From NCBI GenBank assembly GCA_947561715.1, contig OX387202.1, forward strand, positions 16,505,001 through 16,569,000: 64,000 nt of DNA, read 5' to 3'. Made by a program: the position numbers and the translations under genes. This DNA comes from Ascidia mentula (taxonomy: Eukaryota; Chordata; Ascidiacea; Phlebobranchia; Ascidiidae). Each line of letters opens with the position of its first letter. Within the stretch, counting starts at the first letter, position 1. Under the pieces are notes generated by a model that was given only the letters and a program-made list of their open reading frames with translations, did no database searches and had not been told where the DNA came from. Of this stretch, positions 1 through 64,000 are shown piece by piece.

Positions 1-96
1 TATAAGCTGACCATCGAATCGACACATGTTTCGCAGTCTGGAATTGTAAGTTTCCAAAAGAAATATTAAACAAAGTTAAACTAAAATAACTCACAG

Positions 97-1976
97 ACTT
101 TCGGCGACCGTGTTTTTGGACCAGCGAGCTTTCTCGTTCCCATCGCTGTTGCTTGCTCCACGTTCGGCGCGGCGAATGGAGGCTCCTTTACAGCTGGAAG
201 GTCAGCAGTATATGTTAACTGCTACAGTTGACCATAGTTTGCAGAAACACATCGATAAAACATTCAATTTTATTCCCATTGCACGTTTCGAAAAGTGCTT
301 TTTCACGATACCATCAGGTTTTAAAAGAAAAAATGAATCCAAAATAATATTTCATTCGGTGTTTTTGTATATTCAGGATAACCTATGCAGCCGGGAGGAA
401 CGGGCACATGCTGGATATCTTGTCGTACATCAGTGTAACTTGCTACACGCCTTCTCCTGCTGTCATATCCCACGTGAGTTTAAAAACTCTAAATTATCGT
501 CCTCAAAAGAAAAAAGCAGATCCATTATTGCACCAACAAGTTTCGCATTTCAGGCGTTTTTGAAAAAAATATTTTAGGTGTTAAAATAAGCAATCTTAAT
601 ACGATAGCTGTGTTCGCCAAGTAAGATCCTGCGCAGTGGGGCGATCCTGCCAATCATGCCCTTACATGAAACATTACTGCGTGTTTTATAAAATACGACT
701 TAATCGAGAAGGTTTTTACAAAATACTTCACAGCTAAATCATAAGGCGCAACAGAATTGTATAGAAATATTATGTTTGTCAAAATACATTTTACCGTTAA
801 AACTGGTCACTTTCCTTCCAGTGCCTCATCGCGATGATCATGATCATTCCGAATAGTTCGACATTCGGAAGTCTCATCGACTACTTTACATTCGCCTCGT
901 GGATCTTCTACGGTTTTACGTTTTTGTCAGTCATCGTCCTTCGCTACCGCCATCCTGAATGGAACCGACCGTTTAAGGTAAGCAGTGGAACGTAAGGTAG
1001 AGCTGGATTTTTCTTCTTAGATTTCTTAAAATTTGATTCGATTCACATTTTAGAGTGGATGCAAACCCCATGCTTACAGGGAACCAATTCCCACTTGTGA
1101 AGTGTCTATTGAATCAAATTCTAAGAAATCTAAAGATTTTATCATCGTGTATTTTTAGTCCCTGTAAGCATGGGAACCAATTTACCCAAGTTCTCACTTG
1201 CCACAAGGTTTTCCTACCAATCCCTGCGATCTGCTTCCTCGCTTCCTTGTACTTGATCGTGGCTCCCATCATTGAGGAACCAGCTCTCGAGTATCTCTAC
1301 GCTGCCATCTTCATTCTGGCAGGACTCTTCATCTACTTTCCATTCATTTATTATGAGAAAGTTCCACCGTTCATGGGTAGGTGCACATGTATTACTTGAG
1401 CAGGGGTTCGCAATTAATGCGGCCGTACACATGCTTTATAATACGTTTGCATTGCTGGCCATGCATTGTTAATACTGACGTAGGTTTTTATCTGACTGCT
1501 TGTCTTCTACAATTGTTAAATAAAACCAGATAGGTCATATAATTAAGGTAAGAAAATTTGTGCAATATCTTTTCATTGTGTTTCCTCGCCATAAGCGGAG
1601 TTGACAAGTGATTTTAGGCACACAATAAACACTGCACATCGATCGACCAATTAGGTCTAATTAGCCACCATCTTGCAAGCTGCTCTGACACATGTGCAAT
1701 GTACGATGGGGTTTAAATTCATTCGAAAAAGTAATTTAATCTGAGCGATTTAAAAAAAGCAGCTTTTGCACTTTTTATTTGTTACGATAAAAAACAAAAT
1801 CTGTTTTTTTCTCATGATTTTGACATAGTTTGACAGGAAAGTGTTCTTGTGCAGGCGCGATCACAATCTTTCTTCAGGAAATTCTAGAAGTTGTTCCACC
1901 ACCCAAGCTGGACGAGAAGGAAGAAGATGAAAAAACCAGAGAAAACAAACCAATGGAATTATCTCACCGTTTCTGA
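97..1976 (+). CDS. SLC7A9-like amino acid transporter light chain, copy A (5' end outside window)
   Basis: This is the 3' half of a b(0,+)-type light chain, a 12-TM membrane exchanger of cationic and neutral amino acids that pairs with an SLC3 heavy chain. Five exons are visible with GT-AG borders: 97-200, 377-473, 822-977, 1208-1376 and 1855-1976 (stop TGA). Exon sizes match the last five exons of the complete copy downstream except the terminal one, which is 9 nt shorter. Residues such as [34 protein letters not shown] and [10 protein letters not shown] follow the family order from about TM8 to TM12. The C-terminal tail is acidic and lysine-rich and begins with the LEVVPPPKL motif also found in copy B. 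An inverted repeat of about 16 bp (CATGCTTACAGGG and its complement) lies in the intron at about 1067-1175. Family assignment is firm; the exact substrate is not provable from sequence. Confidence 0.9.
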
Positions 1977-3202
1977 CATTGGCGCGAAAACATTTTTAGC
2001 ATCAAATATCCATGTCACTTTGGACGACCTGTGTACCTGTGTTCTGTGTCAAGTTATTGTCTGTCCGCTACTATGTTCTGACAAGACTGAGTTTCTTTGT
2101 TTGTCATTGTGTACTGTGGTGCTTTTATCGTGGATAAACACAAACGCTACTTTTGGCACAGCACGTTTTGCGTTGACTTCTCGTTACCAATATTGCTTTA
2201 GGTAAATGTACATGAAACGGCGATACTGTTATCGTTTTAATATATGCAAAAATGTCAAAACTAAAATATTTGTGGTCCTAGACTTAATTGCTTTAGAGCA
2301 TTATTACGATATGTTTCTTCCATGCAACGCAAACCGGGTTGGTGAAGTGAGAAATTATTTTAGCTTTACATATCTTGTGAATGTAAGTTGTGCTCTTGGC
2401 ACAAGCCGAGCCGATAGCGCTATTGGATCCCAAACAGTTGTTTTGGCCATGGTGCGCTCCACGTGGTTCGTCTGTGTTGATTGGTATCTAGTTTGGTACC
2501 CAACATATCGACGATTGACCGAAAGGTACCACAAAGTGGAAATCTGTGTGCCTGCTAGTCTACCAGCTAGCACAGTGCCACATCAACAGCTGCACTGATG
2601 AGACCTTACAGGTCGAAACAGTGCGTGTATACACCCTGTCTGCAGCTCTCAAATGAGTTTTATTTAATGTTTATTTTTATTCCATCTTTTGTATTTATTC
2701 AACAAATGTGTTAAGGCAATTAAGTGCATCATTCTTGAAAAGATAACGAATGGTTGCTGTATGCATTTGATACCCGCTGGGTGTGTCTGGCATCATAAAC
2801 CCAGTTTACAAGCCCACGTCACTTAAAGCGACCCTCAGATCTCATATGTTTCACCACAGGCAGACAAACATATCCATAGTTCGCCAACATTGACACCGCA
2901 AGACTGCAAACAATGACAGTAGAAAAGCTCGTAAAAAAGGCATTGCTTTGTTGACTATGCGTATGCAGCACAATGGTTTTTGGGCGTCTCTGTCGCATAT
3001 AGCTTGAAAGAGGCCACGGTAGCTAGCATGGCAGGCGGACTGTACATCTACAGCTAGGCAAGTTAATGCCGATATGTAGAAATGTAATCAGTTTGATTAG
3101 TTTAATCAAATCAATTCGTTTGATATATTCATTAATTGTGCTTTTTATTTAGGCATATATCACGCATATTTCAGTTAAGCTGGTACACAAATATACTGAG
3201 CC
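1977..3202. other. intergenic region between the two SLC7A9-like genes
   Basis: This stretch holds the 3' UTR of copy A and the upstream region of copy B. The only structured element I can support is the hammerhead ribozyme at 2588-2647. Part of the early 3' UTR (around 2097-2175) resembles the 3' UTR of copy B, which fits a tandem duplication that included flanking DNA. Open frames here (for example 1891-2598) look like chance runs and have no recognisable domain. Confidence 0.6.
2588..2647 (+). ncRNA. hammerhead self-cleaving ribozyme (type I, stem I open)
   Basis: All conserved parts of a hammerhead are present in order. Stem I 5' strand AGCTGCA is at 2588-2594, then the CTGATGA core at 2595-2601. 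Stem II is GACC/GGTC (2602-2605 and 2611-2614) closing a TTACA loop. GAA is at 2615-2617. Stem III is ACAG/CTGT (2618-2621 and 2636-2639) around a loop containing the self-complementary GTGTATACAC. Cleavage-site C is 2640, and stem I 3' strand TGCAGCT at 2641-2647 pairs perfectly with the 5' strand. The A15.1-U16.1 pair and an NUH cleavage triplet (GUC) are satisfied. In animals such ribozymes usually ride in Penelope-like elements, retrozymes or SINE-like repeats. A second copy lies at 8434-8489 on the other strand, so this is a dispersed repeat. Confidence 0.85.
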
Positions 3203-6200
3203 ATGGATACCGAACTCAGGTCCAGGAAATTTAGCACTGCCACCAGTGAAAGTAGCAATGAGAGTAAAAATGAAGTCGAATTAAAACGAGAGGTAAGCGT
3301 GTGTGCTTGGGAAAAATACCAAGACAATGTCAAAAATTGTTCTTAATTCGTTTAGTACTGTTAGTTTTTAAGTATAGAATTCTTTGTACTTAGGAAACAT
3401 TAAACAAGGTTTTAAGTATGGTGGAAGAAAAATATTCTGTGTATTACACCCGCTCTGCAACAATGCAAAACTTTCATACTTGGACAAACTTTTCGTAAAT
3501 AAACTTTCAGTGTAACTTGTTGTGATCCAACAACACATCTTGGTTCTCCCTCGCAAATTCACCTTATATATGGGCACCAGATTCAATGCAACTTTGATGG
3601 TTTAATTAGTGCGAAATATTATTCGCATTTCTTGTTCACGTGGCATTGCATGATGCAAAAAATTTGATTGATTTGACTAAAATGTGCATTGTAGTTGTAA
3701 CCATGACTCTTCTTTGAACGCCGGCTTAACCCATGTTTATTGCAGGTAGGACTGGTGGGTGGCATCTCTCTCGTTGTTGGCACTATGATCGGTTCCGGAA
3801 TCTTTCTTTCCCCTGCTGGGATTTTGTCGTACGCCGAATCGGTCGGAGCAAGTCTTTGTGTGTGGGCTGGGTGCGGTGTCCTTGCCACTTTGGGTAAGAT
3901 TATTACTGTTTTTTTGGGGGGGTCAAAGATTTAAAACGGAGCAACAAACCAATTGCTTTTTTCTCAAGGGAAGAGCTCAACACGTCGCGTTTTTTTTATC
4001 ACCACGATCAGCGATCCTAAACTCAGTGACTTTGAAAATAGACGACTTTGTAAATTCGCCTGCAAACTCTGCTGTTTCGGAATGCAACAGTTGCAACTCA
4101 AAATACGAAAAATTCAATTGAAATTCGACTTTTTAAAATTGTTTTAACAAAACCATTGTATGTGTGCCAATATTTTACACGATGTTAGTTAATCATATCT
4201 CCTTCCCCCAACAGGCGCTATCAGCTACATCGAATTGGGACTGATGATCACAAAATCTGGAGGGGAATACCAGTATCTGAGAGCTGCATTTGGCAACATG
4301 ATCGGGTACCTGGTCGTTTGGACGTCAGTCGTCGTCACCAAACCTTCGTCCTTCGCCATCATAGCTGTGGGGTTTGCGGATTACGTCACTGCCCCGTTTT
4401 ACCCTGGATGCGACGCACCTGTTACTACGCAGAAATGCGCAGCAGCATTTTGTATAAGTAAGTAATGTAACTTGGGTGCAAAATATTTGGAGTTAATAAC
4501 TTTGAAGATGAAAGCCAAAGCTAAAATGCTGTTCTTGCATTAGTAATAGTAAACGTTTCGAACACTAACTGCGTTCATCATCAGTACTATTGATTATAGT
4601 ACTGATGATGAACGCAGTTAGTGTTCGAAACGTTTAGTATTACTAATGTATAACAGTATTTTAGCTTTGGCTTTTATCTTCTAAGTAATGTAACTATACC
4701 GGTGTATTGGTTGGTGTTTTTCTTTGTAGCAATGGCTTTTTCTTGTCGATTCCTATACCACCATAACGGGATTTTAGCGCAGGTTTTCCTGGCCACGTAT
4801 CCCGTTTAGGCTTGAACAATGTTCCAATTGCCCGCCAGTAATGCAGTATACTGTATATCCAAACCACAGGATCAGTCTCTCAGGAACACACTCCGCAATG
4901 GAGTTTCATGTCGTAATACAGCATGGCTTTAGTTCTTTAATCTGATTCTTACGGAGAATCTCCCATCAAATCAGAAAAGTCTAATTTGTTGTACAGTTAA
5001 TTAAGCGACCTAAAGCGTATGTCAATGTTTTGCAAAAGTTTTATTATTGACCGAAGCTGGCTTATCGACTTCAAAAACGTCATGTTTAGGGCCTGAACGC
5101 TTTTCAGGAATCAGTTATCTTATACCAACAAGCATGTTTGTATTCATGCATACACAATTTTTTCATTGACGCATGCATATTTGTCACATACAAATATTGC
5201 ACCCTTGTTTGCCGTAAATCGTCATCCTTCAACACGATAATAAAAGTTTTACGATTAAAATCACTTATTAACCATTCGACGATGTCTCCACTCACAACAA
5301 ATAAGCGCCGACATGGGGTTTTACGTCACGCAGCACCCGAATTCCAACACGCATAATCGCTATTGCTGTTTTTCTTATCCAGGGTCCAAATCGTGCTGTG
5401 GCAATCATTTTTTACTTTAGATAGCCATTTTGATCCTACTGTTTAGTATAGGAATGAACAGCGCTCTCCCGACACTTTATGGGCTTAAAGTGCGCATCTA
5501 TAAAGGCCAAAAAATGCCACGTAATGCACAAACGCTTAGTGTATCGGTTATAGGTCTGACAACCGATCCCCAACTTGAAAAAACAGAGAAAACTGTTTAG
5601 ACCCTTGGTTCTTTGACCTTTATTCTCGTCAGCATCCTTTTGAAATCGCCAACCGCGTTTATGCGGCTCGTTTTGTAATTTCTTGGAGGTTTCAACCTTC
5701 CCTAATGATTCCGCACCAATGCACTACCTTTTAAAACCGACCTTTAGTTAGAGCGCACGATTAAAGCTTACGACAAATTGTAACATGGGCCGGCGGCAAA
5801 ACAACTTAACACGCAATCAAGCAATATCAAATTTTGGTCTGAAACTTTTTTGGCTGTGTTCAATAAACATACAATGGAAAATAGTAGTAACAAGCATTTG
5901 AAATTAATGTTAACATCTTTGTTTCGACAGTTTTAATCACGGCGATCAACTGCTTCAGCGTAAAGTTGAGCAACTTTGTCCAAATCTTCTTCACCGCCGC
6001 AAAGCTGGCCATCATCGTCGCAATCATCGTTGGAGGGTTCGTCATGTTGGGACAGGGACATACCGAGAACTTCCAGAATGCATTCGAAGGATCGGCAACC
6101 TCGTTCTCCGCCATTGCAGTGGCGTTTTATAGCGGTTTATGGTCGTACGACGGATGGTAAACATACATCATTATATATATATATAGCTATAGTGGGTATT

Positions 6201-9200
6201 TTGTTGGGGTTGCTGAAATTACTTCATAATGAGCTGAAGATGACACAGATATTTTCCAACATGTTGTTAACTGGCGTCTGTGTGGCCTCATGCATGCCTA
6301 AAAGATAAGCAACAAAGCAAATCAAAGAAGCAATTCAGTCATAAGACTGTTTCAGGTCGGCGATATTGGTGAATAAAGCTGATGTTTGCCGTCAAAATAT
6401 CGCGTATTTGGCTAATGGCATTTAGTTTGCTCTGACGACAAAACGTACAGAAATTTGTTTGTCTTCTGAGATAACATTCCAAGGCCAGTTTTGCACTTTA
6501 AAAAAAGCTTCCTGTTAATATACCAAAACTACCGGGATGGGTCCACCATTGATCTCAATCCACACATTTATGGCAGATGCGGTTTTAAGAAACAGTTAAA
6601 TCAGTGTTTTCCAACCAGTGGTACGCGACGGCATTCCAGGTGGCACGCGAACACCTTTCCGTCATTTGCGAAATTAAGAAATCGTAAGTGATCTCAAAAT
6701 GATTGTTATTTCCCCCCTAGGTTACTTTGTAACACTCAACTAGGTGGTACGCGTAGAAATTGTTTAACCTCCCAAGTGGTACGCAACCACGAAAAGGTTG
6801 GGAATCACTGAGTTAAATCAAGAATTGCACGTGTTACATGTTAAATGTTACCTCAGAATAATGGTACTGTTAATCACTTCGATTAAAACATTGTTGTTTT
6901 CACAGGAACCAGTTAAATTTTGTTACTGAAGAGTTGATCAACCCACCCAGGTGAGCATTTTACCACAAGAAAATTCCAACTCACAAAAACTAACTTTTCC
7001 TGTTCGTATGGTGCAGAAATTTCCCTCTTGTTATAATGATTGGAATCCCGCTGGTCACTGTGTTGTACATTCTCGTCAACATCGCGTATTTTACGGTGAT
7101 GACGCCTGCAGAGCTTCTACAATCCAGCGCCGTTGCTATAGTAAGTGAATCGTAAGCTTTATCCGGGACGTATGATTGGTCAATTGGCAAGAGGTTACTT
7201 TACGTCAGTTTTGTCCAATACGCGCCCGGAGGTAAAAAAATTAATTTATGTGCTAACAGTTCAGATTTGCATCAACTGGCTGTTACTGCATCTTTGCCTT
7301 ACTGCGTATAATCAATAATGCCCTCAGTGTCGAAATTCAGTGTGGTGTTTATGGTTAAAACTACAAATTAAACTCCCTAATTAAAGCTCGCTAAATCATT
7401 CACAAACCACTGACTTACAGACTTTCGGTGACCGTGTGTTTGGACCAGCCAGCTTTCTCGTTCCTGTTGCCGTTGCTTGCTCCACGTTCGGCGCGGCAAA
7501 TGGAAGTGCCTTTACCGCTGGAAGGTCAGATATATACATAAATTGCCATAGTTGTATCGTGAAAAAAATAATTATCAAATCATACTGCAGCAGGTTTACT
7601 GGCTATCGTAAACCTAGCGATCTCAATATGATAGCTGTGAAGTAAAGACCTGCGTAGTAGAGGGATCCTGTATTCCATGCGGTGGTTTGCATGAAACACT
7701 TCTGCGTTATCATTTTCCAAGAGTTGTAAAAGTTACGTTTTTCCTTTCACTAACCTCAAGAAAACCTAAAAACAGTTGCGTGTTTCTCATCACGTCTTGT
7801 TTATTAAGGATAACCTACGCTGCCGGGAGGAACGGGCACATGCTGGACATATTTTCGTACATCAGTGTAACTTGCTACACACCGTCCCCTGCACTCATGT
7901 TCAATGTAAGTTAGAACAACAGTGATGTATCGTATTTTTAGCACAACAACAACGCCGATACTTAAGTGTTAAGTTTAAAATTTCATTAAACGTCACCATA
8001 GTCGTTGGAAACAATGATTATACGTTATGAGAGCGTCTAAATCGCAGCCAAGGCATTGCAAGACCAGCTGGATCAAAGCCTGACAGGACAGAGCTGGATA
8101 TAAAAAAATAGGTTCCCAATGGTTTGAATCCAGGACCCTGGGCATACCGGGACAATAGCTCTACCGACTGAGCTGAGGGAGGTCAGCGTTAAGATTGGTT
8201 GTAATGCGTCAAGAAAAACTAGTAGGCGACCACCTGGCAAACGCACGTCGTTAGCAAACTTCACACCCAGCTTGTGTTTTCCATCTCGCTCCAACTTACC
8301 ACGAAAAGGGGTTTGACTTGACTGCAATGTCTTAGCTGAATGCCAGTAAACCTAATGATCAAAGTGCATTTTCTTCATTTATTGATCAAAACATATTAAA
8401 ATATGTGCAAAAAAAGCCATGATAATGATTGAGAGCTGCAAACAGGATGTAAACACTGTTTCGACCTGTAAGGTCTCATCAGTGCAGCTGTTGATCGTGG
8501 CACAGGGCTAACTTTAATCTCCTTACTTTTCTTCCAGTGCCTCATCGCAATAATCATGATCATTCCCGATAGTTCAACATTCGAAAGTCTCATCGACTAC
8601 TTTACATTCGCCTCGTGGATCTTCTACGGTTTTACGTTTTTGTCGGTCATCGTCCTTCGCTACCGCCAACCGGACTGGGACCGACCGTTTAGGGTAAGAA
8701 GTGCAACGTAAGGACACTTCCAAATTAAGGCTTTGGTAACTGAAGTAAGCGTTTAAGATTTTGTAATTAACTGTAATCGATATAATGTGCAAAAATATAA
8801 AAACAATCATTCTGGGATGGAAAAATAGTAAAATACCGTTCACGGTGAGATTTGAGCCCTTTGGCATTCGGGTCCACTCCAACCAACTGCTCCAATAGTA
8901 CGTTTTGAAATGCAACCTTGACATTAGCGTGGAGGACCTACCCCTACATAGGTTAAAGGAAACGCTAAAACGTACAAAGTAGTCATTATTTACTGCGTTT
9001 TGCTACTAAGAATGGGTTTCAAGAAGCTTAGCGTCCGCTGATAGGTTATAAGACTTAATGCGAACCCCGCGCTGATTGAAACAACGCATTTTCACCGGAA
9101 CAATCTTTAACATTTCAGACTTCTTAAAGTTTGAAAGTCGTTGCACTTTTTAGAGTGACTATGACAAGTAGCCGCAAATCCCATGCTTACAGGCAAAAAT

Positions 9201-10126
9201 TCGCACTTGCAATATCACATTTACCCGAATTATAACTTGCCACAAGGTTTTCCTGCCGATCCCTGCGATCTGTTTCCTCGCCTCCTTGTACTTGATCGTG
9301 GCTCCCATCATTGAGGAACCAGCTCTCGAGTATCTCTACGCCGGCATCTTCATCCTGGCAGGACTCTTCTTCTATTTTCCATTCATTTATTATAAGAAAG
9401 TTCCACCTTTCATGGGTGAGTGATAACAATACAGGAAATGTTGCTTTGTTTCAAAGAGTTGCTATTTAAGTGAAGGATAACCACAGCGTTTGTCCATACA
9501 AGCGATACACTCCTACTATTTAATGTACAAATGCCGTATTTTGTATGTTTTTATTTCTTCTGTGCAGTGACACGATTACAAATTATCTCTTCTGGGTATG
9601 CTTAATGGCGAAAAGCCAACCAAACTAAACCATGCAATCTGGCAAAGTTTTGATCTTAACTTACTGAAAATGCCTTTTGTTTGCTAATTGTAAACTCTTT
9701 GATTTGCTAACTAAAAACGCCCTCCACACAGAGGTGGGATTCAGGAAGTTCGCACAGGTTCTATAGAACCGTCTCACGAGATTTTATGAGATCAGCGAAC
9801 CGGTTAGCATTACTGGTTACTGTCAATGGATTATATGACTTTTTGCAACAGAACCGACTGAAAAATATGACTTTTGTGATAGAACCAACTGACAAAATAT
9901 TTGAATCCTTCCACTGCCTGTACATATTGCTGGGGTCAATTGACATTACAAAGCATTGAGTAAGAGTTTTTGACGCGGCATACTGTTGTGTATAGGCGCA
10001 ATCACAATCTTTCTTCAAGAGGTTTTGGAAGTTGTCCCTCCACCAAAGCTAAAAGAGGAAGAAGAAGAAAATGAAGAAAAGCAGGGGGAAGAAAACAAGC
10101 AAACGGAAAAATTTCACAGTTTCTAA
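3203..10126 (+). CDS. SLC7A9-like b(0,+) amino acid transporter light chain, copy B (complete)
   Basis: Exons are 3203-3292, 3746-3893, 4215-4457, 5931-6156, 6906-6950, 7017-7140, 7421-7524, 7809-7905, 8538-8693, 9247-9415 and 9996-10126. They total 1533 nt, exactly 511 codons (510 residues, usual for the family), and phases match at every junction. The N-terminus ([10 protein letters not shown]) is a short polar cytoplasmic tail; TM1 carries the substrate-binding GSGIF motif ([13 protein letters not shown]). Other family signatures are [48 protein letters not shown] and [13 protein letters not shown] Cys in the TM3-TM4 loop (FYPGC) is where SLC7 light chains form the disulfide to rBAT or 4F2hc. 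The tail is strongly acidic ([10 protein letters not shown]). Human b(0,+)AT exchanges cystine and cationic for neutral amino acids at apical membranes; the same role here is inference. Confidence 0.93.
4459..4695. repeat. foldback (long inverted repeat) element flanked by 14-bp direct repeats
   Basis: Two near-perfect arms of about 86 bp (4504-4590 and 4596-4681) are separated by about 5 bp and would form one long hairpin. The whole insert is bracketed by the 14-mer TAAGTAATGTAACT at 4459-4472 and 4682-4695, which looks like a target duplication. The left repeat starts inside the splice donor of exon 3 of the SLC7A9-like gene, so insertion duplicated the donor region. The right arm contains CTGATGA (4602-4608) and GAAA (4627-4630) around a GAAC/GTTC stem, a hammerhead-like core, but I cannot close a proper stem I or cleavage site. 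Family unknown. Confidence 0.75.
6594..6818. mobile_element. hAT-type MITE with 8-bp target duplication
   Basis: The element body is 6602-6810 (209 bp). Its ends are CAGTGTTTTCCAACC and GGTTGGGAATCACTG, imperfect terminal inverted repeats starting with the CAGTG typical of hAT elements. It is flanked by the 8-bp direct repeat AGTTAAAT at 6594-6601 and 6811-6818. Inside, the phrase GGTACGCG recurs in both orientations. It has no coding capacity and sits in intron 4 of the SLC7A9-like gene. Confidence 0.88.
8105..8185 (-). repeat. tRNA-derived SINE fragment or tRNA pseudogene
   Basis: Read on the minus strand it holds an A-box-like GCTCAGTCGGTAGAGC (8158-8173) and a degenerate B-box GGATTCAAACC (8121-8131) at tRNA-like spacing. 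The arms do not form a full cloverleaf, so this is a tRNA relic rather than a working tRNA. It lies in intron 8 of the transporter gene. Confidence 0.6.
8434..8489 (-). ncRNA. hammerhead self-cleaving ribozyme, second copy (antisense to host gene)
   Basis: On the minus strand the order is AGCTGCA (8489-8483), CTGATGA (8482-8476), GACC-TTACA-GGTC (8475-8463), GAA (8462-8460), ACAG...CTGT as stem III (8459-8456 and 8445-8442), a U at the cleavage position (8441) and TGCAGCT (8440-8434). Helix strands and core are identical to the copy at 2588-2647. The stem III loop differs (10 nt here) and the cleavage nucleotide is U instead of C; both fit the NUH rule. Similarity extends upstream (GTGCCAC..ATCAACAGCTG), marking a shared repeat. 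It lies in intron 8 of the transporter gene, opposite to its transcription. Confidence 0.82.
8836..8898 (-). repeat. second tRNA-derived fragment
   Basis: On the minus strand it has GGAGCAGTTGGTTGGAGTG (8893-8875), like a tRNA D-arm/A-box, and GGCTCAAATCTC (8858-8847), like a B-box. It differs from the relic at 8105-8185, so it derives from another tRNA or SINE. No full cloverleaf is evident. Confidence 0.45.
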
Positions 10127-10416
10127 CATTTCAGTCCGCAAACTTTTACAATCCTTAAAAAACATTTTGAGTAATTGACAACGAAGATCATTTTTGGGGT
10201 CTATAAATGTAAAGTCAAATAAGGTCCCGCTACTATATGTTCCGAGAAGAGTGTCTGTATGTATTTATCATTGCGCTTCTATAGTGGATAAACACAATCG
10301 CCACTATTTGGCGCAGCGCGTTTATTTGCATTCTTCATCGTGGTGGAAGTTTTTGCGTACCTTTGTCATGGCAACCAATACAATTAAGTTATGATGTAAA
10401 AACTAACGTTTTTACG
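10127..10416. other. 3' flank of the SLC7A9-like gene
   Basis: This is non-coding DNA between the transporter stop codon and the first unit of the secreted-precursor array. I see no conserved element. Confidence 0.5.
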
Positions 10417-10920
10417 ACAACTTTTCGTCTTTAACCATGTGGAGAAAAAAGTGACTACTGTCAAAAACAAACAGCTCTTCACTATTGTTGTGGAGAACAA
10501 TTACAGGACGAACATTCAAAAATCATTTTAGCGACTAATATAAACAAAACAACGATATTGTTGTTATCATATAAGCAGCTCGGGTAAATTAAGTTTCTAC
10601 GAAAAAAAGCGATGCCATGAGGGAAAAGTGGACGAAAGTTTCAACGAAATAATGAATGAAACCACAGAAACGGATTTCCTGAAACAAGTTCCATTCAATC
10701 AGCCCTGCATTGTTTTAGTAAAAAAGGAAACAGCTTTTTACAATAAATACAGCTTTTGCGGCAACATGTTTAGATAACCATTTCATTTCGTACGTGTTAG
10801 TGCTTTGAAAAGGTGTTCTTTGAAAGCATGTTTCTCTAAAAGTAGTTTTGCAACCTAAATTATATAAATTGTTCAACAATTTCAGGTTGTTTATAAGTAG
10901 TTGGGTATACTGAATTTACA

Positions 10921-11527
10921 ATGGTCGCCAGAACTCTGATGTTGTGCCTTCTCGTTTTGCTGTGTGCAAACGAAATTGTTCAAGTTGCCACCCACGCTAT
11001 AAGGTAAGTAACCAAACCAGTGAATTTATTTAGTTACGTTTTTTGTTGAGGTTTTAATTTCCCAGAACCAATTGATGCCAAAATTGTAAGATGGCGTGAA
11101 TTAAATAAAAGCAAATGTGCCAAATGATCTGTGAACCACATACAATGCATACTGCTTCGCCCAATGAACGTTTTGCATAGTCCTAAAACACTAATTCCTA
11201 CCACTTAGCCTCTTCCACGCAGTGGCGCATGTCGAAGATCTTATTGTGTGATTGTCGTTTTGTGCAAACACAGACGTCTTAATGAAGCACAGAAAACTAT
11301 GCTTGTATTTTGATTTAAGTGCAGACGAGGCACGTGGGATGGATCGTCAACACAACGCACCAACTGGTGCCGGCGGAGATGCCAGCGATGTGGCTGACGC
11401 TAAACGCCATGATAAAGACAGGAGGGTTGCACTTTCGGATGAGGCTGAAAACGGCTATGATTCGTTTAGTGACGCTGAATCTAATTCGGACAATGATGAT
11501 GATGATGATGATATCAACGATATCTAA
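10921..11527 (+). pseudogene. secreted precursor gene, array copy 1 (frame not continuous)
   Basis: Exon 1 (10921-11003) encodes a clear signal peptide starting MVARTLMLCLLVLLCANE and ends in a GTAAGT donor. Two acceptors 14 nt apart are possible for exon 2 (after 11208 or after 11222). The last part of exon 2, to the stop at 11527, encodes a basic stretch (MKHRK) followed by a polar then strongly acidic tail ending in a run of Asp. With either acceptor the frame from exon 1 does not stay open into the acidic tail, so this copy looks inactive or uses a splice form I cannot see. No named family recognised. Confidence 0.5.
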
Positions 11528-12094
11528 ACGTGGGATATGTTATTGCATTGACAATAAACAGAGTATCGATGTAAATTTGTGTGCACATTGGTGTAGTTTT
11601 GCTTCTCATATGAAAGGTAATTACCATTGGGCTAAAGTTGCCATTGTTGAAAGAAAGTGAAGGCAAAATTTTGAACAACTTTGGGCAAAGGTTTCAGTTA
11701 TAAAACCCAACCTAAATGCATGAATTCAGATAAAGCTCCTAAAAGGAGAAATTTAAAGTGAATTTTATCAGATAGGTTTCAGGTGATTAATATTTAAAAC
11801 AATTGGTTGAAATTAAATGCAGCAAAAAAATAATAAAATTATGTCGAAATCCCATGGTGAATACAATATTTCTACACGAGTTGAATCAACAAGTCGGACT
11901 AAAAGGCAAAATGACGCCCTGAACACGATTAGAACCAACAAGCCTCGTCATCCCATGATCCTCTTCACTAGTCTAAAAGTCAATCGCAAAATTCTGCACA
12001 TGTCGTAACGCATTTGTTTAATGATCACGTCGCAAAATACAAGAAAGGTAAATTAAAAATAATGGAATAAAAGCAAACACAAAATAAAGGCTTT

Positions 12095-12307
12095 TTATTT
12101 TGAATGCAGATTAGAGGCAAAACTTGGTTCGCATTCAACTAATTCCGGTATGACAGGTAGTTCGCGTTCAGTTGTGTTGTAAACCTGTTGCCCGTCAGGT
12201 ATAAGCATATTTCTCTTTAGCGTCACCGAGCGGTTACTATAAGTGAGAAGTCGTGGCCGTCGGGTAACGTTTTTGCACATCTGGCGACTTTTGTTGATGT
12301 CTTCGAC
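12095..12307 (-). CDS. terminal exon of an unidentified minus-strand gene, array copy 1
   Basis: The exon begins after a clear acceptor (TTATTCCACATTCAG on the minus strand) with VEDINKSRQMCKN and ends with the stop at 12095; an AATAAA signal follows at once. The peptide of about 70 residues is basic at first (RRPRLLTYSNRS) and acidic later (PVIPELVECEPS). Acceptor, frame and stop are kept in all three array units. I found no upstream exon and no known domain. It converges on the secreted precursor gene, sharing a short AT-rich polyadenylation zone. Confidence 0.45.
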   Translation of the reverse strand, partial: VEDINKSRQMCKNVTRRPRLLTYSNRSVTLKRNMLIPDGQQVYNTTERELPVIPELVECEPSFASNLHSK

Positions 12308-12993
12308 CTGAATGTGGAATAAGAAACGGTTTTACATTTTTTCGACACGCGCTTTGACTTGATTTTTTGTTCAATTTTGTTTCTCGCAAAATCATGGAAG
12401 AAACAGTTCATTAAAATGACCAAACCCATAAAAAAAAGTCATAAATAACCCGTTTTGTAGACAACATACAACTTTTCGTCTTTAACCATATGGTGAAAAA
12501 AGTGACTGCTGTTAAAAAAAACAGCTCTTCTCCATGTTTGTAGAGAACAATTACAGGACGAACATTCAGAAAGTATTTTTTCGACTAATATAAACAAAAC
12601 AACGATATTGTTGTTATCATACAAGCAGCTTGGGTAAATTTAAAAACAGACGCTCGGGTAAATTAAGTTTCGATGAAAAAAAACTGATGCCATTGTCTAT
12701 GAGGGAAAAGTGGACAAAAGTTTCGTGAATGAAACCACAGAAACGGATTCCCTGAAACAAGATCCATTCAATCAGCCCGGCATTGTTTTAGTAAAAAAGC
12801 AAACAGCTTTTTACAATAAATACAACTTTTGCGGCAAGATGTTTAGATTACCATTTCATTTCGTACGTGTTGGTGCTTTGAAAAGGTGTTCTTTGAAAGC
12901 ATGTTTCTCTAAAAGTAGTTTTGCAACCTAAATTATATAAATTGTTCAACAATTTCAGGTTGTTTATAAGTAGTTGGGTATACTGAATTTACA

Positions 12994-13840
12994 ATGGTCG
13001 CCAGAACTCTGATGTTGTGCCTTCTCGTTTTGTTGTGTGCAAACGAAATTGTTCAAGTCGCCACCCAAGTTATAAGGTAACTAACCACCAGTGAATATAT
13101 TTAGTTACGTTTTTTGTTGTGATTTTAATTTCCCTGAACCAATTGATGCCTAACGTGGAAGATGGCGTGCGAATTGAATAGAAACAAAAATGCCTACATA
13201 CAGTGCATACTGTTTCGCCCTATGAACGTTTTGCATAGTTCTAAAACACTAATTCTCAACAGCTGAACTGATAGGACCTTACGCATTGTAACAAAGTACA
13301 CGGTCGGCAAGCCACTGATCGTTTGTCTCATTTGCTTCTATCCAATTCACCACTTTGTATCTAGCATTTCTTTTAGCTTGTAGCATTCGTAAATTGACAC
13401 CATGTAACCTTTGAGGTGGCCTGAATTCATAAAAAGGGTTTTGAATTCCTCTTTAGTTTGACCTTGCCACAATGCCGATGTCTCAGTTCGTCTATTAAGC
13501 ACAAATTTGTTTTTTCACCAACTTAGCATCTTCCACGCAGTGGCGCATGTCGAATATCTTATTGTGCGATTGTCCTTTTGTGCAAACACAGACTTACGTC
13601 TTAATGAAGCACAGAAAAAAATGCTTGTATTTTGATTTAAGAGCAGACGAGGCACATGGGATGGATCGTCAACACAACGCGCCAACTGGTGCCGGCGGAG
13701 ATGCTAGCGATGTGGCTGACGCCAAACGGCATGATAAAGACAGGAGGGTTGCACTTTCGGACGAGGCTGAAAACAACTATGAATCGTTTAGTGAATCTGA
13801 TTCTAAATCCGATAATGATGATGATATCAACGATATGTAA
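12994..13840 (+). pseudogene. secreted precursor gene, array copy 2 (frame not continuous)
   Basis: Exon 1 is 12994-13076 with the same signal peptide as copy 1 (final residues TQVIR instead of THAIR). The acidic-tail frame is open to the stop at 13840 and ends SDNDDDINDM, with fewer Asp codons than copy 1. As in copy 1, neither candidate acceptor joins the signal exon to the acidic tail without interruption. Confidence 0.5.
13258..13292 (+). repeat. degenerate hammerhead-like repeat in array intron (unit 2)
   Basis: The phrase AACAGCTGAACTGATAGGAC followed by CTTAC mirrors the hammerhead repeat at 2588 (AACAGCTGCACTGATGAGAC then CTTAC). The core is altered and no stem II or cleavage site remains, so it cannot be active. 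It marks the start of the extra intron sequence found in units 2 and 3 only. Confidence 0.45.
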
Positions 13841-14403
13841 ACGTGGGATATGTTATTGCATTGAAAATAAACAGAGTATCGATGTAATTTAGTGTGCACA
13901 TTGGTGTAGTTTTGCTTCTCATATGAAAGGTAATTACCATTTGCCTAAAGTTGCCATTGTTGAAAGAAAGTTAAGGCAAAATTTTGAACAACTTTGGGCA
14001 AAGGTTTCAGTTATAAAACCTAACGTAAATGCATGAATTCAGATAAAGCTCCTAAAGGGGAGAAATTTAATGTGAATTTTATCAGATAGATTTCAGGTGA
14101 TTAATATTTAAAACAATTGGTTGAAATTAAATGCTGCAAAAAAATAATAAAATTATGGCGAAATCCCATGGTGAATACAATATTTCTACACGAGTTAAAT
14201 CAACAAGTCGGACTAAAAGGCAAAATGACGCCCTGTACACGATTTGAACCAACAAGCCTCGTCATCCCATGATCCTCTTTACTAATCTAAAAGTTAATCG
14301 CAAAATTCTGCACATGTCGTAACGCATTTGTTTAGTGATCGCAAAACACAAATAAGGTAAATTAGAAATAATGGAATAGAAACAAACACAAAATAAAGGC
14401 TTT

Positions 14404-14616
14404 TTATTTTGAATGCAGATTAGAGGCAAAACTTGGTTCGCATTCAACTAATTCCGGTATGACAGGTAGTTCGCGTTCAGTTGTGTTGTAAACCTGTTGC
14501 CCGTCAGGTACAAGCATATTTTTCTTTAGCGTCACCGAGCGGTTACTATAAGTGAGAAGTCGTGGCCGTCGGGTAACGTTCTTGCACATCTGGCGACTTT
14601 TGTTGATGTCTTCGAC
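14404..14616 (-). CDS. terminal exon of an unidentified minus-strand gene, array copy 2
   Basis: Same exon as at 12095-12307, with the acceptor, frame and stop preserved. A few residues differ (SVTLKKNMLVPDG). Confidence 0.45.
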   Translation of the reverse strand, partial: VEDINKSRQMCKNVTRRPRLLTYSNRSVTLKKNMLVPDGQQVYNTTERELPVIPELVECEPSFASNLHSK

Positions 14617-15292
14617 CTGAATGTGGAATAAGAAACGGTTTTACGTGTTTTCGACACGCGCTTTGACTTGATTTTTTGTTCAATTTTGTTTCTCGCAAAA
14701 TCATGGAAGAAACAGTTCATTAAAATGACCAAACCCATAAAAAAAAGTCATAAATAACCCGTTTTGTAGACAACATACAACTTTTTGTCTTTAACCATAT
14801 GGTGAAAAAAGTGACTGCTGTTAAAAAAAAACAGCTCTTCTCCATGTTTGTGGAGAACAATTACAGGACGAACAGAAAGTGTTTTTTCGACTAATATAAA
14901 CAAAACAAGGATGTTGTTGTTATCATACAAGCTGCTTGGGTAAATTTAAAAACAGACGCTCGGGTAAATTAAGTTTCGATGAAAAAAAACTGATGCCATG
15001 AGGGAAAAGTGGACAAAAGTTTCGTGAATGAAACCACAGAAACGGATTTCCTGAAACAAGATCCATTCAATCAGACCGGCATTGTTTCAGTAAAAAAGGA
15101 AACAGCTTTTTACAATAAATACAGCTTTTGCGGCAACATGTTTAGATAACCATTTCATTTCGTACGTGTTCGTGCTTTGAAAGGGTGATCTTTGAAAGCA
15201 TGTATCTCTAAAAGTAGTTTTGCAACAAAATTTATATAAATTGTTCAACAATTTCAGGTTGTTTATAAGTAGTTGGTTATTCTGAATTTACA

Positions 15293-16156
15293 ATGGTCGC
15301 CAGAACTCTGATGTTGTGCCTTCTCGTTTTGCTGTGTGCAAACGAAATTGTTCAAGTCGCCACCCACGCTATAAGGTAAGTAACCAAACCAGTGAACTTA
15401 TTTAGTTACTTTTCTTATTGTGGTTTTAATTTCCCTGAACCAATTGATTCCAAAATTGGAAGATGGAGTGCGAATTGAACAGAAGCAAATGTGCCAAATG
15501 ATCGGTAAACTACATACAGTGCATCACTGTTTCGCCCAATGAACGTTTTGCATAGTTCTAAAACACTAATTCTCAACAGCTGAACTGATAGGACCTTACG
15601 CATTGTAACAAAGTACACGGTCGGCGAGCCACTGATCATTTGTCACATTTGCTTCTATCTAATTCACTACTTTCAATCCAGCATTTCTTTTAGCTTGTAG
15701 CATTTGTAAATTGACACCATGTAATCTTTGAGGTGGCCTGAATTTGTTAAGAAGCGATTTAAATTCCTCTTCAGTTTGACTTTGCCACAATGCCGATGTC
15801 TCAGTTCGTCTATTAAGCACAAATTTGTTTTTTCACCAACTTAGCATCTTCCACGCAGTGGCGCATGTCGAAGATCGTATTGTGCGATTGTCGTAACACA
15901 GACTTACGTCTTAATGAAGCACAGAAAAATATGCTTGTATTTTGATTTAAGAGCAGACGAGGCACGTGGGATGGATCGTCAACACAACGCACCAACTGGT
16001 GCCGGCGGAGATGCTAGCGATGTGGCTGACGCTAAACGCCATGATATAGACAGGAGGGTTGCACTTTCGGACAAGACTAAAAAGAACTATGAATCGTTTA
16101 GTGACTCTAATTCTAATTCCGATAATAATGATGATGATGATATCAACGATATGTAA
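15293..16156 (+). CDS. secreted precursor with basic segment and acidic tail, array copy 3 (intact)
   Basis: Exon 1 (15293-15375) plus exon 2 (15859-16156, acceptor CTTCCACGCAG) give 381 nt, a continuous 126-residue protein. A signal peptide of about 23-26 residues (MVARTLMLCLLVLLCANE) is followed by a basic Cys-containing segment (SGACRRSYCAIVV, then MKHRKICLYF), a Gly/Ala/Asp linker and an acidic Ser/Asn/Asp-rich tail ending DDDDINDM. Charge-neutralising acidic tails occur in ascidian antimicrobial precursors such as clavanins and styelins. I see no sequence match to those, so an antimicrobial role is only inferred from layout. TATATAAATTG about 60 bp upstream is a plausible TATA box; AATAAA follows about 25 bp after the stop. 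Confidence 0.6.
15578..15613 (+). repeat. degenerate hammerhead-like repeat in array intron (unit 3)
   Basis: Same decayed sequence as at 13258-13292, at the same place in the unit 3 intron; inactive by the same criteria. Confidence 0.45.
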
Positions 16157-16724
16157 ACATGGGATATGTTATTGCATTGAAAATAAACAGAGTATCGATG
16201 TAATTTAGTGTGCACATTCGAGTAGTTTTGCTTCTCATGTGAAAGGTAATTACCATTTGCCTAAAGTTGCCAATCTTGAAAGAAAGTTAAGGCAAAATTT
16301 TGAACAATTTTGGGCAAAGGTTTTAGTTATAAAATCCAACGTAAATGCATGAATTCAGATAAAGCTCCTAAAGGGGAGAAATTTAAAGTGGATTTTATCA
16401 GATAGGTTTCAGGTGATTAATAGTTAAAACAATTGGTTGAAATTAAATGCTGCAAAAAAATAATAAAATTATGGCGAAATCCCATGGTGAATACAATATT
16501 TCTACACGAGTTAAATCAACAAGTCGGACTAAAAGGCAAAATAACGCCCTGTACACGATTAGAACCCACAAGCCTCGTCATCCCATGATCCTCTTTACTA
16601 ATCTAAAAGTTAATCGCAAAATTCTGCACATGTCATAACGCATTTGTTTAATGATCACGTCGCAAAATACAAGAAAGGTAAATTAGAAATAATGGAATAA
16701 AAACAAACACAAAATAAAGGCTTT

Positions 16725-16937
16725 TTATTTTGAATGCAGACTAGGGGCAAAACTTGGTTCGCATTCAACTAATTCCGGTATGACAGGTAGTTCGCGTTCA
16801 GTTGTGTTGTAAACCTGTTGCCCGTCAGGTATAAGCGTATTTTTCTTTAGCGTCACCGAGCGGTTACTATAAGTGAGAAGTCGTGGCCGTCGGGTAGCGT
16901 TCTTGCACATCTGACGACTTTTGTTGATGTCTTCGAC
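16725..16937 (-). CDS. terminal exon of an unidentified minus-strand gene, array copy 3
   Basis: Third copy of the exon at 12095-12307. The frame is open to the same stop, while the overlapping frame that is open in copies 1 and 2 is interrupted here. This supports the MCKN frame as the meaningful one. Confidence 0.45.
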   Translation of the reverse strand, partial: VEDINKSRQMCKNATRRPRLLTYSNRSVTLKKNTLIPDGQQVYNTTERELPVIPELVECEPSFAPSLHSK

Positions 16938-17699
16938 CTGAATGTGGAATAAGAAACGGTTTTACGTTTTTTCGACAACGCGCTTTGACTTGATTTTTTG
17001 TTCAATTTTGTTTCTCACAAAATCATGGAATAAACAGTTCATTAAAATGACCAAACCCATAAAAAAAGTCCTGAATAACCCGTTTAGCAGACAACATACC
17101 GCTAGCTTTTCCATTAATAGGCAGAATTAACACAGAACAAACAATCAGCAAGCATTTTGCGGCAAATATAAATAAAACAATGACACTGTTGTTACAATAG
17201 CAGCAGAAATGTCGAAATTTGAAAAAATGTGGTTAAAACTACTTGAGACCTGATTTCGCAGACAGCGCTCCTTACCATGTTCTTCGTTCTTGCGGTTGTG
17301 AAAAGTTTGATCACGTGACAGCGGAGGATTATTCTCTTGTGTGTCGTTTGGTGGCGGTAAATCCAAGCCAGAAGAAGCGCCGAATTCGCCGCAACAACGC
17401 AGGTTATAATTCTAAACAAATGATGAATTATAGCAAACAAATGGTGTCTTGGCTACTTGTAAACCTATTTTTAGCTATTTATTGGGCGATCTTATGAACT
17501 TAACAGATATTGAGCGGTTTTTGCCTGAAACATTTGGTAACTTTCACACATTCACAGAACACTTCATAATTATTTTGGGAAAAAATGTTGCACAAAATGA
17601 GTAAAACAAAAAGTTATAGCAAATGGTAAATTAACTTCACGTATAAAATCCAACATAAAACCGTTTTTAATCCAAAGTTTGCAGCCCTCCGTAGCCTAC

Positions 17700-17880
17700 C
17701 TTTGCAACTCCATCCCAAAAACTGTGGACAAATCATTTTGTTTCCCATTTGCTATCACCACCTGGTTGCATTGCAATTCTAGAATCTTCTCTTTCACAGT
17801 AATTGTAACCGGGACTCCCAGTTTCCCGCCATTGCTGTGTTCTAGAACCTTCGAAACCGCGATGTCCGTGCATCCCTCTC
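17700..17880 (-). CDS. internal exon of an unidentified minus-strand gene
   Basis: On the minus strand a strong acceptor (TGTATTTTTCTTTAG) opens an exon of 181 nt that ends at a GTAGGC donor. Only one frame is open, reading EGCTDIAVSKVLEHSNGGKL through to STVFGMELQ. Alternating hydrophobic stretches (VPVTITVKEKILELQ) suggest a beta-rich fold. No family recognised. The neighbouring exons were not found; the ORF at 18049-18717 has its own stop and polyadenylation signal, so it is probably another gene. Confidence 0.45.
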
Positions 17881-18048
17881 CTAAAGAAAAATACATAGTT
17901 TGTAACTTTTATTACTGTATAAAGATATAAACTTAACGGTATTTCTTTGAGTATGGTACGACAATTTGTTTGCATATGATACGGTAATTCTTTTTTTTAT
18001 TAGTGTAACAGCTGAAAGGTCGCACTGTGTGTTAAGTATAATATCCGT

Positions 18049-18717
18049 CTAAACTAAAGCTTCCAAGTGTGCTTGCAACGTCCCAGAAACATTAAAACGA
18101 CGGTCTTTACGGCATTGCAATGCACCATCAACAAACGCAGCAGCAGCAATGTACAAATATAGTTTGAGCATACCCTTGGCTAGGATTGTAGTAACACTCC
18201 CCAAATACAACCCACGTTCAGCATTTCGGGTTTGGTTGATGCAAAAACTTTTGGTGTTACGGCGTCGACGAATCTGCTTCCCCAGCGATTGCGAAGAGGT
18301 AATGACGCCCTTGTAAGTTCGAAGCGCAAAGCTTCTTAACCAGTTTTCATTGCAACAGAAAGCAGCGTGCGTAATATCCAGTTGTGAATCGGTTTCTTTT
18401 TCGTTGTGAGGAATACTTCCGCCATTGTTAGCTCCGGGATGGCCTTGGTGCACTTTGGAATTTGCATCACTTGTAAAATTGGTATCGTTGCAATCGGAGC
18501 AAGCCTGTAGTACGCTGTAGTAATTGTTATATTCGCCTCCTGGCAAAGAAAACCCAACTTTGTTACTCTCAAGCTGCCGATTTTGGTTTGTCTGCGATCC
18601 CTTTGTGACGTCACAATGCGGTTTCTGGTGTGACATAGGTCTGTTCTTTGTCAGTGCCGGAGTGGCTGGTAAGTGTCTGCGGTCGACGTTAGGCTTGATT
18701 ACGTCGGTTTCTGCCAT
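18049..18717 (-). CDS. unidentified 222-residue protein, apparently single-exon
   Basis: An ATG-initiated frame (MAETDVIKPNVDRRHLPATP) runs 222 codons to TAG and is followed within about 40 bp by AATAAA. The N-terminal half is polar, low-complexity and rich in Asn, Ser and His (likely disordered). The C-terminal third holds a basic patch (GKQIRRRRN) and a hydrophobic segment (LYLYIAAAAFVDGALQC) that could be a membrane or buried helix. No signal peptide. I recognise no domain. Length in AT-rich DNA argues for a real gene, but chance cannot be excluded. Confidence 0.45.
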   Translation of the reverse strand: MAETDVIKPNVDRRHLPATPALTKNRPMSHQKPHCDVTKGSQTNQNRQLESNKVGFSLPGGEYNNYYSVLQACSDCNDTNFTSDANSKVHQGHPGANNGGSIPHNEKETDSQLDITHAAFCCNENWLRSFALRTYKGVITSSQSLGKQIRRRRNTKSFCINQTRNAERGLYLGSVTTILAKGMLKLYLYIAAAAFVDGALQCRKDRRFNVSGTLQAHLEALV

Positions 18718-19583
18718 AGCACAAGACGTTGGGCTGTTTTTTTGCAGTTCTTACAAAAAAAATTAAACTATTGCTTGCCTATGTTAATATTACGCAGAAC
18801 AGTAGTTTAACATATCTTATCGTCTTCAAAGTATTATTAATATCATATGGTGCTGTTTATCAGCGAGTTTATAGCTAAAAACAAGTAACCAAACGGTATT
18901 TCTACACGACATTTTCGTTATAACTAAATTTGTAAGTACAAATTAGTGTACTAGCCAACCAGTAATCTTTATCTTTACAACTACTTTGTCTATCTGTTTG
19001 TTGTCTTTAGTTAAAAAATAGAATCGCCTCCTACCGTGTGCACGTACAGCTTCTATTTCTATCCTCACTTTAAGCAACAGGTATCTTATTTTTGTGTCAA
19101 TACTTGCTAACAATAAACTTTTATGTCTGTATTTTGGACCAGAAGCAATATCACCCTTGCTGACGAATAGTGCAGGTATTTCACCTATTTCCCGCGCGTG
19201 CGTTTCTTCTGGTCAGTCGACCGTAACAGGTGACGTAAGGCAATGACGAATCGCTTCGCGTGAATTGTTTTTCTGCAGTCGTGGGTAGCTCGCAACGTTC
19301 AAGACGTTGGGCGCATTTAAAAACTGTGCAACGGTCAGTGCCGCAATAACCTGTGCTGCAGTTAAACGTTGCTGAAACCAAGAAGGTGGATTCTACTCCA
19401 AAAGGGAATTACTAAAGTTAAGCATAAGTAGAACGTATGCTACTGTTCATTTTTGAAGAGAAACTGTATCTGAGATGTGCTCCCAGTACCTAACCTCTGC
19501 TTCTATGCCAGGCGTCAATTCTTTCGCAGTTTGAAAATGTAAGCCGCTCTACACTGGGTCAAATCCTTCTTAGCAGCAGAAAG
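18718..19583. other. intergenic stretch without recognisable gene
   Basis: No domain-bearing frame or clear exon was found. A locally GC-richer patch near 19185-19380 contains a short Cys-bearing minus-strand frame that I did not accept as coding. Confidence 0.5.
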
Positions 19584-19968
19584 CTAAATGCGAGTCACGC
19601 GCCCTGTGCTTTCACCATTTAACGAGTGACCTGCAACATGATCTTGTGGTGTTGGCACCAAACTTTTTTCCGTTTGAAAGCGTCTAAAAGTTTCCCACGC
19701 AAAAAGCATGGTCTGACTGGACGGAGAAAAACGGCTTATTTGTTCAGAATCGTTGTTTTTTGCTAATTTGATGATCGATGCAAAGCCGCATGGCGTATCT
19801 ATCACTATTTTAACTATTTTAATGGTTAATAATGTTGGTTCAGAAGTTGTGCGCACTGGCCGCCTTGTTGGATAAGTCCTCATTGGTCTGGTTTGTGGTG
19901 GGCGTGGTCGGTAGGTCGGTCTGGTTTGTGGTGGGCGTGGTCGGTAGGTCGGTCTGGGTCGAGGAGGC
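19584..19968 (-). CDS. Pro/Arg-rich terminal exon, possibly of the PAN-domain gene
   Basis: On the minus strand the acceptor TCATCACAAACAG opens a frame that crosses two copies of a 33-bp minisatellite (19885-19917 and 19918-19950). These encode 11-residue repeats of the type RPTYRPRPPQT. The frame then continues about 100 codons to a TAG at 19584. Because the repeat is 33 bp all three frames stay open across it, so the frame used depends on the preceding exon. Joining the PAN exon directly would put it in a different frame that stops soon, so the link is unproven. Confidence 0.35.
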
Positions 19969-20385
19969 CTGTTTGTGATGATATTTGATTTATATCATCA
20001 TGTCAAACTGATACTACATACACATCATATAGTTTTAAACAAGTTGTTTTTTGTTGCTGCCGTTGCTACCGGACATAATTAATTTTCAGGTGCTGTCGTT
20101 ATGGCAACAAGTCAACGTGACTTTTACTAACTGACGCAAACATCGGAGCTCTTTTTTTGATGCAGTTATTTCTAGAAGAAGAAATTTACCTTGTGTGTGG
20201 GGAAAAGAGAAAAGAAATTTACCTTGTTGGGGAAAAGACAGGTCTCACCATATGGGGGCGCTCAACGACGCGGCCCGGTTGCACCGGAGTTCTGTGCGCG
20301 CCATTTATCCGGTCTGTACAAATGATTTTTTTTACAACTATCCAGAATCCCTCGAATTACTTCAACATAACTCAGTCTCACAAAC

Positions 20386-20614
20386 CTGGCGACGACACAT
20401 AGAAATCATAATTTTCATTCCTTCTGACGTGGGGCCTGTGAGGTCTATCGAGGACCTCATCTCCGTTTCTGCGACCAAAACAGGAACGCGTGCGACGGTG
20501 GTAATCAAATGACAGGCAGCGTCCCCTCATGGATATACACTCTACCGCACACTCGTCAGGTGTGGCGCCCTTTAGTCTGAACACCGTCCGAGAGCGAAGC
20601 AATTCTTCGCCCAC
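20386..20614 (-). CDS. PAN/apple-domain exon
   Basis: On the minus strand an exon between acceptor TTTTGTCATAAG and donor CCAG/GTTTGT encodes a PAN/apple-like module: TPDECAVECISMRGRCLSFD, a further Cys (RSCFG) and NENYDFYV. The Cys spacing and the C..SFDY core are typical of PAN modules, which bind proteins or glycans in secreted and membrane proteins. A further donor (CTTGAAG/GTGAGT at about 20684) and a CCCCCAG acceptor upstream suggest another small exon toward the Kazal array, so the 5' part of this gene would run into the duplicated region. The rest of the gene was not identified. Confidence 0.6.
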
Positions 20615-21437
20615 CTTATGACAAAACAATATGATATGTGTGACGCAGGTATACGCAGAAAAACTCCCGCCGCCGAAACTCACCTTCAAGCACAGTATTA
20701 CACTTCAAAATTATTTTGCGCTGGGGGAAATTATGCAAACTTAAGCACGGCGCACCATTCGTAAACCGAACGTATAAGTTTGGCTGACGTCCGAATAAGT
20801 GCTGATTGGCCGTGCCAAGCTTAAACGCACTAAACCGAGCTTAAAGCAAGCTAGGCCCATACTAAACGGGTAGATAATTTTTGACTGGGATGGTTCAGCC
20901 AATTCCTTCCGCAAAACCATTGAATACAAACAGCTATTTAGACATCTCGTTTCGTGGTGAGCCCTCAACGTTGAGGTAAATTTTAAAACGCTTACTTTCA
21001 TTGTGTTGAAATGGTGAGCGAAAACATCAGTCATGCTTAAAGATTTGCACGTATTTGTAATTTGTTCAATTTTAGCGCTGGGGCATTTTGATGGGGATTG
21101 AGGTGATGCCGTTGTTGACGCCAACTTAAACTCATGAAAATAAAATCGGTCCAAGCAATGTATTTGCGTCATGTAGATAACGATTACAAGTTTAATCTCT
21201 GTCTGTGTGTTCCCAACAAAGCTTCACATTATGTACCAACATTGCCCGTTATCTTCACAGACATCTTATCAATGAACTTGACAAGGATTTCCAAGACAGT
21301 GTTTACAGACAGGACCCACACGCAGATATAAAACATTCCATCACAACAACTTTCCGCACTGTGGTTTGTGTGAATGGCGCGCTCAGACAGGAAAACATTC
21401 TGAAAAAACATTAATTCTGTGTTATAAACGCCCAGGG

Positions 21438-21444
21438 TATAAAA
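21438..21444 (+). promoter_or_regulatory. TATA box of the Kazal gene (unit 1)
   Basis: CCAGGGTATAAAAATTAG lies 129 bp upstream of the Kazal start codon and is unchanged in all eight units, giving a plausible core promoter with a 5' UTR near 100 nt. Confidence 0.6.
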
Positions 21445-21566
21445 ATTAGATTATTTTTTATAGTTTTAATCTTACACAGTTTTAAATGTATCGATTATGA
21501 AATAATTACTGTTTTCGTTTTCAATTATGGTTACATTTAGAAATCGGAGAAAGACTTGATCAAAGC

Positions 21567-22102
21567 ATGAAGACTGCAATAGTTGCACTGTTGGTCGTGT
21601 TGTTGCTCTGCACAGCTTCAGTTAGAGGTTTACCTGCGCCATGCAGACAGTTAGTATTTGTTTAAAATATGATTTATGTCATTTGTCCCTTATCGTACTT
21701 TTATTTGTCTTCATTCTCAATCTGGCATTTATATGCAAAGTTTCTCCGAACAAAATTAAGTATTAAACCGTTTGCATTCTTTTTCGTGCAATTTATGTTG
21801 ACTGATAATTTTTCAAATTTCAAGGCCTTGGAAATTATGATTTACGTAAGAATAATTTATCGTTGGTAATGATTTCTTATTCTGCCTATACTTTTATTGC
21901 AGGAAATGCCCTCGTAATTATCAACCGGTATGTGGAAGTGATGGTATAACACATGACCATATTTGCATGTTGAACTTTTCATCGTGCATACAGTAAGTAT
22001 TTCACACTAGGCAAAATATTTAAACTAAAAGTACGCATTATAATTTGCAGGGTAACCGCTGGAGGTGACGAAATTACTCTGATTAAGGAAGGAGAATGCT
22101 GA
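21567..22102 (+). CDS. secreted Kazal-type serine protease inhibitor, unit 1
   Basis: Exons 21567-21649, 21903-21992 and 22051-22102 total 225 nt and encode 74 residues. A signal peptide ([20 protein letters not shown]) is followed by one Kazal domain with six cysteines in canonical order (PC, KC, VC, IC, SC, EC) and the hallmark YQPVCGSDG. In Kazal inhibitors P1 is the second residue after the second Cys; here that is Arg (CPRNY), predicting a trypsin-like target. Single-domain secreted Kazal proteins block extracellular serine proteases by tight substrate-like binding. Exon junctions fall just before the second Cys and after the fifth. Polyadenylation signals (AATAAA) occur about 20 and 70 bp after the stop. 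The IMPACT fragment follows 247 bp downstream on the same strand. Confidence 0.93.
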
Positions 22103-22348
22103 GAAGCAAAGGTTCAAGAATAAACAAAATAAAATTGCTTCAATTTTATCGTCTTGCTTGTAATTGTTGAATAAAAGAAACATTCAATTTTGAATAATGC
22201 ACACCTATTAGCGCGATGTTTTTTTAAATTAGAAAGCAGAGGCAACTTTATTCCTTGAACCTTGATGGTGCGGATAATAAGGGGCAAAATTGTAGCGGGG
22301 AAGTCCCTGAAAAATGGACAGTGCGTTTTGACTGGATTGTTTGTAATA

Positions 22349-22995
22349 ATGGACGATTTAAGTCGACAAATTAAAGAGATAGAAGCAATTTCTTCAATTT
22401 ACGAGGGTGATTGGTCGGTGGTCAACGAGTGTTCCAGACACTTCCGGTTGAGAATAGGCCAGAACAGCCCTTTGTTGCTGGTGTTTGAGGTAACTTTACC
22501 CGCAGATCAACCTTCTCAAGCGATTCCTAAATATTCATTCTCTGCACCCTGGTTACAAAGAGTGGAACGACAAAGCGTAGAGAAAAGTATCGCCGACATC
22601 GGTGCTGATAATAAAGGAGAAAATGTTCTTTTTCTGTGGATTGAACACTTGCGTGGATTTGTGGATGAAAAAAATCAAGAATTTAAATTGGTGAAAGCCA
22701 ACAAAAAAGCCCAATCTAAAGTATCAAAAACAGAAAGTGAGACCGTGTATAAAGGACACAGTATTTATCATGGTGATCCATTTACAGACAGAAAAAGTAC
22801 ATTCCAAGGTCATCTAGCTGTCATTGCAAAACAATCTCAGGTTCAACAGGTGTTACAAGAACTACTAAAAATTCGAAAAATTTCCAATGCAACGCATAAT
22901 ATTTACGCCTACAGAGTTTTTAACAAGAAAGCAAATACTTTTCATCAAGATTGTGATGATGACGGAGAGACACATGCTGGGGAAAGGTTTTACAT
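22349..22995 (+). pseudogene. IMPACT 5' fragment, unit 1, cut by LTR insertion
   Basis: IMPACT (YIH1 in yeast) binds GCN1 through an RWD domain and so restrains GCN2, the amino-acid starvation kinase. The likely start is MDDLSRQ at 22349 (earlier in-frame codons lack a good context). Residues about 5-110 form the RWD domain (IEAISSIYEGDW, then TLPADQPSQAIPKYSF). Residues from about 150 are the first half of the IMPACT/UPF0029 domain (DRKSTFQGHLAVI, HNIYAYRV, DCDDDGETHAG). There is no intron, unusual next to the spliced Kazal gene and compatible with an old retrocopy. The family sequence stops at the ACAT target site where the LTR starts; the missing third is at 61736-61970. One base is missing just before the LTR relative to units 3, 5, 6 and 7. 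Confidence 0.9.
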
Positions 22996-25479
22996 TGTAA
23001 CATACGTCACAGAAACCAGTGCTTGAATTGCGTAATGTTTTGCGCGCAGCTTTGCACATGTAATGCATAATCCCATAATGTGACCCAAATGATTTAGCCA
23101 TCGAATATTCTCGAGTAAAATAATACAAGGAGGATCAACTCCTTCAGCTAGAGTGTAAAACAGAATGTGTGAACAAGCGACTGCTAGTACAGCACGCGTG
23201 AATCATTTATATCCGCTCCCACAGATAATCTTGATGTGTACTGTATTTTATGTTCCTGCAATATATTACTCATGATATCACGTGACATTATTGACCAATC
23301 AGCTCTCATAATGGAGAGCGTAAAAGAGCTCAGTTTAGACCGGTAAATTCATTCTATTTGATTCTATTTGATTATATTTGGTTCTATTTGATTCTATTTG
23401 ATTCCATTCGATTCTACTTGTTTTATCGTATTACTGTTACACTGCTAATATTACTGAGACTCTACAAGCTATTCGCCGGCTTGGGATATATTCCCATAGC
23501 CTGATAATAAACTGTTTATTTGGAATCAGCGGTTTGCTGGTGAGAACGAGGCAGAAGCAGATTTAACAATCGAAGAGACTCAATAACCGCTCAGGCCATC
23601 GAGACACTGTTAAATATCTCAGAAACACTTCGAGTTATTTACAATAGTGCCCCGTCTTCGGCAACTCCCTTGAGATCAGAGAAAAGAAGCAGGCGTGTTT
23701 CACCAGCCAGTACACCAAGATACCCGGCAAACCGACGAGGCAGCCCGTACAACTCCAGGCGACCAGCACGCCAAACCAGAAGCCCAGGTGACAATCTGTC
23801 TCCAACTTCTCAAATATTTTTTGACCAGGAACTCCAGCTCTATTCCCGGCCGCGCAACCACTCAACCTTGGCCCCCCTCTTGGCAAGCGCACTTAGGCGC
23901 CGAAGACAATCATCTGGAAGCAAGGAACCTTCTACACCTCCCCCACGCAACATCAGGACCAAATCACGTTCACCACTTGGACCAGCGGACTCGTTTCCAC
24001 AACAAGGAAGACGCCCCACTCAACATCTTGGAACCCAACAGCACACAGCACAGCGAAGGAGATCGGAACAACCGCAGCAATTCTGCCCAACGAGAGGTAG
24101 AATACCTTCGACAATAACAGAAACGAATAATTCAAAAACTATAATCGCTCGCACACGCATTTAATTGTTTATTGATAACCGACTTTTTATTGCATGATCA
24201 TTTTTTTTCAATGTGCATATTGTGTTTCACCCCTTTGAAAGCCTAATAGCTCCCATAAGACCTAGGTCGCTAGGGAAATTTTTATAAACTTACATAGTTT
24301 AGCGCCAATTGTTTGTCCGGCATAACGGTTTGTCACTACCAATAGGAAACCATAATAATTACAGACTGCTAACGCAAAAGCCTGTTGTTTTTGGCAATTA
24401 CAAATTAATGCAAACGCCTGTTGTTTCGGCATTTGCAACCCATCTTCCCCAAACCAGCATATTGCTCCAGTCGCCATTTTTTTATCAACCTTTGTGTTGG
24501 GTTTAAACCCAACAAACTTGTAACAACCACGTTGAGTAAATTCATGAAGGAAGCCACTTTTTCGCCCGTAAGTAAGCGCACACGCAGTAAAACAGTAAAC
24601 CCATTATCCCCAAGCCAAACCGTCGCCATGTCAACAAGCGAAGCAGAAATTCCCATAGTTTCGCCGCGTAGTGTGTCATCGGAAACAAATCCGTCAAGTC
24701 CCCCGGCGCACAATCACGATAACGCCGCCAATAAAGCACAACCGTTCAGGCGTAACGCATTTCAGCCACGTAATACAGCACCGCAACGCGCGACCGGAAG
24801 CTCTTCTCAGCTGTTTCAGCAGCCGCAGCAGTACAGTACGTCACAGCAGCCGAGCAAGCCATTTTCGGGATATCCCCCAAATAGACAGCGTTATAACTCA
24901 GACTTATGTTTTTATCACGCGCGTTTCGGTCCCCGTGCAAATAAATGCACTCCCCCTTGCCAATGGAAAGGCAATTAACAAGACATCCCTCCTTGTACAT
25001 AATTCTATTATTAACCATGTTTTGGTGCACTGGCACAACTAACCTTGATTTCAATTTGCGCATTTGTTCGCCGCAACAAGTTGCGGAATACGAGATATTC
25101 CCCCGAAAACCTGCCATCGCCACCTGCTCAACATGACCAAAAACTGCCAAGTTAATGGTTTCCGCCTTGATAGAAATTTAAAGGAAATTCCAGCCATATC
25201 ATATTTAAATGATCAATTACGATCAAGTTTCCAACACCTGAATGCTGATGCATCTTACCTAGAATGTCAACTGCAATCTTATCTCTCGTTGCTACTTGCA
25301 ACTAACGCGCGCATTACCCCTCTCTTACTATATCATTACTCACGGGACAACAGAAAGCAGCCATTACTGGAGAAACTATCACAGAGATAGGCTGCACGTA
25401 CCGAAATGTACGTATACGCTCTTTACAATACATTAATGTGTATGCCACAATCCATTGTTTACCGAATTAGCAGGGCCCG
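22996..25479 (+). mobile_element. LTR retroelement remnant, unit 1 (5' LTR and partial interior)
   Basis: The 5' LTR is 22996-23643 (TGTAACATACG to TTATTTACA). It contains a decamer minisatellite (ATTCTATTTG type, seven repeats at 23351-23420) and an AATAAA signal. The interior keeps an Arg/Ser-rich leader region and a gag-like 3' part (about 24421-24978) that ends in CFYHARFGPRANKCTPPC, a Cys/His motif known from gag C-termini of invertebrate Ty3/Gypsy elements. It ends at the array joint. The copy is broken and non-autonomous, without a pol region. Young, judging from LTR similarity across the window. Confidence 0.85.
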
Positions 25480-26055
25480 CTTACTTTCATTGTGTTGAAA
25501 TGGCGAGCGAAAACATCAGTCATGCATAAAGATTTGCACGTATTTGTAATTTGTTCAATTTTAGCGCTGGGACATTTTGATGGGGATTGAGGTGATGCCG
25601 TTGTTGACGCCAACTTAAACTCATGAAAATAAAATCGGCCCAAGCAATGTATTCGCGTCATGTAGATAACGATTACAAGTTTAATCTCTGTCTGTGTGTT
25701 CCCAACAAAGCTTCACATTATGTACCAACATTGCCCGTTATCTTCACAGACATGTTATCAATGAACTTGACAAGGATTTCCAAGACAGTGTTTACAGACT
25801 GGACCCACACGCAGATATAAAACATTCCGTCACAACAACTTTCCGCACTGTGGTTTGTGTGAATGGCGCGCTCAGACAGGAAAACATTCTGAAAAAACAT
25901 TAATTCTGTGTTATAAACGCCCAGGGTATAAAAATTAGATTATTTTTTATAGTTTTAATCTTACACAGTTTTAAATGTATCGATTATGAAATAATTACTG
26001 TTTTCGTTTTCAATTATGGTTACATTTAGAAATCGGAGAAAGACTTGATCAAAGC

Positions 26056-26591
26056 ATGAAGACTGCAATAGTTGCACTGTTGGTCGTGTTGTTGCTCTGC
26101 ACAGCTTCAGTTAGAGGTTTTCCTGCGCCATGCAGACAGTTAGTATTTGTTTAAAATATGATTTATGTCATTTGTCCCTTATCGTACTTTTATTTGTCTT
26201 CATTCTCAATCTGGCATTTATATGCAAAGTTTCTCCGAACAAAATTAAGTATTAAACCGTTTGCATTCTTTTTCGTGCAATTTATGTTGACTGATAATTT
26301 TTCAAATTTCAAGGCCTTGGAAATTATGATTTACGTAAGAATAATTTATCGTTGGTAATGATTTCTTATTCTGCCTATACTTTTATTGCAGGAAATGCCC
26401 TCGTAATTATCAACCGGTATGTGGAAGTGATGGTATAACACATGCCCATATTTGCATGTTGAACTTTTCATCGTGCATACAGTAAGTATTTCACACTAGG
26501 CAAAATATTTAAACTAAAAGTACGCATTATAATTTGCAGGGTAACCGCTGGAGGTGACGAAATTACTCTGATTAAGGAAGGAAAATGCTGA
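26056..26591 (+). CDS. Kazal-type inhibitor, unit 2
   Basis: Three exons at the same offsets as unit 1 and a full reading frame. Differences: RGFPAPC instead of RGLPAPC, THAHIC instead of THDHIC, and KEGKC at the end. P1 is Arg. Confidence 0.92.
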
Positions 26592-26837
26592 GAAGCAAAG
26601 GTTCAAGAATAAACCACATAAAATTGCTTCAATTTTATCGTCTTGCTTGTAATTGTTGAATAAAAGAAACATTCAATTTTGAATAAAGCACACCTATTAG
26701 CGCGATGTTTTTTTAAATTAGAAAGCAGAGGCAACTTTATTCCATGAACCTTGATGGTGTGGATAATAAGGGGCAAAATTGTAGCGGGGAAGTCCCAGAA
26801 AAATGGACAGTGCGTTTTGACTGGATTGTTTGTAATA

Positions 26838-27484
26838 ATGGACGATTTAAGTCGACAAATTGAAGAGATAGAAGCAATTTCTTCAATTTACGAGGGTGAT
26901 TGGTCGGTGGTCAACGAGTGTTCCAGACACTTCCGGTTGAGAATAGGCCAGAACAGCCCTTTGTTGCTGGTGTTTGAGGTAACTTTACCCGCAGATCAAC
27001 CTTCTCAAGCGATTCCTAAATATTCATTCTCTGCACCCTGGTTACAAAGAGTGGAACGACAAAGCGTGGAGAAAAGTATCGCCGACATCGGTGCTGATAA
27101 TAAAGGAGAAAATGTTCTTTTTCTGTGGATTGAACACTTGCGTGGATTTGTGGATGAAAAAAATCAAGAATTTAAATTGGTGAAAGCCAACAAAAAAGCC
27201 CAATCTAAAGTATCAAAAACAGAAAGTGAGACCGTGTATAAAGGACACAGTATTTATCATGGTGATCCATTTACAGACAGAAAAAGTACATTCCAAGGTC
27301 ATCTAGCTGTCATTGCAAAACAATCTCAGGTTCAACAGGTGTTACAAGAACTACTAAAAATTCGAAAAATTTCCAATGCAACGCATAATATTTACGCCTA
27401 CAGAGTTTTTAACGAGAAAGCAAATACTTTTCATCAAGATTGTGATGATGACGGAGAGACACATGCTGGGGAAAGGTTTTACAT
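26838..27484 (+). pseudogene. IMPACT 5' fragment, unit 2
   Basis: RWD domain and half IMPACT domain, ending at the LTR. It carries the same one-base loss before the LTR as unit 1 and has QPSQ in the RWD domain. Confidence 0.88.
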
Positions 27485-30400
27485 TGTAACATACGTCACA
27501 GAAACCAGTGCTTGAATTGCGTAATATTTTGCGCGCAGCTTTGCACATGTAATGCATAATCCCATAATGTGACCCAAATGATTTAGCCATCGAATATTCT
27601 CGAGTAAAATAATACAAGGAGGATCAACTCCTTCAGCTAGTGTGCAACAGAATGTGTGAACAAGCGACTGCTAGTACAGCACGCGTGAATCATCTATATC
27701 CGCTCCCACAGATAATCTTGATGTGTACTGTATTTTATGTTCCTGCAATATATTACTCATGATATCACGTGACATTATTGACCAATCAGCTCTCATAATG
27801 GAGAGCGTAAAAGAGCTCAGTTTAGACCGGTAAATTCATTCTATTTGATTCTATTTGATTATATTTGGTTCTATTTGATTCTATTTGATTCCATTCGATT
27901 CTACTTGTTTTATCGTATTACTGTTACACTGCTAATATTACTGAGACTCTACAAGCTATTCGCCGGCTTGGGATTTATTCCCATAGCCTGATAATAAACT
28001 GTTTATTTGGAATCAGCGGTTTGCTGGTGAGAACGAGGCAGAAGCAGATTTAACAATCGAAGAGACTCAATAACCGCTCAGGCCATCGAGACACTGTTAA
28101 ATATCTCAGAAACACTTCGAGTTATTTACAATAGTGCCCCGTCTTCGGCAACTCCCTTGAGATCAGAGAAAAGAAGCAGACGTGTTTCACCAGCCAGTAC
28201 ACCAAGATACCCGGCAAACCGACGAGGCAGCCCGTACAACTCCAGGCGACCAGCACGCCAAACCAGAAGCCCAGGTGACAATCTGTCTCCAACTTCTCAA
28301 ATATTTTTTGACCAGGAACTCCAGCTCTATTCCCGGCCGCGCAACCACTCAACCTTGGCCCCCCTCTTGGCAAGCGCACTTAGGCGCCGAAGACAATCAT
28401 CTGGAAGCAAGGAACCTTCTACACCTCCCCCACGCAACATCAGGACCAAATCACGTTCACCACTTGGACCAGCGGACTCGTTTCCACAACAAGGAAGACG
28501 CCCCACTCAACATCTTGGAACCCAACAGCACACAGCACAGCGAAGGAGATCGGAACAACCGCAGCAATTCTGCCCAACGAGAGGTAGAATACCTTCGACA
28601 ATAACAAAAACGAATAACTCAAAAACTATAATCGCTCGCACACGCATTTAATTGTTTATTGATAACCGACTTTTTATTGCATGATCATTTTTTTTCAATC
28701 TGCAGGCCGCATCTCTGTATTTCTATGGAAAAGACTTTCCCGGTTGGGAATTGCCCTTCTCGAACTCGTGCGTAACAGAGTAAAATTGTGTGTAACAATG
28801 CAATGGGTCATGCATGGGCGCCAGTGTTTTGGTTGAATGAGCGCAGATGAACAGGCTGTTGCCAGGGCGATTTTCAGCGTGTTTGGGGCAGTTTTAGTTT
28901 GTTTTTCAGGGCTATTAGTCAGGCAGTAAATTGGTAGAGGGTGCTGTTGTACATGTAGCTGAAAAACTACCCAAATATTGAGGTTGATTTTGTGAAAAAA
29001 TGAATCAGAGAAAGTATGTTCAATTTGTGATTTTCTGTTAGTGCGGACCCTTGGCAAGGAATTGTGGCCAAATTTATAATCAAAATAACTACTTAAACTG
29101 CTCCCCCGGGGGCATTTTGACCCTCTGTTGGCCATTATTTTGGTCAAAAAAGCAGAAAAAAGTGTAGGTTTGTTTTGTGAAAAAATGAATCAGAGAAAGT
29201 TACCTCCATTTGCGATTAAGTGAAGCCACCAACCCTCCTCTACACAATTCATGAAGAATTAGATGTCTTGTAATTGTCTTGGGGCCCCACCGGGGCTGTT
29301 TGTACACCCCCTAGGACTGACAATTTAGCAGTTAGCCTTTGCAAAACCCCCCAATGTGCTGTCTTAATGCAGCTGCAATCAATTTTTTTTCTGTTCAGCA
29401 ATAGTAGACCCCCCCATGAGTCATCAGACCCGGCAATTGTTTTTGGCAAACAAGAGAAACTGTAACCAGGTGCACAATAACAAATGACTTCTAAAACTCA
29501 ATTTTTAGGATTTAATTGAGAGATGCGGCCTGCATATTGTGTTTCACCCCTTTGAAAGCCTAATAGCTCCCATAAGACCTAGGTCGCTAGGGAAATTTTT
29601 ATAAACTTACATAGTTTAGCGCCAATTGTTTGTCCGGCATAACGGTTTGTCACTACCAATAGGAAACCATAATAATTACAGACTGCTAACGCAAAAGCCT
29701 GTTGTTTTTGGCAATTACAAATTAATGCAAACGCCTGTTGTTTCGGCATTTGCAACCCATCTTCCCCAAGCCAGCATATTGCTCCAGTCGCCATTTTTTT
29801 ATCAACCTTTGTGTTGGGTTTAAACCCAACAAACTTGTAACAACCACGTTGAGTAAATTCATGAAGGAAGCCACTTTTTCGCCCGTAAATAAGCGCACAC
29901 GCAGTAAAACAGAAAACCCATTATCCCCAAGCCAAACCGTCGCCATGTCAACAAGCGAAGCAGAAATTCCCATAGTTTCGCCGCGTAGTGTGTCATCGGA
30001 AACAAATCCGTCAAGTCCCCCGGCGCACAATCACGATAACGCCGCCAATAAAGCACAACCGTTCAGGCGTAACGCATTTCAGCCACGTAATACAGCACCG
30101 CAACGCGCGACCGGAAGCTCTTCTCAGCTGTTTCAGCAGCCGCAGCAGTACAGTACGTCACAGCAGCCGAGCAAGCCATTTTCGGGATATCCCCCAAATA
30201 GACAGCGTTATAACTCAGACTTATGTTTTTATCACGCGCGTTTCGGTCCCCGTGCAAATAAATGCACTCCCCCTTGCCAATGGAAAGGCAATTAACAAGA
30301 CATCCCTCCTTGTGCATAATTCTATTATTAACCATGTTTTGGTGCACTGGCACAACTAACCTTGATTTCAATTTGCGCATTTGTTCGCCGCAACAAGTTG

Positions 30401-30946
30401 CGGAATACGAGATATTCCCCCGGAAACCTGCCATCGCCACCTGCTCAACATGACCAAAAACTGCCAAGTTAATGGTTTCCGCCTTGATAGAAATTTAAAG
30501 GAAATTCCAGCCATATCATACCGCTGTAGAAATAATTACTACGGACACTTATTACTTTTTTGGAGCACAAACATCCCACTCCATGCGATTTTGTCCAGCC
30601 CAATTATCAGGCACTATTTACGCCCGCCTGCTAAGGCAATGCCGACTGCTATTGGTTTTTACCAAAACGATTTAAATGATCAATTACGATCAAGTTTCCA
30701 ACACCTGAATGCTGATGCATCTTACCTAGAATGTCAACTGCAATCTTATCTCTCGTTGCTACTTGCAACTAACGCGCGCATTACCCCTCTCTTACTATAT
30801 CATTACTCACGGGACAACAGAAAGCAGCCATTACTGGAGAAACTATCACAGAGATAGGCTGCACGTACCGAAATGTACGTATACGCTCTTTACAATACAT
30901 TAATGTGTATGCCACAATCCATTGTTTACCGAATTAGCAGGGCCCG
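27485..30946 (+). mobile_element. LTR retroelement remnant, unit 2, carrying a nested DNA transposon
   Basis: 5' LTR at 27485-28130, then the partial interior with the gag-like region at about 29738-30295. It is interrupted by the nested element at 28705-29530 and ends at the array joint. Broken. Confidence 0.85.
28701..29534. mobile_element. non-autonomous DNA transposon nested in unit 2
   Basis: An 826-bp insert (28705-29530) is bounded by inverted termini GGCCGCATCTCT and AGAGATGCGGCC and flanked by TGCA on both sides. Units without the insert have a single TGCA at this site, so TGCA is the likely 4-bp target duplication. Inside, AAAAAATGAATCAGAGAAAG occurs twice about 180 bp apart. There is no transposase frame. 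Superfamily not determined. Confidence 0.8.
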
Positions 30947-31522
30947 CTTACTTTCATTGTGTTGAAATGGTGAGCGAAAACATCAGTCATGCATAAAGAT
31001 TTGCACGTATTTGTAATTTGTTCAATTTTAGCGCTGGGGCATTTTCATGGGGATTGAGGTGATGCCGTTGTTGACGCCAACTTAAACTCATGAAAATAAA
31101 ATCGGTCCAAGCAATGTATTTGCGTCATGTAGATAACGATTACAAGTTTAATCTCTGTCTGTGTGTTCCCAACAAAGCTTCACATTATGTACCAACATTG
31201 CCCGTTATCTTCACAGACATCTTATCAATGAACTTGACAAGGATTTCCAAGACAGTGTTTACAGACAGGACCCACACGCAGATATAAAACATTCCATCAC
31301 AACAACTTTCCGCACTGCGGTTTGTGTGAATGGCGCGCTCAGACAGGAAAACATTCTGAAAAAACATTAATTCTGTGTTATAAACGCCCAGGGTATAAAA
31401 ATTAGATTATTTTTTATAGTTCTAATATTACACAGTTTTAAATGTATCGATTATGAAATAATTACTGTTTTTGTTTTCAATTATGGTTACATTTAGAAAT
31501 CGGAGATAGACTTGATCAAAGC

Positions 31523-32058
31523 ATGAAGACTGCAATAGTTGCACTGTTGGTCGTGTTGTTGCTCTGCACAGCTTCAGTTAGAGGTTTACCTGCGCCATGC
31601 AGACAGTTAGTATTTGTTTAAAATATGATTTATGTCATTTGTCCCTTATCGTACTTTTATTTGTCTTCATTCTCAATCTGGCATTTATATGCAAAGTTTC
31701 TCCGAACAAAATTAAGTATTAAACCGTTTGCATTCTTTTTCGTGCAATTTATGTTGACTGATAATTTTTCAAATTTCAAGGCCTTGGAAATTATGATTTA
31801 CGTAAGAATAATTTATCGTTGGTAATGATTTCTTATTCTGCCTATACTTTTATTGCAGGAAATGCCCTCGTCATTATCAACCGGTATGTGGAAGTGATGG
31901 TATAACACATGCCAATATTTGCAGGTTGAACTTTTCATCGTGCATACAGTAAGTATTTCACACTAGGCAAAATATTTAAACTAAAAGTACGCATTATAAT
32001 TTGCAGGGTAACCGCTGGAGGTGACGAAATTACTCTGATTAAGGAAGGAGAATGCTGA
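31523..32058 (+). CDS. Kazal-type inhibitor, unit 3
   Basis: Full three-exon frame. Variants: CPRHYQPVC in the reactive loop (P2' Asn to His) and THANICRLN after the third Cys, the latter shared in part with unit 8. P1 stays Arg. Confidence 0.92.
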
Positions 32059-32304
32059 GAAGCAAAGGTTCAAGAATAAACAAGATAAAATTGCTTCAAT
32101 TTTATCGTCTTGCTTGTAATTGTTGAATAAAAGAAACATTCAATTTTGAATAATGCACACCTATTAGCGCGATGTTTTTTTAAATTAGAAAGCAGAGGCA
32201 ACTTTATTCCATGAACCTTGATGGTGCGGATAATAAGGGGCAAAATTGTAGCGGGGAAGTCCCAGAAAAATGGACAGTGCGTTTTGACTGGATTGTTTGT
32301 AATA

Positions 32305-32952
32305 ATGGACGATTTAAGTCGACAAATTGAAGAGATAGAAGCAATTTCTTCAATTTACGAGGGTGATTGGTCGGTGGTCAACGAGTGTTCCAGACACTTC
32401 CGGTTGAGAATAGGCCAGAACAGCCCTTTGTTGCTGGTGTTTGAGGTAACTTTACCCGCAGACTATCCTTCTCAAGCGATTCCTAAATATTCATTCTCTG
32501 CACCCTGGTTACAAAGAGTGGAACGACAAAGCGCAGAGAAATGTATCGCCGACATCGGTGCTGATAATAAACGAGAAAATGTTCTTTTTCTGTGGATTGA
32601 ACACTTGCGTGGATTTGTGGATGAAAAAAATCAAGAATTTAAATTAGTGAAAGCCAACAAAAAAGCCCAATCTAAAGTATCAAAAACAGAAAGTGAGACC
32701 GTGCATAAAGGACCCAGTATTTATCATGGTGATCCATTTACAGACAGAAAAAGTACATTCCAAGGTCATCTAGCTGTCATTGCAAAACAATCTCAGGTTC
32801 AACAGGTGTTACAAGAACTACTAAAAATTCGAAAAATTTCCAATGCAACGCATAATATTCACGCCTACAGAGTTTTTAACGAGAAAGCAAATACTTTTCA
32901 TCAAGATTGTGATGATGGCGGAGAGACACATGCTGGGGGAAGGGTTTTACAT
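32305..32952 (+). pseudogene. IMPACT 5' fragment, unit 3 (frame intact up to the LTR)
   Basis: 216 codons run in frame to AGGRVLH, exactly where the family sequence would continue; the LTR then supplies a short unrelated tail before a stop. It has YPSQ and SAEKCIADIGADNKRE, variants shared with units 6 and 7. Confidence 0.88.
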
Positions 32953-35517
32953 TGTAACATACGTCACAGAAACCAGTGCTTGAATTGCGTAACGTTTTGC
33001 GCGCAGCTTTGCAATGCATAATCCCATAATGTGACCCAAATGATTTAGCCATCGAATATTCTCGAGTAAAATAATACAAGGAGGATCAACTCCTTCAGCT
33101 AGTGTGCAACAGAATGTGTGAACAAGCGACTGCTAGTACAGCACGCGTGAATCATCTATATCCGCTCCCACAGATAATCTTGATGTGTACTGTATTTTAT
33201 GTTCCTGCAATATATTACTCATGATATCACGTGACATTATTGACCAATCAGCTCTCATAATGGAGAGCGTAAAAGAGATCAGTTTAGACCGGTAAATTCA
33301 TTCTATTTGATTCTATTTGATTCTACTTGGTTCTATTTGATTCTATTTGATTCCATTCGATTCTACTTGTTTTATCGTATTACTGTTACACTGCTAATAT
33401 TACTGAGACTCTACAAGCTATTCGCCGGCTTGGGATTTATTCCCATAGCCTGATAATAAACTGTTTATTTGGAATCAGCGGTTTGCTGGTGAGAACGAGG
33501 CAGAAGCAGATTTAACAATCGAAGAGACTCAATAACCGCTCAGGCCATCGAGACACTGTTAAATATCTCAGAAACACTTCGAGTTATTTACAATAGTGCC
33601 CCGTCTTCGGCAACTCCCTTGAGATCAGAGAAAAGAAGCAGACGTGTTTCACCAGCCAGTACACCAAGATACCCGGCAAACCGACGAGGCAGCCCGTACA
33701 ACTCCAGGCGACCAGCACGCCAAACCAGAAGCCCAGGTGACAATCTGTCTCCAACTTCTCAAATATTTTTTGACCAGGAACTCCAGCTCTATTCCCGGCC
33801 GCGCAACCACTCAACCTTGGCCCCCCTCTTGGCAAGCGCACTTAGGCGCCGAAGACAATCATCTGGAAGCAAGGAACCTTCTACACCTCCCCCACGCAAC
33901 ATCAGGACCAAATCACGTTCACCACTTGGACCAGCGGACTCGTTTCCACAACAAGGAAGACGCCCCACTCAACATCTTGGAACCCAACAGCACACAGCAC
34001 AGCGAAGGAGATCGGAACAACCGCAGCAATTCTGCCCAACGAGAGGTAGAATACCTTCGACAATAACAAAAACGAATAACTCAAAAACTATAATCGCTCG
34101 CACACGCATTTAATTGTTTATTGATAACCGACTTTTTATTGCATGATCATTTTTTTTAATGTGCATATTGTGTTTCACCCCTTTGAAAGCCTAATAGCTC
34201 CCATAAGACCTAGGTCGCTAGGGAAATTTTTATAAACTTACATAGTTTAGCGCCAATTGTTTGTCCGGCCTGTTGTTTTTGGCAATTACAAATTAATGCA
34301 AACGCCTGTTGTTTCGGCATTTGCAACCCATCTTCCCCAAGCCAGCATATTGCTCCAGTCGCCATTTTTTTATCAACCTTTGTGTTGGGTTTAAACCCAA
34401 CAAACTTGTAACAACCACGTTGAGTAAATTCATAAAGGAAGCCACTTTTTCGCCCGTAAGTAAGCGCACACGCAGTAAAACAGTAAACCCATTATCCCCA
34501 AGCCAAACCGTCGCCATGTCAACAAGCGAAGCAGAAATTCCCATAGTTTCGCCGCGTAGTGTGTCATCGGAAACAAATCCGTCAAGTCCCCCGGCGCACA
34601 ATCACGATAACGCCGCCAATAAAGCACAACCGTTCAGGCGTAACGCATTTCAGCCACGTAATACAGCACCGCAACGCGCGACTGGAAGCTCTTCTCAGCT
34701 GTTTCAGCAGCCGCAGCAGTACAGTACGTCACAGCAGCCGAGCAAGCCATTTTCGGGATATCCCCCAAATAGACAGCGTTATAACTCAGACTTATGTTTT
34801 TATCACGCGCGTTTCGGTCCCCGTGCAAATAAATGCACTCCCCCTTGCCAATGGAAAGGCAATTAACAAGACATCCCTCCTTGTACATAATTCTATTATT
34901 AACCATGTTTTGGTGCACTGGCACAACTAACCTTGATTTCAATTTGCGCATTTGTTCGCCGCAACAAGTTGCGGAATACGAGATATTCCCCCGGAAACCT
35001 GCCATCGCCACCTGCTCAACATGACCAAAAACTGCTAAGTTAATGGTTTCCGCCTTGATAGAAATTTAAAGGAAATTCCAGCCATATCATACCGCTGTAG
35101 AAATAATTACTACAGACACTTATTACTTTTTTGGAGCACAAACATCCCACTCCATGCGATTTTGTCCAGCCCAATTATCAGGCACTATTTACGCCCGCCT
35201 GCTAAGGCAATGCCGACTGCTATTGGTTTTTACCAAAACGATTTAAATGATCAATTACGATCAAGTTTCCAACACCTGAATGCTGATGCATCTTACCTAG
35301 AATGTCAACTGCAATCTTATCTCTCGTTGCTACTTGCAACTAACGCGCGCATTACCCCTCTCTTACTATATCATTACTCACGGGACAACAGAAAGCAGCC
35401 ATTACTGGAGAAACTATCACAGAGATAGGCTGCACGTACCGAAATGTACGTATACGCTCTTTACAATACATTAATGTGTATGCCACAATCCATTGTTTAC
35501 CGAATTAGCAGGGCCCG
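32953..35517 (+). mobile_element. LTR retroelement remnant, unit 3
   Basis: 5' LTR at 32953-33592, gag-like region at about 34309-34866, ending at the array joint. Broken. Confidence 0.85.
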
Positions 35518-36093
35518 CTTACTTTCATTGTGTTGAAATGGTGAGCGAAAACATCAGTCATGCATAAAGATTTGCACGTATTTGTAGTTTGTTCAATTTT
35601 AGCGCTGGGGCATTTTGATGGGGATTGAGGTGATGCCGTTGTTGACGCCAACTTAAACTCATGAAAATAAAATCGGTCCAAGCAATGTATTTGCGTCATG
35701 TAGATAACGATTACAAGTTTAATCTCTGTCTGTGTGTTCCCAACAAAGCTTCACATTATGTACCAACATTGCCCGTTATCTTCGCAGACATGTTATCAAT
35801 GAACTTGACAAGGATTTCCAAGACAGTGTTTACAGACTGGACCCACACGCAGATATAAAACATTCCGTCACAACAACTTTCCGCACTGTGGTTTGTGTGA
35901 ATGGCGCGCTCAGACAGGAAAACATTCTGAAAAAACATTAATTCTGTGTTATAAACGCCCAGGGTATAAAAATTAGATTATTTTTTATAGTTTTAATCTT
36001 ACACAGTTTTAAATGTATCGATTATGAAATAATTACTGTTTTCGTTTTCAATTATGGTTACATTTAGAAATCGGAGATAGACTTGATCTAAGC

Positions 36094-36629
36094 ATGAAGA
36101 CTGCAATAGTTGCACTGTTGGTCGTGTTGTTGCTCTGCACAGCTTCAGTTAGAGGTTTACCTGCGCCATGCAGACAGTTAGTATTTGTTTAAAATATGAT
36201 TTATGTCATTTGTCCCTTATCGTACTTTTATTTGTCTTCATTCTCAATCTGGCATTTATATGCAAAGTTTCTCCGAACAAAATTAAGTATTAAACCGTTT
36301 GCATTCTTTTTCGTGCAATTTATGTTGACTGATAATTTTTCAAATTTCAAGGCCTTGGAAATTATGATTTACGTAAGAATAATTTATCGTTGGTAATGAT
36401 TTCTTATTCTGCCTATACTTTTATTGCAGGAAATGCCCTCGTAATTATCAACCGGTATGTGGAAGTGATGGTATAACACATGACCATATTTGCATGTTGA
36501 ACTTTTCATCGTGCATACAGTAAGTATTTCACACTAGGCAAAATATTTAAACTAAAAGTACGCATTATAATTTGCAGGGTAACCGCTGGAGGTGACGAAA
36601 TTACTCTGATTAAGGAAGGAGGATGCTGA
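36094..36629 (+). CDS. Kazal-type inhibitor, unit 4
   Basis: Full frame, same reactive loop as unit 1 (CPRNYQPVC); the last residues are KEGGC. Confidence 0.92.
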
Positions 36630-36875
36630 GAAGCAAAGGTTCAAGAATAAACAAAATAAAATTGCTTCAATTTTATCGTCTTGCTTGTAATTGTTGAATA
36701 AAAGAAACATTCAATTTTGAATAATGCACACCTATTAGCGCGATGTTTTTTTAAATTAGAAAGCAGAGGCAACTTTATTCCATGAACCTTGATGGTGCGG
36801 ATAATAAGGGGCAAAATTGTAGCGGGGAAGTCCCAGAAAAATGGACAGTGCGTTTTGACTGGATTGTTTGTAATA

Positions 36876-37522
36876 ATGGACGATTTAAGTCGACAAATTG
36901 AAGAGATAGAAGCAATTTCTTCAATTTACGAGGGTGATTGGTCGGTGGTCAACGAGTGTTCCAGACACTTCCGGTTGAGAATAGGCCAGAACAGCCCTTT
37001 GTTGCTGGTGTTTGAGGTAACTTTACCCGCAGATCAACCTTCTCAAGCGATTCCTAAATATTCATTCTCTGCACCCTGGTTACAAAGAGTGGAACGACAA
37101 AGCGTAGAGAAAAGTATCGCCGACATCGGTGCTGATAATAAAGGAGAAAATGTTCTTTTTCTGTGGATTGAACACTTGCGTGGATTTGTGGATGAAAAAA
37201 ATCAAGAATTTAAATTGGTGAAAGCCAACAAAAAAGCCCAATCTAAAGTATCAAAAACAGAAAGTGAGACCGTGTATAAAGGACGCAGTATTTATCATGG
37301 TGATCCATTTACAGACAGAAAAAGTACATTTCAAGGTCATCTAGCTGTCATTGCAAAACAATCTCAGGTTCAACAGGTGTTACAAGAACTACTAAAAATT
37401 CGAAAAATTTCCAATGCAACGCATAATATTTACGCCTACAGAGTTTTTAACGAGAAAGCAAATACTTTTCATCAAGATTGTGATGATGACGGAGAGACAC
37501 ATGCTGGGGGAAGGGTTTACAT
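36876..37522 (+). pseudogene. IMPACT 5' fragment, unit 4
   Basis: Ends at the LTR with one base missing just before it, at a different place from units 1, 2 and 8 (GGGTTTACAT here), suggesting an independent small change. Confidence 0.88.
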
Positions 37523-40177
37523 TGTAACATACGTCACAGAAACCAGTGCTTGAATTGCGTAATGTTTTGCGCGCAGCTTTGCACATGTAATGCATAATCC
37601 CATAATGTGACCCAAATGATTTAGCCATCGAATATTCTCGAGTAAAATAATACAAGGAGGATCAACTCCTTCAGCTAGTGTGCAACAGAATGTGTGAACA
37701 AGCGACTGCTAGTACAGCACGCGTGAATCATCTATATCCGCTCCCACAGATAATCTTGATGTGTACTGTATTTTATGTTCCTGCAATATATTACTCATGA
37801 TATCACGTGACATTATTGACCAATCAGCTCTCATAATGGAGAGCGTAAAAGAGCCCAGTTTAGACCGGTAAATTCATTCTATTTGATTCTATTTGATTCT
37901 ATTTGGTTCTATTTGATTCTATTTGATTCTATTTGGTTCTATTTGATTCTATTTGATTCAATTCGATTCTACTTGTTTTATCGTATAACTGTTACACTGC
38001 TAATATTACTGAGACTCTACAAGCTATTCGCCGGCTTGGGATTTATTCCCATAGCCTGATAATATACTGTTTATTTGGAATCAGCGGTTTGCTGGTGAGA
38101 ACGAGGCAGAAGCAGATTTAACAATCGAAGAGACTCAATAACCGCTCAGGCCATCGAGACACTGTTAAATATCTCAGAAACACTTCGAGTTATTTACAAT
38201 AGTGCCCCGTCTTCGGCAACTCCCTTGAGATCAGAGAAAAGAAGCAGACGTGTTTCACCAGCCAGTACACCAAGATACCCGGCAAACCGACGAGGCAGCC
38301 CGTTCAACTCCAGGCGACCAGCACGCCAAACCAGAAGCCCAGGTGACAATCTGTCTCCAACTTCTCAAATATTTTTTGACCAGGAACTCCAGCTCTATTC
38401 CCGGCCGCGCAACCACTCAACCTTGGCCCCCCTCTTGGCAAGCGCACTTAGGCGCCGAAGACAATCATCTGGAAGCAAGGAACCTTCTACACCTCCCCCA
38501 CGCAACATCAGGACCAAATCACGTTCACCACTTGGACCAGCGGACTCGTTTCCACAACAAGGAAGACACCCCAATCAACATCTTGGAACCCAACAGCACA
38601 GCGAAGGAGATCGGAACAACCGCAGCAATTCTGCCCAACGAGAGGTAGAATACCTTCGACAATAACAAAAACGAATAACTCAAAAACTATAATCGCTCGC
38701 ACACGCATTTAATTGTTTATTGATAACCGACTTTTTATTGCATGATCATTTTTTTTCAATGTGCATATTGTGTTTCACCCCTTTGAAAGCCTAATAGCTC
38801 CCATAAGACCTAGGTCGCTAGGGAAATTTTTATAAACTTACATAGTTTAGCGCCAATTGTTTGTCCGGCATAACGGTTTGTCACCACCAATAGGAAACCA
38901 TAATAATTACAGACTGCTAACGCAAAAGCCTGTTGTTTTTGGCAATTACAAATTAATGCAAACGCCTGTTGTTTCGGCATTTGCAACCCATCTTCCCCAA
39001 GCCAGCATATTGCTCCAGTCGCCATTTTTTTATCAACCTTTGTGTTGGGTTTAAACCCAACAAACTTGTAACAACCACGTTGAGTAAATTCATGAAGGAA
39101 GCCACTTTTTCGCCCGTAAATAAGCGCACACGCAGTAAAACAGAAAACCCATTATCCCCAAGCCAAACCGTCGCCATGTCAACAAGCGAAGCAGAAATTC
39201 CCATAGTTTCGCCGCGTAGTGTGTCATCGGAAACAAATCCGTCAAGTCCCCCGGCGCACAATCACGATAACGCCGCCAATAAAGCACAACCGTTCAGGCG
39301 TAACGCATTTCAGCCACGTAATACAGCACCGCAACGCGCGACCGGAAGCTCTTCTCAGCTGTTTCAGCAGCCGCAGCAGTACAGTACGTCACAGCAGCCG
39401 AGCAAGCCATTTTCGGGATATCCCCCAAATAGACAGCGTTATAACTCAGACTTATGTTTTTATCACGCGCGTTTCGGTCCCCGTGCAAATAAATGCACTC
39501 CCCCTTGCCAATGGAAAGGCAATTAACAAGACATCCCTCCTTGTGCATAATTCTATTATTAACCATGTTTTGGTGCACTGGCACAACTAACCTTGATTTC
39601 AATTTGCGCATTTGTTCGCCGCAACAAGTTGCGGAATACGAGATATTCCCCCGGAAACCTGCCATCGCCACCTGCTCAACATGACCAAAAACTGCCAAGT
39701 TAATGGTTTCCGCCTTGATAGAAATTTAAAGGAAATTCCAGCCATATCATACCGCTGTAGAAATAATTACTACGGACACTTATTACTTTTTTGGAGCACA
39801 AACATCCCACTCCATGCGATTTTGTCCAGCCCAATTATCAGGCACTATTTACGCCCGCCTGCTAAGGCAATGCCGACTGCTATTGGTTTTTACCAAAACG
39901 ATTTAAATGATCAATTACGATCAAGTTTCCAACACCTGAATGCTGATGCATCTTACCTAGAATGTCAACTGCAATCTTATCTCTCGTTGCTACTTGCAAC
40001 TAACGCGCGCATTACCCCTCTCTTACTATATCATTACTCACGGGACAACAGAAAGCAGCCATTACTGGAGAAACTATCACAGAGATAGGCTGCACGTACC
40101 GAAATGTACGTATACGCTCTTTACAATACATTAATGTGTATGCCACAATCCATTGTTTACCGAATTAGCAGGGCCCG
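37523..40177 (+). mobile_element. LTR retroelement remnant, unit 4
   Basis: 5' LTR at 37523-38198 with an expanded decamer tract; gag-like region at about 38969-39526; ends at the array joint. Broken. Confidence 0.85.
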
Positions 40178-40753
40178 CTTACTTTCATTGTGTTGAAATG
40201 GTGAGCGAAAACATCAGTCATGCATAAAGATTTGCACGTATTTGTAATTTGTTCAATTTTAGCGCTGGGGCATTTTGATGGGGATTGAGGTGATGCCGTT
40301 GTTGACGCCAACTTAAACTCATGAAAATAAAATCGGTCCAAGCAATGTATTTGCGTCATGTAGATAACGATTACAAGTTTAATCTCTGTCTGTGTGTTCC
40401 CAACAAAGCTTCACATTATGTACCAACATTGCCCGTTATCTTCACAGACATCTTATCAATGAACTTGACAAGGATTTCCAAGACAGTGTTTACAGACTGG
40501 ACCCACACGCAGATATAAAACATTCCGTCACAACAACTTTCCGCACTGTGGTTTGTGTGAATGGCGCGCTCAGACAGGAAAACATTCTGAAAAAACATTA
40601 ATTCTGTGTTATAAACGCCCAGGGTATAAAAATTAGATTATTTTTTATAGTTTTAATCTTACACAGTTTTAAATGTATCGATTATGAAATAATTACTGTT
40701 TTCGTTTTCAATTATGGTTACATTTAGAAATCGGAGAAAGACTTGATCAAAGC

Positions 40754-41289
40754 ATGAAGACTGCAATAGTTGCACTGTTGGTCGTGTTGTTGCTCTGCAC
40801 AGCTTCAGTTAGAGGTTTTCCTGCGCCATGCAGACAGTTAGTATTTGTTTAAAATATGATTTATGTCATTTGTCCCTTATCGTACTTTTATTTGTCTTCA
40901 TTCTCAATCTGGCATTTATATGCAAAGTTTCTCCGAACAAAATTAAGTATTAAACCGTTTGCATTCTTTTTCGTGCAATTTATGTTGACTGATAATTTTT
41001 CAAATTTCAAGGCCTTGGAAATTATGATTTACGTAAGAATAATTTATCGTTGGTAATGATTTCTTATTCTGCCTATACTTTTATTGCAGGAAATGCCCTC
41101 GTAATTATCAACCGGTATGTGGAAGTGATGGTATAACACATGACCATATTTGCATGTTGAACTTTTCATCGTGCATACAGTAAGTATTTCACACTAGGCA
41201 AAATATTTAAACTAAAAGTACGCATTATAATTTGCAGGGTAACCGCTGGAGGTGACGAAATTACTCTGATTAAGGAAGGAGAATGCTGA
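40754..41289 (+). CDS. Kazal-type inhibitor, unit 5
   Basis: Full frame; RGFPAPC variant in exon 1 and the unit 1 reactive loop with P1 Arg. Confidence 0.92.
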
Positions 41290-41535
41290 GAAGCAAAGGT
41301 TCAAGAATAAACAACATAAAATTGCTTCAATTTTATCGTCTTGCTTGTAATTGTTGAATAAAAGAAACATTCAATTTTGAATAATGCACACCTATTAGCG
41401 CGATGTTTTTTTAAATTAGAAAGCAGAGGCAACTTTATTCCATGAACCTTGATGGTGTGGATAATAAGGGGCAAAATTGTAGCGGGGAAGTCCCAGAAAA
41501 ATGGACAGTGCGTTTTGACTGGATTGTTTGTAATA

Positions 41536-42183
41536 ATGGACGATTTAAGTCGACAAATTGAAGAGATAGAAGCAATTTCTTCAATTTACGAGGGTGATTG
41601 GTCGGTGGTCAACGAGTGTTCCAGACACTTCCGGTTGAGAATAGGCCAGAACAGCCCTTTGTTGCTGGTGTTTGAGGTAACTTTACCCGCAGACTATCCT
41701 TCTCAAGCGATTCCTAAATATTCATTCTCTGCACCCTGGTTACAAAGAGTGGAACGACAAAGCGTAGAGAAAAGTATCGCCGACATCGGTGCTGATAATA
41801 AAGGAGAAAATGTTCTTTTTCTGTGGATTGAACACTTGCGTGGATTTGTGGATGAAAAAAATCAAGAATTTAAATTGGTGAAAGCCAACAAAAAAGCCCA
41901 ATCTAAAGTATCAAAAACAGAAAGTGAGACCGTGTATAAAGGACGCAGTATTTATCATGGTGATCCATTTACAGACAGAAAAAGTACATTCCAAGGTCAT
42001 CTAGCTGTCATTGCAAAACAATCTCAGGTTCAACAGGTGTTACAAGAACTACTAAAAATTCGAAAAATTTCCAATGCAACGCATAATATTTACGCCTACA
42101 GAGTTTTTAACGAGAAAGCAAATACTTTTCATCAAGATTGTGATGATGGCGGAGAGACACATGCTGGGGGAAGGGTTTTACAT
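41536..42183 (+). pseudogene. IMPACT 5' fragment, unit 5 (frame intact up to the LTR)
   Basis: 216 codons in frame to the target site. It combines YPSQ with SVEKSIADIGADNKGE, a mix of the variants that separate units 1, 2 and 4 from units 3, 6 and 7. Confidence 0.88.
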
Positions 42184-45100
42184 TGTAACATACGTCACAG
42201 AAACCAGTGCTTGAATTGCGTAACGTTTTGCGCGCAGCTTTGCAATGCATAATCCCATAATGTGACCCAAATGATTTAGCCATCGAATATTCTCGAGTAA
42301 AATAATACAAGGAGGATCAACTCCTTCAGCTAGTGTGCAACAGAATGTGTGAACAAGCGACTGCTAGTACAGCACGCGTGAATCATCTATATCCGCTCCC
42401 ACAGATAATCTTGATGTGTACTGTATTTTATGTTCCTGCAATATATTACTCATGATATCACGTGACATTATTGACCAATCAGCTCTCATAATGGAGAGCG
42501 TAAAAGAGCCCAGTTTAGACCGGTAAATTCATTCCATTTGATTCTATTTGATTCTATTTGGTTCTATTTGATTCTATTTGATTCAATTTGATTCCACTTG
42601 ATTCTATTTGATTCCATTCGATTCTACTTGTTTTATCGTATTACTGTTACACTGCTAATATTACTGAGACTCTACAAGCTATTCGCCGGCTTGGGATTTA
42701 TTCCCATAGCCTGATAATAAACTGTTTATTTGGAATCAGCGGTTTGCTGGTGAGAACGAGGCAGAAGCAGATTTAACAATCGAAGAGACTCAATAACCGC
42801 TCAGGCCATCGAGACACTGTTAAATATCTCAGAAACACTTCGAGTTATTTACAATAGTGCCCCGTCTTCGGCAACTCCCTTGAGATCAGAGAAAAGAAGC
42901 AGACGTGTTTCACCAGCCAGTACACCAAGATACCCGGCAAACCGACGAGGCAGCCCGTACAACTCCAGGCGACCAGCACGCCAAACCAGAAGCCCAGGTG
43001 ACAATCTGTCTCCAGCTTCTCAAATATTTTTTGACCAGGAACTCCAGCTCTATTCCCGGCCGCGCAACCACTCAACCTTGGCCCCCCTCTTGGCAAGCGC
43101 ACTTAGGCGCCGAAGACAATCATCTGGAAGCAAGGAACCTTCTACACCTCCCCCACGCAACATCAGGACCAAATCACGTTCACCACTTGGACCAGCGGAC
43201 TCGTTTCCACAACAAGGAAGACGCCCCACTCAACATCTTGGAACCCAACAGCACACAGCACAGCGAAGGAGATCGGAACAACCGCAGCAATTCTGCCCAA
43301 CGAGAGGTAGAATACCTTCGACAATAACAAAAACGAATAACTCAAAAACTATAATCGCTCGCACACGCATTTAATTGTTTATTGATAACCGACTTTTTAT
43401 TGCATGATCATTTTTTTTCAATCTGCAGGCCGCATCTCTGTATTTCTATGGAAAAGACTTTCCCGGTTGGGAATTGCCCTTCTCGAACTCTGTCCTGCGT
43501 AACAGAGTAAAATTGTGTGTAACAATGCAATGGGTCATGCATGGGCGCCAGTGTTTTGGTTGAATGAGCGCAGATGAACAGGCTGTTGCCAGGGCGATTT
43601 TCAGCGTGTTTGGGGCAGTTTTAGTTTGTTTTTCAGGGCTATTAGTCAGGCAGTAAATTGGTAGAGGGTGCTGTTGTACATGTAGCTGAAAAACTACCCA
43701 AATATTGAGGTTGATTTTGTGAAAAAATGAATCAGAGAAAGTATGTTCAATTTGTGATTTTCTGTTAGTGCGGACCCTTGGCAAGGAATTGTGGCCAAAT
43801 TTATAATCAAAATAACTACTTAAACTGCTCCCCCGGGGGCATTTTGACCCTCTGTTGGCCATTATTTTGGTCAAAAAAGCAGAAAAAAGTGTAGGTTTGT
43901 TTTGTGAAAAAATGAATCAGAGAAAGTTACCTCCATTTGCGATTAAGTGAAGCCACCAACCCTCCTCTACACAATTCATGAAGAATTAGATGTCTTGTAA
44001 TTGTCTTGGGGCCCCACCGGGGCTGTTTGTACACCCCCTAGGACTGACAATTTAGCAGTTAGCCTTTGCAAAACCCCCCAATGTGCTGTCTTAATGCAGC
44101 TGCAATCAATTTTTTTTCTGTTCAGCAATAGTAGACCCCCCCATGAGTCATCAGACCCGGCAATTGTTTTTGGCAAACAAGAGAAACTGTAACCAGGTGC
44201 ACAATAACAAATGACTTCTAAAACTCAATTTTTAGGATTTAATTGAGAGATGCGGCCTGCATATTGTGTTTCACCCCTTTGAAAGCCTAATAGCTCCCAT
44301 AAGACCTAGGTCGCTAGGGAAATTTTTATAAACTTACATAGTTTAGCGCCAATTGTTTGTCCGGCATAACGGTTTGTCACTACCAATAGGAAACCATAAT
44401 AATTACAGACTGCTAACGCAAAAGCCTGTTGTTTTTGGCAATTACAAATTAATGCAAACGCCTGTTGTTTCGGCATTTGCAACCCATCTTCCCCAAGCCA
44501 GCATATTGCTCCAGTCGCCATTTTTTTATCAACCTTTGTGTTGGGTTTAAACCCAACAAACTTGTAACAACCACGTTGAGTAAATTCATGAAGGAAGCCA
44601 CTTTTTCGCCCGTAAATAAGCGCACACGCAGTAAAACAGAAAACCCATTATCCCCAAGCCAAACCGTCGCCATGTCAACAAGCGAAGCAGAAATTCCCAT
44701 AGTTTCGCCGCGTAGTGTGTCATCGGAAACAAATCCGTCAAGTCCCCCGGCGCACAATCACGATAACGCCGCCAATAAAGCACAACCGTTCAGGCGTAAC
44801 GCATTTCAGCCACGTAATACAGCACCGCAACGCGCGACCGGAAGCTCTTCTCAGCTGTTTCAGCAGCCGCAGCAGTACAGTACGTCACAGCAGCCGAGCA
44901 AGCCATTTTCGGGATATCCCCCAAATAGACAGCGTTATAACTCAGACTTATGTTTTTATCACGCGCGTTTCGGTCCCCGTGCAAATAAATGCACTCCCCC
45001 TTGCCAATGGAAAGGCAATTAACAAGACATCCCTCCTTGTGCATAATTCTATTATTAACCATGTTTTGGTGCACTGGCACAACTAACCTTGATTTCAATT

Positions 45101-45673
45101 TGCGCATTTGTTCGCCGCAACGAGTTGCGGAATACGAGATATTCCCCCGGAAACCTGCCATCGCCACCTGCTCAACATGACCAAAAACTGCCAAGTTAAT
45201 GGTTTCCGCCTTGATAGAAATTTAAAGGAAATTCCAGCCATATCATACCGCTGTAGAAATAATTACTACGGACACTTATTACTTTTTTGGAGCACAAACA
45301 TCCCACTCCATGCGATTTTGTCCAGCCCAATTATCAGGCACTATTTACGCCCGCCTGCTAAGGCAATGCCGACTGCTATTGGTTTTTACCAAAACGATTT
45401 AAATGATCAATTACGATCAAGTTTCCAACACCTGAATGCTGATGCATCTTACCTAGAATGTCAACTGCAATCTTATCTCTCGTTGCTACTTGCAACTAAC
45501 GCGCGCATTACCCCTCTCTTACTATATCATTACTCACGGGACAACAGAAAGCAGCCATTACTGGAGAAACTATCACAGAGATAGGCTGCACGTACCGAAA
45601 TGTACGTATACGCTCTTTACAATACATTAATGTGTATGCCACAATCCATTGTTTACCGAATTAGCAGGGCCCG
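42184..45673 (+). mobile_element. LTR retroelement remnant, unit 5, carrying the same nested DNA transposon
   Basis: 5' LTR at 42184-42853, gag-like region at about 44465-45022, nested transposon at 43428-44257; ends at the array joint. Broken. Confidence 0.85.
43424..44261. mobile_element. non-autonomous DNA transposon nested in unit 5
   Basis: An 830-bp insert (43428-44257) with the same termini, same TGCA flanks and same insertion point as in unit 2. It is nearly identical in sequence, with a 4-bp difference near the left end. Confidence 0.8.
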
Positions 45674-46249
45674 CTTACTTTCATTGTGTTGAAATGGTGA
45701 GCGAAAACATCAGTCATGCATAAAGATTTGCACGTATTTGTAATTTGTTCAATTTTAGCGCTGGGGCATTTTGATGGGGATTGAGGTGATGCCGTTGTTG
45801 ACGCCAACTTAAACTCATGAAAATAAAATCGGTCCAAGCAATGTATTTGCGTCATGTAGATAACGATTACAAGTTTAATCTCTGTCTGTGTGTTCCCAAC
45901 AAAGCTTCACATTATGTACCAACATTGCCCGTTATCTTCTCAGACATGTTATCAATGAACTTGACAAGGATTTCCAAGACAGTGTTTACAGACTGGACCC
46001 ACACGCAGATATAAAACATTCCGTCACAACAACTTTCCGCACTGTGGTTTGTGTGAATGGCGCGCTCAGACAGGAAAACATTCTGAAAAAACATTAATTC
46101 TGTGTTATAAACGCCCAGGGTATAAAAATTAGATTATTTTTTATAGTTTTAATCTTACACAGTTTTAAATGTATCGATTATGAAATAATTACTGTTTTCG
46201 TTTTCAATTATGGTTACATTTAGAAATCGGAGAAAGACTTGATCAAAGC

Positions 46250-46785
46250 ATGAAGACTGCAATAGTTGCACTGTTGGTCGTGTTGTTGCTCTGCACAGCT
46301 TCAGTTAGAGGTTTTCCTGCGCCATGCAGACAGTTAGTATTTGTTTAAAATATGATTTATGTCATTTGTCCCTTATCGTACTTTTATTTGTCTTCATTCT
46401 CAATCTGGCATTTATATGCAAAGTTTCTCCGAACAAAATTAAGTATTAAACCGTTTGCATTCTTTTTCGTGCAATTTATGTTGACTGATAATTTTTCAAA
46501 TTTCAAGGCCTTGGAAATTATGATTTACGTAAGAATAATTTATCGTTGGTAATGATTTCTTATTCTGCCTATACTTTTATTGCAGGAAATGCCCTCGTAA
46601 TTATCAACCGGTATGTGGAAGTGATGGTATAACACATGACCATATTTGCATGTTGAACTTTTCATCGTGCATACAGTAAGTATTTCACACTAGGCAAAAT
46701 ATTTAAACTAAAAGTACGCATTATAATTTGCAGGGTAACCGCTGGAGGTGACGAAATTACTCTGATTAAGGAAGGAGAATGCTGA
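46250..46785 (+). CDS. Kazal-type inhibitor, unit 6
   Basis: Full frame. The protein is identical to unit 5 by my reading (RGFPAPC, CPRNYQPVC, KEGEC). Confidence 0.92.
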
Positions 46786-47031
46786 GAAGCAAAGGTTCAA
46801 GAATAAACAACATAAAATTGCTTCAATTTTATCGTCTTGCTTGTAATTGTTGAATAAAAGAAACATTCAATTTTGAATAATGCACACCTATTAGCGCGAT
46901 GTTTTTTTAAATTAGAAAGCAGAGGCAACTTTATTCCATGAACCTTGATGGTGCGGATAATAAGGGGCAAAATTGTAGCGGGGAAGTCCCAGAAAAATGG
47001 ACAGTGCGTTTTGACTGGATTGTTTGTAATA

Positions 47032-47679
47032 ATGGACGATTTAAGTCGACAAATTGAAGAGATAGAAGCAATTTCTTCAATTTACGAGGGTGATTGGTCG
47101 GTGGTCAACGAGTGTTCCAGACACTTCCGGTTGAGAATAGGCCAGAACAGCCCTTTGTTGCTGGTGTTTGAGGTAACTTTACCCGCAGACTATCCTTCTC
47201 AAGCGATTCCTAAATATTCATTCTCTGCACCCTGGTTACAAAGAGTGGAACGACAAAGCGCAGAGAAATGTATCGCCGACATCGGTGCTGATAATAAACG
47301 AGAAAATGTTCTTTTTCTGTGGATTGAACACTTGCGTGGATTTGTGGATGAAAAAAATCAAGAATTTAAATTGGTGAAAGCCAACAAAAAAGCCCAATCT
47401 AAAGTATCAAAAACAGAAAGTGAGACCGTGTATAAAGGACGCAGTATTTATCATGGTGATCCATTTACAGACAGAAAAAGTACATTCCAAGGTCATCTAG
47501 CTGTCATTGCAAAACAATCTCAGGTTCAACAGGTGTTACAAGAACTACTAAAAATTCGAAAAATTTCCAATGCAACGCATAATATTTACGCCTACAGAGT
47601 TTTTAACGAGAAAGCAAATACTTTTCATCAAGATTGTGATGATGACGGAGAGACACATGCTGGGGGAAGGGTTTTACAT
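47032..47679 (+). pseudogene. IMPACT 5' fragment, unit 6 (frame intact up to the LTR)
   Basis: 216 codons in frame to the target site, with the YPSQ and SAEKC variants. Confidence 0.88.
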
Positions 47680-49882
47680 TGTAACATACGTCACAGAAAC
47701 CAGTGCTTGAATTGCGTAATGTTTTGCGCGCAGCTTTGCACATGTAATGCATAATCCCATAATGTGACCCAAATGATTTAGCCATCGAATATTCTCGAGT
47801 AAGATAATACAAGGAGGATCAACTCCTTCAGCTAGTGTGCAACAGAATGTGTGAACAAGCGACTGCTAGTACAGCACGCGTGAATCATCTATATCCGCTC
47901 CCACAGATAATCTTGATGTGTACTGTATTTTATGTTCCTGCAATATATTCAATTTGATTCTACTTGATTCTATTTGATTCCATTCGATTCTACTTGTTTT
48001 ATCGTATTACTGTTACACTGCTAATATTACTGAGACTCTACAAGCTATTCGCCGGCTTGGGATTTATTCCCATAGCCTGATAATAAACTGTTTATTTGGA
48101 ATCAGCGGTTTGCTGGTGAGAACGAGGCAGAAGCAGATTTAACAATCGAAGAGACTCAATAACCGCTCAGGCCATCGAGACACTGTTAAATATCTCAGAA
48201 ACACTTCGAGTTATTTACAATAGTGCCCCGTCTTCGGCAACTCCCTTGAGATCAGAGAAAAGAAGCAGACGTGTTTCACCAGCCAGTACACCAAGATACC
48301 CGGCAAACCGACGAGGCAGCCCGTACAACTCCAGGCGACCAGCACGCCAAACGAGAAGCCCAGGTGACAATCTGTCTCCAACTTCTCAAATATTTTTTGA
48401 CCAGGAACTCCAGCTCTATTCCCGGCCGCGCAACCACTCAACCTTGGCCCCCCTCTTGGCAAGCGCACTTAGGCGCCGAAGACAATCATCTGGAAGCAAG
48501 GAACCTTCTACACCTCCCCCACGCAACATCAGGACCAAATCACGTTCACCACTTGGACCAGCGGACTCGTTTCCACAACAAGGAAGACGCCCCACTCAAC
48601 ATCTTGGAACCCAACAGCACAGCGAAGGAGATCGGAACAACCGCAGCAATTCTGCCCAACGAGAGGTAGAATACCTTCGACAATAACAAAAACGAATAAC
48701 TCAAAAACTATAATCGCTCGCACACGAATTTAATTGTTTATTGATAACCGACTTTTTATTGCATGATCATTTTTTTTCAATGTGCACATTGTGTTTCACC
48801 CCTTTGAAAGCCTAATAGCTCTCATAAGACCTAGGTCGCTAGAAAATTTTTATAAACTTACATAGTTTAGCGCCAATTGTTTGTCCGGCATAACGGTTTG
48901 TCACTACCAATAGGAAACCATAATAATTACAGACTGCTAACGCAAAAGCCTGTTGTTTTTGGCAATTACAAATTAATGCAAACGCCTGTTGTTTCGGCAT
49001 TTGCAACCCATCTTCCCCAAGCCAGCATATTGCTCCAGTCGCCATTTATTTATCAACCTTTGTGTTGGGTTTAAACCCAACAAACTTGTAACAACCACGT
49101 TGAGTAAATTCATGAAGGAAGCCACTTTTTCGCCCGTAAGTAAGCGCACACCCAGTAAAACAGTAAACCCATTATCCCCAAGCCAAACCGTCGCCATGTC
49201 AACAAGCGAAGCAGAAATTCCCATAGTTTCGCCGCGTAGTGTGTCATCGGAAACAAATCCGTCAAGTCCCCCGGCGCACAATCACGATAACGCCGCCAAT
49301 AAAGCACAACCGTTCAGGCGTAACGCATTTCAGCCACGTAATACAGCACCGCAACGCGCGACCGGAAGCTCTTCTCAGCTGTTTCAGCAGCCGCAGCAGT
49401 ACAGTACGTCACAGCAGCCGAGCAAGCCATTTTCGGGATATCCCCCAAATAGACAGCGTTATAACTCAGACTTATGTTTTTATCACGCGCGTTTCGGTCC
49501 CCGTGCAAATAAATGCACTCCCCCTTGCCAATGTAAAGGCAATTAACAAGACATCCCTCCTTGTACATAATTCTATTATTAACCATGTTTTGGTGCACTG
49601 GCACAACTAACCTTGATTTCAATTTGCGCATTTGTTCGCCGCAACAAGTTGCGGAATACGAGATATTCCCCCGAAAACCTGCCATCGCCACCTGCTCAAC
49701 ATGACCAAAAACTGCCATGTTAATGGTTTCCGCCTTGATAGAAATTTAAAGGAAATTCCAGCCATATCATACCGCTGTAGAAATAATTACTACAGACACT
49801 TATTACTTTTTTGGAGCACAAACATCCCACTCCATGCGATTTTGTCCAGCCCAATTATCAGGCACTATTTACGCCCGCCTGC
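47680..49882 (+). mobile_element. LTR retroelement remnant, unit 6 (ends at the unique spacer)
   Basis: The LTR (47680-48219) is the shortest in the array. The gag-like region is at about 48989-49546. Element sequence ends at CGCCCGCCTGC (49882), earlier than the normal array joint, where unrelated DNA begins. Broken. Confidence 0.83.
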
Positions 49883-50646
49883 GTGACTACCTTGACGTTT
49901 ACAAACTTACCTATCATGGACACAGTGCAAGGTATAGCGTGATTCCCGTAACAATTATTGAAGTTACCTATCGATGACGTAGTACAGGTTAAATGATTTC
50001 AATTACTCCCTTGGATGAAAATATGTACCCTCCCTGTTTACCGCTGCAGTCATGTGTTTAGGTTACCGATTTTGTCCAGTTTACTGATCTTGGACGCTTA
50101 CCTATGTTAGCCGTAACGTTACAGCCCTATATGAATCCTCCAAGCAGACTTTTCTGCGGTCAAACTGGTTTCGACCTTCAGACTTTTTCGCAATAAACAC
50201 CAAGAGGCTTCCGTTTATAAAACTTGCTTGAGGGGAACGTCGCCGATCAAGCGTGAAACAGCTTACTAACGCTTAGCGATTTCGCTTCAAGTCTTTAGAA
50301 TGCAATATGAAGTTTTGAAATAACTTTATTTGTCATTTATGACAAACGCCCGGCCCTGCAGCGTCGATTGGAATAAACTTGTTGCAACTTGATCAACCGC
50401 ATCCAGTGCTATTCCACTGTTGCCCTCAAATCGTCCCTGAATCTAAACATTAATTAGATTTGGTTTAAAGACCTGAAGAAGTTCCAAGGTTTAGTGAAGT
50501 CGCAGTTTGGCGTCGACGGTCATTGGCCCACTTGGCTTCCAAGGGCCTTGCAGCCACGCAAACACAGAGACTTGTTGACAAATAATTTACTGGGCATCTG
50601 TGTTTGTTTGCGATTTTCTTGTTGTATGTTTTTCATAGTTATGTGG
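49883..50646. other. unique spacer between array units 6 and 7
   Basis: 764 bp that do not occur elsewhere in the window. On the right they join a 106-bp piece of the original upstream flank (50647-50752) that is otherwise present only before unit 1 (about 20891-20990). No gene, repeat or promoter recognised inside. It may be the true left flank of a second copy of the locus, or a join between haplotypes in assembly. Confidence 0.75.
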
Positions 50647-51328
50647 GTCGGATGGTTCAGCCAATTCCTTCCGCAAAACCATTGAATACAAACAGCTATT
50701 TAGACATCTCGTTTCGTGGTGAGCCCTCAACGTTGAGGTAAATTTTAAAACGCTTACTTTCATTGTGTTGAAATGGTGAGCGAAAACATCAGTCATGCAT
50801 AAAGATTTGCACGTATTTGTAGTTTGTTCAATTTTAGCGCTGGGGCATTTTGATGGGGATTGAGGTGATGCCGTTGTTGACGCCAACTTAAACTCATGAA
50901 AATAAAATCGGTCCAAGCAATGTATTTGCGTCATGTAGATAACGATTACAAGTTTAATCTCTGTCTGTGTGTTCCCAACAAAGCTTCACATTATGTACCA
51001 ACATTGCCCGTTATCTTCACACACATGTTATCAATGAACTTGACAAGGATTTCCAAGACAGTGTTTACAGACTGGACCCACACGCAGATATAAAACATTC
51101 CGTCACAACAACTTTCCGCACTGTGGTTTGTGTGAATGGCGCGCTCAGACAGGAAAACATTCTGAAAAAACATTAATTCTGTGTTATAAACGCCCAGGGT
51201 ATAAAAATTAGATTATTTTTTATAGTTTTAATCTTACACAGTTTTAAATGTATCGATTATGAAATAATTACTGTTTTCGTTTTCAATTATGGTTACATTT
51301 AGAAATCGGAGATAGACTTGATCTAAGC

Positions 51329-51864
51329 ATGAAGACTGCAATAGTTGCACTGTTGGTCGTGTTGTTGCTCTGCACAGCTTCAGTTAGAGGTTTACCTGCG
51401 CCATGCAGACAGTTAGTATTTGTTTAAAATATGATTTATGTCATTTGTCCCTTATCGTACTTTTATTTGTCTTCATTCTCAATCTGGCATTTATATGCAA
51501 AGTTTCTCCGAACAAAATTAAGTATTAAACCGTTTGCATTCTTTTTCGTGCAATTTATGTTGACTGATAATTTTTCAAATTTCAAGGCCTTGGAAATTAT
51601 GATTTACGTAAGAATAATTTATCGCTGGTAATGATTTCTTATTCTGCCTATACTTTTATTGCAGGAAATGCCCTCGTAATTATGCACCGGTATGTGGAAG
51701 TGATGGTATAACACATGACCATATTTGCATGTTGAACTTTTCATCGTGCATACAGTAAGTATTTCACACTAGGCAAAATATTTAAACTAAAAGTACGCAT
51801 TATAATTTGCAGGGTAACCGCTGGAGGTGACGAAATTACTCTGATTAAGGAAGGAGAATGCTGA
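51329..51864 (+). CDS. Kazal-type inhibitor, unit 7
   Basis: Full frame; the reactive loop has CPRNYAPVC (Gln to Ala), otherwise as unit 1. P1 Arg. Confidence 0.92.
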
Positions 51865-52110
51865 GAAGCAAAGGTTCAAGAATAAACAACATAAAATTGC
51901 TTCAATTTTATCGTCTTGCTTGTAATTGTTGAATAAAAGAAACATTCAATTTTGAATAATGCACACCTATTAGCGCGATGTTTTTTTAAATTAGAAAGCA
52001 GAGGCAACTTTATTCCATGAACCTTGATGGTGCGGATAATAAGGGGCAAAATTGTAGCGGGGAAGTCCCAGAAAAATGGACAGTGCGTTTTGACTGGATT
52101 GTTTGTAATA

Positions 52111-52758
52111 ATGGACGATTTAAGTCGACAAATTGAAGAGATAGAAGCAATTTCTTCAATTTACGAGGGTGATTGGTCGGTGGTCAACGAGTGTTCCAGA
52201 CACTTCCGGTTGAGAATAGGCCAGAACAGCCCTTTGTTGCTGGTGTTTGAGGTAACTTTACCCGCAGACTATCCTTCTCAAGCGATTCCTAAATATTCAT
52301 TCTCTGCACCCTGGTTACAAAGAGTGGAACGACAAAGCGCAGAGAAATGTATCGCCGACATCGGTGCTGATAATAAACGAGAAAATGTTCGTTTTCTGTG
52401 GATTGAACACTTGCGTGGATTTGTGGATGAAAAAAATCAAGAATTTAAATTAGTGAAAGCCAACAAAAAAGCCCAATCTAAAGTATCAAAAACAGAAAGT
52501 GAGACCGTGTATAAAGGACCCAGTATTTATCATGGTGATCCATTTACAGACAGAAAAAGTACATTCCAAGGTCATCTAGCTGTCATTGCAAAACAATCTC
52601 AGGTTCAACAGGTGTTACAAGAACTACTAAAAATTTGAAAAATTTCCAATGCAACGCATAATATTTACGCCTACAGAGTTTTTAACAAGAAAGCAAATAC
52701 TTTTCATCAAGATTGTGATGATGACGGAGAGACACATGCTGGGGGAAGGGTTTTACAT
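52111..52758 (+). pseudogene. IMPACT 5' fragment, unit 7 (premature stop)
   Basis: The frame is open through the RWD domain, but a CGA to TGA change at 52636-52638 stops it inside the IMPACT domain, before the LTR. This is the most decayed IMPACT copy. Confidence 0.88.
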
Positions 52759-55450
52759 TGTAACATACGTCACAGAAACCAGTGCTTGAATTGCGTAATG
52801 TTTTGCGCGCAGCTTTGCACATGTAATGCATAATCCCATAATGTGACTCAAATGATTAAGCCATCGAATATTCTCGAGTAAAATAATACAAGGAGGATCA
52901 ACTCCTTCAGCTAGTGTGCAACAGAATGTGTGAACAAGCGACTGCTAGTACAGCACGCGTGAATCATCTATATCCGCTCCCACAGATAATCTTGATGTGT
53001 ACTGTATTTTATGTTCCTGCAATATATTACTCATGATATCACGTGACATTATTGACCAATCAGCTCTCATAATGGAGAGCGTAAAAGAGCCCAGTTTAGA
53101 CCGGTAAATTCATTCTATTTGATTCTATTTGATTCTATTTGATTCTATTTGATTCTATTTGATTCTATTTGGTTCTATGTGATTCTATTTGATTCAATTT
53201 GATTCTACTTGATTCTATTTGATTCCATTCGATTCTACTTGTTTTATCGTATTACTGTTACACTGCTAATATTACTGAGACTCTACAAGCTATTCGCCGG
53301 CTTGGGATTTATTCCCATAGCCTGATAATAAACTGTTTATTTGGAATCAGCGGTTTGCTGGTGAGAACGAGGCAGAAGCAGATTTAACAATCGAAGAGAC
53401 TCAATAACCGCTCAGGCCATCGAGACACTGTTAAATATCTCAGAAACACTTCGAGTTATTTACAATAGTGCCCCGTCTTTGGCAACTCCCTTGAGATCAG
53501 AGAAAAGAAGCAGACGTGTTTCACCAGCCAGTACACCAAGATACCCGGCAAACCGACGAGGCAGCCCGTACAACTCCAGGCGCCCAGCACGCCAAACCAG
53601 AAGCCCAGGTGACAATCTGTCTCCAACTTCTCAAATATTTTTTGAACAGGAACTCCAGCTCTATTCCCGGCCGCGCAACCACTCAACCTTGGCCCCCCTC
53701 TTGGCAAGCGCACTTAGGCGCCGAAGACAATCATCTGGAAGCAAGGAACCTTCTACACCTCCCCCACGCAACATCAGGACCAAATCACGTTCACCACTTG
53801 GACCAGCGGACTCGTTTCCACAACAAGGAAGACGCCCCACTCAACATCTTGGAACCCAACAGCACACAGCACAGCGAAGGAGATCGGAACAACCGCAGCA
53901 ATTCTGCCCAACGAGAGGTAGAATACCTTCGACAATAACAAAAACGAATAACTCAAAAACTATAATCGCTCGCACACGCATTTAATTGTTTATTGATAAC
54001 CGACTTTTTATTGCATGATCATTTTTTTTCAATGTGCATATTGTGTTTCACCCCTTTGAAAGCCTAATAGCTCCCATAAGACCTAGGTCGCTAGGGAAAT
54101 TTTTATAAATTTACATAGTTTAGCGCCAATTGTTTGTCCGGCATAACGGTTTGTCACTACCAATAGGAAACCATAATAATTACAGACTGCTTACGCAAAA
54201 GCCTGTTGTTTTTGGCAATTACAAATTAATGCAAACGCCTGTTGTTTCGGCATTTGCAACCCATCTTCCCCAAGCCAGCATATTGCTCCAGTCGCCATTT
54301 TTTTATCAACCTTTGTGTTGGGTTTAAACCCAACAAACTTGTAACAACCACGTTGAGTAAATTCATGAAGGAAGCCACTTTTTCGCCCGTAAGTAAGCGC
54401 ACACGCAGTAAAACAGTAAACCCATTATCCCCAAGCCAAACCGTCGCCATGTCAACAAGCGAAGCAGAAATTCCCATAGTTTCGCCGCGTAGTGTGTCAT
54501 CGGAAACAAATCCGTCAAGTCCCCCGGCGCACAATCACGATAACGCCGCCAATAAAGCACAACCGTTCAGGCGTAACGCATTTCAGCCACGTAATACAGC
54601 ACCGCAACGCGCGACCGGAAGCTCTTCTCAGCTGTTTCAGCAGCCGCAGCAGTACAGTACGTCACAGCAGCCGAGCAAGCCATTTTCGGGATATCCCCCA
54701 AATAGACAGCGTTATAACTCAGACTTATGTTTTTATCACGCGCGTTTCGGTCCCCGTGCAAATAAATGCACTCCCCCTTGCCAATGGAAAGGCAATTAAC
54801 AAGACATCCCTCCTTGTGCATAATTCTATTATTAACCATGTTTTGGTGCACTGGCACAACTAACCTTGATTTCAATTTGCGCATTTGTTCGCCGCAACAA
54901 GTTGCGGAATACGAGATATTCCCCCGGAAACCTGCCATCGCCACCTGCTCAACATGACCAAAAACTGCCAAGTTAATGGTTTCCGCCTTGATAGAAATTT
55001 AAAGGAAATTCCAGCCATATCATACCGCTGTAGAAATAATTACTACAGACACTTATTACTTTTTTGGAGCACAAACATCCCACTCCATGCGATTTTGTCC
55101 AGCCCAATTATCAGGCACTATTTACGCCCGCCTGCTAAGGCAATGCCGACTGCTATTGGTTTTTACCAAAACGATTTAAATGATCAATTACGATCAATTT
55201 TCCAACACCTGAATGCTGATGCATCTTACCTAGAATGTCAACTGCAATCTTATCTCTCGTTGCTACTTGCAACTAACGCGCGCATTACCCCTCTCTTACT
55301 ATATCATTACTCACGGGACAACAGAAAGCAGCCATTACTGGAGAAACTATCACAGAGATAGGCTGCACGTACCGAAATGTACGTATACGCTCTTTACAAT
55401 ACATTAATGTGTATGCCACAATCCATTGTTTACCGAATTAGCAGGGCCCG
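52759..55450 (+). mobile_element. LTR retroelement remnant, unit 7
   Basis: 5' LTR at 52759-53464, the longest in the array owing to its decamer tract; gag-like region at about 54242-54799; ends at the array joint. Broken. Confidence 0.85.
53111..53240 (+). repeat. decamer minisatellite inside the LTR (longest allele)
   Basis: About 13 repeats of the ATTCTATTTG type with interspersed GGTTC, CAATTT and CTACTT variants. The same tract has about seven repeats in unit 1 and intermediate numbers in other LTRs, so it mutates by repeat slippage or exchange within the array. Confidence 0.85.
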
Positions 55451-56026
55451 CTTACTTTCATTGTGTTGAAATGGTGAGCGAAAACATCAGTCATGCATAA
55501 AGATTTGCACGTATTTGTAATTTGTTCAATTTTAGCGCTGGGGCATTTTGATGGGGATTGAGGTGATGCCGTTGTTGACGCCAACTTAAACTCATGAAAA
55601 TAAAATCGGTCCAAGTAATGTATTTGCGTCATGTAGATAACGATTACAAGTTTAATCTCTGTCTGTGTGTTCCCAACAAAGCTTCACATTATGTACCAAC
55701 ATTGCCCGTTATCTTCACAGACATCTTATCAATGAACTTGACAAGGATTTCCAAGACAGTGTTTACAGACTGGACCCACACGCAGATATAAAACATTCCA
55801 TCACAACAACTTTCCGCACTGTGGTTTGTGTGAATGGCGCGCTCAGACAGGAAAACATTCTGAAAAAACATTAATTCTGTGTTATAAACGCCCAGGGTAT
55901 AAAAATTAGATTATTTTTTTTAGTTTTAATCTTACATAGTTTTAAATGTATCGATTATGAAATAATTACTGTTTTCGTTTTCAATTATGGTTACATTTAG
56001 AAATCGGAGATAGACTTGATCAAAGC

Positions 56027-56562
56027 ATGAAGACTGCAATAGTTGCACTGTTGGTCGTGTTGTTGCTCTGCACAGCTTCAGTTAGAGGTTTTCCTGCGCC
56101 ATGCAGACAGTTAGTATTTGTTTAAAATATGATTTATGTCATTTGTCCCTTATCGTACTTTTATTTGTCTTCATTCTCAATCTGGCATTTATATGCAAAG
56201 TTTCTCCGAACAAAATTAAGTATTAAACCGTTTGCATTCTTTTTCGTGCAATTTATGTTGACTGATAATTTTTCAAATTTCAAGGCCTTGGAAATTATGA
56301 TTTACGTAAGAATAATTTATCGTTGGTAATGATTTCTTATTCTGCCTATACTTTTATTGCAGTATATGCGTTCTTGCTCTTATACCGGTATGTGGAAGTG
56401 ATGGTATCACATATGCCAATATTTGCAGGTTGAACTTTTTATCGTGCAGACAGTAAGTATTTCACACTAGGCAAAATATTTAAACTAAAAGTACGCATTA
56501 TAATTTGCAGGGTAACCGCTGGAGGTGACGAAATTACTCTGATTAAGGAAGGAGAATGCTGA
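56027..56562 (+). CDS. Kazal-type inhibitor, unit 8, with replaced reactive-site loop
   Basis: Exons 1 and 3 and both introns match the other copies almost base for base. Exon 2 (56363-56452) differs at 18 of 90 positions from unit 1, 11 of them within its first 22 nt. The loop reads [13 protein letters not shown] instead of CPRNYQPVCGSDG, so P1 becomes Leu (predicting chymotrypsin- or elastase-like targets). The following segment is [13 protein letters not shown], closer to the textbook Kazal consensus. Of the changed codons only one (ATA to ATC, Ile) is silent. All six cysteines, splice sites and frame are kept, so the gene should be functional. Confidence 0.92.
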
Positions 56563-56808
56563 GAAGCAAAGGTTCAAGAATAAACAAAATAAAATTGCTT
56601 CAATTTTATCGTCTTGCTTGTAATTGTTGAATAAAAGAAACATTCAATTTTGAATAATGCACACCTATTAGCGCGATGTTTTTTTAAATTAGAAAGCAGA
56701 GGCAACTTTATTCCATGAACCTTGATGGTGCGGATAATAAGGGGCAAAATTGTAGCGGGGAAGTCCCAGAAAAATGGACAGTGCGTTTTGACTGGATTGT
56801 TTGTAATA

Positions 56809-57455
56809 ATGGACGATTTAAGTCGACAAATTGAAGAGATAGAAGCAATTTCTTCAATTTACGAGGGTGATTGGTCGGTGGTCAACGAGTGTTCCGGACA
56901 CTTCCGGTTGAGAATAGGCCAGAACAGCCCTTTGTTGCTGGTGTTTGAGGTAACTTTACCCGCAGACTATCCTTCTCAAGCGATTCCTAAATATTCATTC
57001 TCTGCACCCTGGTTACAAAGAGTGGAACGACAAAGCGTAGAGAAAAGTATCGCCGACATCGGTGCTGATAATAAAGGAGAAAATGTTCTTATTCTGTGGA
57101 TTGAACACTTGCGTGGATTTGTGGATGAAAACAATCAAGAATTTAAATTGGTGAAAGCCAACAAAAAAGCCCAATCTAAAGTATCAAAAACAGAAAGTGA
57201 GACCGTGTATAAAGAACCCAGTATTTATCATGGTGATCCATTTACAGACAGAAAAAGTACATTCCAAGGTCATCTAGCTGTCATTGCAAAACACTCTCAG
57301 GTTCAACAGGTGTTACAAGAACTACTAAAAATTCGAAAAATTTCCAATGCAACGCATAATATTTACGCCTACAGAGTTTTTAACGAGAAAGCAAATACTT
57401 TTCATCAAGATTGTGATGATGACGGAGAGACACATGCTGGGGAAAGGTTTTACAT
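56809..57455 (+). pseudogene. IMPACT 5' fragment, unit 8 (5' part of the split original locus)
   Basis: Same fragment as in the other units, followed by the only element copy that leads through to the IMPACT 3' end. It has the one-base loss before the LTR. Private changes include CSGHF, LILW and HSQVQQ, so it is drifting. ACAT at 57452-57455 is the left target duplication. Confidence 0.88.
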
Positions 57456-60400
57456 TGTAACATACGTCACAGAAACCAGTGCTTGAATTGCGTAATGTTT
57501 TGCGCGCAGCTTTGCACATGTAATGCATAATCCCATAATGTGACCCAAATGATTTAGCCATCGAATATTCTCGAGTAAAATAATACAAGGAGGATCAACT
57601 CCTTCAGCTAGTGTGCAACAGAATGTGTGAACAAGCGACTGCTAGTACAGCACGCGTGAATCATCTATATCCGCTCCCACAGATAATCTTGATGTGTACT
57701 GTATTTTATGTTCCTGCAATATATTACTCATGATATCACGTGACATTATTGACCAATCAGCTCTCATAATGGAGAGCGTAACCGGTAAATTCATTCTATT
57801 TGATTCTATTTGGTTCTATTTGATTCTATTTGATTCCATTCGATTCTACTTGTTTTATCGTATTACTGTTACACTGCTAATAATACTGAGACTCTACAAG
57901 CTATTCGCCGGCTTGGGATTTATTCCCATAGCCTGATAATAAACCGTTTATTTGGAATCAGCGGTTTGCTGGTGAGAACGAGGCAGAAGCAGATTTAACA
58001 ATCGAAGAGACTCAATAACCGCTCAGGCCATCGAGACACTGTTAAATATCTCAGAAACACTTCGAGTTATTTACAATAGTGCCCCGTCTTCGGCAACTCC
58101 CTTGAGATCAGAGAAAAGAAGCAGACGTGTTTCACCAGCCAGTACACCAAGATACCCGGCAAACCGACGAGGCAGCCCGTACAACTCCAGGCGACCAGCA
58201 CGCCAAACCAGAAGACCAGGTGACAATCTGTCTCCAACTTCTCAAATATTTTTTGACCAGGAACTCCAGCTCTATTCCCGGCCGCGCAACCACTCAACCT
58301 TGGCCCCCCTCTTGGCAAGCGCACTTAGGCGCCGAAGACAATCATCTGGAAGCAAGGAACCTTCTACACCTCCCCCACGCAACATCAGGACCAAATCACG
58401 TTCACCACTTGGACCAGCGGACTCGTTTCCACAACAAGGAAGACGCCCCACTCAACATCTTGGAACCCAACAGCACAGCGAAGGAGATCGGAACAACCGC
58501 AGCAATTCTGTCCAACGAGAGGTAGAATACCTTCGACAATAACAAAAACGAATAATTCAAAAACTATAATCGCTCGCACACGCATTTAATTGTTTATTGA
58601 TAACCGACTTTTTATTGCATGATCATTTTTTTTCAATGTGCATATTGTGTTTCACCCCTTTGAAAGCCTAATAGCTCCCATAAGACCTAGGTCGCTAGGG
58701 AAATTTTTATAAACTTACATAGTTTAGCGCCAATTGTTTGTCCGGCATAACGGTTTGTCACTACCAATAGGAAACCATAATAATTACAGACTGCTAACGC
58801 AAAAGCCTGTTGTTTTTGGCAATTACAAATTAATGCAAACGCCTGTTGTTTCGGCATTTGCAACCCATCTTCCCCAAGCCAGCATATTGCTCCAGTCGCC
58901 ATTTTTTTATCAACCTTTGTGTTGGGTTTGAACCCAACAAACTTGTAACAACCACGTTGAGTAAATTCATGAAGGAAGCCATTTTTTCGCCCGTAAGTAA
59001 GCGCACACGCAGTAAAACAGTAAACCCATTATCCCCAAGCCAAACCGTCGCCATGTCAACAAGCGAAGCAGAAATTCCCATAGTTTCGCCGCGTAGTGTG
59101 TCATCGGAAACAAATCCGTCAAGTCCCCCGGCGCACAATCACGATAACGCCGCCAATAAAGCACAACCGTTCAGGCGTAACGCATTTCAGCCACGTAATA
59201 CAGCACCGCAACGCGCGACCGGAAGCTCTTCTCAGCTGTTTCAGCAGCCGCAGCAGTACAGTACGTCACAGCAGCCGAGCAAGCCATTTTCGGGATATCC
59301 CCCAAATAGACAGCGTTATAACTCAGACTTATGTTTTTATCACGCGCGTTTCGGTCCCCGTGCAAATAAATGCACTCCCCCTTGCCAATGGAAAGGCAAT
59401 TAACAAGACATCCCTCCTTGTACATAATTCTATTATTAACCATGTTTTGGTGCACTGGCACAACTAACCTTGATTTCAATTTGCGCATTTGTTCGCCGCA
59501 ACAAGTTGCGGAATACGAGATATTCCCCCGGAAACCTGCCATCGCCACCTGCTCAACATGACCAAAAACTGCCATGTGAATGGTTTCCGCCTTGATAGAA
59601 ATTTAAAGGAAATTCCAGCCATATCATACCGCTGTAGAAATAATTACTACAGACACTTATTACTTTTTTGGAGCACAAACATCCCACTCCATGCGATTTT
59701 GTCCAGCCCAATTATCATGCACTATTTACGCCCGCCTGCTGAGGCAATGCCGACTGCTATTGGTTTTTACCAAAACGATTTAAATGATCAATTACGATCA
59801 AGTTTCCAACACCTGAATGCTGATGCATCTTACCTAGAATGTCAACTGCAATCTTATCTCTCGTTGCTACTTGCAACTAACGCGCGCATTACCCCTCTCT
59901 TACTATATCATTACTCACGGGACAACAGAAAGCAGCCATTACTGGAGAAACTATCACAGAGATAGGCTGCACGTACCGAAATGTACGTATACGCTCTTTA
60001 CAATACATTAAGTGTATGCCACAATCCATTGTTTACCGAATTAGCAGGGCCCGCTAAATCGAAGCAAACCAAGTGGCAGCTGTATTCTAACAGAGAATTA
60101 CACTCAAAGGTACAGTTTGTAGAGCACTACCAACCTAATAGGATTTTTCACTTGAAAATACAAGGAAAAATCTTTCGGTTTATTAATTGTACAATGTCCC
60201 CGCAATTGCTTCCTATAAATAAGTCGATTAAGTAAGATAATTTTATCGAAGCTTCCAACATTCTATAGAATGTCCCTGTAGGAACCCCTCATTACCCGCT
60301 GAGGGATCTAGACTCAATTCTTGCGTCACTGGCACAGACCAAACGGCAGAATGAACGCTTAGACTCGTATTTTGGAGGCAAAAGGACTTCTCCAAAACGT

Positions 60401-61735
60401 CGGATGTGGCAAACTTGCGCATCCTCAAGCAGCATCCATTCAGTACTTAAACAAACGTTATTAATGACACTCTCCTCTATAACAGACCCATTTTGGAGCA
60501 GTATTTTGGCTATTTTAGTCATTTTATCCTTAATTTGGGGTGTCATATTAACAGGCTTTGCAATCAAGCATGTCTGGCTACGCCTATACCCACGTGTAAG
60601 ACCAACTATTGCTCATTATATAGCACGGGCTCGGACAAACTTAAATCCCTTCAATAGGAATGCACCAGGTAACGAACCTGAAGCAGCAGTACAAAACGAG
60701 GCTGAAAATAATCCCTTGCATGAATTGTACCCTGATTTACAAAATGTAAATGCCCAGCAATAAGAACCAGCCGCACCTCCTACTGCATAGGCGCATGGCC
60801 CTATCCATAAATCTTCTCGCATTGTTATCACCCCCACGACATGGTAATGACCCTTTGTGTATTCGCATGTCATTGCACATTTGTTGCGACTTTTCCTTGT
60901 GCACCATTATAACCGAGATTTCTCTATTAATAACTTACCAAATTTGCGTATTATATCATTTTTTTTCGCACCCACCATTTGCAATTTACTCGTTCAATCG
61001 CATTAAAATCCTTTTTAATCGCCCACAGCTGATGTTATATTCATCACCTGCAAATCTAGGGGGAAGTACTTGTAACATACGTCACAGAAACCAGTGCTTG
61101 AATTGCGTAATGTTTTGCGCGCAGCTTTGCACATGTAATGCATAATCCCATAACGTGCCCCAAATGATTTAGCCATCGAATATTCTCGAGTAAAATAATA
61201 CAAGGAGGATCAACTCCTTCAGCTAGTGTGCAACAGAATGTGTGAACAAGCGACTGCTAGTACAGCACGCGTGAATCATCTATATCCGCTCCCACAGATA
61301 ATCTTGATGTGTACTGTATTTTATGTTCCTGCAATATATTACTCATGATATCACGTGACATTATTGACCAATCAGCTCTCATAATGGAGAGCGTAAAAGA
61401 GCCAGTTTAGACCGGTAAATTCATTCTATTTGATTCTATTTGGTTCTATTTGATTCTATTTGATTCAATTTGATTCTACTTGATTCTATTTGATTCCATT
61501 CGATTCTACTTGTTTTATCGTATTACTGTTACACTGCTAATATTACTGAGACTCTACAAGCTATTCGCCGGCTTGGGATTTATTCCCATAGCCTGATAAT
61601 AAACTGTTTATTTGGAATCAGCGGTTTGCTGGTGAGAACGAGGCAGAAGCAGATTTAACAATCGAAGAGACTCAATAACCGCTCAGGCCATCGAGACACT
61701 GTTAAATATCTCAGAAACACTTCGAGTTATTTACA
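57456..61735 (+). mobile_element. LTR retroelement (Ty3/Gypsy-like, env-like region), both LTRs present, non-autonomous
   Basis: 5' LTR 57456-58075; 3' LTR 61071-61735. Target duplication ACAT at 57452-57455 and 61736-61739. A purine tract (AGGGGGAAG) sits just before the 3' LTR. Parts: Arg/Ser-rich leader, gag-like 3' region with the CFYHARFG..KC..PC motif (58846-59403), then an env-like 3' region ending in a transmembrane segment (AILVILSLIWGVILTG) and a cytoplasmic tail (60404-60763). There is no protease, reverse transcriptase or integrase region. Broken, at least several lesions. The 4-bp target and env-like frame recall Gypsy/errantivirus kin. The LTRs are very similar, so insertion was recent. 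No convincing primer-binding site recognised. Confidence 0.85.
61071..61735 (+). repeat. 3' LTR of the retroelement
   Basis: 665 bp from TGTAACATACG to TTATTTACA, with the decamer minisatellite and AATAAA signal. It is directly followed by ACAT and the continuation of IMPACT, which fixes the LTR edge precisely. Confidence 0.92.
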
Positions 61736-61970
61736 ACATTTACTTCAAATATTAGATGCAAGAAATGTTATTGTTGTGGTTTCGCGATGGTACGGAGGGA
61801 TTCAGTGGGGACCAGATAGATTCAAACATATCAACAATGCTGCCAGAAGCATTTTGTTGAAACATGGATTCATTCAAGAAAATAAAAACAAAATAAAATC
61901 CATTTTTAAACTAAATTCTTTGAAATGTTCTTTCATCAGTTTGCATAAATCTGGCAATGCAATTTTTTAA
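61736..61970 (+). pseudogene. IMPACT 3' fragment (C-terminal part of the IMPACT/UPF0029 domain)
   Basis: Directly after the 3' LTR the frame LLQILDARNVIVVVSRWYGG continues with IQWGPDRFKHINNAARS and runs to TAA at 61968-61970. VVVSRWYGG and GPDRFKHINN are the most conserved IMPACT signatures and are absent from all eight 5' fragments. The sequence resumes exactly where the 5' fragments stop (ACAT shared), proving that one insertion split the gene. It has no start codon or promoter of its own apart from the adjacent LTR. It converges with the methyltransferase gene 168 bp away. Confidence 0.93.
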
Positions 61971-62138
61971 ATGTGACATTTTGGTGTGATAAAGTGGTCG
62001 AATAAATAATTTAGATGTGTTGATATTTTAATAGTGCTATATTGGTGCAATATTAACAGCTAAATGGAGTTGTATAAATAATGTTGTCGGCGATACAAGA
62101 CTTTCTATTTTCCACTAAAAAATGTAATTTAAACTGTC

Positions 62139-63900
<1,762 letters not shown>

Positions 63901-64000
63901 GACTGGGGATGACATTTTGACACAAACCCGTGCCACACGCAAAAAATTATTTTATGTAATCTCGTCCTTTGAATGTGTTGACTCAGCAATTTAATTTGTT

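Follow-up and report, generated by a model that had tools for sequence, protein, structure and literature searches.

Array structure and the inserted element

We analyzed a window of 64,000 nucleotides from Ascidia mentula (C70:16505001-16569000) and searched it against the full assembly of 195.8 Mb in 79 contigs. Self-BLAST and a repeat search recovered eight head-to-tail units, c1 to c8, between positions 20989 and 60055, as well as a ninth LTR, and the eight-copy array of the original prediction was thereby confirmed. Each unit carries a complete three-exon Kazal gene, the 5' part of IMPACT, a 5' LTR and a partial element interior, with the Kazal gene and the IMPACT part together accounting for about 2.0 kb of host DNA. 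Pairwise divergence of the units is 0.1-2.1%, and private indels come in addition. Beyond c8, the interior continues past the unit breakpoint and leads to a single 3' LTR, the ninth, and then to the 3' part of IMPACT. The features, in window coordinates, are as follows:

20603-20891: repeat to the left of the c1 flank remnant
20888-20988, + strand: ancestral left flank, 101 bp, adjoining c1
20989-25477, + strand: unit c1; Kazal exons 21567-21649, 21903-21992 and 22051-22102; truncated IMPACT from 22349; LTR from 22997
25478-30944, + strand: unit c2; carries a TIR insertion of about 830 bp (28701-29531) that is also present in c5
30945-35515, + strand: unit c3
35516-40175, + strand: unit c4
40176-45671, + strand: unit c5; same insertion as c2
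45672-49882, + strand: unit c6; ends early within the element interior, large deletion in its LTR
49881-50134, + strand: aberrant c6/c7 joint, formed by the end portion of a TIR transposon
50134-50750, + strand: ancestral left flank at c7, collinear with C70:21117133 onward
50751-55448, + strand: unit c7; premature stop in the IMPACT fragment
55449-60055, + strand: unit c8; Kazal exons 56027-56109, 56363-56452 and 56511-56562; exon 2 diverged, P1 Leu
60052-60055, + strand: CGCT, element-side parent of the normal joint
60056-61066, + strand: remaining element interior, occurring once
61067-61736, + strand: 3' LTR, then the ACAT duplication
61737-61970, + strand: 3' part of IMPACT, severed from the remainder by the element
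62100-63460, - strand: FtsJ-type (MRM2-like) methyltransferase gene, stop and frameshift in the last exon

The 5' junctions of the element are ACAT/TGTAACATA in all eight units; its 3' junction is TTTACA/ACAT. The same genome additionally holds an unduplicated, LTR-free block about 4.5 Mb from the array (C70:21117133-21126238, with a further collinear piece at C70:21114954-21115754). At its LTR-free site (C70:21120448), the IMPACT frame runs uninterrupted through GCATTTACTTC, one base off ACAT. Based on the flanking ACAT copies and this empty site, the predicted splitting of IMPACT by an LTR element with an ACAT duplication is well supported. With TG...CA LTRs and this target-site duplication the element can be classed as an LTR retroelement, and 4-bp duplications were found for all three sibling elements examined (CATG, CTAT and CGCC). 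Comparison of the 5' LTRs with the 3' LTR gives 3/540 to 10/645 differing sites. The stretch following the 5' LTR is identical in c1, c8 and three siblings and, compared as a candidate primer binding site, shows partial likeness to what we take to be the end of tRNA-Trp. An interior ORF in all eight units encodes a CX2HX9CX3C motif, which makes the element a candidate for the CsRn1-like Ty3/gypsy clade, where the motif lies in Gag. In PMC2582038, this motif is reported for CsRn1-like elements, with which the present element also shares the 4-bp target duplications. Unlike in these elements, no Pfam family, pol domain included, was recognized in the four element ORFs scanned, and the likeness consists of the motif and the duplications.

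Kazal genes and their reactive site

The Kazal gene of c1 scored 43.6 bits with PF00050 (cut-off 21), and the cysteines and the reading frame are retained in all eight units. The N-terminus is hydrophobic, and the product is a putative secreted protease inhibitor. Searching for homologues with the Kazal protein of c1 as query yielded no candidate.

Exon 2, which encodes the reactive-site loop, differs between c1 and c8 at 18/90 sites, compared with 0/311 in the introns (p=5e-13) and 20/1912 in the host part outside exon 2 (p=2e-15). In this comparison exon 2 has 16 nonsynonymous changes (68.8 sites) and 1 synonymous change (18.2 sites), a nonsynonymous excess that is modest when taken alone. 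The loop reads CPRNYQPVC in c1, c2, c4, c5 and c6, CPRHYQPVC in c3, CPRNYAPVC in c7 and CVLALIPVC in c8, while the broken single-copy Kazal gene encodes CGHDYLPVC. By alignment with ovomucoid, which we assume to locate P1 correctly within the loop, c8 has Leu at P1 and the other seven units have Arg. Among c1 to c7 only, exon 2 is mildly enriched in changes (6/90 vs 48/1913, p=0.03), and the signal depends largely on c8. Outside exon 2 the Kazal gene body is unusually uniform (4/446 vs 52/1467 variable sites, p=0.002), which gene conversion could account for.

Codon models of the mature inhibitor, which presuppose one tree although the units recombined and whose omega null was optimized over a coarse set of six kappa values, slightly favoring rejection, yielded an omega of 6.2 (p=0.022) for the eight units and 6.8 (p=0.010) when the single copy was added. 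For truncated IMPACT the values were 1.6 (p=0.34; seven units, c7 being omitted for its stop) and 1.2 (p=0.64) with the single copy added. The excess of change in exon 2 would be consistent with a secreted Kazal inhibitor as the selected cargo of the array, its protease-contacting loop having probably diversified under positive selection. Reactive sites of Kazal inhibitors such as ovomucoid third domains are hypervariable. The array resembles these domains in that change is focused on the protease-contacting loop and differs from them in that the diverged sequences are tandem copies of one assembly, about 1% apart elsewhere.

Alternatively, gene conversion may have supplied exon 2 of c8 from a Kazal allele that is older or divergent, in which case the array itself went through no burst of selection. 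The abrupt step from 18 differences in 90 bp to none in the introns fits such a transfer, as do the exchange of sequence among units described below and several states that c8 has in common with the single copy. However, the nine matches in the assembly included no donor apart from the array and the single copy, the best non-array match being the single copy itself with 88%. Further, the c8 changes run from the first exon base to 3 bases before the exon end, and c3, c7 and the single copy each bear exon 2 changes of their own. An allelic donor is possible; overall, we regard conversion as somewhat unlikely, though a serious competitor, and prefer diversification of the loop within the array.

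A single-copy locus near the telomere

The contig that holds the single-copy block terminates in TTAGGG repeats about 43 kb past it. Within the 100 kb fetched there, a stretch free of N, collinearity with the array locus ends on both sides of the block, and the remaining matches amount to just five, each 150-330 bp long. Among ten matches scored, the copy at 21.12 Mb alone has a complete UPF0029 domain (positions 1-107), whereas the array copies reach positions 1-67 to 1-72 of 107. The c1 fragment has an RWD domain; the array copies fall short of the combination of RWD and complete UPF0029 by which we define IMPACT membership. The fragments are open up to the LTR in 7/8 units, c7 having an early stop. 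The intact IMPACT protein is nearest to that of Phallusia mammillata (65%), with Clavelina lepadiformis as the next named match (52%).

The FtsJ-type, MRM2-like methyltransferase (PF01728) has open exons at 21.12 Mb, and its last exon in the window contains a stop and a frameshift. In the single-copy Kazal gene, a 5-bp deletion shifts the frame within the signal-peptide exon, and intron 1 contains a 695-bp insertion. IMPACT and the methyltransferase are broken and eight Kazal genes open at the array locus, while the converse is seen at 21.12 Mb. As the broken genes differ between the two loci, the loss is reciprocal. A transposase-like ORF common to both loci gave no Pfam match.

Without exon 2, host divergence amounts to 0.37-1.67% among units and to 1.31-1.73% between units and the single copy. 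By these values and the LTR differences given above, insertion and amplification are close in time, and the block duplication is equally old or somewhat older. A first impression that the host part is older than the element part was not sustained, the excess being mostly due to exon 2.

Divergence of 1.3-1.7% is plausible for ascidian alleles, and the 1.31-1.73% found here would fit the 21.12-Mb block being the other haplotype of the 16.5-Mb locus, misplaced in the assembly, instead of a paralogue. We consider this improbable because similarity to the array locus breaks off to the left and right of the block within the 100 kb fetched, with only five short matches outside it, because the contig continues from the N-free stretch to telomere repeats, and because reciprocal gene loss fits two loci better than two alleles. 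With two paralogous loci, the truncated IMPACT would be a passenger that is tolerable because the subtelomeric copy is whole, and the subtelomeric Kazal gene would have decayed reciprocally.

Three observations go beyond the original prediction: IMPACT survives at a subtelomeric single-copy locus, gene loss is reciprocal, and change is concentrated at the Kazal reactive site.

Joints between units and growth of the array

The joints leading into c2, c3, c4, c5, c6 and c8 are identical across 60 bp to the left, and all six read GGGCC/CGCT/TACTTTC. Both parental sequences are present, AAAA/CGCT/TACTTTC to the left of c1 and c7 and GGGCC/CGCT/AAATCG in c8 (CGCT at 60052-60055), and the overlap is therefore exactly 4 bp. 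The original proposal that a stretch reaching from the upstream flank into the element interior was repeated via CGCT is supported. The claim that all normal joints share this overlap applies to six of seven, the exception being the c6/c7 joint (about 49881-50134). There, c6 stops at 49882. Next comes the end portion of a TIR transposon, which resembles its other copies at up to 96% among the matches listed, and then 617 bp of ancestral left flank that leads into c7; the overlap is 2 bp, GC. At the outer edge of the array, c1 retains just 101 bp of ancestral left flank, which adjoins another repeat.

Since the six identical joints were all copied from a single one, they count as one event in evidence. 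At a random joint, an overlap of at least 4 bp has a chance of about 1.6% if equal base frequencies are assumed. The CGCT joint combines a short overlap with no long parental homology, as expected for microhomology-mediated tandem duplication, in one independent event. A second illegitimate event, via a DNA-transposon fragment, produced the c6/c7 joint. The idea of one microhomology-mediated event can be kept for the single CGCT joint that was copied, but has to be extended by this second event, and the label itself leans on a single independent joint, which is weak proof of a pathway and leaves it not proven. Recombination between LTRs was ruled out as the origin of the units, as the joints sit in the element interior and the flank.

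The identity of all six normal joints would also be expected from the junction of an excised circle that was copied and reinserted, or from rolling-circle replication. Such an origin is quite improbable compared with tandem duplication in place, because the ancestral edges are still in place, at one and the same site, on the outside of the first and last units and because stepwise changes and a shared insertion among the copies make a circle unnecessary.

At 31 informative sites, 235/465 pairs are incompatible with one tree, and near pairs are incompatible less often than after shuffling (22 observed vs 44.0 shuffled, p=0.0002). Incompatible pairs together with better agreement of neighboring sites indicate that the units exchanged tracts, and variants are mosaic across units. 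The TIR insertion, with a TGCA duplication, is common to c2 and c5 only; at least one stretch was therefore copied between units after the first duplication. This shared insertion suggested a three-unit block duplication (c2-c4 giving c5-c7), which was not upheld, since host parts differ by 0.78% between c2 and c5 and by 0.89% between c3 and c6, compared with 0.37% between c5 and c6. Private interior differences number 11 in c6, more than the proposed history predicts, and 0-6 in the other units. Exchange among units agrees with the predicted expansion by unequal crossing-over, but the incompatible pairs do not separate crossing-over from gene conversion. That the eight copies are in part an assembly error is very improbable, for private indels and substitutions distinguish the units and no N was encountered.

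Proposed birth of the family and comparison with known systems

Taken together, the locus is probably a young ascidian tandem gene family, arising from a block present twice on one chromosome, an LTR insertion, a CGCT duplication, recombinational growth and selection on the Kazal cargo. The three-gene block (Kazal, IMPACT and FtsJ-type methyltransferase), which the assembly has both at 16.5 Mb and, close to the telomere, at 21.12 Mb, represents the first step. At 16.5 Mb, an LTR retroelement entered IMPACT with an ACAT duplication, and the segment from left flank to interior was tandemly duplicated via the 4-bp CGCT overlap seen at the joint, presumably by end joining or template switching. 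Growth to eight copies through recombination between units, with one illegitimate joint at a transposon fragment, presumably came later.

Whether the two loci divided labor at the birth of the family, one as an amplifying and diversifying Kazal cluster and the subtelomeric one as sole keeper of IMPACT and the methyltransferase, is to our mind evenly balanced. If so, Arg gave way to Leu at P1 of the last unit over about 1% of neutral divergence. Because the subtelomeric locus keeps IMPACT, the damage done by the retroelement would have been cost-free, and the element interior would have provided the breakpoint for amplification.

Most steps of gene-family birth can be read in one genome here: single-copy state, insertion, joint, exchange, decay of the passenger and divergence of the useful gene. 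What is distinctive is that the LTR-free state, reciprocal gene loss and reactive-site change are preserved together. Timing, selection and repair pathway are each open to test by resequencing a few individuals. The locus was not reported in the literature searched, a search that reached few subscription papers.

Events of this kind are already known, and the present instance is unusually complete. For Drosophila Cyp6g1 and the Accord LTR (PMC2891717), transcription is reported to increase through the element, and the gene to occur in at least two copies. Shared with our array are an LTR insertion at a host gene, a duplication breakpoint beside the LTR and later changes in transposable elements and copy number; unlike there, we find eight copies, an element that splits the neighboring gene and copies that differ at the reactive site. 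Penelope in Adineta vaga (PMC3846280) is likewise a retroelement tied to the expansion of a host gene family. It carries host DNA between pLTRs, whereas the Ascidia locus is a tandem array with breakpoints in the element interior.

Variation among array units

Outside exon 2, which encodes the reactive-site loop, the Kazal gene body (window 21567-22102) was variable among units at 4 of 446 positions vs 52 of 1467 in the flanks (p=0.002). Unit c6 (window 45672-49882) carried the largest LTR deletion of any unit and 11 private differences in its interior, with 0-6 found in each remaining unit. A further cluster with Kazal domain matches was observed on another contig (C2:14526610-14557745), showing 37-49% likeness to this Kazal where matched.

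Transposons within the array

TIR sequences were located among the units:
Window 28701-29531 (c2) and ~43427-44258 (c5): TIR element, ~830 bp, TGCA duplication
Window 49881-50134 (abnormal c6/c7 joint): terminal piece of a TIR transposon, ~57-bp subrepeats

For the ~830-bp element, 38 of the 39 listed matches outside the window (best 40 of 1414 candidates scored) fell at C52:10.77-10.87 Mb on another contig, often spaced 1887 bp apart among the matches listed. The piece at the c6/c7 joint is common across the genome.

Surrounding sequence

ORFs were noted at the array locus and at its LTR-free single-copy counterpart (stretch L010):
C70:21126239-21128000 (L010:8360-9900): ankyrin-repeat ORFs, immediately past the single-copy block's right edge
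L012:388-2244 (fetched stretch) and L010:5287-7120: transposase-like ORFs, common to both loci

No such ankyrin-repeat ORFs were seen next to the array. The shared ORFs resemble a transposase; the one ORF scanned gave no Pfam match. Left of the array, self-comparison of the window revealed tandemly repeated segments of ~87-94% identity (window 10417-17099), for example 11200-14778 vs 13517-17099.
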